Below, piece by piece: positions 1 through 64,000 of a DNA stretch of 64,000 nucleotides. Position 1 is the stretch's first letter. Every line of letters begins with the position of its first letter. Under the pieces are notes generated by a model. The model was not told where the DNA came from and searched no databases. It saw only the letters and a program-made list of their open reading frames with translations. This DNA is from Streptomyces roseirectus. Its GTDB lineage: Bacteria; Actinomycetota; Actinomycetes; Streptomycetales; Streptomycetaceae. The position numbers and the translations under genes are program-made. The stretch is from NCBI RefSeq assembly GCF_014489635.1, contig NZ_CP060828.1, forward strand, positions 9,288,001-9,352,000. Direction: 5' to 3'.

Positions 1-36
1 GTGCTCGCCATGCTCGGGGTGCACGCCGGGGCGTGA
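1..36 (+). CDS. Possible 3' end of a gene truncated by the window edge
   Basis: An open frame runs from the first base to a TGA at 34-36 and reads as 11 residues. The gene body would lie to the left of the window, so function cannot be judged. It could also be chance. Confidence 0.25.
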   Translation: MLAMLGVHAGA

Positions 37-154
37 CTGTCCGGCCACGAGGGGCGCGCGTCCATGCCGGGACGTGCGCCCTTCTGGCCGTGCAGCCCCT
101 GTACGGCCCCCGCCATGCCGGGCGGGACACCCCCTTTGAGGAGAGGAACGGGCC

Positions 155-523
155 ATGTCCGTTCTGACGACGGCCGCAGTGGCCTTGCTGTACGACGCGC
201 TGTTCCTGAACGGCGGGTTCACGATCATGTCCCGCCTGGACGGCAGCACGTACACCCCCACCGACGGCTACGCGGTGAGCGTCACGCCGAACCAGCACAC
301 GATGCCCGCCGACGCACCGTTCGATGTGTTCGCCGACCTCGTCCGCGAGGTCACGGACGCGTACGGGGACATGAACGCTCTGGGCGGCTGGATGTCCGAC
401 GGCGTGATCTACCTCGACCCCGTCGAGGTGATCAGCGATCAGCAGAGTGCCGTCGACGCCGGATTACAGCGCCAGCAGCGGGCGATCTTCGACCTGGGAA
501 CCGGTACGGAGATCACCCTGTAG
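155..523 (+). CDS. Hypothetical accessory protein with a TTA codon
   Basis: This 122-residue protein starts at an ATG preceded by a GAGGAG-type ribosome site. I do not recognise its family. The N-terminus is hydrophobic up to about residue 20, but there is no clear signal peptidase site or further membrane segment. The rest is acidic and soluble in character. Codon 104 is TTA (464-466), the rarest leucine codon in Streptomyces, so translation could depend on the bldA tRNA; that is inference. It is the first of a same-strand series of small genes typical of accessory DNA on actinobacterial plasmids and integrative elements. Confidence 0.6.
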   Translation: MSVLTTAAVALLYDALFLNGGFTIMSRLDGSTYTPTDGYAVSVTPNQHTMPADAPFDVFADLVREVTDAYGDMNALGGWMSDGVIYLDPVEVISDQQSAVDAGLQRQQRAIFDLGTGTEITL

Positions 524-727
524 AAGCGGCACGGGCGACAGCCCTTGAGGCTTGTCCGCCGTGGCCGCACGAGGGGCCATCGGCAACGACGTGTGCCCCT
601 GCCTTGTGAATGAGGGCCCTGGAAAGGGAGCCTGCGGGGATGCCGCCCCGCCGCACCCCGGAACTGCGGGGTGCACGGCGCCTTGAGGGCCCTCACCGTC
701 CCGTTCTTTGTGGAGAGGAACCGGACT

Positions 728-1285
728 GTGCCCAAGCTTGCCACGCAGTCATGGGCGGTGCGAAGGGCGTTGGCGTCCCGCCAGCCGTTCCGCACCCACG
801 GCGCGCTCAGCGCGACCGCCGAACGTACCTACTGTGTCGGGTGGCTTCCCGAGACGTGGGCCGACCGGTACCGGTCGGACGCCGACGCCGGACGCATCAT
901 CTACCAGGTGTTCAGCTACAGCACCCCGATCGCGTGGGTGCTCGACGACGGCACGGTCGTCGTCCCGCACGTGCGGTACTCGATCACCACCAGCGGCCAT
1001 CAAGGGCTGTTGTACGCGCTGGATTCGGAGCCCGGCAGTTTCCCGCAGGACGGTCCGGACGAAGGGCCGTTCGTGCCGACTCAGGCACCGGGAAGCTGGA
1101 ATTGGCTCGTCGGCTCCGGAGCCCGCCCCCGGAATCGGCGGAGGCCGGTCCGGGAGGACTTCACACCGGTCCGGGATGACTTCGCGCCGGTGCGCATGGA
1201 GTACAGCGAGAGCTACAGCGTCCGTCAGGGCTGGGCGACATCGTACGACATCGGCCCCGCGTCCGGCGTGGAACAGGCGGCGTGA
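728..1285 (+). CDS. Hypothetical accessory protein
   Basis: A 185-residue protein of unknown function. I chose the GTG at 728 because a GGAGAGGAA ribosome site sits just before it; a more upstream start would add a low-complexity leader. The N-terminal two thirds contains several tryptophans and beta-rich stretches. A short imperfect internal repeat (VREDFTPV, VRDDFAPV) lies near residues 140-155. The gene ends 3 bases before the next start, so the two are probably co-translated. No family was recognised. Confidence 0.6.
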   Translation: MPKLATQSWAVRRALASRQPFRTHGALSATAERTYCVGWLPETWADRYRSDADAGRIIYQVFSYSTPIAWVLDDGTVVVPHVRYSITTSGHQGLLYALDSEPGSFPQDGPDEGPFVPTQAPGSWNWLVGSGARPRNRRRPVREDFTPVRDDFAPVRMEYSESYSVRQGWATSYDIGPASGVEQAA

Positions 1286-1288
1286 GCG

Positions 1289-1687
1289 ATGGAGTTCACG
1301 ATCGAGATCACCCGCCACGTGGTCGGCTACCGCACTCCTGAGGGGTTCACCCGCGAGGGGCGCCCGTGCGGAGGGGAGTGGCTGGACGGCGATTTCCGCA
1401 CGATCGAGCCGCCGTCCACCACCCACGCCGTCTATGACGAGTACGACGCCGAGTGGTGGGACGGTGACGTGGCCGCCTGGGCCGTCGACACGATCAACCC
1501 GACCGGGGCCACACAGCCGAGCCTGTGCTCGGTCGGCGACGCCGTGCCCGAACGTGCCTGGCTCAGCGGCCGGTACGACGACCCCTACGAGGGCGACAAC
1601 CGGGTCACCGAGATGACCGTCCGGCTGACCGGCGACTGGTCCCCGCAACAGCGCGCGGACGTCTTCCACGCGCTGGAAGACGGCTGA
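1289..1687 (+). CDS. Hypothetical accessory protein
   Basis: A 132-residue, strongly acidic protein rich in tryptophan and aspartate. It follows the previous stop by only 3 bases, which suggests an operon. No signal peptide, membrane segment or known catalytic motif is visible. Its ATG lies shortly after a GTGAGCG stretch, so translation probably relies on coupling to the upstream gene rather than a strong ribosome site. Function unknown. Confidence 0.6.
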   Translation: MEFTIEITRHVVGYRTPEGFTREGRPCGGEWLDGDFRTIEPPSTTHAVYDEYDAEWWDGDVAAWAVDTINPTGATQPSLCSVGDAVPERAWLSGRYDDPYEGDNRVTEMTVRLTGDWSPQQRADVFHALEDG

Positions 1688-1873
1688 ACCTCCTTCCGTA
1701 AAACAGGGCGAACGCGCTGAGGCGCGTCCGCCGTCCGATACGCCCGTACCCCCTCAACTCCCCCCACGGAGGGGGTACGGGCCGCCGGGGGCGCCGTCGT
1801 GAACCCGCAGCCATGCTCGGGTGGCGGCGTCCCCGGTCCGTTCCCGCAGTGGGGGAGAGGGGAGCACGATGCC

Positions 1874-2128
1874 GTGGACACAGACAGCACGGCCAGGGTC
1901 CGGGTCGAGATGACGGTGACCGAGGAAGTCACCTACGAGTTCCCGCTCACCGTGGATGTGCCCGCCGAGGTGGCCGACGACGTGGAAGCGCTGACCGAAC
2001 ACCTCGCCGGGGACGACAGCCTGTGGATCGACGATCTCCCGGTCACCGGTGGCGAGGACGTCAGCCTCAGCGTGAACGAACGAGTGCTGGAACGGGTGCA
2101 ACTCCCTTCCCGCAGCGAGGCCGCGTAG
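1874..2128 (+). CDS. Small hypothetical protein, paralogue of the gene at 2289
   Basis: An 84-residue acidic protein starting at GTG 1874, with a purine-rich GGAGAGGGGAG ribosome site upstream. An ATG at 1869 is out of frame. It shares length and layout with the protein at 2289-2543: a valine/threonine-rich first half, then a conserved core where both read like 'ALTE-L' followed by 'LW-D' (about residues 37-52). The pair therefore looks like a tandem duplication. No known family was recognised. Confidence 0.55.
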   Translation: MDTDSTARVRVEMTVTEEVTYEFPLTVDVPAEVADDVEALTEHLAGDDSLWIDDLPVTGGEDVSLSVNERVLERVQLPSRSEAA

Positions 2129-2288
2129 CCGCGATGTCCGCGCGGACAGGCGCAGTTGACCTTCCGAAACCCCCGCACCTCCTCGGTTTTCCCCTGCCTT
2201 GGGGGTGTGGGCCCACCGGGGGCGCCGTCCTGGCTCATGGCGGCGCCCCCGGCCCATCCCCGCGATCCGACGAAACGAGGACGACGTC

Positions 2289-2543
2289 ATGAACGACGAG
2301 AAGACGATCGAGATCACGGCCAGCCTGAAGATGGTCGAAGAGCTGGTCTACACGTTCGACGCCCGTGTGCGGGTGCCCGTGTCGGTGGCCGACGACCCTC
2401 AGGCGCTGACCGAATACCTGGCCGCGCACGAGGAGTTGTGGAGCGATCAGGTACAGGGCAGCGAGGGCAAAACGGTCGATCTCAGCGAGAGCCCGCTGTC
2501 CAAAGGCAAGTGGATCAAGGTGCTTCCGCGCGGCACGTCATGA
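2289..2543 (+). CDS. Small hypothetical protein, paralogue of the gene at 1874
   Basis: An 84-residue protein starting at ATG 2289. It aligns over its whole length with the neighbour at 1874-2128: the 'ITASLKMVEELVYTF' stretch matches 'VEMTVTEEVTYEF', and the 'PQALTEYLAAHEELW' stretch matches 'VEALTEHLAGDDSLW'. Both are acidic and lack membrane segments. Its stop overlaps the next start in an ATGA arrangement at 2540-2543, so the downstream short gene is probably translationally coupled. Function unknown. Confidence 0.6.
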   Translation: MNDEKTIEITASLKMVEELVYTFDARVRVPVSVADDPQALTEYLAAHEELWSDQVQGSEGKTVDLSESPLSKGKWIKVLPRGTS

Positions 2544-2650
2544 CCATGAGCGAGGAGCACGACATCAGGGCCGGTCGGCGCGTCCGCCACGTCGACGGCC
2601 CCGGGCGGCCCCCGGCGGTCATCAGTCGGTCTACGCCTATCCGTTGGTGA
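2540..2650 (+). CDS. Short open frame coupled to its neighbours, possibly half of a frameshifted gene
   Basis: This 36-residue frame begins at an ATG overlapping the previous stop (ATGA) and ends at a TGA that overlaps a GTG start for the next gene (GTGA). Such double coupling is typical of real operons. However, the downstream frame reads as sensible protein sequence well before its formal start (a 'SVYAYPLV' stretch), so this and the next entry may be one gene split by a single-base frameshift or by programmed frameshifting. Confidence 0.4.
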   Translation: MTMSEEHDIRAGRRVRHVDGPGRPPAVISRSTPIRW

Positions 2651-2970
2651 GGGTCGAGTGGGAGTCGACGGGGCGGGAGTCCACGGAGAACGCCGCCTAC
2701 CTCACGCCGGTGTTCCGCCGGATCACCGTGCACGAGGTGAGCACCACCGCTGGGCGCGTACTGCGGCTCGTGGCGTATGTGACCGGCGATCTTCAGGGCG
2801 AACGCGTCGTGATCGAGAAATGGCGGACTCCGGACGGACGCTTCGGCCGTCGCGCCGGAACGATCACCTACCGCCGGATCACGGGCCCGGACACGGCTGT
2901 CGAGGACCTGGAGCCCGAACGCGTCGTGACCGACGACGAGTTGTCCCCGGACATCGCCGAACTCCTCTGA
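2647..2970 (+). CDS. Hypothetical accessory protein
   Basis: About 107 residues from a GTG at 2647 that overlaps the preceding stop; a TTG at 2644 is an alternative. The sequence alternates charged and beta-prone residues and ends in an acidic tail. No catalytic motif or membrane segment is visible. Protein-like sequence continues upstream of the start in this frame, so the true N-terminus may lie in the preceding short frame if a frameshift separates them. Confidence 0.5.
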   Translation: MRVEWESTGRESTENAAYLTPVFRRITVHEVSTTAGRVLRLVAYVTGDLQGERVVIEKWRTPDGRFGRRAGTITYRRITGPDTAVEDLEPERVVTDDELSPDIAELL

Positions 2971-3068
2971 CACACCGCCCCGCCAGAGCAAGCCGCTGGC
3001 AGGGCGCTTCCCTTTCCGCGCGGGGACGGCGGCCGACCGCCGAACGATCGGCGACAGCCACCGTCCCC

Positions 3069-3104
3069 GCGTAACTCCCCGACCCTGCGTAACTCCCCGA
3101 TCCC
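3069..3104. repeat. Two tandem copies of an 18-base repeat
   Basis: The 18-base unit GCGTAACTCCCCGACCCT occurs at 3069-3086. It is followed directly by a near-identical second copy at 3087-3104 that differs only near its end. The pair sits just before the ribosome site of the gene at 3132 and could be an operator or simply a slipped duplication. Confidence 0.6.
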
Positions 3105-3131
3105 GTCGATCCGGAAGGAGGCAGGCATGCC

Positions 3132-3737
3132 ATGGTCCCCGCCACCGCATCCGAAGAGACCCGCGAACGCTACGTCCGGAACATCATCGACATGTGGCGC
3201 GCCGCCACCCCGGACCAGCTCCAGCGCGGGCGCACCTGGTACCGCACCGCCCACGACCTGGCGTCAATGATCAGCGAGGGTGATGCCCGCGCCGGCGCCG
3301 GGGTGATCGCTGCGTTGTCGGCGAACAAGTCCTGGCCGCAGAACGCGCGGCTGGCCCGCCGCGCGTACGCAACCGGCGTGCCCTCCGGCCACGTGCGGGA
3401 CGCGCTGGCCAAGGTCACCCGGATCATGTCCGGCGAGGACCCCGCCGACGTCCTGCCGATGGAACGCAAGACCGGCATGTTCTTCCGCTGCATCGCCGAC
3501 CCCTGCGACCCGGACGCGGTGGTCATCGACCGCCACGCCCACGACGTCGCGGTCGGCGAGATCTACGGCACCCGCGAACGCGGCCTGGGAAACGCCCGCC
3601 GGTACGCCCTGCTGGCCCACTGCTACCGCGAAGCAGCCCTGCGGCTGGGGGAGTTGCCCAGCACGGTGCAGTCCGTCACCTGGGTCGTCCACACCGAACG
3701 CATCGCGGGCACCGGCACACGCCCGCCCCGCCGGTGA
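3132..3737 (+). CDS. Conserved hypothetical protein of phage/mobile-element type
   Basis: A 201-residue protein with a strong AAGGAGG ribosome site upstream; an ATG at 3127 is out of frame. The first half is helical, with a 'LSANKSWPQNARLARRAY' stretch near residues 60-77. The second half contains a 'VIDRHAHDVAVG' motif near residue 133. This pattern (an Asn-rich loop followed by Asp-Arg-His) recalls uncharacterised proteins of actinophages and integrative elements, possibly helix-hairpin-helix DNA-binding in fold. That resemblance is from memory and not certain. It is followed by a long non-coding stretch with a terminator and a tRNA. Confidence 0.6.
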   Translation: MVPATASEETRERYVRNIIDMWRAATPDQLQRGRTWYRTAHDLASMISEGDARAGAGVIAALSANKSWPQNARLARRAYATGVPSGHVRDALAKVTRIMSGEDPADVLPMERKTGMFFRCIADPCDPDAVVIDRHAHDVAVGEIYGTRERGLGNARRYALLAHCYREAALRLGELPSTVQSVTWVVHTERIAGTGTRPPRR

Positions 3738-3848
3738 AAACACCCCCCTTTTTTTTTCTGGTGGAGATCGGTAATCGGCGGTCTCCGTCCGCCGTATTTG
3801 AGTGAGCCCCCTTACAGCTTGTCAGGCTTTAAGGGCGTTTTAATCCCC

Positions 3849-3897
3849 CGGGCAGTTCCGTCCTTCTCCGTCCGGTGACGGGACTGCCCGGACCCTT
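3849..3897 (+). terminator. Strong stem-loop terminator
   Basis: A 14-pair stem (3849-3862 with 3877-3890, including one G-U pair) encloses a 14-base loop. A TTTT run follows at 3894-3897. It closes the transcript of the upstream small genes and lies just ahead of the tRNA gene. A run of nine T's at 3749-3757 is a second possible stop signal closer to the gene end. Confidence 0.65.
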
Positions 3898-3902
3898 TTC
3901 CT

Positions 3903-3976
3903 GGTTGCGTAGCTCAGCCAGTAGAGCGCCGGTCTTATAAGCCGCGAGGTCGCGGTTCCGAATCCCGCCGCAACCA
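3903..3976 (+). tRNA. tRNA-like gene, anticodon TAT (Ile, reads AUA)
   Basis: A cloverleaf can be drawn: acceptor GGTTGCG pairs with CGCAACC, and the D arm is GCTC/GAGC. The anticodon stem is followed by the loop CTTATAA with anticodon TAT. The T arm is imperfect, with an altered TCCGAAT loop, and the first pair of the anticodon stem is mismatched. The 3' end is ACC rather than an encoded CCA. AUA codons are very rare in high-GC genomes and are normally read by a lysidine-modified CAU tRNA, so a TAT isoacceptor is typical of phages or mobile elements. It may be degenerate. Confidence 0.6.
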
Positions 3977-4047
3977 CCTCCTCTCCACCTCACGGAACGT
4001 GAAAATGGACCGCCATTTCCAGCAAGAGAGAAAGCCACGGAGGAAGC

Positions 4048-4722
4048 ATGAACGATGAAAAGGACAAGGTGATGCAGTGGAGGGTCGTCCACCGCACGCG
4101 GGCGGAAGTGCAGCCCGGTGTCTTCGAGGGAGTTTTCCTCGGTGTCGACGGCGTCCGATGGATGGCCGGCCGGATGTTCACGGGCCGCTCCATGAACGAC
4201 GGATTCGACGGGAACGGCGCGTGGTGGTACTCCCATTACTACATGTCGGCCGAGCGGTCCGCCGTCCGCAACATGCGTGGCGCTCTTGCCGCGTACACCG
4301 AGGTGGCGGGCTCGGCCCTGGTGTGGGACGCCGCCTTCGACCGGAGCGTGCAGGAGGCCGTCGGCCGGTACCTGGCCGCGCTGATCCCGCTGGACGGTGT
4401 GCCGGACATGGCGGCGAGCTGGGAACGGACCGGCGCCGCGTCCGTGAACGCGCTCGGCGGCGGCACGTATCTGCTGCCCGCCGCCGAGGCGAAACGCGAA
4501 CTGCTGGGCTACCTGCACCGCACCGCGCCCGACACAGGCACGCACCCGGCCGGACAGGGACTCAGCCTCGACGAGGCGTACGAGCGGGTGATCGGCGCGC
4601 GCGGGCCGGTGCGCTTCGAGGTGGGCCGCAACACCTACTGGCTCACCCACGACGGCCACTACAGCAACCACACCACCTTCCACCGCCACCCCGTCGCGGA
4701 CGAGAGGAGAAACGATCCATGA
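4048..4722 (+). CDS. Hypothetical accessory protein
   Basis: A 224-residue soluble protein of unknown function and the first of four overlapping genes (4048-6476). It is rich in Trp and Tyr in the first half ('GAWWYSHYYMS' around residue 55) and has a helical second half. No signal peptide or membrane span is visible. Its stop overlaps the next start in an ATGA at 4719-4722, so co-translation is likely. Similar small proteins commonly accompany DUF932 genes on Streptomyces mobile elements, but I cannot assign a role. Confidence 0.6.
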   Translation: MNDEKDKVMQWRVVHRTRAEVQPGVFEGVFLGVDGVRWMAGRMFTGRSMNDGFDGNGAWWYSHYYMSAERSAVRNMRGALAAYTEVAGSALVWDAAFDRSVQEAVGRYLAALIPLDGVPDMAASWERTGAASVNALGGGTYLLPAAEAKRELLGYLHRTAPDTGTHPAGQGLSLDEAYERVIGARGPVRFEVGRNTYWLTHDGHYSNHTTFHRHPVADERRNDP

Positions 4723-5075
4723 CCGCAACCACCGACCTCTACGAATGCATCAGGCCCGGCTGCGCGGCACCGCCCACACACGTGCTGCGGACGGACCGGC
4801 TGACGACCGTCCTGGAGACGTGCGCGGAGCACGTCGGCTGGACGGCCGAGTTCTTCATGAACCTGCACGGCCGCAAGGTCGAGCCGTTCGCCATCGCCCT
4901 GATCGCCTTCCACCAGGAAGCCCGCACAGCGGTCCCCGTGCTCAAGGCCGGCCTCCTTCACGAGGCGGCCGACCGGATCGAGGCCGGCATCACCGTGACC
5001 CACCCCAACGAGAAACAGGTCAGAAGCCGCGCCGCCGCGCTGCTGCGGACGATGGCCGGGGAGGCGACGGCATGA
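4719..5075 (+). CDS. Hypothetical accessory protein with N-terminal Cys pair
   Basis: A 118-residue protein starting at the ATG that overlaps the previous stop (ATGA). A Cys-x4-Cys pair near residues 10-15, a further Cys and His around residues 37-40, and the surrounding aromatic residues suggest a small metal-binding or zinc-ribbon-like head. The C-terminal half is helical and basic. It overlaps the next gene by 4 bases. Function unknown. Confidence 0.55.
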   Translation: MTATTDLYECIRPGCAAPPTHVLRTDRLTTVLETCAEHVGWTAEFFMNLHGRKVEPFAIALIAFHQEARTAVPVLKAGLLHEAADRIEAGITVTHPNEKQVRSRAAALLRTMAGEATA

Positions 5076-5293
5076 CAGATGACAACTTCTGGGTCGGCCA
5101 CCTGCACGCATACCGGCACGACGCCACGACCGGCAACGTCATGCTCGATTCGATGATCGACGAACCCGGAGCCCACCACCGGTGGAGCGTGTGCGTCCTG
5201 CTGGACAGGGCCGAGCAGGTCGACCTCGCGGCGTTCCTCCTCACCTTGATCTTCAGCACACCGGACACGAAGGAGCCCAACGACCATGAATGA
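5072..5293 (+). CDS. Small hypothetical protein
   Basis: A 73-residue acidic protein whose ATG overlaps the upstream stop (ATGA at 5072-5075). Its own stop lies inside the start region of the DUF932 gene. The C-terminal part is mildly hydrophobic but too short for a convincing membrane anchor. The strict overlaps on both sides show it is translated as part of this four-gene unit. No family was recognised. Confidence 0.5.
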   Translation: MTDDNFWVGHLHAYRHDATTGNVMLDSMIDEPGAHHRWSVCVLLDRAEQVDLAAFLLTLIFSTPDTKEPNDHE

Positions 5294-6476
5294 CGTCAAC
5301 ACCGCCTTCGCCCAGGAGAAGACCGACCAACTCGACGCCGCGCGCACGCAGGCCCGCGCGTTCCAGGACCGGATCGACCGGGACGAGGTCGAACGGATCG
5401 GTGACGACCGTTACCGGGTCCTCACCGGCTGGGACAGGGGCGAGGTCTTCACCGTGCGCCGGAATGCCGCAGGCGAGGCCGAGGAGATCTTGGCCCAGCA
5501 CGGCCTGGACACCACGACCGGTACCGCCGCCCTCTACACCACCACCCCGGCCTGGCACGGCCTGGGCACCGTGATCCCCGGCGGCACCGAGGACATCGAC
5601 GAGGTCCTGAAACTCGCCCGGATCGACTGGCAGGTCGTCAAGAAGCCCGCACTGTTCGAATGGGACGACGGCGTCCGGACCGCGAAGGGCCGCCACATCA
5701 CGGTCCGCTCCGACACCGGCGCGGCCCTCGGCACGGTGGGCGACCGCTACGAGGTCTTCCAGAACGCGCGCATCTTCCGTTTCCTCCAGGACCTGGTGGA
5801 ACAGCGGGACGCGGTCTGGGAGTCGGCCGGCGCGCTGCGCGGGGGCCGCAAGGTGTTCGTGACGATGCGGATACCCAAGGCGATCGTGATCGACCGGGGC
5901 GGCCTCGACGACGAGATCGTCCTCTACCTCGCCGCGGTCAATTCCCACGACGGGACGACGTCGGCCGAGTCCATCGTCACCCCATGGCGGGTGGTGTGCG
6001 GCAACACCGAACGCTTCGCGGTGCGGGACGCCCCGCACCGCTGGGGCATCCGCCACACCAGGGGCGGCTTGGACAACCTGGAGGAGGCCCGCCGCAACCT
6101 CGGCCTGACCCTCGCCTACGCGAAAGCGTGGGAGGCCGAGGAGAACCAACTGGTTCGCACGGACCTGCTGATCGACGACTTCCACGAACTGATCGACAAC
6201 CTGTGGACCCTTGACGACGACGCCACCGACGCCGCGAAGGCATCCGCCCGTTCCCGCCACGATCACCTGGACGGCATGTTCCGCGACCGGGCCCGCAAAC
6301 TCGGCCGCACCGCCTACACGGCCGAACGGACCCTCACCGACTACCTCGACCACCACCTGCGCGTCATCCCCCGCCACCTCGGCGACGACCTCGCCCGCGC
6401 CCAACGCGCCCTGGAAGGCGGCACCGACGACCTCAAATCCCAGGCCCACCGCCAACTCCTGCTGCGCGCACGGTGA
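5286..6476 (+). CDS. DUF932 phage/plasmid-like protein
   Basis: A 396-residue member of the DUF932 (TIGR03299, phage/plasmid-like) family, recognisable from the 'TPAWHGLGT' segment near residue 88 and the 'TPWRVVCGNT' segment near residue 234. These proteins occur widely on phages, plasmids and integrative elements; their biochemical role is not established. The start overlaps the previous stop. A truncated copy of its 3' part lies at 8559-8742 with near-identical DNA in places, so this region has been duplicated. Confidence 0.85.
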   Translation: MNDVNTAFAQEKTDQLDAARTQARAFQDRIDRDEVERIGDDRYRVLTGWDRGEVFTVRRNAAGEAEEILAQHGLDTTTGTAALYTTTPAWHGLGTVIPGGTEDIDEVLKLARIDWQVVKKPALFEWDDGVRTAKGRHITVRSDTGAALGTVGDRYEVFQNARIFRFLQDLVEQRDAVWESAGALRGGRKVFVTMRIPKAIVIDRGGLDDEIVLYLAAVNSHDGTTSAESIVTPWRVVCGNTERFAVRDAPHRWGIRHTRGGLDNLEEARRNLGLTLAYAKAWEAEENQLVRTDLLIDDFHELIDNLWTLDDDATDAAKASARSRHDHLDGMFRDRARKLGRTAYTAERTLTDYLDHHLRVIPRHLGDDLARAQRALEGGTDDLKSQAHRQLLLRAR

Positions 6477-6622
6477 CACAGCACATCCAGCCCTCACACC
6501 TGAGAGGGAGCCCCGGAAACTGGTCGCCGAACTGTGACGGCGCTGCCCCACCGTTGGGTGTCCCGATGGGGCGGTCGTCGGCAAGGTGCCGGTGGTTCGG
6601 AATCCGCATTCAATACTCAAGA

Positions 6623-7564
6623 TCATGCCGCCATCCGCCGGATGTCGTCGGCGATGCTCTCCAGCGGAGCCGTGTTGCCGATGGAGGCGAACCAGTCCCA
6701 CAGCTCCAGAGCGTGGTAGAGGCGGTAGAGGCCGACCCGCTCGCTCCAGTCGGCGGGCAGCGTGCCGTAGCCGTTGCAGAGTGCTTCGCGTTTGTCCTGG
6801 TTGTCGCGGACGGAGTAGTAGTCGGTCTTGGCCAGGTCCATCAGCGGATCCGCGGCGATCGCGTTCTCCACGTCGATGAAGCCGCTGATCTGCCATCCGC
6901 CGCCGTCCTCGACGACCAGGACGTTGCCCTCATGGAAGTCGTTGTGGCAGAGCACTGCGTGGTGGCACGCGCCGAACAGCTCCGCCCGCCGAGCGACCTT
7001 CGCTTCGACGGCCGTCGCGAGTGCCGCATCGCCCCCGTGACCGGCGTACTCCCCGAGCTTCTTGTGGAACTGCCGTGTCATGTAGGCGGTGTTCGTCGGC
7101 TCGGGATCCAGAACCCGCGTCGTGAGGTATCCGTACGCGTCCCGCGGGATCTGGTGGACCGCAGCCAGGCAGCCCCCGATCTGGCGGTAGATCTCCCGCA
7201 GCGACGCCCTGTCGAGGGCGTGGCTGACGTCGGACAACGGCCGGCCCCTGAGCATCGTCATCACCGTGTAGCAGCGCCCGAGTACATTGTCGGCGTCCCC
7301 ATGGTGCAGCACAACAGGCACGGGCCCGACACCGTGCTGCTGAAGCAGCCGGTAGACGTAGATCTCCTTCTCCTGCTTCCAGCGCCATTGACCGTCATAG
7401 ATCTTGATGACGACCGGCTCGGCCGCCCCGACGAACCGGATCTCGAAGATCGTGCTCAGCGCCCCGCCAGTACGCAGCACGCTCTCCTCGACGGACACGG
7501 TGGGAAGGACGGGACGCAGGAGTTCCTCGGCCATCGCCGGCGGCAGCGCTGTGATAGCGGACAC
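6623..7564 (-). CDS. Aminoglycoside phosphotransferase (APH)-family kinase
   Basis: A 313-residue protein with the kinase-like fold of the APH/choline kinase superfamily. The N-lobe has a lysine in 'VVIKIYDG' near residue 53. The catalytic loop reads HNDFHEGN near residue 204, and the metal-binding segment is 'IDVENA' near residue 230. Family members phosphorylate antibiotics or small alcohols with ATP; the substrate here is unknown. It is a monocistronic gene on the opposite strand to its neighbours and may give resistance or serve metabolism. Confidence 0.8.
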   Translation of the reverse strand: MSAITALPPAMAEELLRPVLPTVSVEESVLRTGGALSTIFEIRFVGAAEPVVIKIYDGQWRWKQEKEIYVYRLLQQHGVGPVPVVLHHGDADNVLGRCYTVMTMLRGRPLSDVSHALDRASLREIYRQIGGCLAAVHQIPRDAYGYLTTRVLDPEPTNTAYMTRQFHKKLGEYAGHGGDAALATAVEAKVARRAELFGACHHAVLCHNDFHEGNVLVVEDGGGWQISGFIDVENAIAADPLMDLAKTDYYSVRDNQDKREALCNGYGTLPADWSERVGLYRLYHALELWDWFASIGNTAPLESIADDIRRMAA

Positions 7565-7867
7565 ACGGAAACCGTAGATGTGCCTGGGCGGACATCGCGA
7601 GTGAAATATGGCGGGGTGGAGAGCGTCTGGGGGGAACTCCTGGCATGGCCGGGCCGGAACTGCGTTCCCTACGTGTGGGTGCGGGTGAGGGCGTCGACGG
7701 TGCAGGGGCGAGCTTGCCCAGGGCGTTCTTGAGGCTCGCCCATATGCCTACCGTCGGAGTTGACGAACTACCGGTACCGATGGCTTCTGGACATCACGCA
7801 CCCGACTCCGCTGAGACCGGCGTTCCCCGCACATACCCCGGCGGGGCCAGGATGAGGGAAACTTCCG
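7565..7867. other. Intergenic region of about 300 bases
   Basis: This stretch lies between the start of the APH-family gene and a tiny plus-strand frame. It must hold the APH promoter (minus strand) and the promoter of the 7868/7954 pair. I see no convincing gene in it. Confidence 0.4.
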
Positions 7868-7957
7868 ATGAGCCCGGAGGCCGCCCCTTTGCAGACCGCC
7901 TTCGACGAAGCACGGCAACGCACCGAGCAGTCGGCAAGGAGGCGGGCCGTCGGATGA
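7868..7957 (+). CDS. Tiny leader gene coupled to the 7954 gene
   Basis: A 29-residue frame beginning at ATG 7868 and ending in a TGA that overlaps the ATG of the next gene (ATGA at 7954-7957). The same arrangement, with similar peptide content (a 'QT..-.AR-' pattern rich in Arg and Gln), precedes the damaged second copy at 10620-10700. Conservation of a coupled short frame in two diverged copies suggests it is real. It could set translation of the downstream gene or encode a small partner peptide. Confidence 0.5.
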   Translation: MSPEAAPLQTAFDEARQRTEQSARRRAVG

Positions 7958-8445
7958 ACAACGCCACCGAGCGCCTGGTGAGCGATGTCGTGCGCCGGCT
8001 GGAGCGAGCCGTCCACGAGCGCACCTGCCCGGCGGTGGTCGCACTCCAGGGCGAGGCCCGGACCCTGGTGCTCTCCGACTACGACTACCTGCGCGACGAG
8101 CCCACCGCCCAGGCGTTCGAACAACGCGCCGCGCAAAAGGCACGCGAGATCGACGCCGGGCGCTTCGCCATCGCCGTCCCCCAGGTGTGGCTCTTCACCG
8201 GCGAGGCCATCTACAGCCGCGCGGTCGCCAACCTCCCCCTGCGGGAGAACGAGGTGGAACTCATCGCCTGGATGAGCTTCGACCCCGACGACGGAGTCGA
8301 CTACGGCTACCTCCCCTACTCGCGCCGCCCCAGTGGCGAGCCGGTCTTCGACGATGACGCACAGACAGTCATCACCGCACCGGTCCAGCCCTACCCCAAG
8401 TACCCGGGACAGCACCTGCTCCAGGCGCTGACAGAAGATCGCTGA
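7954..8445 (+). CDS. Hypothetical accessory protein; intact copy of a duplicated pair
   Basis: A 163-residue protein with an AAGGAGG ribosome site 11 bases before ATG 7954. The middle contains 'LSDYDYLRDEPTAQAFEQRA' (about residues 42-61) and a 'YSRAVANLPLRENEVELIAW' segment, both also present in a frameshifted relative at 10697-11044. It looks soluble with a C-terminal Pro/Tyr-rich tail. No known family was recognised. It is coupled to the tiny frame at 7868. Confidence 0.6.
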   Translation: MNNATERLVSDVVRRLERAVHERTCPAVVALQGEARTLVLSDYDYLRDEPTAQAFEQRAAQKAREIDAGRFAIAVPQVWLFTGEAIYSRAVANLPLRENEVELIAWMSFDPDDGVDYGYLPYSRRPSGEPVFDDDAQTVITAPVQPYPKYPGQHLLQALTEDR

Positions 8446-8558
8446 AGTCGAGCGCGCACTCCGAGAAGGGGGTGCACGCTGTCGCCGGAGTGCGGTCAAG
8501 CAGGCAGTCCGAGCCTCCAGTTCGAAACCGGACTGTTTGAGCAGGCGGTAGGCCAGCC

Positions 8559-8742
8559 ACGTCGGCCGAGTCATCGTCGCCCCGTGGCGGGCGGTGTGCG
8601 GCAACACCGAACGCTTCACGCTCTGCATCCGCCACACCCTCGGCGACGACCTCGTCTGTGCCCAACACGCTCTGGAGGGCGGCACCGACCACCCGCCCTG
8701 AAGGCCAAGGCCCACCGCTACCTGCTCCTGCGCACACGCTGA
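8559..8742 (+). pseudogene. Truncated DUF932 remnant
   Basis: The DNA at 8559-8620 is nearly identical to 5958-6020 of the intact DUF932 gene, covering the VCGNTERF segment, apart from a one-base deletion. It then jumps across an internal deletion to the 3' end of the gene, ending with 'YLLLRTR' in place of 'QLLLRAR'. No full frame survives. This is the tail of a second DUF932 copy. Confidence 0.8.
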
Positions 8743-8836
8743 CGCGGCCGACACTCGCGAGGGCGGCTCCCCGCGGGGGAATCACCCCACGCCTCACCCA
8801 TGAATCCAACCTCCTGGAAAGGAAGGGGAGTTCACC

Positions 8837-9079
8837 ATGCACACCTACACCTTTGTCCTCGACCAGCCCCACCGCGAAGACCTCGACGGCCCCCGGTACG
8901 TGGTCGCCGACGGCGACACCGTCGAGGACGCCGAGATGCGCGCCCGCGACCACCTGAGGAAGACCACCGGGGCCGTGCACGGTTTCCGCCGCACACTGAT
9001 CCGCGACGGCGCCCCGCTCACGCCTCCCGGCCTCGACGGGGGCACCTGGACCGACGCCCGCCAACGGCCGGCACCCTGA
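8837..9079 (+). CDS. Small hypothetical protein
   Basis: An 80-residue protein with a GGAAGGGGAG ribosome site before ATG 8837. It alternates short beta-like stretches with charged turns and ends in an Arg/Pro tail. It follows the DUF932 remnant on the same strand and may have been part of the same duplicated block. No motif or family was recognised. Confidence 0.5.
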   Translation: MHTYTFVLDQPHREDLDGPRYVVADGDTVEDAEMRARDHLRKTTGAVHGFRRTLIRDGAPLTPPGLDGGTWTDARQRPAP

Positions 9080-9104
9080 CCTCGCCCGCACCCACGGGAT
9101 TGGC

Positions 9105-9515
9105 ATGCGCATGAAATGCACTGCGGAGGGTTGCGGGAGCACCGATCTCGCCGTCTGCGCGACCCTGTACCTGCACACCGGCACCGGCGCCGACGGCACC
9201 CACACGGTCGGCATCGACAACATCCCGCTCGACGAGATCGACCTGGCCTGCCGCGCCTGCGGCAACCCGGTCCACGACGACGAGAGTGCGACGTACGCCG
9301 AAACAACCCGCCGCCTGATCACCGGCCTGCTCCACAACGGAGCGCATACGGCGGGGCGGGACCGGCACGGGCCGGGAACGGACGCGGGCGTCTGCGCCAG
9401 CTGCGGCAGACCGCTGATCTGGGACCGCACCGGCGCCCGCGCCCACGACACATGGGGCGAGTACCTGTGCCCCGTCACCCACAAGGCCCACCAAACCGCT
9501 CGCGGCGACGCGTAG
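9105..9515 (+). CDS. Small protein with Cys pairs, probably zinc-binding
   Basis: A 136-residue protein with Cys pairs spaced as in zinc ribbons: C-x4-C near the N-terminus (residues 5-10), C-x2-C around residue 50 and C-x2-C around residue 98. The pattern suggests two small metal-binding knuckles, which could bind nucleic acid or protein. No enzyme motif is present. The start is the ATG at 9105; a weaker in-frame ATG follows two codons later. Function unknown. Confidence 0.55.
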   Translation: MRMKCTAEGCGSTDLAVCATLYLHTGTGADGTHTVGIDNIPLDEIDLACRACGNPVHDDESATYAETTRRLITGLLHNGAHTAGRDRHGPGTDAGVCASCGRPLIWDRTGARAHDTWGEYLCPVTHKAHQTARGDA

Positions 9516-9659
9516 CGGCGACCTGGACCCCTTCCCCTCAGACGCCGGTGGCGGCTTTTCTGCATTCCCCGCCACCGGCCCCGCCCCCTCCCGGAACCCA
9601 CCCTCCGGGAGGGGGCCCTCGACCATTCACCCGTTCACCATTCCTGCGAGAGCTGCACG

Positions 9660-10076
9660 ATGCTCGACGCCGACCTCTACCTCCGCCGTGTGCGGGAGAC
9701 CATCGCCCAGCACGGCCACGCCGTGCAGTACGTCTACGGTGACCTGTACCTCGGCCTGCGCCCCCTCGCCTACACCGTCGGCCTGCACACCCGCTCCGGC
9801 TGCGACTACGAACTCGCCGTCACCGGCCTGGAACCCCACACCTCGGCCTTCCTGCTCACCACCCTCGCCGACGTCCTCACCTTCAACGACCTCGCCCCCG
9901 CCGACGGACTGGAGATCGACGGGATCCTCCCCGACGGCCTCACCCTCCACCTGCGCCCGGCCGACCACCCCGAACACCTCGGCATCATCCACGCCGTCTA
10001 CGGCACCACCCCGCCGGTCTGGCAGGCCGTGGTGACCGGCAGCGCACACAACTCGCCATTCATCCCGCTGCTGTGA
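9660..10076 (+). CDS. DUF4262-like protein
   Basis: A 138-residue protein resembling the DUF4262 family. An N-terminal helix is followed by a 'QYVYGD' strand, then a 'LAYTVGLH' motif near residue 37 and a 'YELAVTGLEP' strand. Family members are small soluble proteins of unknown function, common in actinobacteria and mobile DNA. It lies 47 bases before the next gene and is probably co-transcribed with it. Confidence 0.6.
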   Translation: MLDADLYLRRVRETIAQHGHAVQYVYGDLYLGLRPLAYTVGLHTRSGCDYELAVTGLEPHTSAFLLTTLADVLTFNDLAPADGLEIDGILPDGLTLHLRPADHPEHLGIIHAVYGTTPPVWQAVVTGSAHNSPFIPLL

Positions 10077-10123
10077 CCGGCCGACGGCCCTCCAGCCTGC
10101 TGTTCCTTCGAGGGAGGAGACCG

Positions 10124-10669
10124 ATGACACCGTTCACCCTGCACGAGAAGAAGGCGTACGACTGGCTGATCGACCTCGTCGTCTCCTGGGAGATCGCCCT
10201 GTCCTTCGACGAGGACTGGGACGAAACCCTGCCCGGCATCGACCCGGACTGGAACCCCCTGGAACTCGGCGAGACGGACACGGTCCACCTCCTGGTCCGC
10301 GCGGCACAGCAGAACGGAATGATCACCAGCCCGCCGGACACGCTCCTCACCTTCGAAGCCATCGGCAGCGGGCACGAGTGGGTCTTCCACTGGTTCCTGG
10401 ACATCCACGAACCCACCCCGCTTCGGCTTGCCACCCCCGCCGAAGGCATGAGCCGGCTCGGGGATTTGGAGGTGCGCGGAGTCGAGGCGGCGATGGCGGT
10501 CCTGCGTGTTGCGGTGGAGGCCGCTAACCTCCTGGCACAGCAACTGTCCGACCACATCACGGCCAGGACGACGCCGGACGCCCGGTGCGCGGTGACGCCG
10601 ACGAGGCTGGAGGCCAGCGATGCAGACCGACCTGAGCACGGCACGCGAAACGGTGCGCCAACCAGCTGA
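10124..10669 (+). CDS. Hypothetical accessory protein
   Basis: A 181-residue acidic protein with an AGGGAGGAG ribosome site before ATG 10124. The N-terminal region is rich in Trp, Asp and Glu ('SFDEDWDETLPGIDPDW'). A helical C-terminal half with several alanine-rich segments follows. No family was recognised. Its 3' end overlaps the tiny frame at 10620 in another frame, so the tail may be extended relative to its ancestor. Confidence 0.5.
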   Translation: MTPFTLHEKKAYDWLIDLVVSWEIALSFDEDWDETLPGIDPDWNPLELGETDTVHLLVRAAQQNGMITSPPDTLLTFEAIGSGHEWVFHWFLDIHEPTPLRLATPAEGMSRLGDLEVRGVEAAMAVLRVAVEAANLLAQQLSDHITARTTPDARCAVTPTRLEASDADRPEHGTRNGAPTS

Positions 10670-10700
10670 AGGCCCCACCGGCAGACGGGCTCCTCGGTGA
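10620..10700 (+). CDS. Tiny leader gene of the second, damaged copy
   Basis: A 26-residue frame from ATG 10620 to a TGA that overlaps the GTG of the next frame (GTGA at 10697-10700). It matches the tiny frame at 7868 in position, coupling and general composition, including a shared 'QT' followed by an 'AR' segment. It remains open although the gene it precedes is broken. Confidence 0.4.
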   Translation: MQTDLSTARETVRQPAEGPTGRRAPR

Positions 10701-11044
10701 ACGAAGCCACCGCCGACCTCCTGCGGGACGCGACCCGTCGGCTGGAACGCGCGATCCTCGAACGCGACTGCCCGCCATCGCCGCACTCCAGGGCGAACAC
10801 AAACTCCTCCTCTCCGACTACGACTACCTGCGGGACCCCGAGACAGCCCGCGCGTTCGAGGACCGCGCGGCGCACAAGGCCCGGGAGAACGACGCCGTCC
10901 GCGTCGCCCTCGTCGTCCCCGGGCCTGGCTCTGGGGTCCGGACATCGTCTACAGCCGGGCCGTCGCCAACTTTGTCCTGCGCGAGGGGGGAACAGGAACT
11001 CATCGCCTGGACCTGCTTCTGCGCCGACCACTCCGTGATCAACA
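10697..11044 (+). pseudogene. Frameshifted copy of the 7954 gene
   Basis: Read in one frame then another, this region matches the protein at 7954-8445: a start like 'MNEATADLL', then 'LLLSDYDYLRDPETARAFED' after a one-base loss near 10770. A 'YSRAVANF' stretch follows after a shift near 10918, then 'GEQELIAW' after another shift near 10985. At least three frame changes make it nonfunctional unless the assembly is wrong. Confidence 0.75.
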
Positions 11045-11170
11045 TCTCGACCCTGTCGTTGTCTCTGGGTGGGTGTTCATGGGCGTTGACTCCGATGAGT
11101 CTGTGGCCGAGTGAAACGGTGGTCCGGAATTCCGAGCACCGCGCGATGGAGCGGCGTAGGCTGCGGCGCC

Positions 11171-11908
11171 GTGGATCTGCGGACCTTTGCCTTCGGTGAC
11201 CGGCCTGATCTGCATGGGCAGGCCGAAGACATCTTCAGCGCGGGCTGGCCCGAGTTCATCTTTCATGATCCGGTCGCTGAGCGGCAGATGGGCAGGGTCC
11301 GGCAGTGGTTCGGTGGTCTGAATCTGCTCCTGGTCGACGGCGAGGACCAGATCGTGGCCGGCGGGTGGGGTGTGCCGATGCGGTGGGACGGTTCGCTCGC
11401 TGACCTGCCCGGCGGCTATGACGAGTCGCTGGTGCGCGCGGTCGCCCTGCGCGAGGCGGATGGCCAGGCCGACACGCTGGTGATTGCCGCGGCACAGGTC
11501 CGTGGGGATCTACAGGGTCGCGGCTTGGCCGCTGAAATGCTGCGAATTCTCGCGTCGGCTGGAGAACGGGCCGGATTGGAACGGGTGATCGCGCCGGTGC
11601 GGCCGGCTTTGAAGGCGCGCTATCCGCTGACTCCGATGGGCCAGTTCATGAGCTGGACCCGTACGGACGGTGCCCCGTTGGATCCGTGGCTGCGGACTCA
11701 CCAACGCATGGGCGCCCGCGTGCTGTGTGCGGCGGAGCGGTCCATGACGATGGAGGGGTCGGTCGGTGACTGGCAGAAGTGGGCCGGGTTCGCTCTTCCG
11801 GCTTCCGGTAGCTATGTGGTTCCTGGAGCCCTCGCTCCAGTCGTGATCGATTACGAGAGGGATGAGGGTGTGCTGGTGGAGCCGAACGTGTGGGTACGGC
11901 ATCGGTGA
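11171..11908 (+). CDS. GNAT-like acyltransferase
   Basis: A 245-residue protein starting at GTG 11171. The centre resembles the acetyl-CoA pyrophosphate loop of GCN5-related N-acetyltransferases: an 'AAAQVRGDLQGRGLAAEML' segment around residues 107-125 with the Q-x-x-G-x-A/G pattern. Long inserts make it diverge from typical 150-residue members, and the substrate is unknown. It is the last plus-strand gene before the convergent conjugation operon. Confidence 0.6.
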   Translation: MDLRTFAFGDRPDLHGQAEDIFSAGWPEFIFHDPVAERQMGRVRQWFGGLNLLLVDGEDQIVAGGWGVPMRWDGSLADLPGGYDESLVRAVALREADGQADTLVIAAAQVRGDLQGRGLAAEMLRILASAGERAGLERVIAPVRPALKARYPLTPMGQFMSWTRTDGAPLDPWLRTHQRMGARVLCAAERSMTMEGSVGDWQKWAGFALPASGSYVVPGALAPVVIDYERDEGVLVEPNVWVRHR

Positions 11909-11949
11909 ATGCCTGCGGGAGAGAAGTTCTACAGATCTGCGCTGTGACA

Positions 11950-12879
11950 TCAAGTGGTCCAGGACGGCCTGGTTGCTCCCGCGTAGTCGTCTCCGGGGTA
12001 TCGGTACGGCGCGATGCGGATGACGGCTCCCGGCCGGGGGGAGTTGATCATTTGTCCGCTGCCGATGTAGATGCCGACGTGGTGGATGGCGCTGGGGGTG
12101 CCGTAGAAGACGAGGTCTCCGGGGCGGAGTTGTTCCCCGGAGGGGAGGCGGGGACCGTGGTCGTACTGGGTCTGGGCGGTGCGGGGGAGCGTGATTCCGG
12201 CGGCGGAGTACGCGGCCATGGTGAGTCCCGAGCAGTCGAAGCCGGCGTCACCTGCTCCTGGGCCGTCGCCGCCCCATTCGTAGGGGAGGCCGAGTTGGCC
12301 CTGCGCGTAGTTGATCGCTTCCAGCGCTGCGCTCGACGGGGCGGAGTCGGCGGCGAACGTTGTGCCTCCGTCGTAACTCTGGGCCTGGGCGAGGACCTGG
12401 GAGACGTAGGCATCGGAGTGGTTGTAGGCGTGGACGGCGCGCGGGATGTCCGTGCCGCCTCGGGCGCCGGAGTCGCACAGGTACGCGGCGGCAGCATGAA
12501 CCGCGTCGCGGGGGTCGTAGGGGTTGTTGCCCAGCGCTGGATGGCGGGTGACGACGGAGCGGAACGTGGACGGCAGGAACTGCATGGGCCCTTGGGCCCC
12601 GGCGTGGTTGCTGCCGCTGGTGACACCGGGGAGCGCGGAGCGGCCGTGGTCGGACTCGACCTTGCCGACGGCCGCGAGGACCGTCCACGGCAGGCCGGGG
12701 CAGGTGCTGGCGGCGTCCATGTAGAGGGCGAGGTAGTCGGCGGGGATGTCGGTGAGCGCGGTGGCGCTGGGCTGGAGCCGGTTGCCGCCGAAGGAGGAGA
12801 GCATGCCCCCGGCGCCCGCCGAGGCCAGGACGGCGATCAGGAGCAGGCCGGTGAGGGCGGCGGCGACGGTTTTGCCCAT
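11950..12879 (-). CDS. Bifunctional wall hydrolase: lytic transglycosylase plus NlpC/P60
   Basis: A 309-residue exported enzyme. Residues 5-27 form an N-terminal membrane signal or anchor. Residues about 50-155 form a lysozyme-like transglycosylase domain with catalytic Glu75 (VGKVESDHG) and the 'GAQGPMQFLPSTF' motif. Residues about 180-305 form an NlpC/P60 endopeptidase with Cys216 (FDCSG) and a downstream 'HHVGIYIG' histidine. Such proteins (VirB1/TrbN-like) open peptidoglycan for a type IV secretion channel. It is the last gene of the conjugation operon. Confidence 0.9.
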   Translation of the reverse strand: MGKTVAAALTGLLLIAVLASAGAGGMLSSFGGNRLQPSATALTDIPADYLALYMDAASTCPGLPWTVLAAVGKVESDHGRSALPGVTSGSNHAGAQGPMQFLPSTFRSVVTRHPALGNNPYDPRDAVHAAAAYLCDSGARGGTDIPRAVHAYNHSDAYVSQVLAQAQSYDGGTTFAADSAPSSAALEAINYAQGQLGLPYEWGGDGPGAGDAGFDCSGLTMAAYSAAGITLPRTAQTQYDHGPRLPSGEQLRPGDLVFYGTPSAIHHVGIYIGSGQMINSPRPGAVIRIAPYRYPGDDYAGATRPSWTT

Positions 12880-12886
12880 GGTGGTG

Positions 12887-13882
12887 TCACCGGTGGGGGC
12901 GGCGGGGCGTCGGTTCGGGGACGAGGGGCGGGGGCGGGAGGAGGTCGGTGGGGGAGTCGTCGTCGGGGACAGCGGGTTGGGTAGGGTTGGGGGGTGTCAA
13001 GTGGGGCCAGACGGTGGGGAGGTCGTGGAGGGGGAGGCGGCGGTGGGAGAGTCGGTCGAGGGGCTGCCAGCGGGCGTCGGTGTGGTCGGCGCTGGTGGTG
13101 GCGACGGGGACGAGGGCGGAGTCGGTGAGGGTGGCGAGGGCGGAGACGAGGGCGTGGCGGACGCGGGCTTCGCGGCGGGTGGTGGGGAGGTGGACGAGGA
13201 TCGGGGTGGTGATGCCGGTGGTGGCGGCGAGGCGGTGGTAGCGGGGGAGTTTCGCGGCGACCCGGTCGGGGCGTTCGGTGGCCAGGTCGTACTCCAGGAA
13301 CCATTCGAGAACGGTGTCGCCTTCTTGCCAGCGGCCGTAGCCGTCGGGGATGACGATGTCGCCGAAGTGGCGTCGGCAGCGGGCCTCGGACCACCAGGCG
13401 GTGAGGCGGCCGGTGGCGTCAGGTCGGCGGGACGCGGCGATGAGGTGGGTGAAGAAGGCGTTGGTGCCGACGGTGTGGGCGAGGTGGAGGGAGTGGGCGA
13501 TGCCCAGGGCTCGGTCGTGGCGGTAGTTCAGGTCGCGGGGGTCGAGGCCGTCCTCGTAGGCGAGGACGGCGGCGCCGGCGACGTCCAGGACGTAGTGCAT
13601 GGGGGCGCTGCCGTAGGTGAGGAAGGGCTGGAAGCGGTCGACCAGACGCCACTTGTGGAGCTGGAGAAGGCGCTGGTTGGCGGCGCGGGCGGAGGTGAAG
13701 GCGATCTCGGCGAGCTGGGCAGTCGTCAGCACGCGGTGTTCGTGGAGCATGCGGGCGATCCAGCGGTCGCGTTCGGTCAGACGCTCGGACAGCCGGGCCA
13801 CGTAGGCGCCGCTCACGGCGGCACGCTCGCTGAGCCGGGCCGGGCGGTGTCCGCGCAGGGCACGTTGCGGGGAGAGGGACAT
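12887..13882 (-). CDS. Replication-relaxation family protein
   Basis: A 331-residue protein starting at the ATG at 13882, preceded by a GGAGG ribosome site; an upstream TTG would overlap that site. The N-terminal region (about residues 35-110) is a winged-helix-like domain with 'VLTTAQLAEIAF' and 'ANQRLLQLHKWRLVDRF', typical of the Replic_Relax family (PF13814). The central part contains a 'WWSEARCRRHFGDIVIPDGYG' region as in its relatives. These proteins travel with VirD4-type ATPases on actinobacterial plasmids and are thought to act at the transfer or replication origin. The C-terminus is Pro-rich. Confidence 0.8.
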   Translation of the reverse strand: MSLSPQRALRGHRPARLSERAAVSGAYVARLSERLTERDRWIARMLHEHRVLTTAQLAEIAFTSARAANQRLLQLHKWRLVDRFQPFLTYGSAPMHYVLDVAGAAVLAYEDGLDPRDLNYRHDRALGIAHSLHLAHTVGTNAFFTHLIAASRRPDATGRLTAWWSEARCRRHFGDIVIPDGYGRWQEGDTVLEWFLEYDLATERPDRVAAKLPRYHRLAATTGITTPILVHLPTTRREARVRHALVSALATLTDSALVPVATTSADHTDARWQPLDRLSHRRLPLHDLPTVWPHLTPPNPTQPAVPDDDSPTDLLPPPPLVPEPTPRRPHR

Positions 13883-13897
13883 GCGTGGCGCCTCCAA

Positions 13898-16363
13898 TCA
13901 GGCGGTGCGGCGGGGGTCGGTGGTGCGTCGAGTTCCAGCCCCCTGAGGAGTGGGTGCGGGCTGGGGGTGGGTGTTGTGACGGGCGGCGGCGCGGATCTGC
14001 TTGGCCCGCCCGGGGATCGGGGGTGGGAGGGGTTCGGTGAGGACGGTGAAGGCGGGGGCCTCGGCGCCATGCAGGACGGGGCGGACGGCGGCGTGGAAGG
14101 CGTCGAGGTGGGAGAGGTCGTGCGGGGCGAGGCGGGGATGGGTGTGCTGGGCGAGGCGTTGGGCGTCCTCGGGGGAGGCGTTGAAGTAGATCTTGGTGCG
14201 GGCGTTGGTGCTGATGCCCTCTTCGAGGTCCTTGGGGAGCTGGCGCAGGTACTGGTGGGCGAGGGTCATCGCGAGGCGGTAGCCGCGGGCCTCGGCGAGC
14301 ATGTCCTCCAGCGGATAGGGCAGGTTGAGGAAGTTGTGGGCCTCGTCGACGTAGAGCCCGGCGTCGTGACGGCGGGACTGGGGGAGACGGGCGCGGCGGG
14401 TGGCGGCCTGCCAGGTCCGGGCGACCACGATCGACCCCATCAGCCGCGCGGTCTCGGTGCCCAGGGAGTCCTTCGCGATCCGCACCAGGCAGATCCCGCC
14501 GTCCAGGACCTGCTCCATGTCGACGGTCGACGTCCCGGCAGCCAGCGCCGAGCGCACGAACGGCCGCAGAAGCAGCCCGCGCAGCTTGTTCATCAGCGGG
14601 GCGATCACCTGCGCCCGTGAAGCGGGGGACAGGGAGCCGTACCAGGCCCAGAACCCCTTCAGGACCTCGTCGTGGATCTGGTCGGCCGCGCGCCGGCGGA
14701 ACGCGTCGACGGACAGCAGACGGGGGAGATCCGTCAGCAGCGGGACGCCGGGGAGCTCGCGCAGTGTGAGCAGGCCGGCGCGCAGGATGTCCTCGGTACG
14801 CGGGCCCCACGAGGAGGCATAGATCCGCGAGAAGATCGACACCAGGTTGTCGACTGTCCGGGCCGCGTCCGCGCCTTCGAGCGGGTTGAGGACGGGCGGC
14901 CGGACGCGGCTGTCGGCATCGAACAGCACCACCTTCTCCCCGAGGGGTTCGGGCAGCCGCATGAGGATGTCGGTGACCAGGTCACCCTTCGGGTCGACGA
15001 CGACCAGACCGCGCCCCGCCTCCGCGTCGGACAGGATCATCCTCCCCATCAGCTCCGACTTCCCGGAACCGGTCGCGCCCAGGATGTGCAGGTGCTGACG
15101 GGCATCGGGGACGTGAAGACCGACCGGTCGGGGACGGCCGGAGTCGGTCACCCCGACCGGGCGCACGGCGGGCCCGGCCGTCGCGATGCCCGGCGGGGGC
15201 GGAACGGCACGCGCCCCCGCGCGCGGGAGGGCGGGGATCGCCTCGTCCCACGGCAGGTGCGCCAGCGCCGCCAGCTCGGGCAGCGACAGCAAGTCCCCCC
15301 GCCTCAGCCGCCGTTCCACCATCCGGCGCACAGGGCGCCGGATACGGGTACGGCGGTAGTGGTTGTGCTCGGTGAACGCCGAGAACGCCGACGCGATCGC
15401 ATGACACCGCCCCCGCAGCCGGTCCCGCACCACCGTCCGCTTCTTCGCGTCCAGGGCGTCCGCGACAGCGGCGGTGACGGTGTAGCGGACACGGGTCTCG
15501 TACGAGGCGCCGCGCTCCTTGGCCACGATCGCCCGGTCCTCCGCCGCCGCGCTCAGCGCCGTCTGACGATCCACCACGGGGGCTGCGGGCCGGGCGCGGT
15601 GGTGCGGGCCGGGAGTGAGCAGGTCGAGGAGACGGCCCGCCAGGCGGACGGACTGCTGCCCATTCAACCGCCGCGCGGCATGCCGGGCCTTCCTGACGCG
15701 GTGGCCGGTGACGGGGCGGGCGAGGATCTGGACGACGGCCTCCTCCCCGGCACCGAGACCGGCCGGAGCGCCGAGCAGCGCACGGACCGGGTCGGCCGGG
15801 AAAACCGAACGCAGAGGCAGCGCCTCGGGACGGGCGAGCCGCATCTCCCCGCCCGCCGCCTCGATGCGCTGTCCCGGAACGGCCTGCGGGGTGATGACGG
15901 AAGTGGTGCGGGTGTGGGCACCGGGCCAGGCGGCCTCGACGGCCCGCTCCACCGTCCCGGGCGGGACCGTGCCGGGGACCCACAGACGCAGCCGGATCGT
16001 CTCCCGGTCGAACACGTACTCCCACGCCACGTGCGGCTGCCCGGTGAGGCGCCGCCGCCACGCGGGCCGCAGCAGGCCCAGCAGATTCGCCCACAACGCC
16101 TCGGCGCCCGCCGGGTCGGCGGTCGGCGGCGGCAGGACGGTGACCAGACGGGCGCCGTGCGCGAGGGTTCTCCGGCAGCGGCGGTGCCACCACCAGCGCG
16201 CCCATAGCAGCAGCACGCCGACGGCTGCCGCGGCCGAGCCGCCGAACGGTGCCCAGGCGGTGGCGTGTTGAGTGATCTGCTGGAGGAGGGACTGGAGGGT
16301 GGCTGTGGGGTCGCGCAGGTAGTCGTGGACCAAAGAGGCACGGACGACGCGTTCAGCGGACAT
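13898..16363 (-). CDS. VirD4/TraG-like coupling ATPase
   Basis: An 821-residue protein from ATG 16363. One membrane segment lies near residues 40-55. An N-terminal actinobacterial extension runs to about residue 370, and a large P-loop ATPase follows. Walker A is GATGSGKS near residue 430, and Walker B is 'GLYVDEAHNFLN' near residue 669. A 'LAHQYLRQLPKDLEEG' segment beyond it is typical of TraG/TraM-recognition ATPases. The role is to dock DNA-protein substrates to the secretion channel at the membrane. A Pro-rich tail closes the protein, and the gene lies 15 bases upstream of the replication-relaxation gene. Confidence 0.9.
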   Translation of the reverse strand: MSAERVVRASLVHDYLRDPTATLQSLLQQITQHATAWAPFGGSAAAAVGVLLLWARWWWHRRCRRTLAHGARLVTVLPPPTADPAGAEALWANLLGLLRPAWRRRLTGQPHVAWEYVFDRETIRLRLWVPGTVPPGTVERAVEAAWPGAHTRTTSVITPQAVPGQRIEAAGGEMRLARPEALPLRSVFPADPVRALLGAPAGLGAGEEAVVQILARPVTGHRVRKARHAARRLNGQQSVRLAGRLLDLLTPGPHHRARPAAPVVDRQTALSAAAEDRAIVAKERGASYETRVRYTVTAAVADALDAKKRTVVRDRLRGRCHAIASAFSAFTEHNHYRRTRIRRPVRRMVERRLRRGDLLSLPELAALAHLPWDEAIPALPRAGARAVPPPPGIATAGPAVRPVGVTDSGRPRPVGLHVPDARQHLHILGATGSGKSELMGRMILSDAEAGRGLVVVDPKGDLVTDILMRLPEPLGEKVVLFDADSRVRPPVLNPLEGADAARTVDNLVSIFSRIYASSWGPRTEDILRAGLLTLRELPGVPLLTDLPRLLSVDAFRRRAADQIHDEVLKGFWAWYGSLSPASRAQVIAPLMNKLRGLLLRPFVRSALAAGTSTVDMEQVLDGGICLVRIAKDSLGTETARLMGSIVVARTWQAATRRARLPQSRRHDAGLYVDEAHNFLNLPYPLEDMLAEARGYRLAMTLAHQYLRQLPKDLEEGISTNARTKIYFNASPEDAQRLAQHTHPRLAPHDLSHLDAFHAAVRPVLHGAEAPAFTVLTEPLPPPIPGRAKQIRAAARHNTHPQPAPTPQGAGTRRTTDPRRTA

Positions 16364-16461
16364 GGTGAAGGGCTCCCTGAACTGGCAGGTGACATGAAGG
16401 AGTTGAGAGGTGGGCGGACCTGCGCAGGTCGAGGGCACGGTCCTCTTACGGAGAGGGGAAC

Positions 16462-18330
16462 TCATCCGGAGTCGAGGTCGACCTCGTCGCTGGAGTCGGC
16501 TTCGGCGGGCCCGGTCACGAGATCGTCGGCGTCGAGGAGCGGATCGTTCTCCCCGGTCTGCTGGGCGTAGGCGGCGAGTTCGGCCGGGTCGGTAGTGATG
16601 AGGTGGTGCTCGGTGGGGGAGGCGGCGGCTTCGAAGGCGACGCGGTGGGTGCCGGCGGCGAGGAGTCCTTGGCCTCGGTCGGCGGTGAGGAGGAAGTGCC
16701 GTTCGCCCTGGGAGAGGTCGAAGGTGCGGGTGATGTCCTCGATGGCCTGTGGGGCCTGGCGCAGGAGGATCTGGGTGGCGGCGTTGGCGACGATCGCTTT
16801 GCCGAGGTCGGAATTCAGGAGGTCGCCGGTGTCCTGGGTGGCCACCGTGAGCCCCGCCCACCTTTTGCGGAACGCTTTGGCCATCCGGAACAGGTACTCG
16901 GCTCCGGCCGGTGACTGCATCAGCAGCCACGCCTCGTCCACGGTCGCGAGGCGGGGGCGGCGGGTGGTGGGGTGGGAGATCTGGTTCCAGATGGTGTCCA
17001 GGGTGAGGAGGGTGCCGGCGGGTTTGAGTTCGTCGGCGAGGTCACGCAGGGAGAAGATGACGAGGTGGCCCTCGGGGCGGGTGGTGGTGGGCCCGGCGAA
17101 AAGCCCGGAGTACGCGCCGCTCGTGAACGGTCGCAGCCGGGCCGCCAGATCGACTGCCGTGCGGTTCTTCGAGCGGCGCAGGACGGTGGTGAGGTCGCCG
17201 AGGAGCGGGGCGGGCCGGGTCCAGGTGCGGGGGTCGGCGGTGATCCCGGCCCGCTGATACGTGGCGGTGATCGCCTGGTCCAGCACGGCCCGCTCGTCCG
17301 GCGTCAACGGTGTGTCGAGGAGGACGGAGAGGACGGTGTGCAGGAACAGGGAGCGCCGGACCAACGTGTCTTTGGGGGCGGTGCGGCGTCCGTCGGGGCG
17401 GGTGTGGAGGGGCAGGTCGAAGGGGTTCAGCCGGACCCCTTCCGCGCCGATCCCGACGTGCGTGCCGCCGACGGTGGCGGCGAGGCGGGCGTACTCGTCC
17501 TCGGGGTCGACGACGTACGCCTCGACGCCCCGGTACAGGGAGCGCAGCAACTCCAGCTTGACGAGGTAGGACTTGCCCGCGCCGGAGCGGCCGAGGATCA
17601 CGGAGTTGTGGTTGTCGAGGGCGAAGCGGTCCCAGTGGACCAGCCCCTGGGAGCCGAGGTTGTGGCCGTAGAGGACCCCGGACGGGGCGGCGGTGGAGGC
17701 GGGGGAGGGTGGGGGCAGGTCGGGGCTGGTGAAAGGGAACGCCGTCGAGAGGGCGGAGGTGTCGAGAGTGCGGCGCGTGCGGATGAGGTCCAGGCCGAAG
17801 GGGAGGCAGGTGATCCAGCCTTGGAGGGTGCGGTAGGTGGTGGGCTGGGCGTCCATCAGGAGGCTTGCGGCCAGGGCGCGCAGGGCTGCTGTTTCGTCGG
17901 TGAGCTGGTCGCGGTCGGCGGCGTGGACGGTCAGGTACAGGCCGAGGCGGAACAGGCGGCCTTCTCCGCGCGCGACGCGGGCGGAGAGGTCGTAGGCGTC
18001 CTCGGTGGCCGCCTCCACCTGTGGGTCGGCGAGCCGTCCGTGGTCGCTGTCGTGCCGTCGGCCTGATTCGAGGCGGGCGAGCTGGCGCTTCAGCCGTTGG
18101 GCGGCGGTGACCGGGTCGACGGGTTCGATGTGCAGGCTGACGTCGACGCGGGCGGGGTGGGTGAGGAGGGGCTGGAGCCAGCCGGGCTGGACCTCGCGGG
18201 GGTATCCGGTGATCGCGAAGGACGCCACCCACTCCCCGCCGACCTCCAGATACCGAGGCGCGACGGCGAGGGAGTCCGGCGCGAACATCCCGGCTGTCGA
18301 GGCGTTTCGGCGTACGCGGGGCCGGTTCAT
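16462..18330 (-). CDS. VirB4-like conjugation ATPase
   Basis: A 622-residue ATPase. Its ATG at 18330 overlaps the upstream stop (ATGA), which fixes the start. The N-terminal third lacks membrane spans. Walker A is GRSGAGKS near residue 252, Walker B is 'LATVDEAWLLM' near residue 463, and a 'TQDTGDLL' segment follows as in VirB4/TraE/TrbE proteins. It powers assembly and function of the type IV channel from the cytoplasmic side. A gap of about 100 bases separates it from the downstream coupling ATPase gene. Confidence 0.9.
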   Translation of the reverse strand: MNRPRVRRNASTAGMFAPDSLAVAPRYLEVGGEWVASFAITGYPREVQPGWLQPLLTHPARVDVSLHIEPVDPVTAAQRLKRQLARLESGRRHDSDHGRLADPQVEAATEDAYDLSARVARGEGRLFRLGLYLTVHAADRDQLTDETAALRALAASLLMDAQPTTYRTLQGWITCLPFGLDLIRTRRTLDTSALSTAFPFTSPDLPPPSPASTAAPSGVLYGHNLGSQGLVHWDRFALDNHNSVILGRSGAGKSYLVKLELLRSLYRGVEAYVVDPEDEYARLAATVGGTHVGIGAEGVRLNPFDLPLHTRPDGRRTAPKDTLVRRSLFLHTVLSVLLDTPLTPDERAVLDQAITATYQRAGITADPRTWTRPAPLLGDLTTVLRRSKNRTAVDLAARLRPFTSGAYSGLFAGPTTTRPEGHLVIFSLRDLADELKPAGTLLTLDTIWNQISHPTTRRPRLATVDEAWLLMQSPAGAEYLFRMAKAFRKRWAGLTVATQDTGDLLNSDLGKAIVANAATQILLRQAPQAIEDITRTFDLSQGERHFLLTADRGQGLLAAGTHRVAFEAAASPTEHHLITTDPAELAAYAQQTGENDPLLDADDLVTGPAEADSSDEVDLDSG

Positions 18331-19325
18331 GGTGTCCCCCGCTCGTCCAGGGTGATGACTTCGTCGGCGCCGGCGAGCGGGGAGGACGGCGAGACGAGGG
18401 TGTCGGGGTTGCAGGCGGAGGTGAGGACGGCGGTCGCCTGCCCGGCGTCCAGCAGGGTGACGGCAACACCGAGCGGACCGAGCAGCGCGCCGGCTTCCTG
18501 GGCACGGCGCACCAGACGGGCCTCCGCCGCACGCCGGGCAGCGGGATCCACCGCCTGCTCGCCCCGGCGCCGCACGAGGGCGGCCAGCGGGGAGACAGGG
18601 ACCGGAGCGCTCACGGGTTCGCGCAGGACGAGCAGGACCTGGCGGCACAGCAGGTTGCGTCCGTGGGTGAGGTGGTCGAGGAAGTCGGCGTGTTCGCGGG
18701 CGGCGGCCTCCAGCGCGGGATGCGGGAGGGAGGTTGCCCGTTGCCGCAGCTCGGCGGTCTGAGTGGACAGGTCCAGGTACTGGGCGCGCACCAGGATCTG
18801 CACGGGGGCCGTGAGCGAGTGGAGGTAGCGGCCGAACGCGGTGATGAGCGCGTCCTGTTCGTCGGGGGTGCGCAGGGCGAAGTTGACGGTGCCACAGACC
18901 GTGACCACCGCGATGCCGTCCGCGCCGAGGTCGACCAGCCCGGCCTCGTCGACCCCTTCGGCTGGAAGCTTGAGTGGAGCGGGCGCGGAGTCCTGGTGCT
19001 GGGCGAGCCAGGCCGGGGGCGGGAGGACTCCTTCGGGCGCGGCGACCTGGACACGGTGCGTGGTGCGCTGGCGGAACGCGGCGAGCAGCAGCCGGTCCAG
19101 GGACAGCCCGTCACGCTTGAGGAGCGCTATGCAGACGGCCGTCGCCGCGACTGGGACCGCGAGGACCAGGAACACCGCCACGGGGACGAACGCGCGGACG
19201 GCGGACCAGAGTCCGTACAGGACGATCCCGGTGGCGGACAGGATCCCCAACTGCCGGGCGGTGAGGCCGGCGAGGACGGTGTCGTCGCGGTCGACGTCGG
19301 CGGGGATACGGACGGGCTGGGTCAT
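18327..19325 (-). CDS. PrgI-like membrane protein of the type IV secretion operon
   Basis: A 332-residue protein. Two membrane segments near residues 27-70 lie in an N-terminal domain with the 'LAGLTARQLGILSATG' start typical of PrgI/SCO6880-like proteins. A large cytoplasmic domain follows. In Gram-positive conjugation systems PrgI-like proteins sit beside VirB4 and are thought to be the VirB3 counterpart. It overlaps both neighbouring genes by 4 bases, so translation is coupled. Confidence 0.8.
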   Translation of the reverse strand: MTQPVRIPADVDRDDTVLAGLTARQLGILSATGIVLYGLWSAVRAFVPVAVFLVLAVPVAATAVCIALLKRDGLSLDRLLLAAFRQRTTHRVQVAAPEGVLPPPAWLAQHQDSAPAPLKLPAEGVDEAGLVDLGADGIAVVTVCGTVNFALRTPDEQDALITAFGRYLHSLTAPVQILVRAQYLDLSTQTAELRQRATSLPHPALEAAAREHADFLDHLTHGRNLLCRQVLLVLREPVSAPVPVSPLAALVRRRGEQAVDPAARRAAEARLVRRAQEAGALLGPLGVAVTLLDAGQATAVLTSACNPDTLVSPSSPLAGADEVITLDERGTP

Positions 19326-21064
19326 GACGGGGCACCTCCTCGGTTGCGGTGGGTGCGGGGCGGGGGCGGGGCGACGAAGGTCGTCGGGGGCGGCGGGCTG
19401 GTGCGTGCCGGTCGGGGTGGTGGAGGCGGAGGTACGGGCGGCCGGAAGACAGCGGGCGCAGGGGCCTGGGAGGCGCGCCGGGGCGGAACATGGGGCTGTG
19501 GAGTGGGCGACTGGAAGAGGGGCCGGCTCGGCACCGGTGGCCTGCCGCCCGTCCGGCCCGCCGGGGTGGAGGCGGCGGGGCCGGGGGCCTGGAACACCGG
19601 CGGTCCGGGCGGGAAGAGGGGTCGGGAGGGCGGTGTGGTGGATGGCGGGGGAGTGCCGGGGGCCTGGAAGGCCGGCATCGGCGGCGGCCCGGCGGCTTGT
19701 CCGTGTGCCTGGCTCCGGCTGGGGGAGGGCGGGTTCGGGGAGAGGAACAACGGTGGCCCCGGGGGCGCGAGTTGGCGCTGGGAAGGCCCGCTGCCGGGGG
19801 AGGGGCGGGGAGCGCGTACCGCTGACGGAGGCGTCCGGCGCGAGCCCCCGGCCGACGCGGCACGGGCCGCCGTCCGCCCACCGTGCAGGAGTCCGAACGT
19901 CTTGTACATGACGTAGCTGCGGGCCACGCTCCCGGCGAGCGAGTGGCCGTTGCCGAGGCGGAGGGAGCCGAGGATCCAGAAGGGGATCTTGAAGACGATG
20001 TAGAGGAGGGCCAGGGTGGTCAGGACGTTGACGAGGCCGTCGTCATCGAGGCCGAACAGGCCGTGAGGGCCGAAGGCGCCGGGGGTGAGGAACACGTGCA
20101 CTCCCGTGATCAGGGCGAGCGACTGGGCAATCTGGACGGCGAGGACGCCGCCGAAGGCCCGCCACCACCAGCGGGCGACGGCGTCGGTCTGTGGCAGGAG
20201 ATGACAGATCAGAGCCAGGGGAGCGGCGACGACGAGGATGACCGTCAGGGCGACGCGGATCACGAACGTCAGCAGCAGCGCGACCAGCACGACGACGATC
20301 GCCAGCCACATCAGGATCAGGAAGACGCTTCCGGCGGCGGAGTTGTAGGTGCTCAGCACGAAGTCGCGCAGTGCGGAGCCGGCGCTGTCGGCGTCGGGTC
20401 CGCTGCCGAGGGCGGCCAGGGAGAGGGCGTTGGCCAGCTCCACCGCCTTGCCCGCGAGGAACAGGGACAGGGCGGCGGCCAGGAACGCGAGCGGGATACG
20501 CGGGGCGATCTCCTTGGCGGACGTCCGGGTCTGCACCGTCTGATGGCTCATCACCAGGATTCCGGCCACCGCGACCAGCAGGCCGTAGCAGGCGACGGCG
20601 ATCTGCCACGAGTTGGTCCACAGCTCCCCCACCCTCGGCAGAGACGCGGGGTTCGGGGTGGTCAGCAGGGTGTTGGAGAGCAGGTCCAGGAGCGGGTCGA
20701 GGGCGTAGGAGATGACCGACTTGAAGAAGCCCGTGATGGCGGCGTTGACGCCCTTGGCGATCCACCCGGAGATCCCGCCCGGACCACCCCCGCCCTCCGG
20801 AGCCTCGGCTGGCGGCGTCGCGCTGGGCGAAGGGGCGGGGGAGGGCGTGGTGCTGGGCTGGGGGAGGCAGTCGGGGCCGGAACAGGACGGCGACGGCGTC
20901 GGCTCGGCCGTCGTGGTCGGGGCGGGGCTCGGGCCGGGGTCGGCGTAAGCGGTGACCACCGACGCACACACCACGAGGACGACCACGCCGAGCAGCAGCA
21001 CACGACGCCACCGGCCCCGACGCCGCGCCACCGGCCGTTGCGGCAGCGCGGGGGCGACCATCAT
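19322..21064 (-). CDS. VirB6/TrbL-like polytopic membrane protein with proline-rich tail
   Basis: A 580-residue protein starting at 21064, where ATGA overlaps the upstream stop. Residues about 15-40 form a signal or membrane segment, followed by a Pro/Ser/Thr-rich linker to about residue 95. At least six hydrophobic segments lie between about 135 and 390, including 'VFLILMWLAIVVVLVALLL'. The last 180 or so residues are extremely Pro-rich and disordered. The layout matches VirB6/TrbL channel proteins of actinobacterial type IV systems. The Pro-rich tail probably faces the cytoplasm, but that is inference. Confidence 0.85.
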   Translation of the reverse strand: MMVAPALPQRPVARRRGRWRRVLLLGVVVLVVCASVVTAYADPGPSPAPTTTAEPTPSPSCSGPDCLPQPSTTPSPAPSPSATPPAEAPEGGGGPGGISGWIAKGVNAAITGFFKSVISYALDPLLDLLSNTLLTTPNPASLPRVGELWTNSWQIAVACYGLLVAVAGILVMSHQTVQTRTSAKEIAPRIPLAFLAAALSLFLAGKAVELANALSLAALGSGPDADSAGSALRDFVLSTYNSAAGSVFLILMWLAIVVVLVALLLTFVIRVALTVILVVAAPLALICHLLPQTDAVARWWWRAFGGVLAVQIAQSLALITGVHVFLTPGAFGPHGLFGLDDDGLVNVLTTLALLYIVFKIPFWILGSLRLGNGHSLAGSVARSYVMYKTFGLLHGGRTAARAASAGGSRRTPPSAVRAPRPSPGSGPSQRQLAPPGPPLFLSPNPPSPSRSQAHGQAAGPPPMPAFQAPGTPPPSTTPPSRPLFPPGPPVFQAPGPAASTPAGRTGGRPPVPSRPLFQSPTPQPHVPPRRASQAPAPAVFRPPVPPPPPPRPARTSPPPPTTFVAPPPPRTHRNRGGAPS

Positions 21065-21474
21065 TCGCCCACGATCCCTTTGAGGATCTCCACGACCAGC
21101 GGCGCCAGCGCGGCCATCCCGTATCCCCAACCGGCGCTCTTGAACGCGGACTTGGCCTTCTCGACCTCCCCGGGATCACCTGCAGCCATGACGTACCGCA
21201 GACCGCCGACGGTCAGGAACACGGTCGCGAGCCCGGCGAGGATGCCCATGATCCAGTTGCGGATGTTGGTCAGGACCTCGTTCACCGAGGCGGCCAGCGC
21301 CAGAACCCGGGCCGGGGACGGGTCGGTGGCGGCCTGTGCGGACGACGCCCCCAGCAGACACACCACCAGCACGACGACGCTGGTGATCAGCAGCCACCAG
21401 CCCAGCGGGGACTGCGCGGCGACGGCCCGACGCGCGTGGAGCACGAGACGGCGGTGCAAGGGAACCCGGTTCAT
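21061..21474 (-). CDS. VirB2/TrbC-like small membrane subunit
   Basis: A 137-residue protein with a strong GGGAGG ribosome site. A long leader with a hydrophobic segment near residues 28-48 ends in an 'SSAQAA' cleavage-like site. Two further hydrophobic segments lie near 75-95 and 115-135, separated by a charged 'DPGEVEKAKSAFKSAGWG' loop. This is the shape of VirB2/TrbC pilin-like subunits. Its start overlaps the upstream HTH gene (TGATG) and its end overlaps the VirB6-like gene. Confidence 0.8.
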   Translation of the reverse strand: MNRVPLHRRLVLHARRAVAAQSPLGWWLLITSVVVLVVCLLGASSAQAATDPSPARVLALAASVNEVLTNIRNWIMGILAGLATVFLTVGGLRYVMAAGDPGEVEKAKSAFKSAGWGYGMAALAPLVVEILKGIVGE

Positions 21475-22445
21475 CACTCTGCCTCCCCAACTGGCGTGGA
21501 CGGTGGGGCGGGTATGTCGCTCCCGCATGTCAAAAGGCCGGAATCCGGGCCCTTTTTGGCCACGCCGGAGGAAGAATTCACGGCGCCGGCGGAGAAACCC
21601 GCGCGGGCGGGCACCGCGTGACGGCGGGCCGGAACCCGCGATGCGGACGGCACCGCCCCCAGCGCGGCGACCGCGACCGGGTCGTCCAGCGCCGCGTCCC
21701 GGGCCTCGCTGAGGAGGAACGTGACCAGCCGGGTCTCCGCACGCCGCCGCGTCTTGTACACCGCGTTCGGCGTCACCCCGTGCACCTGCGCCCACTCGGC
21801 GACCGTGACGTCGTCGAGCCGGGTGGAGCCGATCAGATCGGCCTCGGCCCGGGTCACCACCCCTTCCCGAACCGCCCGCGCCAGGACCAGATCCGGATGC
21901 CCCCACGGCGGCTGCGGCGCGGTCGACCAGAACCCCGGAGCCACCGGCGTCGGCGCGTCCAGTGCCTGCGCCCGCGCGGCGAACCCCTGCCGGTAGGCCG
22001 CCCACCGCAGCCTCGGCAACACCCGGGGACGCACCACGTCCACCCGCGCCAGCCCGTCCAGGAACCCCGACACCACCTCGGCCTGGACATCGAACGCCTC
22101 CCCGGCGCACCCCTCACCCAGCCGCCGCACCACCCCCGCCAACGCCGGCAACGCCATCCCCGTACACGCCAGCGTCCACACCGCCCCCTCCCGCCGCGAA
22201 CGCCGCACCAACTGCGCCCACACCGCGTCCCGGGTCAGCCGCGGACACCCCCGGCGCAGAAGCAGCCCCCGCAACTCGTCCAAGGGCACCGGACGCTGCG
22301 GCAGCCCGTGAAACGACCGCCCGTCCACAGACAGCGGCTGAGGTCCCGACACCAGCCGGGCGAAACACTCCCGGGCCGTGTCCAGCGGCAGAACACGATC
22401 CGCACCACGGCCAGCACGGTCCTGACAACGGCGATGAGCGGGCAT
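21474..22445 (-). CDS. HTH regulator heading the conjugation operon
   Basis: A 323-residue protein from ATG 22445 with an AGGAGG site upstream. The C-terminal half carries a helix-turn-helix of sigma-region-4 type ('VTVAEWAQVHGVTPNAVYKTRRRAE', about residues 215-240). The N-terminal half has no recognised domain. It is translationally coupled to the VirB2-like gene (TGATG), so it is well placed to control transfer genes. Target and signal are unknown. Confidence 0.65.
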   Translation of the reverse strand: MPAHRRCQDRAGRGADRVLPLDTARECFARLVSGPQPLSVDGRSFHGLPQRPVPLDELRGLLLRRGCPRLTRDAVWAQLVRRSRREGAVWTLACTGMALPALAGVVRRLGEGCAGEAFDVQAEVVSGFLDGLARVDVVRPRVLPRLRWAAYRQGFAARAQALDAPTPVAPGFWSTAPQPPWGHPDLVLARAVREGVVTRAEADLIGSTRLDDVTVAEWAQVHGVTPNAVYKTRRRAETRLVTFLLSEARDAALDDPVAVAALGAVPSASRVPARRHAVPARAGFSAGAVNSSSGVAKKGPDSGLLTCGSDIPAPPSTPVGEAE

Positions 22446-22895
22446 CGGCGGACGCCTCCTCGACGAGAGGGATGAGGACGTCCCCACGAAGCCACGCCGA
22501 CGACAAGAAACCGCCAAACAGAAAGATCTAAGCAGCCGTTAGCAGTTTTTTGGCACGAGGAGGAGCGGGCCGCTCACGAACTGCCGCCGGTACTGCGGAT
22601 TTAGCCGCGTTTTAATAGTGGCCCAGGCCCGCCCGCGCTGAAAATCTTGTTCTGCCCGTGGCCAAAACGGCGTCGGATGCCGGTCTTTTCGGTGTTGACG
22701 AAGCTGTGCCCGCAGGGAGGGCGGAATGGCCCCACACCGCACCGACAGCCCGACCCGGACCCGAGACGAGCCAGGCCCGCTCTCGCTCTCGCCCGGCTCC
22801 CGTTCCGGGAGGAGAACACGCTCCGCCGAGACGACGACGCCGAGAGCGCAGACCACCGAGACCTTCTCGTCGGCACGAACGCCTCGGCGGTCTCG
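22446..22895. promoter_or_regulatory. Divergent non-coding region between the transfer operon and the DUF2637 gene
   Basis: About 450 bases with lower GC than the flanks around 22500-22640, including 'AGCAGTTTTTTGG' and 'GCGTTTTAATAG'. The region must contain the promoters for the minus-strand transfer operon and the plus-strand DUF2637 gene. It is also the most plausible place for a transfer origin. I see no perfect long palindrome and no convincing gene. Confidence 0.4.
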
Positions 22896-23633
22896 ATGAC
22901 CGGGCCCCGGACGAAGACGGAGGTCTCGCGAACCGAGACTCCGCGCATCCGAGCGGGCGGCGAGACGTGGATACGGCGTGGCTGCGCGGTGATCGTGGCC
23001 GCGGTGGCCGCCTACGCCTCCTACGTCCACCAGAGAGCCTTCGCCCTGCACGGCGGAGCCGACGAGACCAGCGCCGTCCTGTGGCCCCTGTCCGTCGACG
23101 GACTCCTCCTCCTGGCCACCGTCGGCCTCCTCAAACCCACACCTCACACCGGCCGAGAACGCACCGTCGTCTGGACGGCCTTCCTCCTCGGCATCGCCGT
23201 CTCCCTCGCCGCGAACATCGCCGCCGCCCCCACCCTCACCTGGCAGCCCGTCCTCGTCGCCGGCTGGCCCCCCGTCTCCCTCCTCCTCTCGGTCGAACTC
23301 CTCACCCACCGAGACCCACACCCACACCCCGCCGAGACGGAGAGCGGACAACGAGACCAGCACCCCACCCGGAACCGGCCGAGACACCGCACCCCACCCA
23401 CCTCCCGCCGCCCGGCGAGCCGGCACAACGCCGAACAGATCATGTGGGACCACTACCAACACGAACACGCCGCCGGCCGCACCCCCACCGGAACCGACCT
23501 CGACCGCATCGCCGGCACCAACAACTACGGCCGCGCCGTCCTCAGGCGATGGCGCCACACCGGCCGCATCCCCACCCCACCGAAACCTCCGGAGAATCCC
23601 CCGAGCCGGGAGCTTCGCCATGAAGACTCCTGA
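22896..23633 (+). CDS. DUF2637 (SpdB-like) transfer-associated membrane protein
   Basis: A 245-residue protein with four predicted membrane segments between about residues 28 and 135, including 'AVIVAAVAAYASYVH' and 'TAFLLGIAVSLAANIAAA', matching DUF2637. These proteins accompany plasmid-spread (Spd) genes on Streptomyces elements. The C-terminal third is hydrophilic and contains an HTH-like 'TGTDLDRIAGTNNYGRAVLRRW' segment as in related proteins. It is transcribed divergently from the type IV operon and is the last mobile-type gene before the chromosomal-type block. Confidence 0.75.
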   Translation: MTGPRTKTEVSRTETPRIRAGGETWIRRGCAVIVAAVAAYASYVHQRAFALHGGADETSAVLWPLSVDGLLLLATVGLLKPTPHTGRERTVVWTAFLLGIAVSLAANIAAAPTLTWQPVLVAGWPPVSLLLSVELLTHRDPHPHPAETESGQRDQHPTRNRPRHRTPPTSRRPASRHNAEQIMWDHYQHEHAAGRTPTGTDLDRIAGTNNYGRAVLRRWRHTGRIPTPPKPPENPPSRELRHEDS

Positions 23634-23697
23634 TCTCACGTTCCGTCATTGCTCGCGCGATCTGCCGGGCCGTCGCGCAACCGCGTCGCCCCCGGTC

Positions 23698-24837
23698 TCA
23701 GCCGGCCCGGAGGCCGACCGCCAGCGTCAGTTCGAGGACGCGGTGGGGCGATGCGAGATCCGGGAACAGCTCGCGCAGTTGCGACATCCGGTACCGGACC
23801 GTCTGGGGATGGACGAACAGCGCCGCCGCGACCTCGTCCCGTCGGCCCTGGTGCAGCAGCCATGCCCGCAGCGTCTCCTCCAGGCGGTGGGCGGTCGCGG
23901 CGGGGAGGGTCCGCAAGGGAGCCAGGGCTCGGGTGCGCAGGTCCGCGAGCGCGTCCGCGTCGGCGGTCAGCACCAGCTCGGGCAGGTGGTTCTCGGTGTC
24001 GCGGATGTCGGGGGAGAGCAGGCGCGCGCGGACGGCGCGTTCGTAGGAGGCGGACGCGCGGGTCCATGGCCGGGCCGGGCCGGCCACGGCGGTGCGGTCG
24101 GTGAGCTGCCGCAGGAGACGTGGCCGGTCGGCGTCGGGGACGAGCAGCACACCGGTGGCGTCCGGCAGATCGTCGAGGACGAGGGTGCTCGGGTCGAGCG
24201 TCCGGTAGGCCGGCCGGGCCTGGGCGGCGGGCAGCAGGACGGCGGTCAGGGAGACCGGGGGCTGCCACCCGGCCCGCCCGGCAGAGCCCAGCAGCACGTC
24301 CGGGCTCGCGCCGGCGAGGAGGTCGCGGGCCAGGTGCTCCAGGTGGCGTTCGCGGGCCCGGCCCCGGGCGGCCAGTTCGTCGGCGTGGCCCGCGGCACTC
24401 GCGGCGGAGAGTTCGTCGATGTAGGCGAAGGTCAGTTCGGCGAACTTGGCGACCTCGGCGGCGGGCAGCCCTGCGGCCACGGCACCGGCTGCCAGGCTTC
24501 GCCAGGCCACGCGGGCGCCGACGCGGTAGGCGCCGAGCAGGGCGTCCATCGAACGGCCGTCGCGCACCTCGCCGCGGCCCAGTTCGTAGGCCGCGTCACC
24601 GGCGTCGCCGCCCGTGGCGTTCCCGCTCGCGAGGTCCAGGTAGTGCCCCAGAGTGGTGCGGACGGCCCGGCGGATGGAAGCGCCCATGCGGCCCGCGAGG
24701 GCGTTGGCGTAGGGCGGCACCTCGTCGATGATCGCCTCGACGACCTCGTCGGCCGTGTCCCTCAGCGCGGCCCGCAGCGCGATGACGGTCGTCTCGTCCA
24801 GAGCCAGTTCGCTGGCCCGCCGGGTCACATGGCTCAT
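23698..24837 (-). CDS. PucR-type transcription regulator
   Basis: A 379-residue protein. The C-terminus carries the PucR family HTH (about residues 320-375, 'LEETLRAWLLHQGRRDEVAAALFVHPQTVRYRM'), and the middle region resembles the GGDEF-like CdaR domain. The N-terminal 170 residues are helical, probably a signal-input domain. It is divergent from the reductase/desaturase operon, with 86 bases between the starts. Its ribosome site (AGGGAA) lies within a palindrome there, so autoregulation and control of the desaturase are likely but inferred. Confidence 0.85.
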   Translation of the reverse strand: MSHVTRRASELALDETTVIALRAALRDTADEVVEAIIDEVPPYANALAGRMGASIRRAVRTTLGHYLDLASGNATGGDAGDAAYELGRGEVRDGRSMDALLGAYRVGARVAWRSLAAGAVAAGLPAAEVAKFAELTFAYIDELSAASAAGHADELAARGRARERHLEHLARDLLAGASPDVLLGSAGRAGWQPPVSLTAVLLPAAQARPAYRTLDPSTLVLDDLPDATGVLLVPDADRPRLLRQLTDRTAVAGPARPWTRASASYERAVRARLLSPDIRDTENHLPELVLTADADALADLRTRALAPLRTLPAATAHRLEETLRAWLLHQGRRDEVAAALFVHPQTVRYRMSQLRELFPDLASPHRVLELTLAVGLRAG

Positions 24838-24840
24838 TCT

Positions 24841-24892
24841 TTGTTCCCTGCGAACAATTTTGCCGATCGGGTTTACGTCCTGCGGTCAGGAC
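24841..24892. promoter_or_regulatory. Two palindromes in the PucR/desaturase intergenic region
   Basis: TTGTTCCCTGCGAACAA (24841-24857) has 6-base arms around a 5-base centre and overlaps the PucR gene's ribosome site. GTCCTGCGGTCAGGAC (24877-24892) has perfect 6-base arms around 4 bases. Both fit operators for a dimeric regulator. The divergent promoters must lie in this 86-base gap. Confidence 0.6.
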
Positions 24893-24923
24893 TTTACCCC
24901 CTGAAGCGCAGCAAGCTGGAGGC

Positions 24924-25979
24924 ATGACGAGTACAGCCCTCCGCGGCAGGGCGAGGAAACTGCTGGAGATGGTCACGACGCCGCTGCTCCCGTCGGACTA
25001 CCTCGACCTGGTCAGCCCCCTGCGTGCCGGCGCCGACCTGCGGGGGCGCATCGAGGCCGTGCACCCCGAGACGGACGACGCCGCGACCGTCGTCATCAGA
25101 CCGGGACGCGGCTGGCGCGGCCACACCGCCGGTCAGTACGTGCGGGTCGGCGTCGACGTCGACGGGGTGCGCCTGTGGCGGGCCTACTCCCTCACCTCGC
25201 CGGCCGGCCGCCGGGACGGGCGGATCACGATCACCGTGAAGGCGATCCCGGACGGCAAGGTCAGCAACCACCTGGTGCGCAGGGCGAGGCCGGGCACGCT
25301 GGTCCAGCTCGACCAGGCGGCCGGTGACTTCGTGCTGCCGCCGGTCACGCCCGCCAAGGTGCTGTATCTGACGGCCGGCAGCGGCATCACGCCCGTGATG
25401 GGCATGTTGCGCGCCACCGAGTTCGACGACGTCGTCATGGTCCACTGCGCGCCCCGCCCGCAGGACGTGATCTTCCGGGGCGAACTGCACGACCTGGTCG
25501 CGGCTGGGAAGCTGCGGCTCACCGAGGTGCACACCGCCACGGACGGCACGCTCGACATCGCCCGTCTCGGCGAACTCGTGCCCGACTGGGCCGAGCGCGA
25601 GACCTGGGCCTGCGGACCCGCGGGCCTGCTGGATGCCGCCGAGGAGCACTGGAGCGCGCACGGCGTCCCGGAGCGCCTGCACACCGAACGCTTCCGCCCC
25701 GGCGTCGTCGTCACCGGCGACGGCGGCGAGGTCACCTTCAGCGCCACCGGCAAGAAGGTCGACGCGGACGGCGCCACGCCGTTGCTGGACGTCGGCGAGG
25801 AGGCCGGCGTGCTCATGCCGTCCGGATGCCGTATGGGCATCTGCTTCGGCTGCGTCACCCCGCTCAAGGCGGGCGCCGTCCGCGACCTGCGCACCGGCGA
25901 GATCACCGAGGCCGAGCCCGGCGTCCTCATCCAGACCTGCGTGTCCGCCGCGGCGGGCCCCTGCGACATCGAACGGTAG
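24924..25979 (+). CDS. NAD(P)H:ferredoxin-type reductase with FAD and 2Fe-2S domains
   Basis: A 351-residue flavin reductase. The FAD domain (about residues 40-140) has the 'RAYSLTSP' motif, and the NAD(P) domain (about 145-245) has 'LTAGSGITPVMGML' and 'WACGPAGLLDAAE'. A C-terminal 2Fe-2S ferredoxin domain (about 265-351) has the CRMGICFGC cluster motif and a distal Cys. The layout matches the partner of mycobacterial DesA3 (Rv3230c-like), which delivers electrons to an acyl-CoA desaturase. The desaturase gene follows 7 bases after the stop. The GGAGG site is unusually close to the ATG. Confidence 0.92.
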   Translation: MTSTALRGRARKLLEMVTTPLLPSDYLDLVSPLRAGADLRGRIEAVHPETDDAATVVIRPGRGWRGHTAGQYVRVGVDVDGVRLWRAYSLTSPAGRRDGRITITVKAIPDGKVSNHLVRRARPGTLVQLDQAAGDFVLPPVTPAKVLYLTAGSGITPVMGMLRATEFDDVVMVHCAPRPQDVIFRGELHDLVAAGKLRLTEVHTATDGTLDIARLGELVPDWAERETWACGPAGLLDAAEEHWSAHGVPERLHTERFRPGVVVTGDGGEVTFSATGKKVDADGATPLLDVGEEAGVLMPSGCRMGICFGCVTPLKAGAVRDLRTGEITEAEPGVLIQTCVSAAAGPCDIER

Positions 25980-25986
25980 GAACACC

Positions 25987-27105
25987 TTGACCGCCATCGA
26001 CCCCACCGCGCACCTGACCGCCGAGCAGATCGAGGAGCTCGGCCGCGAGCTGGACGCGATCCGCGACGAGGTGATCGCCGACCGGGGCGAGAAGGACGCC
26101 GCCTACATCCGCAAGGTCATCAAGGCGCAGCGCACGCTCGAACTGGCCAGCCGGGGCGTCCTGTTGTTCTCGTTCTTCCCGCCCGCGTGGATCATCGGCA
26201 CCGCCGGTCTCTCCGTGGCGAAGATCATGGACAACATGGAGATCGGCCACAACATCCTGCACGGCCAGTGGGACTGGATGCGGGACCCGAAGATCCACTC
26301 CACCACCTGGGAGTGGGACCACGTCTCCCCGGCCGACCAGTGGAAGCACTCGCACAACGAGCTGCACCACACGTACACCAACGTGATCGGCAAGGACAAC
26401 GACCTCGGCTACGGCATCATGCGCGTCGACGAGGACCAGAAGTGGTACCCCTTCCACCTCGGCCAGCCGCTGTGGAACTTCATCAACGCCTGCTTCTTCG
26501 AGTACGGCATCGCGGCGTACGACCTGGAACTCGGCAAGAACCTGCGCAAGCGCCGCCGAAACGACCCGGAGTTCCGCGCGCGGGTGCGTGCCGTGGGCCG
26601 CAAGATCCGGAAGCAGGTGCTCAAGGACTACGTGATCCACCCGCTGCTGTCGGGCCCCTCGTTCCTCACCACGCTCGCCGCCACGTTCACCGCGAACCTC
26701 GTCCGCAACCTCTGGTCCCACTCGGTGATCATGTGCGGGCACTTCCCCGAGGGCGTGCAGGTCTTCGAGCGCCGGTCGATCAAGGGCGAGACGCGCGGCC
26801 AGTGGTACCTGCGCCAGATGATGGGGTCCGCGAACATCAGCGGCAGCAAGGCCATGCACTTCATGACCGGCAACCTCTCCCACCAGATCGAACACCACCT
26901 CTTCCCCGACCTGCCGAGCAACCGGTACGCCGAGGTCTCGGTGAAGGTGCGCGCGCTGTTCGAGAAGTACGAGCTGGAGTACGTCACCGGGCCGCTGCCC
27001 AAGCAGGTGTTCTCCGCCTGGCACAAGGTCGTCCGGCTCTCGCTGCCGAACAAGAAGCCCAAGTCCCAGGCCCCGGACCGCGAGCGGGAACTCGTCGCGG
27101 CCTGA
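25987..27105 (+). CDS. Membrane acyl-CoA/fatty acid desaturase
   Basis: A 372-residue protein from a TTG at 25987; no ATG or GTG fits better. Three histidine boxes bind the di-iron centre: HNILH near residue 90, HNELHH near residue 122 and HQIEHHLF near residue 305. Hydrophobic segments near residues 55-80 and 225-250 place it in the membrane. It resembles DesA3-type delta-9 stearoyl desaturases that make oleate. It probably forms an operon with the reductase directly upstream, regulated by the divergent PucR-type gene. Confidence 0.9.
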   Translation: MTAIDPTAHLTAEQIEELGRELDAIRDEVIADRGEKDAAYIRKVIKAQRTLELASRGVLLFSFFPPAWIIGTAGLSVAKIMDNMEIGHNILHGQWDWMRDPKIHSTTWEWDHVSPADQWKHSHNELHHTYTNVIGKDNDLGYGIMRVDEDQKWYPFHLGQPLWNFINACFFEYGIAAYDLELGKNLRKRRRNDPEFRARVRAVGRKIRKQVLKDYVIHPLLSGPSFLTTLAATFTANLVRNLWSHSVIMCGHFPEGVQVFERRSIKGETRGQWYLRQMMGSANISGSKAMHFMTGNLSHQIEHHLFPDLPSNRYAEVSVKVRALFEKYELEYVTGPLPKQVFSAWHKVVRLSLPNKKPKSQAPDRERELVAA

Positions 27106-27299
27106 TTCCCGGTACCGGTACGGATTCCGGCCGACTCGACGGGGCGGAGCAGCCGCAGGTCATCCTGACGGCCGTCCCGCGTCCGCAGCCGGCCGGTCCG
27201 CCGGCATGACGCGGTGCCGGGCCCATCACCAGCCTCCGCGTTCCCCTCTTCACGCACGCGCTGCGCCGACCGCGCCCGCGCGGCACCGGTCACGCCCCC

Positions 27300-27775
27300 G
27301 GCCGGACCGCCGTGGACCCGGCGGCGATGCCGGCCGACGGGGGCGAGGCGATCGCCGGCCTGGCCCGGCTCCGCGATCAGGCCGAGGTGTTCGGCCCGGT
27401 CGCATTCGATCCCACCGCATGGCGAGCGCCGGCGGGCATCGATCCGGCCGCACTCGGCGCTTCGACGCCGTCCTGGCCACCTGCCGCTCCGAGAAGGAGC
27501 ACGCGGCGCCGACCCGCCCACACGGCTTCGGCCACCCCCCGCTGCCGGGCTTCCTCGACAACACACACCGGCGAGGCCCTGGCCGGCCTGCCGCGGCCGC
27601 CCCCGCCGAGGATCACATCACCGTGCCCGACGCCGCACTCGCCCAGTTCACCGGCCCGGTCGACCTGCCGGGCCTGCCCGAGGACACTCGGATCATCGTC
27701 CGCCGCGAGCGCCCGTACCCCGGCGCCCGGCTGCCCGGACCGCCCTCGGCCATGCCCGCCCGGCAGCCAAGAACC
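27300..27775 (+). pseudogene. Decayed IS1380-family transposase
   Basis: Fragments of an IS1380-type transposase appear in alternating frames: 'ADGGEAIAGLARLRDQAEVF' (about 27330), 'FLDNTH' then 'GEALAGLPRP' (about 27550-27600), and 'PEDTRIIVRRERPYPGARL' (about 27675-27735). Parts are deleted and no full frame exists. No terminal inverted repeats were identified by eye. It marks the boundary between the desaturase block and the biosynthetic cluster. Confidence 0.7.
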
Positions 27776-27812
27776 AAAACCCCCGTTCCACTCGACTCTG
27801 TCGCGGGCCGGC

Positions 27813-29405
27813 TCAGTCCGCCGACAGCATGGTGTCCGGTACCCGCCAGGCGGCGATGACGAAGGCGGTGAGGGCGACGGCGGCGCCGGTGAGGAAGACG
27901 ACCTGCATGGCGCTGACGTAGCCGTCGAGGAAGGGCTGCGCGACGCGCGGGTCCAGGGCGCGCAGGAAGGCGGAGTCCTCCAGGTTCACGCTGCCGTCGG
28001 CGCGGAGTACGCCGTCGAGGGCGTGGGCGTTGTGCGGTTGTGCGGCGAGGTGGCGGTAGGACGGGTCGGCCAGGGCCGTGCTGAGGCGTTCGGCGATCCG
28101 GGAGCCCGCCAGGGAGAAGAGGATGGAGAGGAACGCGGCGGCGCCGACCGTACCGCCGTTGGAGCGGAAGAAGTTGACCGACGCCGTCGCCGCGCCCATG
28201 TCGGCGCGGGGCACCTCCGACTGGGCGAGCGTGGTGATGGTCTGCATCGCGGCGCCGAGGCCGGCCCCCATGAACAGCATGCCGACGAACACGTACCACA
28301 GGGGGCTGTCCGCCCGTAGCGTCGCGAACACCACCATGGAGAGCGTCAGCGAACCGATGCCCGCCGCCAAGAACACCTTGAACTTCCCCGTACGGGACAT
28401 CAGCCGCCCGACCAGCAGCGTCACCGTCACGTTAGCGACCACGGTGGGCAGCGTGGCCAGCCCCGCCTCCACCGGGGTCATGCCCCGCGCCAACTGGAGG
28501 TAGAGCGGAAGCGTCGTCAGGGCGCCGAACATGGCGATGCCGACGACGAAGTGCAGCACGCTCCCCAGCCGGAACGCCCGGATGGAGAACAGCCGCATCG
28601 GCAGCAGGGCGGCGTCGCCCGTCCGGCGCTCCACCACGACGAAGAGGACCAGGCCGGCCAGCCCGAGGGCGTATGCGGCCAGGGCGCGGCCGGAGCCCCA
28701 GCCCCACACCCGGCCCTGCTCGGCGACGACGAGCAGCGGGACGATGCCGATGACCAGCGCCACCGCACCCCCGTAGTCCAGCCGGTGCCGCACGGGCCGG
28801 TGCGGTACGTGCAGCACACGCAGGACCACCACGACGGCCAGCGCCGCCAGCGGCACGTTGAGCAGGAAGATCCAGCGCCAGCCGGCGGCCCCGAGCAGGG
28901 TCTCCTGCCCCGCGAGCACCCCGCCGACGAGCGGCCCGGCGATGCTCGCACCGGCGAAGACCGCTGTGATGTACCCCTGGTACCGGCCGCGTTCCCGGGG
29001 CGAGGTCAGGTCGGCGATGACCGTCATGGCGAGCGACATCAGCCCGCCGCCGCCGAGCCCCTGGACCACGCGGAAGGCCGCCAGTTCGTAGATCGACGTG
29101 GCGAACCCGCACAGCAGCGACCCCACGGCGAACAGCACGATCGCCCACAGGTACACCGGCCGGCGGCCGTAGATGTCGGAGAGCTTCCCGTACAGCGGGG
29201 TCGCGATGGTGCCGGTGACGAGGTACGCGGTCGTCACCCACGCCTGCGCGGTCAGCCCGTCCAGGTCGTCGGCGATGGTGCGCAACGCGGACGAGACCAC
29301 GGTCTGGTCGAGGGCCGCGAGGAACATGCCGAGCATGAGTCCCCACAGGACGGTGACGATCTGCCGGTGCTCCAGCCGCGCGGGAGCGGTCTCGGCGGCG
29401 GTCAT
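27813..29405 (-). CDS. MFS multidrug-type exporter (DHA2, 14 TM)
   Basis: A 530-residue permease with about 14 membrane segments. It has the DHA2 signature 'LDQTVVSSALRTIADDL' near residue 32 and the cytoplasmic-loop motif 'GKLSDIYGRRPVYL' near residue 72. Such pumps expel small hydrophobic or amphipathic molecules using the proton gradient. It lies 14 bases after galU in the sugar operon, so it may export the glycosylated product of the neighbouring cluster. An extracellular loop near the C-terminus (about residues 425-480) is long. Confidence 0.92.
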   Translation of the reverse strand: MTAAETAPARLEHRQIVTVLWGLMLGMFLAALDQTVVSSALRTIADDLDGLTAQAWVTTAYLVTGTIATPLYGKLSDIYGRRPVYLWAIVLFAVGSLLCGFATSIYELAAFRVVQGLGGGGLMSLAMTVIADLTSPRERGRYQGYITAVFAGASIAGPLVGGVLAGQETLLGAAGWRWIFLLNVPLAALAVVVVLRVLHVPHRPVRHRLDYGGAVALVIGIVPLLVVAEQGRVWGWGSGRALAAYALGLAGLVLFVVVERRTGDAALLPMRLFSIRAFRLGSVLHFVVGIAMFGALTTLPLYLQLARGMTPVEAGLATLPTVVANVTVTLLVGRLMSRTGKFKVFLAAGIGSLTLSMVVFATLRADSPLWYVFVGMLFMGAGLGAAMQTITTLAQSEVPRADMGAATASVNFFRSNGGTVGAAAFLSILFSLAGSRIAERLSTALADPSYRHLAAQPHNAHALDGVLRADGSVNLEDSAFLRALDPRVAQPFLDGYVSAMQVVFLTGAAVALTAFVIAAWRVPDTMLSAD

Positions 29406-29419
29406 GTCGTTTCCCCCAC

Positions 29420-30355
<936 letters not shown>

Positions 30356-30391
30356 GGGGACCTTCTTCGGTGAGGAGCGTGGGGGGGAAAA

Positions 30392-30422
30392 GCCGGTACC
30401 CCCGGGTCCCGGGGGTACCGGC
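30392..30422. repeat. Perfect 15-base inverted repeat with a single central base
   Basis: GCCGGTACCCCCGGG, one T, then its exact complement fill the 73-base gap between the glycosyltransferase stop and the galU start. It could be an intra-operon terminator or attenuator that tunes galU and exporter expression, an RNA-stability hairpin, or a DNA operator. There is no T-run downstream on the minus strand. Confidence 0.8.
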
Positions 30423-30428
30423 GGGGCG

Positions 30429-31643
30429 TCAGACGAGCTTTTCCAGATCGGTGACGGCGCTGTCGATCTCGGGCAGCGCCAGCATGGCCAGCCGGGCCGC
30501 GCGGGCCCTGGCGCCGACGTCCGGGTCGGCCAGTACCGCGCGTACGGCCGCGGTGATGCCGTCCGGCGTCGGGTCGGTGACCTCCCGGCCGAGTCCGAGT
30601 TCCTGGACGCGGCGCGCGTTGCCGAACTGGTCGCCGAACTGGGGGAGTACGGCCATGGGGGTGGCCGTGCGCAGCGACTCCCGGATGCTGTTGAAGCCGC
30701 CGTGGGTGAGGAACAGGTCGACGGACTCCAGCAGCAGGGGCTGCGGCACCCGGTCGGTGACGTGCACGTGCGGGGGCAGACCGTCGGTGTCCGCCGGGAT
30801 GCCCGAGGTGGAGACGACGACGGTGCACTCCTCCAGCCGTGACACCGCCGCGATCATCGACCGCAGCGTTTGGACGGGGTCCGGCATCGGGAACGGCGGC
30901 TGCTCCTCCTCGCCGTCGGCCGTCATCTCCCGGACCATCGGGAGTGCGGTGCCGAGGGCGGCGAGCACCAGGGGGCGGTCGGTGGGCAGGTCCGCGATCC
31001 ACTGGGGCAGGACCGGGCGGCGGTCCACGGTCACGGGCTGCCGGTAGGACCAGGAGGACGGCAGGTGCTGGGCGAACGAGAAGGCCGCCGGCACGTAGTC
31101 GATGCGTCCGTGCGGCACGACCGACAGCGGGTCCTCCTGGAGGGGCAGCCCCGCTTCCTCACGCAGGGCGTTGAGGCCGGGCAGCACCTCGGCCGGGTCG
31201 AGGATGTTGCTGCTGCCGGACGGGGTGGGCAGCTGCGGGACGCCGAGCTGTTCCGCGGTGAGGCAGGAGCCGAGGTCCATGCCGTCGCGCAGGATGAGGT
31301 CGGGGCGGAACTCCTGGGCCACCGGAAGGATCCACTCCCGGAGCTTCCTGGCCATCGGGCCGGACATGGCCAGGGGCATGACGCGCTCCAGGACGTCCTG
31401 CGGCACCTCGCCGTCCGGGCCGGGGCGGGCCGCCTGTTCGAGCAGTGCAGGGGGGATGAAGGTGTGCGGAGTGAACTCGTCCATGGCGGTGGTCACCCGG
31501 ACGTCGTCCTTCTCGAAGACGGAGACGAGGCTCGGGGTGGTGGCCACGAGCACGTCGTGACCGGCCGCCGCGAGCGCTCGCGCCAGGGGTAACTGGGCGC
31601 GGCCGTGGGAGGGGCTGCCGAGGGTGGTGAACAGTACGCGCAC
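30429..31643 (-). CDS. GT1-family glycosyltransferase
   Basis: A 404-residue GT-B fold enzyme. Its N-terminal acceptor domain begins 'MRVLFTTLGSPSHG'. The C-terminal donor domain contains 'RVPQPLLLESVDLFLTHGG' near residue 310, followed by 'NSIRESL' and 'PQFGDQFGNA', the nucleotide-sugar binding hallmark of the macrolide/UGT class. It should transfer a sugar from a UDP donor to a small molecule. With UDP-glucose dehydrogenase and galU in the same operon, UDP-glucuronate (or UDP-glucose) is the likely donor. The acceptor is probably the polyketide made next door; both points are inference. Confidence 0.9.
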   Translation of the reverse strand: MRVLFTTLGSPSHGRAQLPLARALAAAGHDVLVATTPSLVSVFEKDDVRVTTAMDEFTPHTFIPPALLEQAARPGPDGEVPQDVLERVMPLAMSGPMARKLREWILPVAQEFRPDLILRDGMDLGSCLTAEQLGVPQLPTPSGSSNILDPAEVLPGLNALREEAGLPLQEDPLSVVPHGRIDYVPAAFSFAQHLPSSWSYRQPVTVDRRPVLPQWIADLPTDRPLVLAALGTALPMVREMTADGEEEQPPFPMPDPVQTLRSMIAAVSRLEECTVVVSTSGIPADTDGLPPHVHVTDRVPQPLLLESVDLFLTHGGFNSIRESLRTATPMAVLPQFGDQFGNARRVQELGLGREVTDPTPDGITAAVRAVLADPDVGARARAARLAMLALPEIDSAVTDLEKLV

Positions 31644-31686
31644 GTCAAGTCTTTCTGTGGGGGATCGATGGATGGGCGGGCGTGGG

Positions 31687-33000
31687 TCAGCTCGCCATTG
31701 CCGGAGTACGGCCGACGCCCTCCCAGGACAGCGCGGCCTCGCCGAGCCGTCCGGGGTCGAGGATGTTGCGGAAGTCGAAGACGAGCGGCGTGCCGAGCCG
31801 TCCGGCGACGGCCGCCCAGTCCAGGTCGCGGAACTGGGGCCACTCGGTCAGGACGACGCAGGCGCGGGCCCCGTCGACGGCGTCGAGGGGCGTGTCGACG
31901 ATCGTGAGGAGATCGCTGAGGTCGGGGCGCCGCTCGCTGACGGCCGGGTCGTAGGCGTACAGCTCGGCGCCCCGCTCCCGCAGCAGGCGGGCGATGGCCA
32001 GGGCGGGCGAGTCACGCAGGTCGGAGGTGCCGGCCTTGAAGGCGAGGCCGAGCAGAGCGAGCCGGACGCCGCGCAACGAGCCGTCCGGTCCCGCGCAGCC
32101 GGCGACCACGCGCTCGACGAGGCGGCGCTGGTGCTCGACGTTGGTTTCGATGGTGGCCCGCAGCAGCGGGAACTCGACGCCGGACTCCTCGCAGACGTTC
32201 AGCAGGGCGTGCGTGTCCTTGGGCAGGCAGGAACCGCCCCAGCCGGGGCCCGGGTCGAGGAAGGCCCGGCCGATGCGCGGGTCGTGGCCGATGCCGGCGA
32301 TCACGTCGTCGACGTCGGCGTCGAGCCGTTCGCAGAGGGTGGCCAGGTTGTTGGCGAACGACAGTTTCATCGCCAGGAAGAAGTTCGCCGCGTACTTGGC
32401 GAGTTCGGCGCCGGCGGTGTCGGTGAGCACGCGCGGCGCGTCGATGCCGACGTACAGGTCGGCCACCTGCCGGGCGGCATCGGGGTCGGCGGCGCCCACC
32501 ACGATGCGGTCGGGGTGGAGGAAGTCGTGGACCGCGCGGCCCTCGCGGAGGAACTCCGGGTTGCTGGCCACGGTCACGTCGGGGCGGTCGAGCAGGGCCG
32601 CGACGCGCTCGGCGGTACCGACCGGCACGGTCGACTTGTTGACCACCGTGCAGCCCCGCGGCAGCCGGTCGCGGATCTCGTCGGCGACCGCCTCGACGGC
32701 GGCCAGGTCGGCGGCGCCGCCGACACCCATCGGGGTGGGCAGGCACAGGAAGACCACCTCGGCCTTCTCGACGGCCGCCCGGGTGTCCTGCGTGAACTCC
32801 AGACGGCCGGAGGCCAGACCGGCGCGGACGACGTCCGGCAGGTCCGGTTCGAGGATGTCGACCTCCGCCCGCCGCAGCCGTTCGACCTTGCCCGGGTCGG
32901 CGTCCGCGCACACCACCCGGTGTCCGAGGGAGGCGAGGCAAGCGCCGGTGGTCAGGCCGACGTAGCCGGTTCCTATGACAGTGACGTTTCGAAGAGTCAA
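31687..33000 (-). CDS. ugd: UDP-glucose 6-dehydrogenase
   Basis: A protein of about 437 residues from a TTG at 33000. This is the only start that keeps the full Rossmann motif (VIGTGYVGL) at the N-terminus without an unrelated basic leader. The catalytic-Cys motif 'GGSCLPKDTHAL' lies near residue 258, and a lysine-containing 'NFFLAMKLSFAN' segment lies upstream of it. It oxidises UDP-glucose twice with NAD to UDP-glucuronate. It is the first gene of the sugar operon and is divergent from a TetR gene. No UDP-xylose synthase is present, so glucuronate is the expected end sugar. Confidence 0.92.
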   Translation of the reverse strand: MTLRNVTVIGTGYVGLTTGACLASLGHRVVCADADPGKVERLRRAEVDILEPDLPDVVRAGLASGRLEFTQDTRAAVEKAEVVFLCLPTPMGVGGAADLAAVEAVADEIRDRLPRGCTVVNKSTVPVGTAERVAALLDRPDVTVASNPEFLREGRAVHDFLHPDRIVVGAADPDAARQVADLYVGIDAPRVLTDTAGAELAKYAANFFLAMKLSFANNLATLCERLDADVDDVIAGIGHDPRIGRAFLDPGPGWGGSCLPKDTHALLNVCEESGVEFPLLRATIETNVEHQRRLVERVVAGCAGPDGSLRGVRLALLGLAFKAGTSDLRDSPALAIARLLRERGAELYAYDPAVSERRPDLSDLLTIVDTPLDAVDGARACVVLTEWPQFRDLDWAAVAGRLGTPLVFDFRNILDPGRLGEAALSWEGVGRTPAMAS

Positions 33001-33144
33001 GGGATCACCAGTTCTGCTCGTTCGGGTGCCGGCGCGTGATCTCCCACGACCTGACGCTGTCGTCGGGACCGGGCACCGGCGCAGGCCCGACAACGCTGTC
33101 GGGCCCGAGCGTGGAAGGCGGGCAGCCGGAGATCAACTGCCCGC

Positions 33145-33193
33145 GGCCACAAGCTACGTCGACCGCCGCGACAGTTGTCAACGATCGATGACA
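33145..33193 (-). promoter_or_regulatory. Promoter of the sugar/export operon with an overlapping palindrome
   Basis: On the minus strand a TTGACA -35 box (33181-33176) is followed at about 17-18 bases by a GTAGCT-like -10 box. The -35 box is embedded in TGTCA-N8-TGACA (33176-33193) and in the smaller palindrome GTTGTCAAC (33174-33182). This is where a TetR dimer would bind to block transcription. The site lies between ugd and the divergent TetR gene. Confidence 0.55.
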
Positions 33194-33268
33194 TTTGATC
33201 GACGGCTTTTGGACAGGCGAGCCGGGACCGGGGAGCATGGACCGGACACCCGAGTCGAGGAGCACCAG

Positions 33269-33925
33269 ATGGACAGCCCGGACGCAGCGAAACGGAGCGG
33301 TAGCGACCGCATCACGCCCCGTAAATACGACTCGGCGGGCTCCCGAGCGGCTTTGATGAGCGCCGCCGCCCGGTGCTTCGGGAAGTACGGCTACGACGGC
33401 ACGAGCATCCGCGACATCGCCAAGGCGGCCGATGTCGACGCCGCTCTCGTCTACCGGTACTTCGGCTCAAAACAGGGCCTCTTCGAAGCGGTCGCGCACC
33501 ACGCGAGCGCCCTGTTCGAACCGCTGCGCCACCTGCCGCTGGAGGACGTGCCGGACTGGATTCTCCGCCTCGCCTTCGACGGCCCCGGGGAGGACGAGAT
33601 CCCGCATCCGGTGCTGACGATGCTCCGCTCACCCAGCCGGGAGGAAGCCGTCGCCCGCCTCCGCTCCGACGTCACCGAGATCTTCTCCGAGCACTTCGCC
33701 CGACGCCTCGACGGCCCCGACGCCCAGGTACGCGCCGAACTGCTCGCGGCGTGGGCCCTGGGCATGACCCTGATGCGGCTCGCCGTCCAGACACCGGCCC
33801 TGAGCTCAGTACCGGACAGCGCCGTCCTTCCCTACGTCAGGAAGGCCGTCGACCCGCTGCTGAGACCGTGTGACGAGCGGGAGGAAACGAACCGCGCCTG
33901 CCGGTGCGGCCGGGGCGGAGAGTGA
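33269..33925 (+). CDS. TetR-family repressor
   Basis: A 218-residue regulator starting at ATG 33269 with a GAGGAG site. Residues about 22-68 form the TetR DNA-binding domain ('ARCFGKYGYDGTSIRDIA', then 'VDAALVYRYFGSKQGLFEAV'). The remaining helical domain should bind a ligand. It is divergent from the ugd-GT-galU-MFS operon, the classic arrangement for a repressor controlling export or detoxification. The ligand could be the polyketide product; that is inference. The C-terminus is Cys/Arg/Gly-rich and may be unstructured. Confidence 0.88.
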   Translation: MDSPDAAKRSGSDRITPRKYDSAGSRAALMSAAARCFGKYGYDGTSIRDIAKAADVDAALVYRYFGSKQGLFEAVAHHASALFEPLRHLPLEDVPDWILRLAFDGPGEDEIPHPVLTMLRSPSREEAVARLRSDVTEIFSEHFARRLDGPDAQVRAELLAAWALGMTLMRLAVQTPALSSVPDSAVLPYVRKAVDPLLRPCDEREETNRACRCGRGGE

Positions 33926-34301
33926 CCGACGCCGGGGACGATTCCCGCTCACGGAGTTCCGCGGCCCCTTATGAGGCTGGGGGAGGTGGAACGGCTCCGG
34001 GGTGAGTGTCATCTGCGGGGCCTGATGGAGGACTGAACCTCACCTCACAGGGCAATACACCTAGGGCCTGCGCCCCGGAACGTGTGGCGCAGGTCGTCCA
34101 GGACGTCGTCGGGGACGTGGATCGGGGTGGGGGCAGGGGGACGGCGCTGGTCACGAGGCTCCCCACTGAGGGGGCGTGCCGAGAGGCGACCGCCGCGCGA
34201 CGTCGCGCCGCGACCCGGCCGGACTGTCACACCGCCGGTGAACCGCCGGGACGGGAACCCGAGTCGAGCCCCCGCCCCGGCGAGCCCCTACGCCCGTCGG
34301 C
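33926..34301 (-). other. Convergent gap with a possible epoxide hydrolase remnant
   Basis: This 376-base gap lies between the TetR gene and the last PKS gene. On the minus strand at about 34100-34160 it reads 'PTPIHVPDDVLDDLRHTF', like the N-terminal start of alpha/beta epoxide hydrolases, but the frame stops soon after. A stem of 8 pairs (34067-34074 with 34086-34093) may serve as a terminator. No intact gene is seen. Confidence 0.35.
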
Positions 34302-36842
34302 TCACCCTTGCCCCGCCCGCCGCGCCTCCGCCCGCTGAGCCCGCCGGGACGTCCGCCCCGCCGCAGACGACGACGGCGCCGCCGCCTGCGTCAGCCCCAT
34401 CTGCTCGGCCAGGTTGTCGACGAAGGACCGGATCGTCGGGAACTCCACGAACGCCGTAGCCGGCACCTCGAAGTCCAGTTCCTCGCCGAGCTTCGCCACG
34501 ACCTCGATCAGGACCAGCGAGTCCAGGCCCAGGTCGAAGAGGTTGGTGTCGGGTGCGGCCAGGTGACGTCCGCCGAGGACCTTCCCGACCTCGTCCGTGA
34601 CGAAGTCGGTGACGAGGCCGACGTTGTGGGCGGGGTCGTCCGCCTCGAAGCGGGCCAGCAGCCGGTCACGGGCGGGCGCGTCGGGCCGGCCGGTGCGAGC
34701 GGCGCCGGGTTCCACCCAGTGCCGGCGCCGCTCGAACCGGTGTGTGGGCAACGGCACTCGGCGGACGTCCCGCCCGGAATGCAGGGCGGCGAAGTCGAGT
34801 TGGGCACCGCGCACCCACAACTCCCCGGCGAGGGAGAGGAGATCGGTGAGCCCGGTGACGTCGACGCGCACCCAGTCGGGCTGGACACCGTCCGGTGAAC
34901 CGCCCGTCCAGTCCTGCGGCTCCTGTGTGAGCCGCGCCCCCGTCCCCGCCGCCAGCACCGGCGTGCTCGGCACCCCGACCCGCGCCGGCACGCTCCCCGC
35001 CGCCAGCGCCAGCGCGTCCGGCAGAGTCAGCGCCCCGGTCACGGCGGCGGCCACCGCGAGCCCGGCCCCCGCACCCGCGAACGCGCCCGGGGCGACCCCC
35101 CAGGACAGCAACGCCCGCACGACCCCGTAGGTGTGACAGAACCCGGCGTGCGGCCCGGTCCCGCCGACGGCCTCGGCGCACGCGTCCACGGCCTCCCGGT
35201 AGGCGGGCACCGCCGCGTACAGCGCACCCGCGTCGGCGGACGCCGAACCGTCAAGGACCAGCACCGGCGCGACGTCCCCGGCGACACCCCGCAGGATCCC
35301 GTCGCCGTCCCCCAGCGCGAGCGCCATCGCCGCGCCCCGCGTCCGGTCGGCGACCAGCGCGAGACGGTGCCCGTGCGCCCGCCGCCCGAGCCCCAGCGTC
35401 TGCGCGACGGCCGACAGGTCGAGGTCGCGGCGCGCCCGCAGATGCCGGGCGAGCGCGGCCGCCGCCTGCTTCAGGGCCTGATCGGACCGCGCCGACAGCA
35501 CCAGCAGTTCGGGCCGCTCCCCGGGCACAGGCGAGGGCCGCGCCGGACCCTCCTGGAGGATCACGTGCGCGTTCGTCCCGCCGATCCCGAACGAACTGAC
35601 GCCCGCCCGCAGCGGACCCCGCGCGGACGACCACTCGGTCGTCGCCGTGTTGACGAAGAACGGGCTCGACGCGAAGTCGATCTCCGGGTTCGGCGCGGTG
35701 AAGTGCAGGCTCGGCACCAGCGTCCGGTGCTCCAGCATCAGCGCCGTCTTGATCAGCCCCGCCATCCCGGCGGCCGTGTCCAGATGGCCCACGTTCGTCT
35801 TCACCGACCCCAGCGCGCAGTACCCGGAACGGTCCGTGCCGTGCCGGAACGCCTCCGTCAGCGCGGCCACCTCGATCGGATCACCCAACGGCGTCCCCGT
35901 GCCGTGCGCCTCGACATAGCCGATCGTGTCCGGATCGACGTCCGCGACCTCGTGCGCGTCCGCGATCACCGCCGCCTGACCCGGCACGCTCGGCGCGGTG
36001 TACCCCGTCTTCGCCGACCCGTCGTTGTTGATCGCCGACCCCTTGATCACCGCGTGGATCCAGTCCCCGTCGGCCAGCGCCTCCTTGAGCCGCTTCAGGA
36101 CGACGGCCCCGGCGCCGCTCCCGATGACCGTGCCCCGCGCCTCGGCGTCGAAGGCCCGGCAGTGCCCGTCGGGCGAGAAGATCATGCCCTCCTGGTACTG
36201 ATATCCCTCACCCGGCGGATTCAGGTGCACCGCGCCCACCAGCGCCATGTCGCACTCCCCGCCCAGCAGCGCCAGACACGCCGTGTGCACCGCCACCAGC
36301 GACGTCGAGCACGCCGTCGAGAGGGTGACGCTCGGCCCGGTCAGCCCGAGCTTGTACGACACCCGCGTCGACAGGAAGTCCTTGTCGTTGGCGAGCATCA
36401 GCCGGTACCGGTCCACCGACGACGCGCCCCGGTAGCGCTCGCCCAGGTTGTGCAGCAGATACGTGTTCATACCGGCGCCCGCGTACACCCCGATCTGCGC
36501 GTCGGTGCGCTCGGGGTCGTACCCGGAGCTCTCCAGCGCCTCCAGCGCACACTCCAGGAACACCCGGTGCTGCGGGTCCAGGATCTCCGCCTCGTCGTGC
36601 GTGAACCGGAACAGCTCCGAGTCGAACAGATCCGTGCCCGCGATCGTCTGCGCGGCCTTCACATAGCGCGGGTCGGCCAGCCGCTCGGCGGGCACCCCGG
36701 CGGCGGTCAGCTCGTCGTCCGTGTAGCGGGTCAGGGTCTCTTGGCCCTCGCTCAGGACCTCCCAGAACCGGTCGACGGAGTCGGCCCCCGGGAAACGGCA
36801 CGACATCCCGATGATGGCGACGTCGGAGTCGGAAACGGTCAT
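34302..36842 (-). CDS. PKS module KS-(AT remnant)-ACP, no reduction domains
   Basis: An 846-residue polyketide synthase subunit. KS is residues about 5-430, with active Cys178 (STACSTS), 'EAHGTGTPLGDP' and a 'KTNVGHLD' lysine. Residues about 440-690 are AT-like but inactive: the GHSxG motif is replaced by 'GAGAGLAV', while the post-AT 'LPTHRFERRRHWVEP' linker is kept. ACP lies at about 730-815 with phosphopantetheine Ser775 (LGLDSLVL). With no KR or DH it would add one malonyl unit and leave the ketone, as needed before oxazole closure. Malonyl must come from a trans-acting AT, none of which is in the window. The gene is last in the assembly-line operon. Confidence 0.9.
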   Translation of the reverse strand: MTVSDSDVAIIGMSCRFPGADSVDRFWEVLSEGQETLTRYTDDELTAAGVPAERLADPRYVKAAQTIAGTDLFDSELFRFTHDEAEILDPQHRVFLECALEALESSGYDPERTDAQIGVYAGAGMNTYLLHNLGERYRGASSVDRYRLMLANDKDFLSTRVSYKLGLTGPSVTLSTACSTSLVAVHTACLALLGGECDMALVGAVHLNPPGEGYQYQEGMIFSPDGHCRAFDAEARGTVIGSGAGAVVLKRLKEALADGDWIHAVIKGSAINNDGSAKTGYTAPSVPGQAAVIADAHEVADVDPDTIGYVEAHGTGTPLGDPIEVAALTEAFRHGTDRSGYCALGSVKTNVGHLDTAAGMAGLIKTALMLEHRTLVPSLHFTAPNPEIDFASSPFFVNTATTEWSSARGPLRAGVSSFGIGGTNAHVILQEGPARPSPVPGERPELLVLSARSDQALKQAAAALARHLRARRDLDLSAVAQTLGLGRRAHGHRLALVADRTRGAAMALALGDGDGILRGVAGDVAPVLVLDGSASADAGALYAAVPAYREAVDACAEAVGGTGPHAGFCHTYGVVRALLSWGVAPGAFAGAGAGLAVAAAVTGALTLPDALALAAGSVPARVGVPSTPVLAAGTGARLTQEPQDWTGGSPDGVQPDWVRVDVTGLTDLLSLAGELWVRGAQLDFAALHSGRDVRRVPLPTHRFERRRHWVEPGAARTGRPDAPARDRLLARFEADDPAHNVGLVTDFVTDEVGKVLGGRHLAAPDTNLFDLGLDSLVLIEVVAKLGEELDFEVPATAFVEFPTIRSFVDNLAEQMGLTQAAAPSSSAAGRTSRRAQRAEARRAGQG

Positions 36843-36865
36843 GGTGATGCACTCCTGCGGGTCGG

Positions 36866-37999
36866 TCAGCTCAGACGGATGCCGAGGTCGGCGGCGACGG
36901 AACGCATGTCGAGGAAACCGCGCGCGACGAACCGGGCGGCGTCCTCGCCCGCGTCCATCCGCCGGAACAGGTCGATCAGGGTCCGCTCGTGCTCGGCGGA
37001 GTCCCCCTCACCGGCCGCGATCGCCTTCACCACCGAGCCGAGGCGCGCCTCCACATCGGCCAGGTCCAGCGAGCGCGGGAACTTGATGCTGAACGTGTTG
37101 CGGTCGTAGGACGCGTTCCGCTTCACCGACCGGACGTGACTCGCCGCGTTCAGCTTGTAGAACATGCAGTCGAAATTGCTGTACGAGTAGTAGTTCAGCA
37201 GCGGGAACAGCGTGCAGTGCGTCTCCATCGGCGACGACGCGTACAGCCCCTTCGCCCGCAGCTCCGCCACGATCCGGTCCGGGTCGTACTCGTGGCGCAT
37301 CGCGATGAACGGGAACACGATCTTCGGCAGGTTCTCGTCGTCGTCGAACAGCAGCTCTTCGAGACGGCCCGCGAACAGCGTGTCCGTCAGCCGCTCCCCG
37401 AACGTCTTGTAGAAGCCGCGCACCACCTCACGGACGTTCGACTCCATCGTCAGGATCTGCTGCGGGTCCGCGCACAGCGCGATGTACGGGATCTTCCGCT
37501 CGTACGCCATCAGGATCGCCCGCAGCACGAAGAACGTCCGGCACGAGACGCACGGCAGTTTCTCGTCCAGGTACTTGCCCGGCGTCTTGGGCACCGGCCG
37601 GTTGAACACCTCGCGCATCATCAGCTTGATGTTGTCGTCGTCCGCGTCCAGCACGAACGTCGCCGGGATCCTCTCCCGCGCCAGCGCGATGTTCTGCGCC
37701 GCGTGCACGCTCTCGAACGGCACGTCGAAGGTGAACGCCAGCACCCGCTTGCCGTAGTCGTTGACGAACTTGTCCAGCATGTAGGTGCTGTCCTTGCCGC
37801 CGCTGTACATGAACAGGCAGTCGAACTCGCCGCGCGCGGCGGGCGCCCGCTGGAACTCGGCGAACACCTCACTGGTGTACCGGTAGTTGACGAGCAGGTC
37901 CCCGGCGAAATCCAGGTTGCACAGATTGCACACCCCCTGGTCGTCGACGGTGATCCCCGGGTGGTCGGCCTTCAGCGAACAGACCTGGCAACTGGACAC
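36866..37999 (-). CDS. N-type PP-loop ATPase, candidate oxazole-forming cyclodehydratase
   Basis: A 377-residue protein from a GTG at 37999 with a GGGAG site; longer frames overlap the NRPS gene. The PP-loop SGGKDS lies at residues 66-71 and marks an enzyme that adenylates a carbonyl oxygen. Cys pairs C4/C7 and C24/C27, and a further CxxC near residue 155, suggest a zinc site. As I recall, related PP-loop proteins in the oxazolomycin and conglobatin clusters are proposed to close the oxazole from an N-formylglycyl ketide. Its place between the formylglycine NRPS and the KS-ACP subunit supports that role. Relatives also amidate sugars, so the assignment is inferred from context. Confidence 0.8.
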   Translation of the reverse strand: MSSCQVCSLKADHPGITVDDQGVCNLCNLDFAGDLLVNYRYTSEVFAEFQRAPAARGEFDCLFMYSGGKDSTYMLDKFVNDYGKRVLAFTFDVPFESVHAAQNIALARERIPATFVLDADDDNIKLMMREVFNRPVPKTPGKYLDEKLPCVSCRTFFVLRAILMAYERKIPYIALCADPQQILTMESNVREVVRGFYKTFGERLTDTLFAGRLEELLFDDDENLPKIVFPFIAMRHEYDPDRIVAELRAKGLYASSPMETHCTLFPLLNYYSYSNFDCMFYKLNAASHVRSVKRNASYDRNTFSIKFPRSLDLADVEARLGSVVKAIAAGEGDSAEHERTLIDLFRRMDAGEDAARFVARGFLDMRSVAADLGIRLS

Positions 38000-38046
38000 G
38001 TAACTCCCTGTGGAACCAATGGACGTGAACGATCGGACGGAGCAGG

Positions 38047-41000
38047 TCACGGCCGGCGCCGCTTGCGGTCCCGGCGCCCGGCCAGCGCCGACACGTCCCG
38101 CGGACGCCGGGGCCGCACCGCATCGGACGCCTCCCCGGCGACGTGCGCGGCCATCGCCCGGACCGTCGGACGGCCGAACATGTCGAGCCGGGTCACCGCC
38201 AGCCCCAGCCGCTCCCGCAGCGCCGCCACCACGGACGTCAGCCGCAGCGAGTCCCCGCCCGCGTCGAAGAAGTTGTCCTCGGCCCCGACCCGCTCCAGCC
38301 CCAGCACCTCGCACCAGATCCCGGCGATCCGCCGCTCGAGATCCGTGCGGACGGCGGCTGTCGGGCCCTTCGCGGTGTCGGGGCGCGGCAGCGCACCCCG
38401 GTCGACCTTGCCGTTCGGCGTGAGCGGCAGCCCCGGCAGCGCGACGACGGCCGACGGCACCATGTACGCGGGCAGCCGCTCGGCGAGCGCGCCCCGCAGC
38501 ACACCCCCGTCGGGCACGCCGGTCACATACCCGATGAGCCTGCGCTCACCGGGCCGGTCCTCGCGCACGACCGCCACCGCACCCCGCACGCCCGGGAGTC
38601 GACGCAGCGCCGACTCGACCTCGCCCAGCTCGATCCGGAACCCGTTCAGCTTCACCAGACCGTCGATCCGCTCCAGGTACACGAGCCGCCCGTCGGGCAG
38701 GTGCCGCACCAGGTCGCCGGTGCGGTACGCGCGCCCCCTGCCGCCTTCAGGGGCCGGGACGAAACGCTCGGTGGTCAGCTCCGGGCGGTGGAGGTAGCCG
38801 TCCGCCACCCCGTCGCCGGAGAGCAGGAGTTCACCGGGGACACCGGGCGGGACGGGGGTGCCGCGCTCGTCCAGGACGTGGGCGCGGGTGTTGCCGACCG
38901 GACGGCCGACGGTGACCTCGGCGCCGGGCTCGACGCGCTCCACGGTCGACCAGATCGTGGTCTCCGTGGGGCCGTACATGTTGAACAGGGCGCCCACCGA
39001 CGGGGCGAGCCGGGCGGCGAGTTCGGCGGGGAGGGGTTCGCCGCCGCACAGGGCCTTCAGCGCCGGGTCACCCCGCCAGCCCGCCGCGAGCAGCATCTGC
39101 CAGGTGGTGGGGGTGGCCTGGAGGACGGTCGGGGCCGCGCGCTCGACGCGCTCACGCAGGGCCACCCCGTCGGCGGCCACCACAGCGGGCAGGATCTCCA
39201 CGGTGCCGCCCCGCACCAGGGGGAGGTACAGCTCAAGGCCGGCGATGTCGAAGCAGACGGTGGTGAGGGCCAGCAGCGAGTCGGCGGCGGTGAAACCGGG
39301 CCTGCGGGCCATCGTCCACAGGAAGTTGACCAGGGCGCGGTGGCCGACCTGGACGCCCTTGGGGAGGCCGGTCGAGCCGGAGGTGTAGATGACGTAGGCG
39401 GGGGCGTCCGGGGAGGAAAGATCGACGGGAGGCGCCTCGGACCGGACGGGCGCCTCGCCGACCAGGACCGGGGTCACCGGGAACTCTGCGAGCGCGCCGC
39501 CCAACGCCGCGTCCGTCAGCACCAGTTCGGCCCCGGAGTCCTTCAGCATGTGACCGATACGGGCCGGCGGGTAGATCGGGTCGATCGGGACGTACGCGGC
39601 CCCCGACCGCAGCACCGCGAGCAGACTGATCAGCAGCTCCGGCGAACGCTCCAGGAAGACGCCCACCAACCGGCCCGGTCCGGCGCCGAGTTCGCACAGG
39701 TGCTGCGCCAACCTGCTGGTCGCGTCGTCGAGTTCGCCGTACGTCACCTCACGGCCCTCGAAACGGACGGCGACGGCGTCCGGGGAGGCGTCCGCGACGT
39801 TGCCGATGAGCGAGGTCACGGTGGCGCGGCGCGGATACTCCTCGTCGGTGTCGTTCCACTTGCCGTGCACCAGACGGCGTTCCTCGTCGTCCAGCAACGA
39901 GACGGTGGCCAGGGGGCGTTGGGGCTCGTCGGCGATCCCGTCGAGGAACAGGGCGTACCGCTCGGCGAGCCACGCGGCGTGGGCGCGGGTCACGAAGCGG
40001 ACGGTGCCGGTGGCGTCGATACGGACGGTCAGCGGGCGGTCGGCGTCGGTGTCGTCGTCGAGGGCGATCGCGACGGGCAGCGTCGTCGCGGCGAGCCCCG
40101 GATGGCGCAGGGGGAGGTCTCTGCGGTGCGGGGTCGTCGAGTGGAGGCGGTCCAGTTCGGCGCCGACGCGCGCGGTGAGGTCGGAGAGGGTCCCGGAAAG
40201 GGGGTTCTCCGGGATGTTCAGGGGGAGTTCGGGGGCCAGGACGAGTGCCGCCGCCGGGTTCGGGGCGGGTGGGGCCGAGACCGCCACGGTGTGTTCGCCG
40301 CCCCGGGTGAGGCGGGTGAGGAACGCCAGGACGGCGGCGACGGCGGTCCGCCGGGGGTCGCCGGTGAGGCTCGCGGGCAGCGGGACCGGGCCCGCCGGAC
40401 GGTTCGCCGGGCGCAACTCGCCCAGCCTGGGCGGGAGTACGGGCTGCCGCGACTCCCACGCCCGCAGCCAGCGCGCCTCACGCCGGTGCGCGGCCCGCGA
40501 CGCCCGCACCAGGTCGGCCACCGCGTCCTCGGACAGGTGCGGGAAACGGCCGTCCAACGCGCTGGCCAGGACGGGGAGTTCGAGGGGTTCGCCGGTCAGG
40601 GCGGCCAGGCCGGTGAGGCGGACGTCGCGGTCGCCGGCCGCGACCGTGAGGGCGTCCGGGGTGACGTCGACGATCGTGCCGGGGGACGCCGTCGACTCCT
40701 GATCGGTGACCTCGACCGCCCGGACGGCCACCAGGCCCTCGCCGGTCGCCAGCAGGGCCGTGCCGAAGTCGTTGCGGCGCCTGCCGAACGCGGTCGCGCG
40801 GACCAACGCGTCGATTCGTGCGGCAGGTTGGCGCCAGTCGAGGACGCCGCCGCGCGGCGGGCCGTCGTAGCGGCCGTGGTAGGTGCGCAGGCTCATGTCC
40901 TGCGGGGTGCGGACGGCCGTGCCCGCCGCCAGCTCGTCGACCAGCTCGGCGAAGGACTCGACGCCGGCGTCGAAGCAGGCGACGTCCAGATCGTGGACGG

Positions 41001-41439
41001 TGGCCGCCGGGGGCACCGGGACGGGGCGCTGCTTGAGCAGGTCGCCCGTGTCGGCCTCGCGGTTCATCACGTGCCAGGTGACGCCGTGTTCCCGCGCCCC
41101 CTCCAGGACGGCCCAGCTCGTCGCGTAGAGACCGGCGTGCCTCGGGAGCGGGCCGTCGTGGAAGTTGACGGGGAGCCTGCCCGGCAGCGCCAGGATCTCC
41201 TCGGGGAGCATGCGGAGGTTGGCGATGCTGAACAGGTAGTCGAAGGTGAGGGGCCGGAGTCGGTCCGCGAGATCCCGGCCGAACTCCACAGCGGGCAGGC
41301 CCTCGTTCTCCGCCCACGCCAGCAGGTCGGGCGTGGGGGAGACGACGGCGGCGACAGTGTGGCCCCGGGCCAGCAGGACGCGCGTGCACTCGACGAGAAG
41401 GGCTTCCTCGCCGACGACCACACAGGTGAACGGCTTCAT
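38047..41439 (-). CDS. NRPS loading module: formyltransferase-A(Gly)-PCP
   Basis: A 1,130-residue protein. Residues 1 to about 300 are a formyltransferase with the N92/H94 (VNFHDGPLP) and D130 catalytic positions, expected to use formyl-tetrahydrofolate. Residues about 340-500 resemble the end of a condensation domain without its HHxxxDG motif. The adenylation domain (about 515-1010) has 'YTSGSTGLPKG' and a specificity code I read as D-I-L-Q-C-G-M-I-W-K, close to the glycine code DILQLGLIWK. The PCP (about 1025-1095) has 'DNFFDAGGDSL'. It should load N-formylglycine. Its ATG overlaps the stop of the giant PKS gene (ATGA). Confidence 0.92.
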   Translation of the reverse strand: MKPFTCVVVGEEALLVECTRVLLARGHTVAAVVSPTPDLLAWAENEGLPAVEFGRDLADRLRPLTFDYLFSIANLRMLPEEILALPGRLPVNFHDGPLPRHAGLYATSWAVLEGAREHGVTWHVMNREADTGDLLKQRPVPVPPAATVHDLDVACFDAGVESFAELVDELAAGTAVRTPQDMSLRTYHGRYDGPPRGGVLDWRQPAARIDALVRATAFGRRRNDFGTALLATGEGLVAVRAVEVTDQESTASPGTIVDVTPDALTVAAGDRDVRLTGLAALTGEPLELPVLASALDGRFPHLSEDAVADLVRASRAAHRREARWLRAWESRQPVLPPRLGELRPANRPAGPVPLPASLTGDPRRTAVAAVLAFLTRLTRGGEHTVAVSAPPAPNPAAALVLAPELPLNIPENPLSGTLSDLTARVGAELDRLHSTTPHRRDLPLRHPGLAATTLPVAIALDDDTDADRPLTVRIDATGTVRFVTRAHAAWLAERYALFLDGIADEPQRPLATVSLLDDEERRLVHGKWNDTDEEYPRRATVTSLIGNVADASPDAVAVRFEGREVTYGELDDATSRLAQHLCELGAGPGRLVGVFLERSPELLISLLAVLRSGAAYVPIDPIYPPARIGHMLKDSGAELVLTDAALGGALAEFPVTPVLVGEAPVRSEAPPVDLSSPDAPAYVIYTSGSTGLPKGVQVGHRALVNFLWTMARRPGFTAADSLLALTTVCFDIAGLELYLPLVRGGTVEILPAVVAADGVALRERVERAAPTVLQATPTTWQMLLAAGWRGDPALKALCGGEPLPAELAARLAPSVGALFNMYGPTETTIWSTVERVEPGAEVTVGRPVGNTRAHVLDERGTPVPPGVPGELLLSGDGVADGYLHRPELTTERFVPAPEGGRGRAYRTGDLVRHLPDGRLVYLERIDGLVKLNGFRIELGEVESALRRLPGVRGAVAVVREDRPGERRLIGYVTGVPDGGVLRGALAERLPAYMVPSAVVALPGLPLTPNGKVDRGALPRPDTAKGPTAAVRTDLERRIAGIWCEVLGLERVGAEDNFFDAGGDSLRLTSVVAALRERLGLAVTRLDMFGRPTVRAMAAHVAGEASDAVRPRRPRDVSALAGRRDRKRRRP

Positions 41440-44400
41440 CGCGCGCCCCCTTCGGACTCGCCCTGCTGGGCGAGGAGTTCGGCCAGCAGTTCGTCAACGG
41501 CTTCGTCGGAGAGGCCCGCGACGAGGCGTTCGGCGTCGTCCAGGGGCGGTGCCTCGGGCCGGAAGTGGTCGGCGAGTTGGCGGATGGTGATGCGCTCGAA
41601 CAGCAGCGTCGCCGGCTGGGGGCCGTACACCGCTTCCAGGGCGCGGGTGAGTTCCAGGACGACCAGGGAGTCCACGCCGTAGTGCTCGAAGGTGAGGTCG
41701 GGGTCGAGGTGTTCCGGCGCCATCTCCAGGACGGCGGCGAACACGGCGGTGACCTGGGGGAGTTGGTCGGTGGCGGTGGTCTCGGTGGTGGCGGTGGCGG
41801 TCTCGGGCGTGACGGCTGCTGCGGTGACGTCCTGCGCGGCGGGTGCCTTGTTCGCGGGCACCCCGCGCTCCACCACCCCGTCGCTCACCGCCGCGATGAC
41901 GCTCTGGAACGCCGGCCCCGCCTCACTCACCGGCGCCCCCACGCTGATCCCCGTGAACCCGCACGCGGCGAGCACGTCCCGCCACTGCCGCTCGCTCGCC
42001 AGCGGCGAGCCCGGCATCCGCTGCTCGGCGTCCGAGAACAGCCACCACCCCGACGTCAGCCCGAAGATCAGCGCGAGCTGGCTGCGGGGCCGTGTCCCCT
42101 CGACCGCGAGCAGCGCCCCGCCCCGCCGCAGCAGCCCCTTGGCCCGCGTCAGCGTGTCGGACAGGCGCCGGGTCGCGTGGAGCACGTTGGTGCCGAGGAC
42201 GACGTCGTACGCGCCGGACGGCTCCCCGGCCTCGATGTCCAGCACCTCGAACCGGACGAACGGATACCGCTCCCCGAACCGGCCGGCGGCCTTGCGGACG
42301 AACGCCGGGGACACGTCGGTGAACATGTACTCGACCGCGTCCCCGTACGGCGCGAGCGCGGCGAGCACGGCGGCCGTCGTCCCGCCCGTCCCCGCACCCA
42401 CCTCCAGGACACGCACCGTGCCGTCACCCCGGCGGGCCTGCACCTGCTCCACGACGAGCCGGGCCACCTCGGCGTTGCACCGGTCGGTGACCGGGTCACC
42501 CCGGTAGACGGCGGCCACCCGCTCGGTCGAACCGTCGGGGAACAGGACCTCCATGGCCGACCGGCGCCCGGTGAGGATGTCCGGCAGCGCGGCGAGACAG
42601 TCGGCCAGCAGCGTCACGACCGGCCCGAGAGCCGGGTGACGGTCCGTCAAACGGGCCATCGCCGCGAGGAGTTCCACCTCCGACTCGACCGCACGGCCAT
42701 CAAGCCCCGCCGCCTCGACGATCCCGAGCTGCACCGCGAACAACTCCCGGTGCTCCGCCACCACGTGGCCCGCGTCGGTCAGCCCCGCGCGCCGCAGCAC
42801 CACCGCTAGCAGCCGCTCCGCCAGCGCCTCGGCCTCGGCCACCGCCCGCTGGTGCGCGGCGAGTTCGGGATCCGACCCGGCCGGGAACCGCACCTCGGGC
42901 AGCGCGCCCGCCCCCTCGCCGGGCAGTAGCCGCAGCGTACGGCCGGCGTCGATCCCGAGGTGGTCCAGGATCGCCCGGTCCGCGTCCAGCGCGAACACCT
43001 GCGCGAGCCCGGCCCCGAGCGTCCGTTCCACCACCGTCATGCCCCGCTCGGCGCTCAACGGCCGGATCCCGGCGGCCTCGAACCGGCGCAGGACCCGCTC
43101 CCGCCCGGCGTCCCCGCCCGCGTGCCAGTACCCGAGGTTGAGCACCCGCACCGGGAACGGCAGCTCCCGGCCCGCGTGCCGGACGTACGCGTCGGCGAAC
43201 GCGCAGCCCGCCGCGTACCCCGCCTGCCCGTGATTGCCCTCGAAGGTCACGCCGGAGGAGAAGAACAGGGCGAAGTCCAGCGGCAGTTCACGCACCGCGC
43301 GCAGCAACGCCCAGGCCGTACCGGTCTTCACCTCCAGCGCGGCCCGCAACTCGCCCTCCGACAGCTCCCGCAGCACCCGTTCGACGAGGACCATCGCCGC
43401 GTTGAACACCCCGTGCAGCGCGCCGAACTCCCGCACGGCGAGATCGACGGCGCCCCCGAGCGCGACCGGATCGGTGGCGTCCACCGCGAGGTAGCGCACC
43501 TCGCCGCCCGCCTTCTCCCACTCCGCGACCGCCTGCCGCCGGGCCTCGTCGAGCGGGGAACGCCCGACGACGACCAGCTTCGCCCCGTACGACCGGGCCA
43601 GGTGCAGGCACAGGTCCCGGCCGACCGTGCCGAACCCGCCGACGACCAGATAGACACCGCCCTGCCTCAACACCGGCCCCGTCACGGGCAGTTCGACCCG
43701 CTCCAGAGTCCGCACCCGGCGCACCCCGCCCCGCAGGGACACCGGCACCGGCTTCGCCGGGAACGGCTCGGCGACGATCGCGTCCGCGACCTGCCCCGCC
43801 TCCCCGGCCCGCACGTCGACCAGCGCGACGCCGAGCCCCGGGAACTCCTTCGCCGCGACGGCCGCGATCCCGGCCAGCCCCGCGCCCCACGGCGACGACG
43901 CGTCGCCGTCCTCCAGCGGATACGTGTCGGTGGTGACGACCTTCAGGCGCACACCCCGCTCCAGCGCCCCCGACCGGTCGAGCGCCCGCACGAGCCGGTA
44001 CAGGGCGACGGGCCCCTGGTCCGCCAACTCCCGCAGCCGCGCCCGGTCCTGGGGCTCGGTCGCCGGCGCCGCCCCGAAGAAGTACACGAGGTCGGGGGTG
44101 CCGATCTCGGCGTCCGCGAAGTCGACCGGGACACGGCGGACGTCCGCGCCGGGATGCAACTCGGCGACGGGGTCACCGACATACAGCACACTGCGCGGCG
44201 CCCGCGCGCGGCCCTCGGCGGGCCGGGGCGTCCACACCGGCCGGTGCACGATCACGCCGGACGGCTTCGCCTCCCGGTACGACAGGCCCGCGAAACGCAC
44301 GCGCACCGCGCCCGAGTCGTCGCACAGCAGCACCTCGCAGCGGTCGGGACCGGTCTCCCGGACGTACGACCAGCCGCTGTCGGGCACCGGCCCGAACACG

Positions 44401-47400
44401 TCGACCCGGTCCGCCGCGAACGGCAGCATCGGGCGCTCCCGCCGGACCAGCAGGGCGGCGTAGGTGTGCAGGGCGGCGTCGAGAACGCCCGGGTGCAGGG
44501 CGTGAGTTGAGGTGTCGTCCATGGCGTCGATCCGGCCCAGGACCTCGCTGTCGCCGGTCCACACCTGCCGCACGCGGCGGAAGAACGGGCCGTAGGGGAG
44601 GCCCTGTCGGGCGAGTGCCCCGTAGAAGTCGTCGGCGCTGACGTCGAGTTGGGTACGCAGGGCGTTGGTGTCGAGTGGGGCGGGCCGCTCGGCGGCGTCG
44701 GTGAGGCGGCCGGTGGAGCGGACGGTGCCGTCGGCGCCCAGGACGTCGTAGCGGGCGCCGTCGAAGGCGACGGTCACGTTCTCGGCGGGGCCGGTGACCG
44801 TCAGGGGGGTGACCCAGCGGACGTCCGTGAAGGCGCGGCCGGTGAGTCCGCCATCGCCGACCGCTTCTGCGACGAGGTTCAGGTGGCCGACGCCGGGGAG
44901 GATGGGGCGGCCGTCCACGACGTGGTCGCGCAGGACGGGGGCGTCGGGGGAGAGGCGGTGGCGCCAAGGGGCGCTGGGGGTTGAGTGATGGGGTGTGCCG
45001 ACGGAGAGGCGTCCAGGCGTGCCCGTGCTCGTGTCCGTCCCGACCTCCAGCCAGTGCCGCACCCGTGCGAACGGGTACGTCGGCAGCGGCACCCGGCGGC
45101 GCGCGGCGGGCCGCAGCCGCTCCAGGAGGTCCCAGTCGACGGTGACCCCGGAGACCCACATCCGCCCGAGCAGATCGTCCGCGCCCGCCTCGATCTGCGC
45201 CGCGAGGAACGCGTCCGCGCCGGCGCCCGACGTCAACAGGTCGGCCAGCGGCGGGTGTTGACCGACGCGCCCGCGGTGCAGCCACTGCCCGCCCTCGCCG
45301 CGCCCGGCCGCCGCCAGCTTCTCGGCGGCGTCGGCGAGGTCCACCGCGACGAACGCCAGCCGCTCCGCGAGCGGTTCACGCCCGACGCGCAGGGTGTGGG
45401 CGACGTCGGCGAGGCGAGGGGCGTCGGCGACCGCGCGGCTCAACTCGGCCGCGTAGACCCGCAGTCGCTCCTCGTCGCGGGCCGAGAGCACGATCAGCTC
45501 ACGCCCGTCGACGGCACCGGCGGGTTCGGGGGCCACGTACTCCTCCAGGATCACGTGCGCGTTGGTGCCGCCCGCGCCGAAGGAACTCACGGCGGCCCGG
45601 CGCGGCCCGTCGCCCGAGTGCCAGGCGGACAGCTCGCGCTGGACCCGGAACGGAGAACTCGCGAAGTCGATGACCGGGTTCAACTCCTCGGCGTGCAGCG
45701 ACGGCAGCAACGTGCCGTGCCGCAGCTGGAGCACGGCCTTCGTGAGCCCGGCGATGCCCGCCGCGCCCTCCAGATGGCCGATGTTCGACTTCACCGAACC
45801 AAGCGCGCAGAACCCGGTGTCGGCGGTGTGCCTGCCGAACGCCTGGGCCAGCGCGGTGTGTTCGACGGGGTCGCCCAGCGCGGTCCCGGTGCCGTGCGCC
45901 TCGACGCAGCCGACCGTGCGGGCGTCGATGCCGGCCGAGGCCAGCACCTGTTCCACCAACGCCTGTTGGGCCTGCGGGTTGGGCACGGTGTAACCGCTGG
46001 TGCGGCCACCGTGGTTGACGCCGGTCGCCCGGATCACCGCGTGCACCGTGTCCCCGTCGCGCACCGCGTCCGACAGCCGCTTCAGCAGCACCGCGCCGAC
46101 GCCCTCGCCGGGCACGTACCCGGTACCGCCCGCGCCGAAGGCCCGGCAGCGGCCGTCGTCCGACAGCATCGACTTCGCCGCGAGGTGCACGTACCTGTCC
46201 GGGTGGACGGCGACGTTCACACCGCCCGCGAGCGCGTACGCGCACTCGCCGCGCCGGATGCTCTCGCACGCCTGGTGCACGGCCACGAGGGACGCGGAGC
46301 ACGCGGTGTCGACCACCACGCTCGGGCCCCTGAAGTCCCCGAAGAACGACACCTGGTTGGCGATCGACGACCGGTTCGCCAGCACCGTCTGGGGGTTGCC
46401 GCGCGCGGTCTCGGCGGCGCCGAGGATCGCGTAGTCGTCCCACATCACCCCGACGAACACCCCGACGTCGTGCCCCTGCCCGCCGAAGCGCGGCGCCGGG
46501 ATCCGGGACGGCGGATAGCCCGCGTTCTCCAGCGCCGCCCACGCGGTCTGGAGGAACAGCCGCTCCTGGGGGTCCATCGTGCGGGCCTGTTTGGGTGAGA
46601 TCTGGAAGAAGAGGGAGTCGAAGCAGTCGACGTCCGAGAGGAAGCCGCCCCAACGGCTGTTGGTCAGGCCGGAGTCGGCCAGGGCCGAGGCGTCCCAGCG
46701 GTCGGCGGGGACCTCGGTCACACAGTCCCGGCCCTCGGCGAGGTTGCGCCAGAACTGGTCGAGGGTGTCGGCCTGGGGGTAACGGCCGCTGATGCCGATG
46801 ACGGCGATCGGGTCGTCGTCGGGACGGTGAACGGGGGCCGGAACAGGGGAAGTTGTGGGCTTCGGTTGAGGTTGCTCGACGGTTGCGGGTTCCGCGACGG
46901 TCGCCGGGAACAGACGTTCCACCGCGTCCGGATGCTCCGTGAGGATGTGGTCCGCGAGTTCGTCGACCGTCCGGCACTCGAAGAACACCGTGCCGCGCAG
47001 GCCCGGAAAGTCCTTGCCCAGCAGGGAGTTGGACTCCATCACGAGCACCGAGTCGAGGCCGTAGTCGTCCAGGGGGACGCGGCTGTCGAGACGGCCCGTG
47101 GACAGCTTGAGCACGCCGGCCAGCACGCCGCGCAGGTGCTCGACCAGGCGCTCCCGGCGGGCGGGAGCGGTGGTCCGCGCGGGCGACCGGGGCGCCGCGC
47201 CTGCCGATGCCGGGGACGGGGCCGGTGCCGCCGAACCCGCCAACGCCGCGTCCAGCACCGCCGGTTCACCCCACGCCGGCACCAGCCACGGCGCCCCTGC
47301 GGCGAGCGCCCGCCGGAACAGTTCGACGCCCTGCGCCGCGTCCAGCGCCCGCATCCCGCTGCGCCGCGTGTACGCCGCCAGCTCCTGCGCGCCGACCATT

Positions 47401-50400
47401 TCGTCCACGCCGCCGACCGACCACAGGGGCCAGGCCAGCGAGATCCCGCCCCGGCGGGCGGTGTAGGCGTCCGCGAACCGGTTGGCGGTCGCGTAGCTCG
47501 CCGCGCCGAAGTCGCCGACCAGGGAGGAGACGGAGGAGAACACGACGAACAGTTCGAGGCCGTCCCCGCGTGTCAGCCGGTCGAGATGCACCAGCCCGTG
47601 CGTCTTGGCCGCCAGCACCCGCGCGAACCGCCCCCGGTCCCCGTCGGCCCGCCCGTCGTCGGCGACCCCGGCGAGATGGAACACCCCGTGCAGCACACCG
47701 AACCGCTCCCGCGCGGCCCCCAACGCGGCGTCCAGCGAGGCCGGTTCGGTCACGTCCGCCCGCAGCGCCAGCACCTCGGTGCCGAGCGCCCGATGCCAGG
47801 CCCGGGTCTCCTCGTCCGGCTCCGAACGGCCGACCAGCACCAGCCGGGCCCCATGCGCACACGCCAACTCCTCGACGAGCACCCGCCCGACGGCCCCGGC
47901 GCCACCCGTGACGACGTACACGCCCCCGTCCCGCACGGAAACCCCGGCGCCGCCCTCCCCGGCGAAAGCGCGCAGAGCCCGAACCTCCCGGCCCCCGGCG
48001 GCAGTTCGGCGCACATCGAGCCCGGCGGCCCGAGGCGCACCCCGCAGCTCCACCACCACGGCCCGCGCGACCTCGCCCGCCGACGCGCCCTCCGGCACCT
48101 CCAGCGTCAGCAGCTCCAGCCGGGGCGCGACCGGCGCCGTGGACCGCGCGAACCCCGCGAACGCCGCCCCCTCGGGACGCCCCTCCCGATACACGACCAC
48201 ACACCGAACCCGCCCCGACCGCACGCCGGTCCGCACGGCGTCCAGCACATCGAGGACCAACGCGCTCAGCCGGTCGAGGAGTTCGGCGGGGGAGAGGGCG
48301 TCGTCCGGCTCGCTCATGACGACGACGTCGAGCCCGTCACCGGAAGCGTCACCGAGCGCTTCGGCGCCGACGACGCTCGCCCACACGCCGGCGTCCGTCA
48401 ACTCGCCGCGCAGCGCCGGGCGTTCACCCAGCACCGCCAGCACAGGGGCGACCTCGCCGGGCTCGGGGTCGGAAGAGGGACGCCAGTACGGCTCGTAGAG
48501 CCGGGGCTCCTCCGAAGGAGACATCGACGCCGTCCGTCCCGCGAAGTCCCTGACAGTCAGCAGCACTTCGCCCCGCTCGCCGTACACCGTCACATCGAAC
48601 CGCCGCACTCCCGCCGACTCACCCACCAGCCGCGCATGAGCCGAACACCCTTCGGACAGTACGCCGAAGACGTCCAGGGACCCCATGCTGAACGGAACGG
48701 CCAACTCACCCGAGTCCGACGGCCAGGGCGCGGCCCAGTGGCACGCCCGCAACGCCCCGTCGAGCAACGCCCACGGCTGCCCCGCCCCCAACCGCACCAA
48801 CGCCTCCCCGGCACCGGCCCGGATCTCCTCGACGACCTGGAACGACGGCCCATAGCCGAACCCGGCCTCGGCATAGTCACGGTAGGCGGCGCCCCGGTCC
48901 CGTACCACGGCCAACCGGTCGCGCACGGAGGCGAGTTCGTGGGCGGCGTCCGGCGACCCGGCACCCGCGACCGCGATCCCCCGCGCGTGCGTCCCGCCCT
49001 CGCTGTGCACCTCGAACGCGAGATGACCGCCCTCCGGCCGGAACGACACGAACAACTCGAGGGAACCCTCGGCGAGTTCGACGGCCCGCCCCCACACCAC
49101 GTCCCGCAACGCGTGCCGCACACCCGGCTCGGCCAGCCCGGCGGCGGCCCGCACGAACTCCAGCGTCGCCGCCCCGGCGAACAGCGGCCGCCCCGCGATG
49201 ACATGGTCGAGCAGCAGCGCGTCGGACGCCCGCAGCGTCTTGCGGAACCGCACCCCGGTGACGGTCGACTCGTTCGCGTCGACCAGCGGATGCGGCGCGG
49301 GCGAGCCGAACTCGGCGTCGAGCGGGATCCAGTACGTCTCGTCGGCGAACGGATACAGCGGCGCCCGCGTCCTCCGGAGCCGGCCGGAGTGCAGGGCCGC
49401 CCAGTCGACGTCCTCACCGGCCAGCCAGCGGCGGACCGAGTCGTCGACGGCGTCGGGAGCGGCCCCGCCGTCCGCGAACCTCCGTAGCGCGGCGACGAGT
49501 TCGGCGCCGTCGGTCACCGTCACCGCGAATCGCGCGTCGAACGCCTCACGGCCGACCTGGGTCGTGAAGCACAGGTCGGCGAGGGGGACCCGCTCGGTCG
49601 CGACGAAGTCGGCGGCCCGGTCGGCGTACACGCGCAGCCGCTCCTCGTCCCGCGCCGACAGCAGGAACGACACCGGCTCACCGACACGCTGTTCACCCGC
49701 CGGCAGCTCCGTCACCGCGTCGGGGCGCGGCGACTCCTCCAGCACCAGGTGCGCGTTCGCGCCGCCCGCCCCGAAGGAGCTGAGCCCCGCCCGGCGCGGC
49801 CCCTCGCCCCCGGGCCAGGCGGACAGTTCGCGCTGGACCCGGAACGGCGAGCGCCCGAAGTCGATGTTGGGGTTCAACTCCCCGGCGTGCAGGGACGGGA
49901 CGAGCGTCCGGTGCCGGAACTGGAGCAGCACCTTTGTCAGCCCGGCGACCCCGGCCGCCGACTCCAGGTGCCCGATGTTCGACTTCGCCGACCCGATCGG
50001 CCAGGTACCGGGCGCCGCGCCGGCCGACGCGTACGCGTTCGTCAGCCCCGTCAGCTCGATCGGGTCGCCGAGACTCGTCCCGGTGCCGTGCGCCTCGACG
50101 TAGCCGATCTCCCGGGGCGTGACCCCGGCCGCGCGCAGCGCCGTCGAGACGACCCGCTGCTGGGCGCGCGGGTTCGGGACGCTGTAACCGTTCGTGCGGG
50201 CACCGTGGTTGATCGCGCTGCCCAGGATCACCCCGTGGATCCGGTCACCGTCCGCCAGCGCCCGGCGGTACGGCTTGAGCAGCACCGCGCCGACGCCCTC
50301 GCCGGGCACGTACCCGGTGCCGCCCGCGCCGAAGGCCCGGCAGCGGCCGTCGTCCGACAGGAAACGGCCCTGACTGAGGAACGCGAACTTGTACGGGTGC

Positions 50401-53400
50401 ACCGACACGTTGACGCCCCCGGCGATCGCCAGCTCGCTCTCGCCCTTGCGCAGGCTCTCGCACGCCAGGTGGATCGCGGTCAGCGACGACGAGCACATCG
50501 TGTCCAAAGCCATGCTCGGGCCCGACAGGTCCAGGGCGTGGCTCACCCGGTTGGCGATCGTCGCGAACGACGAACCCGTGAGCGGACGTCCGCCGCGCAG
50601 CGCGTCCAGCGCGCCGTGGAACTGGTACTCGCCGTACATCACCCCGACGTACACACCCACCGGACGCCCGGCCAGCTCCGCCCGCCGGTAGCCCGCGTCC
50701 TCCAGCAGATGCCAGGCGTTCTGGAGGAACAGCCGCTCCTGAGGGTCCATCAACTCCGCCTGGCGGGGCGAGATCCCGAAGAACAGCGGGTCGAACCGGT
50801 CGACATCCCGCAGGAATCCGCCCCACCTGGTGTGCGCGAGGCCGGGGGCCGACGGGTCGGGGTCGTACCAACGGGCGCTGTCCCAGCGGTCCTTGGGGAT
50901 CTCGGTGATGCTGTCGCGGCCCTCGGAGAGGTTCGCCCAGAACTCGTCGAGGTCGTCGGCGCCGGGGTAGCGGCCGGCGAGACCGACGACGGCGATGGCG
51001 TCGTCGGAGTCGGCCGGATCGGTGGTTTCAGCGGGGGTGGTCGGCCTGGTGCGGCGAACTATGCGTGTCGCAGCGGCAGGTGGGGGCTCAGGGGTGCTCT
51101 CCTCGCTCAGCTCGCCCGCATGCCGCTCGGCGAAGTAGTCCGCCAGCTCCCCGAGGTTCGTGTACTCGAAGAACAGCGTCTTCGACAGGTTCGCGAAGTG
51201 CCGCTCCAGCTCCCGGTTCAGCTTCGTGATCATCAGCGAGTCGATGCCGTACCGCTCGAACGGCGCGTCCTCGTCCAGCTCCGCCGCGTCCAACCCGGTC
51301 TCGGCGGCGATGAGTTCACGCAGCAGCTCGACGGCACGGCCCCTGGACGTGTCCCCCGAGACGGCCGGCCGGCGTTCAAGCGAAGGCGCGGGCTCGACGA
51401 GCGCGGCCGTGATCCGCCGCACGTCACCGTGCGCGGCGACCACAGCACCCCACACCCCCAACGCCCGCTCGAACAAGGCGAGTCCAGCCTCTGTCGCCAG
51501 CACCCCGAACCCGGTGCGCGCGGCGACGTCCGCCGTGTCCTCGGCGCTCTGCCGCATCCCGCCGTCGGCCCACAGCGGCCAGGCGATCGCGGTGATCCGG
51601 CCGTGACGCTCGGCGTACGCCTCCAAGGCGGCGTTGGCGTACGCGTAGTCGCTCTGGCCGGGGTTGCCGATGTGCGCGGCGATCGACGAGAAGGCGACGA
51701 AGAAGTCGAGCCCGTCGTCGGCGGTCACGGCGTCGAGGGCTTCGAGCCCGCCGAGCTTCGGCGTCACGACGGCCGCGAAGTCCTCGTCCGACTTGGTCAG
51801 CGCGAACCCGTCCCGCAGCACACCGGCCGCGTGGACGACACCGCTGAACGGCCCGAACTCGCTGTGCACGGCGATGAGTTGATCCAGGTCGGCGACGTCC
51901 GCGCTCCGGTACACCACCCGCTCGTCCAGCCCGGCGGGCCGCTCCCCGCGCCCGACCGCCACGACCCGGACGTCCGCCGCCCGGTCGAGCAGCCACGCGC
52001 CGACGATCCGCCCGAGCCCGCCCGCACCGCCCGTCACCAGATACGTGCCACCGTCGCGCACGGCGACCGGCTCCCCCTCGGACGCGGCCTCGACCACCGG
52101 CACCCGACGGGTTCCGGTGCGGTAGGAGACCTCCACGTCCCGCCCGTGCCCGGCGAGTTCGCCCGCGAGATCGGCGTCCTCGCCCAGCTCGATCGCCTGG
52201 ACCTCCAGCAGCGGGTTCTCCGCGCGCACGGTCCGCGCGAACGCGCCGAGCGCGGGATCGTCCCGGTGCGCCAGCAGCACGCGGACGGGGCGAGCCGGCC
52301 GATCACTGAGGAGGTCCCGGACGACGCGCAGGGCCTGCTCGGGGCCGGAGCCGTCGGTCAAGTCGACGAGGACGACGTCCGGCACCGATCCGGGCGCGGC
52401 CGTCTCGAACCCGAGGCCGGTCAGGAGCGCGCTCAACTCCTCGGCACGTTCGACGGGGGCGACGACCCGTGCGGTGCCGCCGATCTCAACTCCCTTAGCG
52501 GGCAAGGGCGTCTCGGCCCACCGCCGCGCCAGCAACGCGGACTCCCGAGCCCCGCCCGGCACCGGTGCGAGGGCATCGCCCCGCCCCAGCACCCGCACCG
52601 CGAGATCGTCGAGCCGGGCCAGCACCCGCCCGTGCCCGTCCACCAACGTCACCCGCACCCGCGCGGCCCGCTCGCCCAACTCCCCGGCCACCACGTGAAC
52701 CCGGCACCCCTCGGTGACCGGCGCGTGCACGACGAGCCCGTCCAGCGCCAACGGCAAGAACCCCGCCGCCGACTCCCCGTAGGCCCGCGCCAGCAGCACG
52801 ACCACCGCGTGCAACGCCCCGTCCAGCAACGCCGGATTGAGCACCACCCCCTCCAGCGCGGCCCCCTCGTGCAGCTCCAGAACGCCCAGCGCCTCCCCGT
52901 CCCCGACCCGCACCTCAGCCAACGCCCGCATCCGGGCCCCGTATTCGAGACCGAGCCCGCGCAGCACGTCGTAGCACTCGGCGTGCCCGACCACGTCCGC
53001 GCACCGGTCCGCGACCGGCGTCAGATCGACCGGCGCGCCCGCGTCGACGGGCCCCGCGAGAACCTGACCAGACGTCACCACCGTGTCCCCGTCGGCGAGT
53101 TCGAAGCCGACAGCGTTGTTCTCGTCCCACATCCGCACGATCGCCGTCCGTGCCCCCTCCGCGTACGACAGCAGCCGCTCGAAGGAGACCCCGCGCAGCC
53201 GCACGGGCCCACCGAGCGCGAGCTGCCCCGCCGCCCGCACCAGCTCGACCTGCCCGGCGGCCGGCATGACCGGCTCCCCGCCCACCAGGTGATCGGCGAG
53301 ATAGAACTCGGCACCGGTACGGGAGCTGCGGTAGGCGAGGGTGTCGAGCGTCGACACGTTCTCGTCGAGCATCGGATGCGGCCCGGCAGGAACGGCAGCC

Positions 53401-55526
53401 GAACCGGCGCCAGCCGAACCAGCCGCAGAAGACCCGGAGTTGACAGACCCCGCACCCTCGCCCCCCGGCGCCTCCAGCCAGCAGCGTCGCCCCTCGAACG
53501 GATACGTCGGCAGCGGAACCCGCCCGCGCTCCTCCCCCTCGAACCAGGCCGCCCAGTCGACTCCCGCGCCCGCCTGCCAGGCCCGCGCCACCCCCTCCCA
53601 CGGCCCGTCGCCCACCCCGAGCGCGACCCCGCGCACCTCGTCGAGCGCACCCCGCACCGGAATCCGCGCACGCCGCGCCTCACCCGTCCCGCTCACCGCG
53701 TCCTCGAGGGACAGCGCGCCCGTGACACAGGCGGCCAGCCGCGCCGCGCCCCCGTCGCCGTGCACCGCGACCGGCGTGACACCCCAGTCCAGCCACAGCT
53801 TGCCCAGCGCGTACTGCACGGCGAACGCCTCGCCCGCCCCCGCATCGCGCGCGGCCTCGTGGTACCCGGTGAACGCGGGCTCCACGGCACCCCACTTCCG
53901 CGCCAGCTCCGCCGCGCCGGGCACCTCCTCGGCGAACACGAACGACACCTCACCGCCGCCGGGCCGCTCCGGAGCGGGCGCTGTCCGCAGCGCCTCGGCG
54001 AGCGCGGCCCGGTCGGAGCCGGTGACCGCGAGCCGGTACTCGTGCGCGCGCCGGCCCACCGCCAGCGTGTACGCGACGTCGGCGAGCGGGGCACCGTCGT
54101 CGCCGTCGAGATGGCCGGCGAGGTTCGCGGCGGCCGTGGCCAGCGCGGTCGGCGTCCGCGCCGACACCACGAGGACCTGCGACGGCCGTGAGGCGCCCGT
54201 CGCCGGGAGCGGCGGGGCCTCCTCCACAACGGCGTGCGCGTTGGTGCCGCCGATGCCGAACGAGCTGACGCCCGCGCGCAGCGGCCCGTCACCCGTCCAC
54301 GGGACGGTGTCCGAGCTCACCTTGAACGGGCCCGCCGCGAAGTCGATCGCCGGGTTCGCGGACGTGTGGTGGAGCGTCGGCACCAGCGTGCGGTGCCTCA
54401 GCATCAGCGCCGTCTTGATCAGCCCCGCGACCCCGGCCGCCGCGTCCAGGTGACCGACGTTCGACTTCACCGAACCGATCGCGCAGAACCCGGTGTCGGC
54501 GGTCGTGTCCCTGAACGCCCTCGTCAGCGCCGACACTTCGACGGGGTCGCCGAGCCGGGTCGCGGTGCCGTGCGCCTCGACGTACCCGATCGTGCGCGGG
54601 TCGACGCCGGACACGGTGTGCGCCTCGCGGATCACCGCCGCCTGACCGGCCGCGCCGGGAGCCGCGAAACTCACCTTGCCCGAGCCGTCGTTGTTCGTCG
54701 CCGTGCCCTTGATGACCGCGTACACCGTGTCCCGGTCGGCGAGCGCGTCCCGCAGCGGCTTGAGGACGACGACTCCGACGCCGTTGCCGAGAACGGTGCC
54801 GCTCGCGTCCGCGTCGAACGTCCGCACGTGCCCGTCCCGGGAGAGGATCGCCCCCTCCTCGTACAAGTACCCCTTCTCCTGGGGCACTTTGACGGTGACG
54901 CCGCCCGCGAGCGCGATGTCGCACTCCCCGTTCACCAGTCCCTGGCAGGCCAGGTGGACGGCTACCAGCGACGTCGAACAGGCCGTCTGCACGGCGTAGC
55001 TGGGGCCCTTGAGGTCGAGCTTGTACGACAGCCGCGTCGCCAGGTAGTCCTTGTCGTTGCCGACCATGACCGCGAAGTGGTTCGACGTCGTCGTCTGGTC
55101 GACGTTGGGCAGCACGTGCCGCTGGAGGTAGGTGTTGACGGCCGCGCCCACGTACACGCTGATCAGGCCGTCGTAGCGGGCCGGGTCGTAGCCGGCGTGC
55201 TCCAGCGCGGCGTGGCCCGCCGTCAGCAGGACGCGGTGCTGCGGGTCGGTGATCGCCGCCTCGGCCGGGGTGAACTCGAAGTAGCCCGTGTCGAAGAGGT
55301 CGACGTCCGGGATGATCCCGTGGGCCGGGACGTAGGCGGGGTCGTCCAGCAGACGCGCCGGGACGCCGGCCGCCGCCAGTTCGTCGCGGCCGAAGCGGGT
55401 GATGCCCTCGCGACCCTCCTTCAGCAGACGCCAGAAGGAGTCGAGGTCGTCGGCGCCGGGGAACCGCCCGGCCATCCCGATGATCGCGACATCCGTCTCG
55501 GCCGCCTGGACCTCGTGGCTGCTCAC
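41436..55526 (-). CDS. Three-module AT-less type I polyketide synthase
   Basis: 4,696 residues from a GTG at 55526 with a GGGGAG site. Module 1: KS (Cys183), AT remnant ('VHGDGGAA' instead of GHSxG), DH (His746, DxxxH kept), KR (about 1160-1375), ACP (Ser1430). Module 2: KS (Cys1678), DH (His2108, but Pro of HxxxGxxxxP is Ala and DxxxQ/H is DGALR), KR (about 2535-2740), ACP (Ser2826). Module 3: KS (Cys3076), canonical DH (His3535), KR (about 3960-4170), C-methyltransferase ('VLEVGAGTGGT' near 4374), ACP (Ser4620). No AT and no thioesterase are present. The C-terminus ends in a short helical docking-like segment. Each module should give an alkene, the last alpha-methylated. Start of the assembly-line operon. 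Confidence 0.93.
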   Translation of the reverse strand: MSSHEVQAAETDVAIIGMAGRFPGADDLDSFWRLLKEGREGITRFGRDELAAAGVPARLLDDPAYVPAHGIIPDVDLFDTGYFEFTPAEAAITDPQHRVLLTAGHAALEHAGYDPARYDGLISVYVGAAVNTYLQRHVLPNVDQTTTSNHFAVMVGNDKDYLATRLSYKLDLKGPSYAVQTACSTSLVAVHLACQGLVNGECDIALAGGVTVKVPQEKGYLYEEGAILSRDGHVRTFDADASGTVLGNGVGVVVLKPLRDALADRDTVYAVIKGTATNNDGSGKVSFAAPGAAGQAAVIREAHTVSGVDPRTIGYVEAHGTATRLGDPVEVSALTRAFRDTTADTGFCAIGSVKSNVGHLDAAAGVAGLIKTALMLRHRTLVPTLHHTSANPAIDFAAGPFKVSSDTVPWTGDGPLRAGVSSFGIGGTNAHAVVEEAPPLPATGASRPSQVLVVSARTPTALATAAANLAGHLDGDDGAPLADVAYTLAVGRRAHEYRLAVTGSDRAALAEALRTAPAPERPGGGEVSFVFAEEVPGAAELARKWGAVEPAFTGYHEAARDAGAGEAFAVQYALGKLWLDWGVTPVAVHGDGGAARLAACVTGALSLEDAVSGTGEARRARIPVRGALDEVRGVALGVGDGPWEGVARAWQAGAGVDWAAWFEGEERGRVPLPTYPFEGRRCWLEAPGGEGAGSVNSGSSAAGSAGAGSAAVPAGPHPMLDENVSTLDTLAYRSSRTGAEFYLADHLVGGEPVMPAAGQVELVRAAGQLALGGPVRLRGVSFERLLSYAEGARTAIVRMWDENNAVGFELADGDTVVTSGQVLAGPVDAGAPVDLTPVADRCADVVGHAECYDVLRGLGLEYGARMRALAEVRVGDGEALGVLELHEGAALEGVVLNPALLDGALHAVVVLLARAYGESAAGFLPLALDGLVVHAPVTEGCRVHVVAGELGERAARVRVTLVDGHGRVLARLDDLAVRVLGRGDALAPVPGGARESALLARRWAETPLPAKGVEIGGTARVVAPVERAEELSALLTGLGFETAAPGSVPDVVLVDLTDGSGPEQALRVVRDLLSDRPARPVRVLLAHRDDPALGAFARTVRAENPLLEVQAIELGEDADLAGELAGHGRDVEVSYRTGTRRVPVVEAASEGEPVAVRDGGTYLVTGGAGGLGRIVGAWLLDRAADVRVVAVGRGERPAGLDERVVYRSADVADLDQLIAVHSEFGPFSGVVHAAGVLRDGFALTKSDEDFAAVVTPKLGGLEALDAVTADDGLDFFVAFSSIAAHIGNPGQSDYAYANAALEAYAERHGRITAIAWPLWADGGMRQSAEDTADVAARTGFGVLATEAGLALFERALGVWGAVVAAHGDVRRITAALVEPAPSLERRPAVSGDTSRGRAVELLRELIAAETGLDAAELDEDAPFERYGIDSLMITKLNRELERHFANLSKTLFFEYTNLGELADYFAERHAGELSEESTPEPPPAAATRIVRRTRPTTPAETTDPADSDDAIAVVGLAGRYPGADDLDEFWANLSEGRDSITEIPKDRWDSARWYDPDPSAPGLAHTRWGGFLRDVDRFDPLFFGISPRQAELMDPQERLFLQNAWHLLEDAGYRRAELAGRPVGVYVGVMYGEYQFHGALDALRGGRPLTGSSFATIANRVSHALDLSGPSMALDTMCSSSLTAIHLACESLRKGESELAIAGGVNVSVHPYKFAFLSQGRFLSDDGRCRAFGAGGTGYVPGEGVGAVLLKPYRRALADGDRIHGVILGSAINHGARTNGYSVPNPRAQQRVVSTALRAAGVTPREIGYVEAHGTGTSLGDPIELTGLTNAYASAGAAPGTWPIGSAKSNIGHLESAAGVAGLTKVLLQFRHRTLVPSLHAGELNPNIDFGRSPFRVQRELSAWPGGEGPRRAGLSSFGAGGANAHLVLEESPRPDAVTELPAGEQRVGEPVSFLLSARDEERLRVYADRAADFVATERVPLADLCFTTQVGREAFDARFAVTVTDGAELVAALRRFADGGAAPDAVDDSVRRWLAGEDVDWAALHSGRLRRTRAPLYPFADETYWIPLDAEFGSPAPHPLVDANESTVTGVRFRKTLRASDALLLDHVIAGRPLFAGAATLEFVRAAAGLAEPGVRHALRDVVWGRAVELAEGSLELFVSFRPEGGHLAFEVHSEGGTHARGIAVAGAGSPDAAHELASVRDRLAVVRDRGAAYRDYAEAGFGYGPSFQVVEEIRAGAGEALVRLGAGQPWALLDGALRACHWAAPWPSDSGELAVPFSMGSLDVFGVLSEGCSAHARLVGESAGVRRFDVTVYGERGEVLLTVRDFAGRTASMSPSEEPRLYEPYWRPSSDPEPGEVAPVLAVLGERPALRGELTDAGVWASVVGAEALGDASGDGLDVVVMSEPDDALSPAELLDRLSALVLDVLDAVRTGVRSGRVRCVVVYREGRPEGAAFAGFARSTAPVAPRLELLTLEVPEGASAGEVARAVVVELRGAPRAAGLDVRRTAAGGREVRALRAFAGEGGAGVSVRDGGVYVVTGGAGAVGRVLVEELACAHGARLVLVGRSEPDEETRAWHRALGTEVLALRADVTEPASLDAALGAARERFGVLHGVFHLAGVADDGRADGDRGRFARVLAAKTHGLVHLDRLTRGDGLELFVVFSSVSSLVGDFGAASYATANRFADAYTARRGGISLAWPLWSVGGVDEMVGAQELAAYTRRSGMRALDAAQGVELFRRALAAGAPWLVPAWGEPAVLDAALAGSAAPAPSPASAGAAPRSPARTTAPARRERLVEHLRGVLAGVLKLSTGRLDSRVPLDDYGLDSVLVMESNSLLGKDFPGLRGTVFFECRTVDELADHILTEHPDAVERLFPATVAEPATVEQPQPKPTTSPVPAPVHRPDDDPIAVIGISGRYPQADTLDQFWRNLAEGRDCVTEVPADRWDASALADSGLTNSRWGGFLSDVDCFDSLFFQISPKQARTMDPQERLFLQTAWAALENAGYPPSRIPAPRFGGQGHDVGVFVGVMWDDYAILGAAETARGNPQTVLANRSSIANQVSFFGDFRGPSVVVDTACSASLVAVHQACESIRRGECAYALAGGVNVAVHPDRYVHLAAKSMLSDDGRCRAFGAGGTGYVPGEGVGAVLLKRLSDAVRDGDTVHAVIRATGVNHGGRTSGYTVPNPQAQQALVEQVLASAGIDARTVGCVEAHGTGTALGDPVEHTALAQAFGRHTADTGFCALGSVKSNIGHLEGAAGIAGLTKAVLQLRHGTLLPSLHAEELNPVIDFASSPFRVQRELSAWHSGDGPRRAAVSSFGAGGTNAHVILEEYVAPEPAGAVDGRELIVLSARDEERLRVYAAELSRAVADAPRLADVAHTLRVGREPLAERLAFVAVDLADAAEKLAAAGRGEGGQWLHRGRVGQHPPLADLLTSGAGADAFLAAQIEAGADDLLGRMWVSGVTVDWDLLERLRPAARRRVPLPTYPFARVRHWLEVGTDTSTGTPGRLSVGTPHHSTPSAPWRHRLSPDAPVLRDHVVDGRPILPGVGHLNLVAEAVGDGGLTGRAFTDVRWVTPLTVTGPAENVTVAFDGARYDVLGADGTVRSTGRLTDAAERPAPLDTNALRTQLDVSADDFYGALARQGLPYGPFFRRVRQVWTGDSEVLGRIDAMDDTSTHALHPGVLDAALHTYAALLVRRERPMLPFAADRVDVFGPVPDSGWSYVRETGPDRCEVLLCDDSGAVRVRFAGLSYREAKPSGVIVHRPVWTPRPAEGRARAPRSVLYVGDPVAELHPGADVRRVPVDFADAEIGTPDLVYFFGAAPATEPQDRARLRELADQGPVALYRLVRALDRSGALERGVRLKVVTTDTYPLEDGDASSPWGAGLAGIAAVAAKEFPGLGVALVDVRAGEAGQVADAIVAEPFPAKPVPVSLRGGVRRVRTLERVELPVTGPVLRQGGVYLVVGGFGTVGRDLCLHLARSYGAKLVVVGRSPLDEARRQAVAEWEKAGGEVRYLAVDATDPVALGGAVDLAVREFGALHGVFNAAMVLVERVLRELSEGELRAALEVKTGTAWALLRAVRELPLDFALFFSSGVTFEGNHGQAGYAAGCAFADAYVRHAGRELPFPVRVLNLGYWHAGGDAGRERVLRRFEAAGIRPLSAERGMTVVERTLGAGLAQVFALDADRAILDHLGIDAGRTLRLLPGEGAGALPEVRFPAGSDPELAAHQRAVAEAEALAERLLAVVLRRAGLTDAGHVVAEHRELFAVQLGIVEAAGLDGRAVESEVELLAAMARLTDRHPALGPVVTLLADCLAALPDILTGRRSAMEVLFPDGSTERVAAVYRGDPVTDRCNAEVARLVVEQVQARRGDGTVRVLEVGAGTGGTTAAVLAALAPYGDAVEYMFTDVSPAFVRKAAGRFGERYPFVRFEVLDIEAGEPSGAYDVVLGTNVLHATRRLSDTLTRAKGLLRRGGALLAVEGTRPRSQLALIFGLTSGWWLFSDAEQRMPGSPLASERQWRDVLAACGFTGISVGAPVSEAGPAFQSVIAAVSDGVVERGVPANKAPAAQDVTAAAVTPETATATTETTATDQLPQVTAVFAAVLEMAPEHLDPDLTFEHYGVDSLVVLELTRALEAVYGPQPATLLFERITIRQLADHFRPEAPPLDDAERLVAGLSDEAVDELLAELLAQQGESEGGAR

Positions 55527-55812
55527 TGGCGCGATCTCCCCTGTTCGTGTGCGGGTGTGCTCGGCTGCGGACGCGGGACGGCGGGGGAGCGGCCCTGGCG
55601 CGTGCCGGGCGCTTGCGCGGGCGGGCCGACCTCAGTCGTGGCCTTCAGCGTCGGTGCGGGCGGCGCGCGGCGTCACCACCCAACCGAGTAGAGCCGTCGA
55701 CGGTCGCGGGCGCGGGGAACCTACTCGATCAGGTGGTTTGAAGAACGTCGACGCAGGTGAGGGCCGCACACCGGGCCCCCGGGGCAGGTCCCGCACCGGT
55801 GTGCCCCCGTGA
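55527..55812 (-). promoter_or_regulatory. Upstream region of the PKS operon
   Basis: About 286 non-coding bases separate the giant PKS start from the preceding minus-strand gene. The PKS promoter should be here. A hairpin (listed separately) isolates it from the upstream gene. I cannot pick a convincing -35/-10 pair by eye. Confidence 0.4.
55766..55804 (-). terminator. Hairpin after the DUF6417-like gene
   Basis: GCACACCGG (55766-55774) pairs with CCGGTGTGC (55796-55804) around a 21-base GC-rich loop, 9 bases beyond the stop of the minus-strand gene at 55813. It probably ends that transcript and makes the PKS operon independent. Confidence 0.55.
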
Positions 55813-56424
55813 TCAGTCCCGCACGCCCCACGCGAGCCCGCGTACCGTCCCGCTGTCCGGGTGGTAACGCACCCCGTACTCCCGGCTGAACCGGTTGGCC
55901 TCCGCGCACGAGAACACCGTGGTGCGCAGCGACAGCGCGTACGCCGCCGAGTCGATCTGCTCGGGCGTCAGCGTCAGCAGCCAGCGTTTGTCGGCGAGGC
56001 TGAACTGGGCCGCCGCGACCCGCTCCGCGAGCCCCTTCACCGGCGGCCGGGACAGCTTGTGACCGATGCCGACGAAGACCCGCAGCGTCTCCATCTGGGC
56101 CGGCAGCAGCCTCACCAGCCGCTCCCCGGGCGCGGGTTCACGCTGCGCGGGCACCGGCGCCACGGGAGCGAGCGCGTAGACGAGGACGTCCCTGCCGTAG
56201 TCGGTGATCCGCAGCGCCCGGGAGACCGACCGGCCCAGCAGCGCGCCGAGTTCCGCACGGGCCCGCGCGTCCGCCGCCTCGACGATGCCCTCCCGCAGAG
56301 CGGTCCGCACGGCGTTCCACACGACGTCGGACAACTCGTCGTCCAGCACCCAGCCCTGCCGCTCCGACCGCCAGCCCTCGCGCAGCTCCTGGAGCAACGC
56401 GACCCGCTTCTCCGACTGCCTCAT
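55813..56424 (-). CDS. DUF6417-like Streptomyces protein
   Basis: A 203-residue protein from ATG 56424 with a GAGGTGG site; the open frame continues upstream without a ribosome signal. The first 60 residues ('LLQELREGW' then 'GWVLDDELSDVVWNAVRTA') and 'RALRITDYGRDVLVYA' near residue 85 recall a Streptomyces family I believe is DUF6417, sometimes found beside natural-product genes. The fold looks like a winged helix plus helical domain, so a regulatory role is possible. It precedes the PKS operon on the same strand but is separated by a hairpin. Confidence 0.6.
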   Translation of the reverse strand: MRQSEKRVALLQELREGWRSERQGWVLDDELSDVVWNAVRTALREGIVEAADARARAELGALLGRSVSRALRITDYGRDVLVYALAPVAPVPAQREPAPGERLVRLLPAQMETLRVFVGIGHKLSRPPVKGLAERVAAAQFSLADKRWLLTLTPEQIDSAAYALSLRTTVFSCAEANRFSREYGVRYHPDSGTVRGLAWGVRD

Positions 56425-56652
56425 ACACCACCTCGCCCACTGAGCGTAGTGCGCCGGACACCACAACGTGAGCGGTTACGGAATTCCCGGCGTCCGGTAT
56501 TTCACGGATCCGCAGGCCCGGACCACCCCGGGGAAGGCGTCCGTCGACGTCTCTTGACTCCCGCGTTTCGCACGCACCACCATCGAGGACGACCGAACGC
56601 ATGGTCGGGTTGTCCACCGACGTCCACGGAGAAGAAGGAGACGGCCAATCCC

Positions 56653-57045
56653 ATGCGAACGAGACTCATCGCAAGCTGGCTGAGCGCGGGCGCCGCGCTC
56701 GCGGCGCTCCTCGCACCGACGACCGCCACCGCCGCCCCGGCCACCACTGTCCCGGCCACCCAGGCGGGGCCGTACTGCATTCCGGAGGCGCGCGTGTGCG
56801 CCGGCCTCGACGGCAACGCCACGCAGGGCTACCAGTACGTGTTCACGATCCACCAGCCGCCGTCGTCCCTGACGTTCCGCTTCACCGTCAACGGCCTCCC
56901 GGCGACCGGCGGTTACCGGGTCGTGACGCAGCCCACCTACGTCCAGGGCTGGTTCTTCCCCTCGCCCCCGCTGGTCAGGGGCGACGAGATCTGCATGACC
57001 CTCTCGGGCATCATCCCCAGCACCTACTGCTCCACCGTGCCCTGA
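56653..57045 (+). CDS. Small secreted protein
   Basis: A 130-residue protein with a clear Sec signal peptide: a basic start (MRTRLIASW), a hydrophobic core to about residue 21, and an 'ATATAAPA' cleavage region. The mature part has four cysteines, consistent with two disulfides, and is rich in beta-prone and proline/tyrosine residues. No enzyme motif is seen. It is monocistronic and faces the next gene across a strong hairpin. Function unknown. Confidence 0.65.
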   Translation: MRTRLIASWLSAGAALAALLAPTTATAAPATTVPATQAGPYCIPEARVCAGLDGNATQGYQYVFTIHQPPSSLTFRFTVNGLPATGGYRVVTQPTYVQGWFFPSPPLVRGDEICMTLSGIIPSTYCSTVP

Positions 57046-57057
57046 GCCGTGCGTGAG

Positions 57058-57086
57058 ACGGGCCCCGGAGACCCTGGGGCCCGTCC
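57058..57086. terminator. Bidirectional terminator hairpin
   Basis: GACGGGCCCC (57058-57067) pairs perfectly with GGGGCCCGTC (57077-57086) around a 9-base loop. It lies between the stops of two convergent genes and would end both transcripts. Confidence 0.7.
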
Positions 57087-57088
57087 GG

Positions 57089-58504
57089 TCACGCCTCGGC
57101 GAGCAGGGGGTCGAACGGCGTCGTGCGCCGTCGTCCCGCCATGAACTCCAGGAAGTCCCGCACGAAGTCGGCGCGCGAGTACGCCCCGTCCGTGCCGAAC
57201 GGGTCACGGTGGAACGCCCGGCGGAACAGCGCCCGGAACTCGTCCGCGTCGATCGTCCCGTCGCCGTTGGTGTCGGTGGCGTCGAAGAGGACTTCGGCGA
57301 CCCTGATCAGCGCGGGCCCGGCGAGCGTGGGGGCGGCCGCCGCGTACTCGGCGCGGCTGACGCGGCCGTCGCCGTCGGTGTCGAGGGCCGACTGGAGTTC
57401 GCGCCACCAGTCGGCGTACGCCGCGTAGAGCCGCGTCTCCCGCGGCTCGTCCAGGTCGAGGCGGGTGGACAGCTCGCGGGCCATCGCGGCGAGGTCGGGC
57501 CAGGTGAGGCGGCCGTCGCCGGTCTGGTCGAGGACCTGGTCGAAGAACTCCCCGGCGCCGGGGGAGGGTTCGGGACTCTCGGCGGGCAGCGGAGTCACCA
57601 GCCGGACGAAGGCACCGGCCCGTTTCACCGTGTCGCGCACCGCCCTGAGGCGGGGGTCGTCGCTGTCCGGCGACATCGACAGCAGGCCGACCACCGCGTC
57701 CGCCTCGACCCACCCCGGCGGCAGGAACCGCGCGAGGCCCGCCGCGAAGTAGGCGCTCTGCAACAGGAGACCGGCGCCCGGGGTGTCGGGCAGGCCCGCC
57801 CGGTGCCGGAACGACTCCGGCAGGGACGCCACGGTGACCGCGCCGATCACCGGCCCCGCGAGGGTCCGCCCGGCCGCCCACAGGGTCGGCAGACCGTGCA
57901 GCAGCGGCGGCGCGGGCACGTGGTCGAACATCTGGTAGAGGATGATCCGGACGGCCTCGGTGTTCTCCAGCTCCTCCTCGACGATCCGGTCGAAGTACGG
58001 CCAGAACTCCCGTACCGTCTCCGGCAGTCGGCCCTCGTCGCCGTCCAACGCCCCCAGGAACGCCCGGTACTCGGCGTACACGCGCTCCATCTCGGCCGGG
58101 TCCAGGGGCTGTCCGCTCAGCCGGCACATCGTGACCGTGCTCTCGAACAGCGTCGCCACCACCCACGCCCGGACCTCGGGGTCCATCGCGTCGTACGGCC
58201 GCTCCCGCGTGTCCGTGCCGGCCAGCCGCGCGTGCATCCGGTTCAGGCGTGCCGCCTCCCGGGCGCGGACGGCCTCGTCGGCGCCGAACATGCGCCGCAG
58301 GCTCCGGTAGGTGTTCCACAGCCGACGCCACGGATGCGCCACGAACGTCGAGTTGTCCAGCAGCGCCGCGCCGACCTGCGGATGCGCGGCCTCCAGGACG
58401 AGCGCCCGGACCAGGGCCAGCGCCCACCGGGGATCGTTGACGAACGTGTCGAACTTCGAACCCGGCCCGAACAGCGGGGTCCCGGCAGCGGTGGTGTCGG
58501 TCAC
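57089..58504 (-). CDS. MpaB/latex-clearing-type oxygenase (DUF2236) fused to EF-hands
   Basis: A 471-residue protein. Residues about 10-310 match the ER-bound oxygenase MpaB/rubber oxygenase (DUF2236) family, with 'LVLEAAHPQVGAALLD' near residue 37 and a helical haem-binding-type core. The C-terminal part carries calcium-binding EF-hand loops: DQTGDGRLTWPDL, DTDGDGRVSRAEY and DTNGDGTIDADEF, between about residues 325 and 425. Lcp relatives cleave cis-polyisoprene. Its ATG overlaps the stop of the cis-prenyltransferase gene (ATGA), so enzyme and substrate supplier may be paired. Calcium control is inferred from the EF-hands. Confidence 0.85.
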   Translation of the reverse strand: MTDTTAAGTPLFGPGSKFDTFVNDPRWALALVRALVLEAAHPQVGAALLDNSTFVAHPWRRLWNTYRSLRRMFGADEAVRAREAARLNRMHARLAGTDTRERPYDAMDPEVRAWVVATLFESTVTMCRLSGQPLDPAEMERVYAEYRAFLGALDGDEGRLPETVREFWPYFDRIVEEELENTEAVRIILYQMFDHVPAPPLLHGLPTLWAAGRTLAGPVIGAVTVASLPESFRHRAGLPDTPGAGLLLQSAYFAAGLARFLPPGWVEADAVVGLLSMSPDSDDPRLRAVRDTVKRAGAFVRLVTPLPAESPEPSPGAGEFFDQVLDQTGDGRLTWPDLAAMARELSTRLDLDEPRETRLYAAYADWWRELQSALDTDGDGRVSRAEYAAAAPTLAGPALIRVAEVLFDATDTNGDGTIDADEFRALFRRAFHRDPFGTDGAYSRADFVRDFLEFMAGRRRTTPFDPLLAEA

Positions 58505-59232
58505 GGTCGGGACCCTCCGATCGGCTGGGCTTCGACACCGCCGAAGCGGCGGTCACGGCGCTGGTAGGCGTGCAGGCACTCCAGGAAGTGCGGCGCCCGG
58601 AAGTCGGGCCACAGCACCGGCGGGAACGTCCACTCCGCGTAGGCGACCTGCCAGAGCATGAAGTTCGAGATCCGCTGCTCACCCGACGTCCGGATCACCA
58701 GATCCACGTCCGGCGTGTCCGGGAACGGCAGATGCGCCGCGAAACTCTCCTCGTCCACGGCGTCGGCCGTCACCCCGCTGCGGATCAGCGACCGGGCCGC
58801 CTCCACGATGTCCCGCCGCCCGCCGTGATCGAACGCCACGGTCAACGTCATCCCCCGGTTCGCCTCGGTCAACGTCATCAGATCCTCGAAATCCCGCGCC
58901 AGCCCGGACGGGATCCGTGGATCCCGCACCCCCAGGAACCGGCACCGGATCCCCCGCGCGTGCAGCAGCGGCGCGTGCTTGCGCACCACCCGCCGCACCA
59001 GCCCCATCAGGAAATCCACCTCGCCCCCCGGCCTGCGCCAGTTCTCCGTGGAGAACGCGTACAGACTCAGCCACTGCACCCCCGCCTTGCGCGCCGCCTC
59101 GATCACATCGATCACCGTCACCTCGGCCGCCCGATGCCCCGACGTCCTCGGCAACGCCCGGCGCGCCGCCCACCTCCCGTTCCCGTCCATCACACACGCG
59201 ACGTGCCGAGGCACCCCGGTCCCCGCTGTCAC
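58501..59232 (-). CDS. cis-prenyltransferase (UppS-like isoprenyl transferase)
   Basis: A 243-residue enzyme with the cis-prenyltransferase signatures: 'VMDGNGRWA' (residues about 14-22, catalytic Asp), a 'LYAFSTENWRRP' motif near residue 57, and 'DLVIRTSGEQRISNFMLWQ' near residue 180. It condenses isopentenyl diphosphate units in cis onto an allylic starter. It is probably a second copy beside the housekeeping UppS, because it is coupled by a 4-base overlap to the MpaB/Lcp-like oxygenase gene. Chain length cannot be read from the sequence. Confidence 0.9.
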   Translation of the reverse strand: MTAGTGVPRHVACVMDGNGRWAARRALPRTSGHRAAEVTVIDVIEAARKAGVQWLSLYAFSTENWRRPGGEVDFLMGLVRRVVRKHAPLLHARGIRCRFLGVRDPRIPSGLARDFEDLMTLTEANRGMTLTVAFDHGGRRDIVEAARSLIRSGVTADAVDEESFAAHLPFPDTPDVDLVIRTSGEQRISNFMLWQVAYAEWTFPPVLWPDFRAPHFLECLHAYQRRDRRFGGVEAQPIGGSRP

Positions 59233-59324
59233 ATCAACCCCTCCCGCCTCGAAGCCCGTTCACCAGCGTGCCTGCCCTGTCGGCCACATGGACGAAAAGA
59301 GGCCCCGGATTCACTCGAAAGAGA

Positions 59325-59591
59325 TCACCGCCCGTACCGGCCGGCCAGCTCCGCCACTGTCCGCGCCATCCGCTCCCGCACCTCGGCCGGCCCCACGACC
59401 TCCGCCCCGGTACCGAACCGCAGCACCATCTCGACAGCCCGGCGCGCCGACTCCACGGGCACGACGACCCGCACCCACCCGTCGGCCTCCGGCTCCCCGG
59501 CACTCACGCGAGCCGCCCGGCACACCACGGGCTCCACCAGATCCGGCAACCGCGCGAACACCCCGGGCGACAGCCGCAACCCCGCCCGTGA
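59325..59591 (-). pseudogene. 3' fragment of a WYL-domain regulator
   Basis: This frame reads as the C-terminal end of a WYL-type transcription regulator ('PDLVEPVV' followed by 'GWVRVVVPVESARRAVEMVL' and 'VRERMARTVAELAGRYGR'). No N-terminal HTH or WYL core is present. Homology stops at about 59590, where an unrelated permease fragment starts on the other strand, so the 5' part has been lost. Confidence 0.6.
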
Positions 59592-60192
59592 CCTGCCCCG
59601 GGCCGCCGGACTCCTCGCCCTCGGCACCGGCGGCGAGGCCCACGTCCTGGCCACCGTCGCCGCGCTGCTGCTCACCCTCGGCACGATGAACGCCTACTTC
59701 ACGGGCGCGGCACGCCTCGGCGCCGCCCTCGCCCGCGACGGCGCGCTGCCCGCCCCGCTCGCCCGCGGCGACGGACCCGGCCGGGTCCCGCGCCGCAGCC
59801 TCGCGGTCGTCGTCGTGCTGTCCGCCCTCTCCCTGACCGCCACCACGGCCGCCGGAGTCGGCCCGCGGCCGCTCGTGCTGCTCACCACCGGCTCGTTCGT
59901 CACCGTGTACGCCCTCGGCACCGCCGCCGCCCTGCGCCTGCTGCCCCGGGGCACCACGGCCCACCGCTGCGCCCTCGTCTCCCTCGTCGCGGTCGCCCTG
60001 CTCCTCGCCCTGACCAGGCGGTACCTGATCTGGCCGCTGGCCGTCACGGTCGGCGCGCTCGGCTATCTGCGCCACCGGCGGCGTCTCAGCGCGCGAGCGG
60101 CACGTAGGTGTCCCGTTCTCTCAGCACCAGATGCGGCAGGAACGACTCCTCCAGCATCCGCCGGTACTTCCCGTCCGCTTGGCGACGGGTGA
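59592..60192 (+). pseudogene. 3' fragment of an APC-type amino acid permease
   Basis: About 200 residues remain, with four or five hydrophobic segments ('VLATVAALLLTLGTMNAYFTGAARLG', 'SLAVVVVLSALSLTATTAAG' and others). They match the last third of an APC-superfamily permease. The N-terminal transmembrane helices are missing, and the frame begins at the scar shared with the WYL fragment. Its 3' end runs about 107 bases into the opposite-strand ABM gene, so the natural stop may be lost too. Confidence 0.6.
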
Positions 60193-60379
60193 AGGCGGCG
60201 TGGTCGGTGTAGTGCTCGACGAGGACGAAGGAGCGGGGGTCGGAGGCGGAGCGGAGGGCTTCGAAGGAGAGGCAGCCGGGGTCGGTGAGGGCGGTGGCGG
60301 CGAAGGCGGGGAGAAGGGCGGCGATGTGGTCCTGGGACTCGGCGGTGGTACGCCAACGGGCCATGACGACAAGGGACAT
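60086..60379 (-). CDS. ABM-domain monooxygenase-like protein
   Basis: A 97-residue single-domain protein of the antibiotic biosynthesis monooxygenase (ABM) superfamily. It has an N-terminal strand 'SLVVMARWRT', a 'DPGCLSFEALRS' segment near residue 34 and 'FVLVEHYTDHAAFTRRQ' near residue 52. Members are dimeric, cofactor-free oxygenases or haem-handling enzymes; the substrate is unknown. It is divergent from the DUF402 gene. No link to the PKS cluster 4.5 kb away is shown. Confidence 0.75.
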   Translation of the reverse strand: MSLVVMARWRTTAESQDHIAALLPAFAATALTDPGCLSFEALRSASDPRSFVLVEHYTDHAAFTRRQADGKYRRMLEESFLPHLVLRERDTYVPLAR

Positions 60380-60403
60380 GGGGTCTCCGGGTAGGGTCGG
60401 TGC

Positions 60404-60988
60404 ATGGTGAACACGTTCTTCGCCGCGGGCGAGGTGATCGTCCGGCGGGAGATCCTGGACGGGCGGGAGTGGCTGGTCTACCCGGTGCGGGTGGTGGCGC
60501 ACGACGCGGACGGCCTCGCCGTCCACACGGCACACGGCACCCCCCTCACGTTCGGGCGGGGCGACTTCAGCCTCGGCCCGCACCCCTGGACGGCCATCGG
60601 CGACACCTGGCTCTCCGACGGCGTCCTGCAACTCGTGCGCCCCGGCGACGGCTACTCCGTGTGGAGCAGGCCCACGGGCGGCTGGTACGTCAACTTCCAG
60701 CGCCCCATGCGCCTCACCCCCCGTGGCTTCGACACCCTCGACCAGGAACTCGACCTCCTGATCCCGCCGACGCCCCAGGACCCGCCGTACACCTGGAAGG
60801 ACGAGGACGAGTTCCAACACCGCGCCGCCACCGGCGGTTTCGCCCCCGGCGAGGCCGACGCGGTGCGCGCGGCAGCCGCCGAGGTCGTCGCCCTGGTCGA
60901 GAGCGGCGACCGCTGGTGGGACAAGTGGAGCGGCTGGCGGGCCCCGGACGACTGGACCGCGCCCGCCCGGGTCCCGCTCACCTGTTAG
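60404..60988 (+). CDS. DUF402 family protein
   Basis: A 194-residue protein matching DUF402, with 'SVWSRPTGGWYVNFQRPMRLT' near residue 85, 'GFDTLDQELDLLIPP' near residue 110 and 'YTWKDEDEFQ' near residue 127. DUF402 folds like an FomD-type nucleotide-diphosphate hydrolase, and FomD relatives act in phosphonate pathways, though most DUF402 proteins are uncharacterised. The stop overlaps the convergent dehydrogenase gene by 4 bases. Confidence 0.8.
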   Translation: MVNTFFAAGEVIVRREILDGREWLVYPVRVVAHDADGLAVHTAHGTPLTFGRGDFSLGPHPWTAIGDTWLSDGVLQLVRPGDGYSVWSRPTGGWYVNFQRPMRLTPRGFDTLDQELDLLIPPTPQDPPYTWKDEDEFQHRAATGGFAPGEADAVRAAAAEVVALVESGDRWWDKWSGWRAPDDWTAPARVPLTC

Positions 60989-62094
60989 TACGACTCCTCG
61001 TACAGCAGCCGCAGATACCCGGCGTCCACCCCCGGCCGGGGGTCGTTGTCGAGGTTGCCGCTCACGCCGTCGAGGAGCGCGCCCAGGTCGGTGCGGGACA
61101 CTCCGTGGTCGCGCAGCCGGGAGGCGAGGCCGGTGCGGTCGAGGAAGTCACCGGCCGCCTCGCCCACGCTCGACGCCCCCAGTGCGGCGGCGAGGCGGCC
61201 GAAGCCGTCCGGGGCGTGCCGTTCGGTGTGCCGCAGCCAGGCCGGGTAGACGACGGCGAGACCCCGGCCGTGGGAGATGTCGAGGTGCGGCAGCGCGCCC
61301 ATGGCCTGCTGGAGCCGGTGCGGCAGACAGGTGCTGGCGCGGGCCACGTTGATCCCGCCGAGCAGCGCCGCGAGCGACAGCGCCTCCCGGCCCGCCGGGG
61401 ACAGCGCGTCCTTGGCGAGGGCGTCCGTCTGCTCGGTGATCAGCCCCAGCGCCCGGACGGACAGGGCCTGCGCGAGCGGGTCGGAACGCCGGGCCACGCA
61501 CCCCTCGACGGCGTGCGCGAACGCGTCGAACGCGGTCTCCGTGCGCACGTGCTGAGGCACCGTCGCGGTCAGCGCCGGGTCGATCACCGCGACCCGGGGC
61601 GTCAGCGCGTCCCCCCGGATGCCGGAGCGGAACCGGCGGACGGTGTCGGTGACGATGGCCCCCTTGGTCACCTCGCTGCCGCTCCCGGCGGTCGTCGGCA
61701 CCGCCACGACCGGCACCACCGGGTCGGCCGGCGACAGGGTGGTGCCGATCAGCTCGCTCGCCCCCCGCCCGGTCCCCAGGACGGCGGCCACCGCCTTGGC
61801 GGCGTCCAGCGGACTGCCCCCGCCGAGCCCCACGACCACGTCGCACCCGTGCGCGCGGGCCACCTCGGCGGCCCGGTCCACCTCCACGCAGGCCGGGTTG
61901 GGCGACACCCCGTCGAAGTGGACCGCCCCGCCGAGCGAGGCCAGCGCCCGCTCCAGATACCCGTACCGCCGCCCGGCCGACCGCCCGGTCACCAGCAGCG
62001 GACGCTCACCCAGCTCCCGGGTGAGCGCACCCAGCCGGTCCAGCGAACCGGCCCCGAACACGATCCTGGTCGGGATGTCGAGATCGAAATGCAT
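60985..62094 (-). CDS. Iron-containing alcohol dehydrogenase
   Basis: A 369-residue group III dehydrogenase starting at ATG 62094 (AAAGG site); an ATG at 62121 would add nine residues. The NAD-binding 'GLGGGSPLDAAKAVA' lies near residue 88 and 'PTTAGSGSEVTKGAIV' near residue 131. Metal ligands are expected in 'FDAFAHAVEGC' near residue 190 and a distal 'CLPHRLQQAMG' histidine near residue 255. It reduces an aldehyde to an alcohol. It follows the kinase-like gene at 43 bases and is likely co-transcribed with it and the ArgC-like gene. Phosphonoacetaldehyde reductases belong to this class, but identity is not shown. Confidence 0.88.
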   Translation of the reverse strand: MHFDLDIPTRIVFGAGSLDRLGALTRELGERPLLVTGRSAGRRYGYLERALASLGGAVHFDGVSPNPACVEVDRAAEVARAHGCDVVVGLGGGSPLDAAKAVAAVLGTGRGASELIGTTLSPADPVVPVVAVPTTAGSGSEVTKGAIVTDTVRRFRSGIRGDALTPRVAVIDPALTATVPQHVRTETAFDAFAHAVEGCVARRSDPLAQALSVRALGLITEQTDALAKDALSPAGREALSLAALLGGINVARASTCLPHRLQQAMGALPHLDISHGRGLAVVYPAWLRHTERHAPDGFGRLAAALGASSVGEAAGDFLDRTGLASRLRDHGVSRTDLGALLDGVSGNLDNDPRPGVDAGYLRLLYEESY

Positions 62095-62136
62095 GAGATC
62101 GCCTTTCACCGTCACGTTCACAGAAGAACCGCGGCC

Positions 62137-63354
62137 TCACAGAAGAGACGCGGTCTGCGCGCGCAGCGCCCGCAGCACCGCGCAGTCCCCCGAGGCCAGC
62201 AGCGTCAGCGCGGACCCGCCCCCCGTGGACGTCCGCCCCCGCCAGGGCAGTTCGGCGACCGTGTCCCCGCCGAGCAGCAGCGTGTCCGTCCCGGCCAGCA
62301 CCGGCAGCACCGCGTCCACCGCCCGCGTGTGCCCGAACCGGTACTGGCACGGCGTCCCCGCCACCAACGCCCGCTCGGTGTACGTCAGTTCGGCGGCGGC
62401 CCACGGCTGGAGGTCGAAGTCGACCACCGCGTGCCCCGCGGGCACGTCACCGGGCAGCGCGAGCGGCCGGGCGGGCCCGACGGGGTTGCCGGCGGCGTCC
62501 GCCGGGGCGACGTACACCGTCGCCGGGAGGTGGATGACGGCCCTGCGCGGCCCCTGAAGGACCTCGCGGGCAACCCGCACACACCGCTCGGGGTCGCTGC
62601 CCAGCCAGGACGCGCCCACCCGGTGACCGAGCGCCGCGAGAAGGGTGTTGAGGACGACGCCGCCCGGCACGATCAGGTCGTAGGAGCCGCTCAGCCCCGC
62701 GAGCCCGGCCAGCACCTTCTCCGGCTTGCGCCCGCCCAGCACCGCCACCGACCGACGGCCGTCGCGCGCCGCCCACGGCGCCAGCTCCGCGACGTCCCGC
62801 ACCAGACTGCGCGCCGCCACCCCCGGCATCAGGCCCAGCAGCCCGGTGTTGGAGGCGTGCGCCCGGTGCGCCTTGGAGAACCCGCCCACCGCGACCCGGT
62901 CCCCGAGCCGCGCGAACGCCCGCGCGAGCCCCACGTCACCGCGCTCCTCACCCGCGTATTCCCGCGTGTTCCCGAACAGCACCACCGCACCCGGTGCCAT
63001 CGCCTCCGCGACCCTCGGCGCCTCCTCGTCCGCGCTGTGCGGGTGATACGCCACCACCCGCCCGAGCCTGCGGCCCAGATACGCGGCGATGTGCGACAGG
63101 CCCCGCGCGCTGCCGTCGCGGTGACTGCCCTGATGGGACAGGACGGCGACCCGCGCGCCGGCGTCCGCGAGCGCCGCGAGGTCCGCCAGCTCACAGTCGA
63201 TCCGCCCCGTGTCGGCCAGTTCGGGCCCGGTGTTGAACCCGGCCGACAGGATCCACCGCTCCCCGGGGGCCACGGGGTGGTCGGCGAGCCGGGGGACACC
63301 GGCCAGCGGCCCGTCAGAACCCCCAGCGTCACAACACCTGGCGTCAGAACCCAT
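62137..63354 (-). CDS. Divergent phosphoglycerate-kinase-like acyl kinase
   Basis: A 405-residue protein with the PGK fold signatures in diverged form. 'GGDTVAELPW' and 'STGGGSAL' near residues 360-385 match the nucleotide loop, 'VLFGNTREYAGEERGD' near residue 120 matches the PGK 'ENLRF..GEE' segment, and 'AHRAHASNTGL' is retained. Canonical substrate arginines are altered: the RVDLN start reads 'SAGFN' and HLGRP reads HQGSH. It probably phosphorylates a carboxylate other than 3-phosphoglycerate. Its start overlaps the end of the ArgC-like gene by 11 bases. Confidence 0.8.
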   Translation of the reverse strand: MGSDARCCDAGGSDGPLAGVPRLADHPVAPGERWILSAGFNTGPELADTGRIDCELADLAALADAGARVAVLSHQGSHRDGSARGLSHIAAYLGRRLGRVVAYHPHSADEEAPRVAEAMAPGAVVLFGNTREYAGEERGDVGLARAFARLGDRVAVGGFSKAHRAHASNTGLLGLMPGVAARSLVRDVAELAPWAARDGRRSVAVLGGRKPEKVLAGLAGLSGSYDLIVPGGVVLNTLLAALGHRVGASWLGSDPERCVRVAREVLQGPRRAVIHLPATVYVAPADAAGNPVGPARPLALPGDVPAGHAVVDFDLQPWAAAELTYTERALVAGTPCQYRFGHTRAVDAVLPVLAGTDTLLLGGDTVAELPWRGRTSTGGGSALTLLASGDCAVLRALRAQTASLL

Positions 63355-64000
63355 ACGCCCGCAACCCCGCCGTCTCGTCGAGCCCCAGCATCAGGTTCAT
63401 GTTCTGGACCGCCGAACCCGCCGCCCCCTTCACGAGGTTGTCCGTCACGGCCACCACCTTCACCGCACCCCGGTGCGCGTCGTAGTCCAGCCCGATGTGA
63501 CAGAAGTTCGACCCCGTCACCCCCGCGAGCGTCGGATACCGCCGGTAGTCCTTGTCGGTGAGCCCGCCGTGCGCGGGCCGCGCGTTCACCCGGACGAAGA
63601 ACTCGTCCGCGTACCGCGCCCGGTACAGGTCGAGCAGCGCCTCCCGGCTCAACTCCCCCCGCACGTCCGCCCGTACGGGCACCGTCGCCTGGAGGTGGAT
63701 GCCCCGCGCGAAGTTGCCGTGCGCGGTCGACAGGTCCACCACCACACCCCGTCCGATCCGGTCCTCCAACTCGTGGGCGTGCCGGTGCCCCTGGAGGCTG
63801 TACGGCAGCAGAGCCGCGAACGCGTTCGGGTGCATGACCTCCGCGCGCGGCTTGTTCCCCGCGCCCGAAGTCCCGTTGATCCCCACCAGGTTGAGCGGCG
63901 ACGAGGGGTCCGCGATGCCGTCCTCGTAGAGGGGGACGACCCCCAGCAGCGCGGTGATGACGTAGCAGCCGGGGTTGGCGATCAGCCGGGCCCCCGCGAT
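63344..64000 (-). CDS. ArgC-like acyl-phosphate reductase, cut by the window edge
   Basis: The last 218 residues or so of an N-acetyl-gamma-glutamyl-phosphate reductase homologue; the N-terminus lies beyond 64000. The catalytic Cys sits in 'NPGCYVITALL', about 10 residues into the visible part, and 'GINGTSGAG' follows. It would reduce an acyl phosphate to an aldehyde with NADPH. Unlike argC of the arginine operon it is followed by a PGK-like gene and an alcohol dehydrogenase, so it is probably a specialised paralogue. Confidence 0.85.
   Translation of the reverse strand: MAGARLIANPGCYVITALLGVVPLYEDGIADPSSPLNLVGINGTSGAGNKPRAEVMHPNAFAALLPYSLQGHRHAHELEDRIGRGVVVDLSTAHGNFARGIHLQATVPVRADVRGELSREALLDLYRARYADEFFVRVNARPAHGGLTDKDYRRYPTLAGVTGSNFCHIGLDYDAHRGAVKVVAVTDNLVKGAAGSAVQNMNLMLGLDETAGLRAYGF

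Follow-up and report, generated by a model that had tools for sequence, protein, structure and literature searches.

The closest described relatives of the assembly line considered here are those of phthoxazolin (ptx), oxazolomycin (ozm) and conglobatin. The ptx genes of S. avermitilis KA-320 form one 99.9-kb cluster that includes ptxG and ptxH, and their published description matches PtxC, D, E, F, B and A to OzmQ, P, O, N, H and M, respectively, holds the first AT domain (AT1) in both PtxA and OzmM to be inactive or dispensable, and has glycine supplying the amide after an unexplained cleavage (PMC5764310). Phthoxazolin A itself is reported there to inhibit cellulose biosynthesis and to be active against oomycetes (PMC5764310). 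The conglobatin line (CongA-E) likewise has an FT-A-PCP protein with a glycine code and a PP-loop protein with an SGGKDS motif, CongE, which is 80% identical to OzmP (PMC4504003). Catalysis by this PP-loop protein has the standing of a proposal in both accounts (PMC4504003, PMC5764310).

The window analysed here, a 64,000-nucleotide stretch on one arm of the Streptomyces roseirectus chromosome (C1), contains on its minus strand, consecutively, genes for PKS1, an FT-A-PCP protein, a PP-loop protein and a KS-ACP protein, whose types and module limits are as follows:

41436..55526, minus strand: PKS1 of the PtxF/OzmN type, 4696 aa, with three trans-AT KS-DH-KR-ACP modules (from Pfam, motifs and ends)
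51027..55526, minus strand: PKS1 module 1, KS-DH-KR-ACP (approximate boundary, placed between domains)
46857..51026, minus strand: PKS1 module 2, KS-DH-KR-ACP with variant DH motifs (approximate boundary)
41436..46856, minus strand: PKS1 module 3, KS-DH-KR-MT-ACP (approximate boundary)
42111..42407, minus strand: C-methyltransferase core of PKS1 module 3 (Pfam, residues 4374-4472)
38047..41439, minus strand: FT-A-PCP loading protein, PtxE/OzmO/CongA type, 1130 aa (Pfam and motif letters)
36866..38050, minus strand: PP-loop protein carrying SGGKDS, a proposed oxazole cyclodehydratase of the OzmP/PtxD/CongE type (from alignment; role from the literature)
34302..36842, minus strand: KS-ACP protein, PtxC/OzmQ type, 846 aa (Pfam and motifs)

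Pfam searches recovered three KS, three DH, three KR and three PP-binding domains in PKS1, with a methyltransferase confined to the last module near the C-terminus, which itself ends in a docking-like helix; formyltransferase, AMP-binding and PP-binding domains in the 1130-aa NRPS; and KS and PP-binding domains in the 846-aa protein. The PP-loop protein gave no Pfam match. Its reading frame is open within 36866-38314, and it probably starts at the GTG at 38050, overlapping the stop of the preceding gene. The active-site motifs are kept in all four KS domains of the window. Inspection of the A domain of the loading protein shows the stretches CFDIAGL, VLQATPT, LCGGE and NMYGPTETTIW, which we read as a putative glycine code. 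The second DH of PKS1 departs from the P and H/Q of the consensus motifs, reading HxxxGxxxxA and DGALR. The DGALR variant is common to all four relatives compared and the final A to three of them (the pattern missed the motif in the fourth); the consensus of the first motif is also given in the ptx description (PMC5764310). The third KR of PKS1 has Ser-Tyr-Cys, as reported for phthoxazolin KR4 (PMC5764310). The original prediction had read from this region three KR/DH modules with C-methylation only in the last, and kinship to the left half of inthomycin and oxazolomycin by way of an oxazolyl-triene-methyl intermediate; the Pfam matches and motifs bear out the former, and the domain content supports the latter.

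The same prediction had described the module for the hydroxy-dimethyl unit and the amide as absent from the window, and indeed no such module lies within it. Of the 87 KS matches in the genome four fall in the window, all within the PKS1 and KS-ACP genes, while none of the 56 AT matches does, and the window also contains no thioesterase. The cis-AT modules and dimerising thioesterase described for the conglobatin line (PMC4504003) have no counterpart here, the window PKS being without an AT. It had further been proposed that these genes form a minimal cluster making a shorter acid, and the lack of any additional module or thioesterase in the window would fit window genes that act alone and release a shorter oxazolyl-methyl-triene acid, free or conjugated, perhaps glucuronidated through the adjacent UDP-glucose dehydrogenase-type, glycosyltransferase and nucleotidyltransferase genes at 29420-33093. 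We regard this as barely plausible: the missing modules and AT are encoded in the same genome, where they were located by scans for trans-AT linkers and AT domains, and they adjoin the window genes in S. acidiscabies. Further, the sugar genes, which we do not count as tailoring genes, are matched in none of 47 related regions, as far as the fetched flanks extend, and lie past a breakpoint described below.

This second locus (C1:517388-541449) is on the left arm of the chromosome and consists of two genes:

C1:520879-541449: PKS2, PtxB/OzmH type, 6856 aa
overlapping the end of the PKS2 gene: discrete AT-AT-oxidoreductase, PtxA/OzmM type

PKS2 has the order KS-KR-MT-ACP, C-A-PCP, KS-DH-KR-ACP, KS-DH-ACP-KR-ACP, then a variant KS in which ETNAAGS replaces EAHGTGT, and a final KS with intact motifs and no following ACP; this two-KS ending is at C1:520879-522632. 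The first module lacks a DH and hence suits a CH(OH)-C(CH3)2 unit; its KR has Ala at the usual Asn position, by reading of the sequence. The A domain also appears to carry a glycine code. The tandem AT domains have the motifs GASLG (AT1) and GHSLG (AT2), and in the S. acidiscabies orthologue Pfam recognises both the AT and the oxidoreductase domain. With no ACP at the end of PKS2 and no thioesterase seen, release of the product has no explanation, a gap shared with ptx. The N-terminus of PKS2 has a helix-like stretch, MDHKRTALLRLLR, and the C-terminal stretch of the window PKS1 is LSDEAVDELLAELL; such docking-like ends are kept in the PKS1/PKS2 pair of all four relatives compared (S. acidiscabies G392, and G393, G396 and G067).

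In the trans-AT linker scan, strong groups were confined to 0.52, 4.28 and 9.33 Mb, with a single further site at 8.20 Mb. The trans-AT PKS at 4.28 Mb was set aside as the missing partner, as an adjoining asparagine-synthase-like gene, recognised by reading the protein starts, suggests a glutarimide type. The search elsewhere in the genome for KS-KR-MT modules, which had been suggested as a check, found one as the first module of PKS2, with docking-like ends; further PKS modules that dock to this subunit were what the original prediction had named as refuting it. The finding of fitting PKS modules, a glycine-type NRPS module and a trans-acting AT at C1:517388-541449 speaks against the shorter acid of a minimal cluster. 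The alternative offered alongside it, that genes elsewhere are used, fits best, and the same genes adjoin those of the window in S. acidiscabies.

Taken by published description and not by alignment, the two loci together comprise the same set as ptx up to module 6: FT-A-PCP, the PP-loop protein, KS-ACP, three triene modules, the KR-MT module and the glycine NRPS module, as well as a discrete AT-AT-oxidoreductase, a KS without the HGTGT histidine and the lack of a thioesterase (PMC5764310). In terms of what marks a phthoxazolin/inthomycin-type line, the genome has FT-A-PCP with a putative glycine code, the SGGKDS PP-loop protein, and KS-ACP with three KS-DH-KR-ACP modules of which the last has the C-MT; outside the window follow a KS-KR-MT-ACP module without DH, a glycine NRPS module and the tandem AT with oxidoreductase. 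A departure is that the genes are not in a single cluster, which is unnecessary for the chemistry. Whereas ptx is one cluster with ptxG and ptxH, this strain has two loci, and its PKS2 of 6856 aa ends in a KS, as against 5939 aa in ptx (PMC5764310). By the published correspondence with the ptx genes, counterparts of OzmN, O, P, Q, H and M of Streptomyces albus JA3453 are likewise present. The ozm cluster is larger, with further PKS/NRPS genes that in the ozm-like relative G396 follow PKS2; none were seen beside PKS2 here, and no ptxG/ptxH- or ozmJ/ozmL-type subunits were seen in the stretches fetched near either half. The best PDB matches of single domains were 4wky for the first PKS1 KS, 4oqj for KS-ACP and 4ope for one PKS2 KS, all of which we take to be oxazolomycin ketosynthases.

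S. acidiscabies NRRL B-16521 (G392 C2:4395414-4440823) has the same six pathway genes, and the proteins compared are 78-86% identical (PKS2 79%, KS-ACP 86%, the PP-loop reading frame 86%, FT-A-PCP 82% and PKS1 78-80%). There, PKS2 and AT-AT converge on KS-ACP, PP-loop, FT-A-PCP and PKS1 across a gap of about 90 bp, whereas in this strain the two operons lie on opposite chromosome arms, 8.80 Mb apart. An isolate from potato whose ANI to S. acidiscabies is 93.35% is also reported to have an oxazolomycin-like cluster by antiSMASH (PMC6256455). The homology to the contiguous cluster, which is taken as the ancestral state, ends in the window at the following point:

34295..34302: breakpoint, end of S. 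acidiscabies cluster homology, at window 34300 (9,322,300); the partner end is C1:517387

It ends one base past the AT-AT stop codon at one locus and two bases past the KS-ACP stop codon at the other. With both breakpoints just outside stop codons, no reading frame was cut.

On the PKS2 side, the stretches compared at 517-601 kb and 706-746 kb follow S. acidiscabies C2 with falling coordinates, while the PKS1 side tracks C2 with rising coordinates up to 9,375 kb. Beyond the PKS2 breakpoint, 505-513 kb of this strain matches S. acidiscabies C1:5390-5398 kb, and S. acidiscabies C1:5304-5310 kb matches this strain at 9214-9221 kb. Two blocks contiguous in S. acidiscabies are hence divided between the arms, which indicates a near-whole-chromosome inversion or an arm exchange. 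A single clean inversion is supported only in part, being contradicted by three of the four matching blocks near 9.21 Mb, which are reversed relative to expectation, and by a displaced fatty-acid desaturase block: window 23921-27117, beside the breakpoint, corresponds to S. acidiscabies C2:4196779-4200000, and judged from gene order in that species its place would be near 739 kb, on the opposite arm. At window 33298-33969, at a distance of 330 bp from the breakpoint, lies a 672-bp TetR-type gene stretch with a 97% inverted copy at C1:9478916-9479587, 158 kb away, which adjoins a gene that by reading resembles an IS701-type transposase. The rearrangement may have involved mobile DNA.

The copied stretch so close to the window breakpoint would also fit a misassembly, in which case the living strain has the whole cluster and makes an inthomycin-type amide as usual; so would the failure to find the junction in any of the 296 relatives searched, and the genome's status as a single contig, here examined as assembled sequence. 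Yet no long repeat shared by the two junctions was found, several kb of DNA past both of them have no match to the acidiscabies cluster, and the second acidiscabies block is divided likewise. An artefact therefore seems to us to have only a slight chance of being the explanation. S. niveiscabiei was of no use as a further test of the split, its contigs ending too early (in L024, one base beyond KS-ACP).

Several genes in the remainder of the window were treated as neighbours. The stretch 57089-64000 contains genes for an MPAB-type oxygenase with EF hands, a cis-prenyltransferase, a DUF402 protein and Fe-ADH, PGK-like and semialdehyde-dehydrogenase-like proteins, and perhaps represents another pathway; several of the genes at 57-63 kb also adjoin PKS1 in S. 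acidiscabies, yet occur in none of the 47 related regions, whose flanks are mostly at most 10 kb. Window 1-20000, for which S. acidiscabies gave no more than 11 DNA matches, all weak, is probably a strain-specific island.

The PP-loop protein search yielded 44 named loci, and matches in 20 of 392 genomes of the genus (12 strong, including the strain's own, and eight weak). Identity is at least 80% in 19 of the 44 loci; 18 of these have DNA beyond KS-ACP, and a PtxB-like match is found there in every one, exceeding 1,300 aa in 14 (shorter matches are those of L026, L033 and L034). In L025, from S. acidiscabies, AT-AT and PKS2 are present beyond KS-ACP at 82-86%. Among the other 25 loci a PtxB-like match was found in four and none in 21, three of them with less than 2.4 kb of flank; these 21 are no evidence of absence, because in L060/G396 the PtxB-like gene sits on the other side of PKS1. 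Judged by these loci, S. niveiscabiei and S. acidiscabies are near relatives of the strain. Relatives of the PP-loop, FT-A-PCP and KS-ACP proteins also occur outside the actinomycetes in L040 (Enhygromyxa salina) and L062 (a Telmatospirillum MAG), in both with a PtxB-like match after KS-ACP.

A pathway that stopped working once split, its halves being relics not yet decayed that yield nothing or mere traces, would be in keeping with the position of conserved regulator-like genes (named by reading), which remain with PKS2 and are now distant from PKS1, and with a PKS2 that ends without an ACP, though the variant-KS/KS ending is the same in S. acidiscabies (the G393 gene is longer, with a different end). 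We consider such loss of function unlikely. All reading frames are intact and the KS motifs are kept save in the one variant KS, which is common to S. acidiscabies; both promoter sides face away from the breakpoints; and the dN/dS of both halves against S. acidiscabies (0.20-0.28 for PKS1, FT-A-PCP, KS-ACP, PKS2 and AT-AT, with the PP-loop gene excluded) resembles that of five flanking genes (0.07-0.29). These ratios carry no signal of decay, but they cannot isolate the time since the split and are not decisive proof of function after it.

The proposed pathway is as follows. FT-A-PCP would load formyl-glycine, KS-ACP would extend it by the first malonyl unit, either ahead of oxazole formation or in the course of it, and the PP-loop enzyme would cyclise the intermediate to a 5-substituted oxazole. 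The three KS-DH-KR-ACP modules of PKS1 would then build the triene, with the C-methyl introduced in the last, and the chain would pass by docking to the PtxB/OzmH-type PKS2 encoded 8.80 Mb away. There, KS-KR-MT-ACP would add CH(OH)-C(CH3)2-CO and C-A-PCP a glycine, giving an amide after cleavage or allowing further extension, while the PtxA/OzmM-type AT encoded beside PKS2 would supply the malonyl units. The near-whole-chromosome inversion would have cut the short gap between the convergent operons, so that promoter side and reading frames stayed intact in each.

Judging from the predicted proteins and their arrangement, we put at roughly 0.7 the probability that the two operons together make up a trans-AT hybrid NRPS-PKS line which is complete, belongs to the phthoxazolin/oxazolomycin kind and was split by an inversion. 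That this remains one working line, divided across the arms of the linear chromosome after an inversion between its operons and still making an inthomycin-type amide, we hold to be somewhat better than an even chance; we infer for this the expression of both operons, docking between the loci, the product structure and the mechanism of inversion. Most likely, the halves would cooperate to give an inthomycin/phthoxazolin-type amide or a longer relative, and a free shorter acid is unlikely as the product.

The chemistry is known, and what is unusual is that a single assembly line is shared out over two arms; in the literature searched, which lacked most subscription journals, no paper was recognised as describing a comparable split cluster. 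The case is also a warning that a reading of a single locus can give the wrong product, as happened in the original prediction. For the question of why biosynthetic genes remain in clusters, this strain and S. acidiscabies provide a natural experiment: if the divided line still makes an inthomycin-type amide, the physical clustering of a PKS pathway would be dispensable once each operon is whole.
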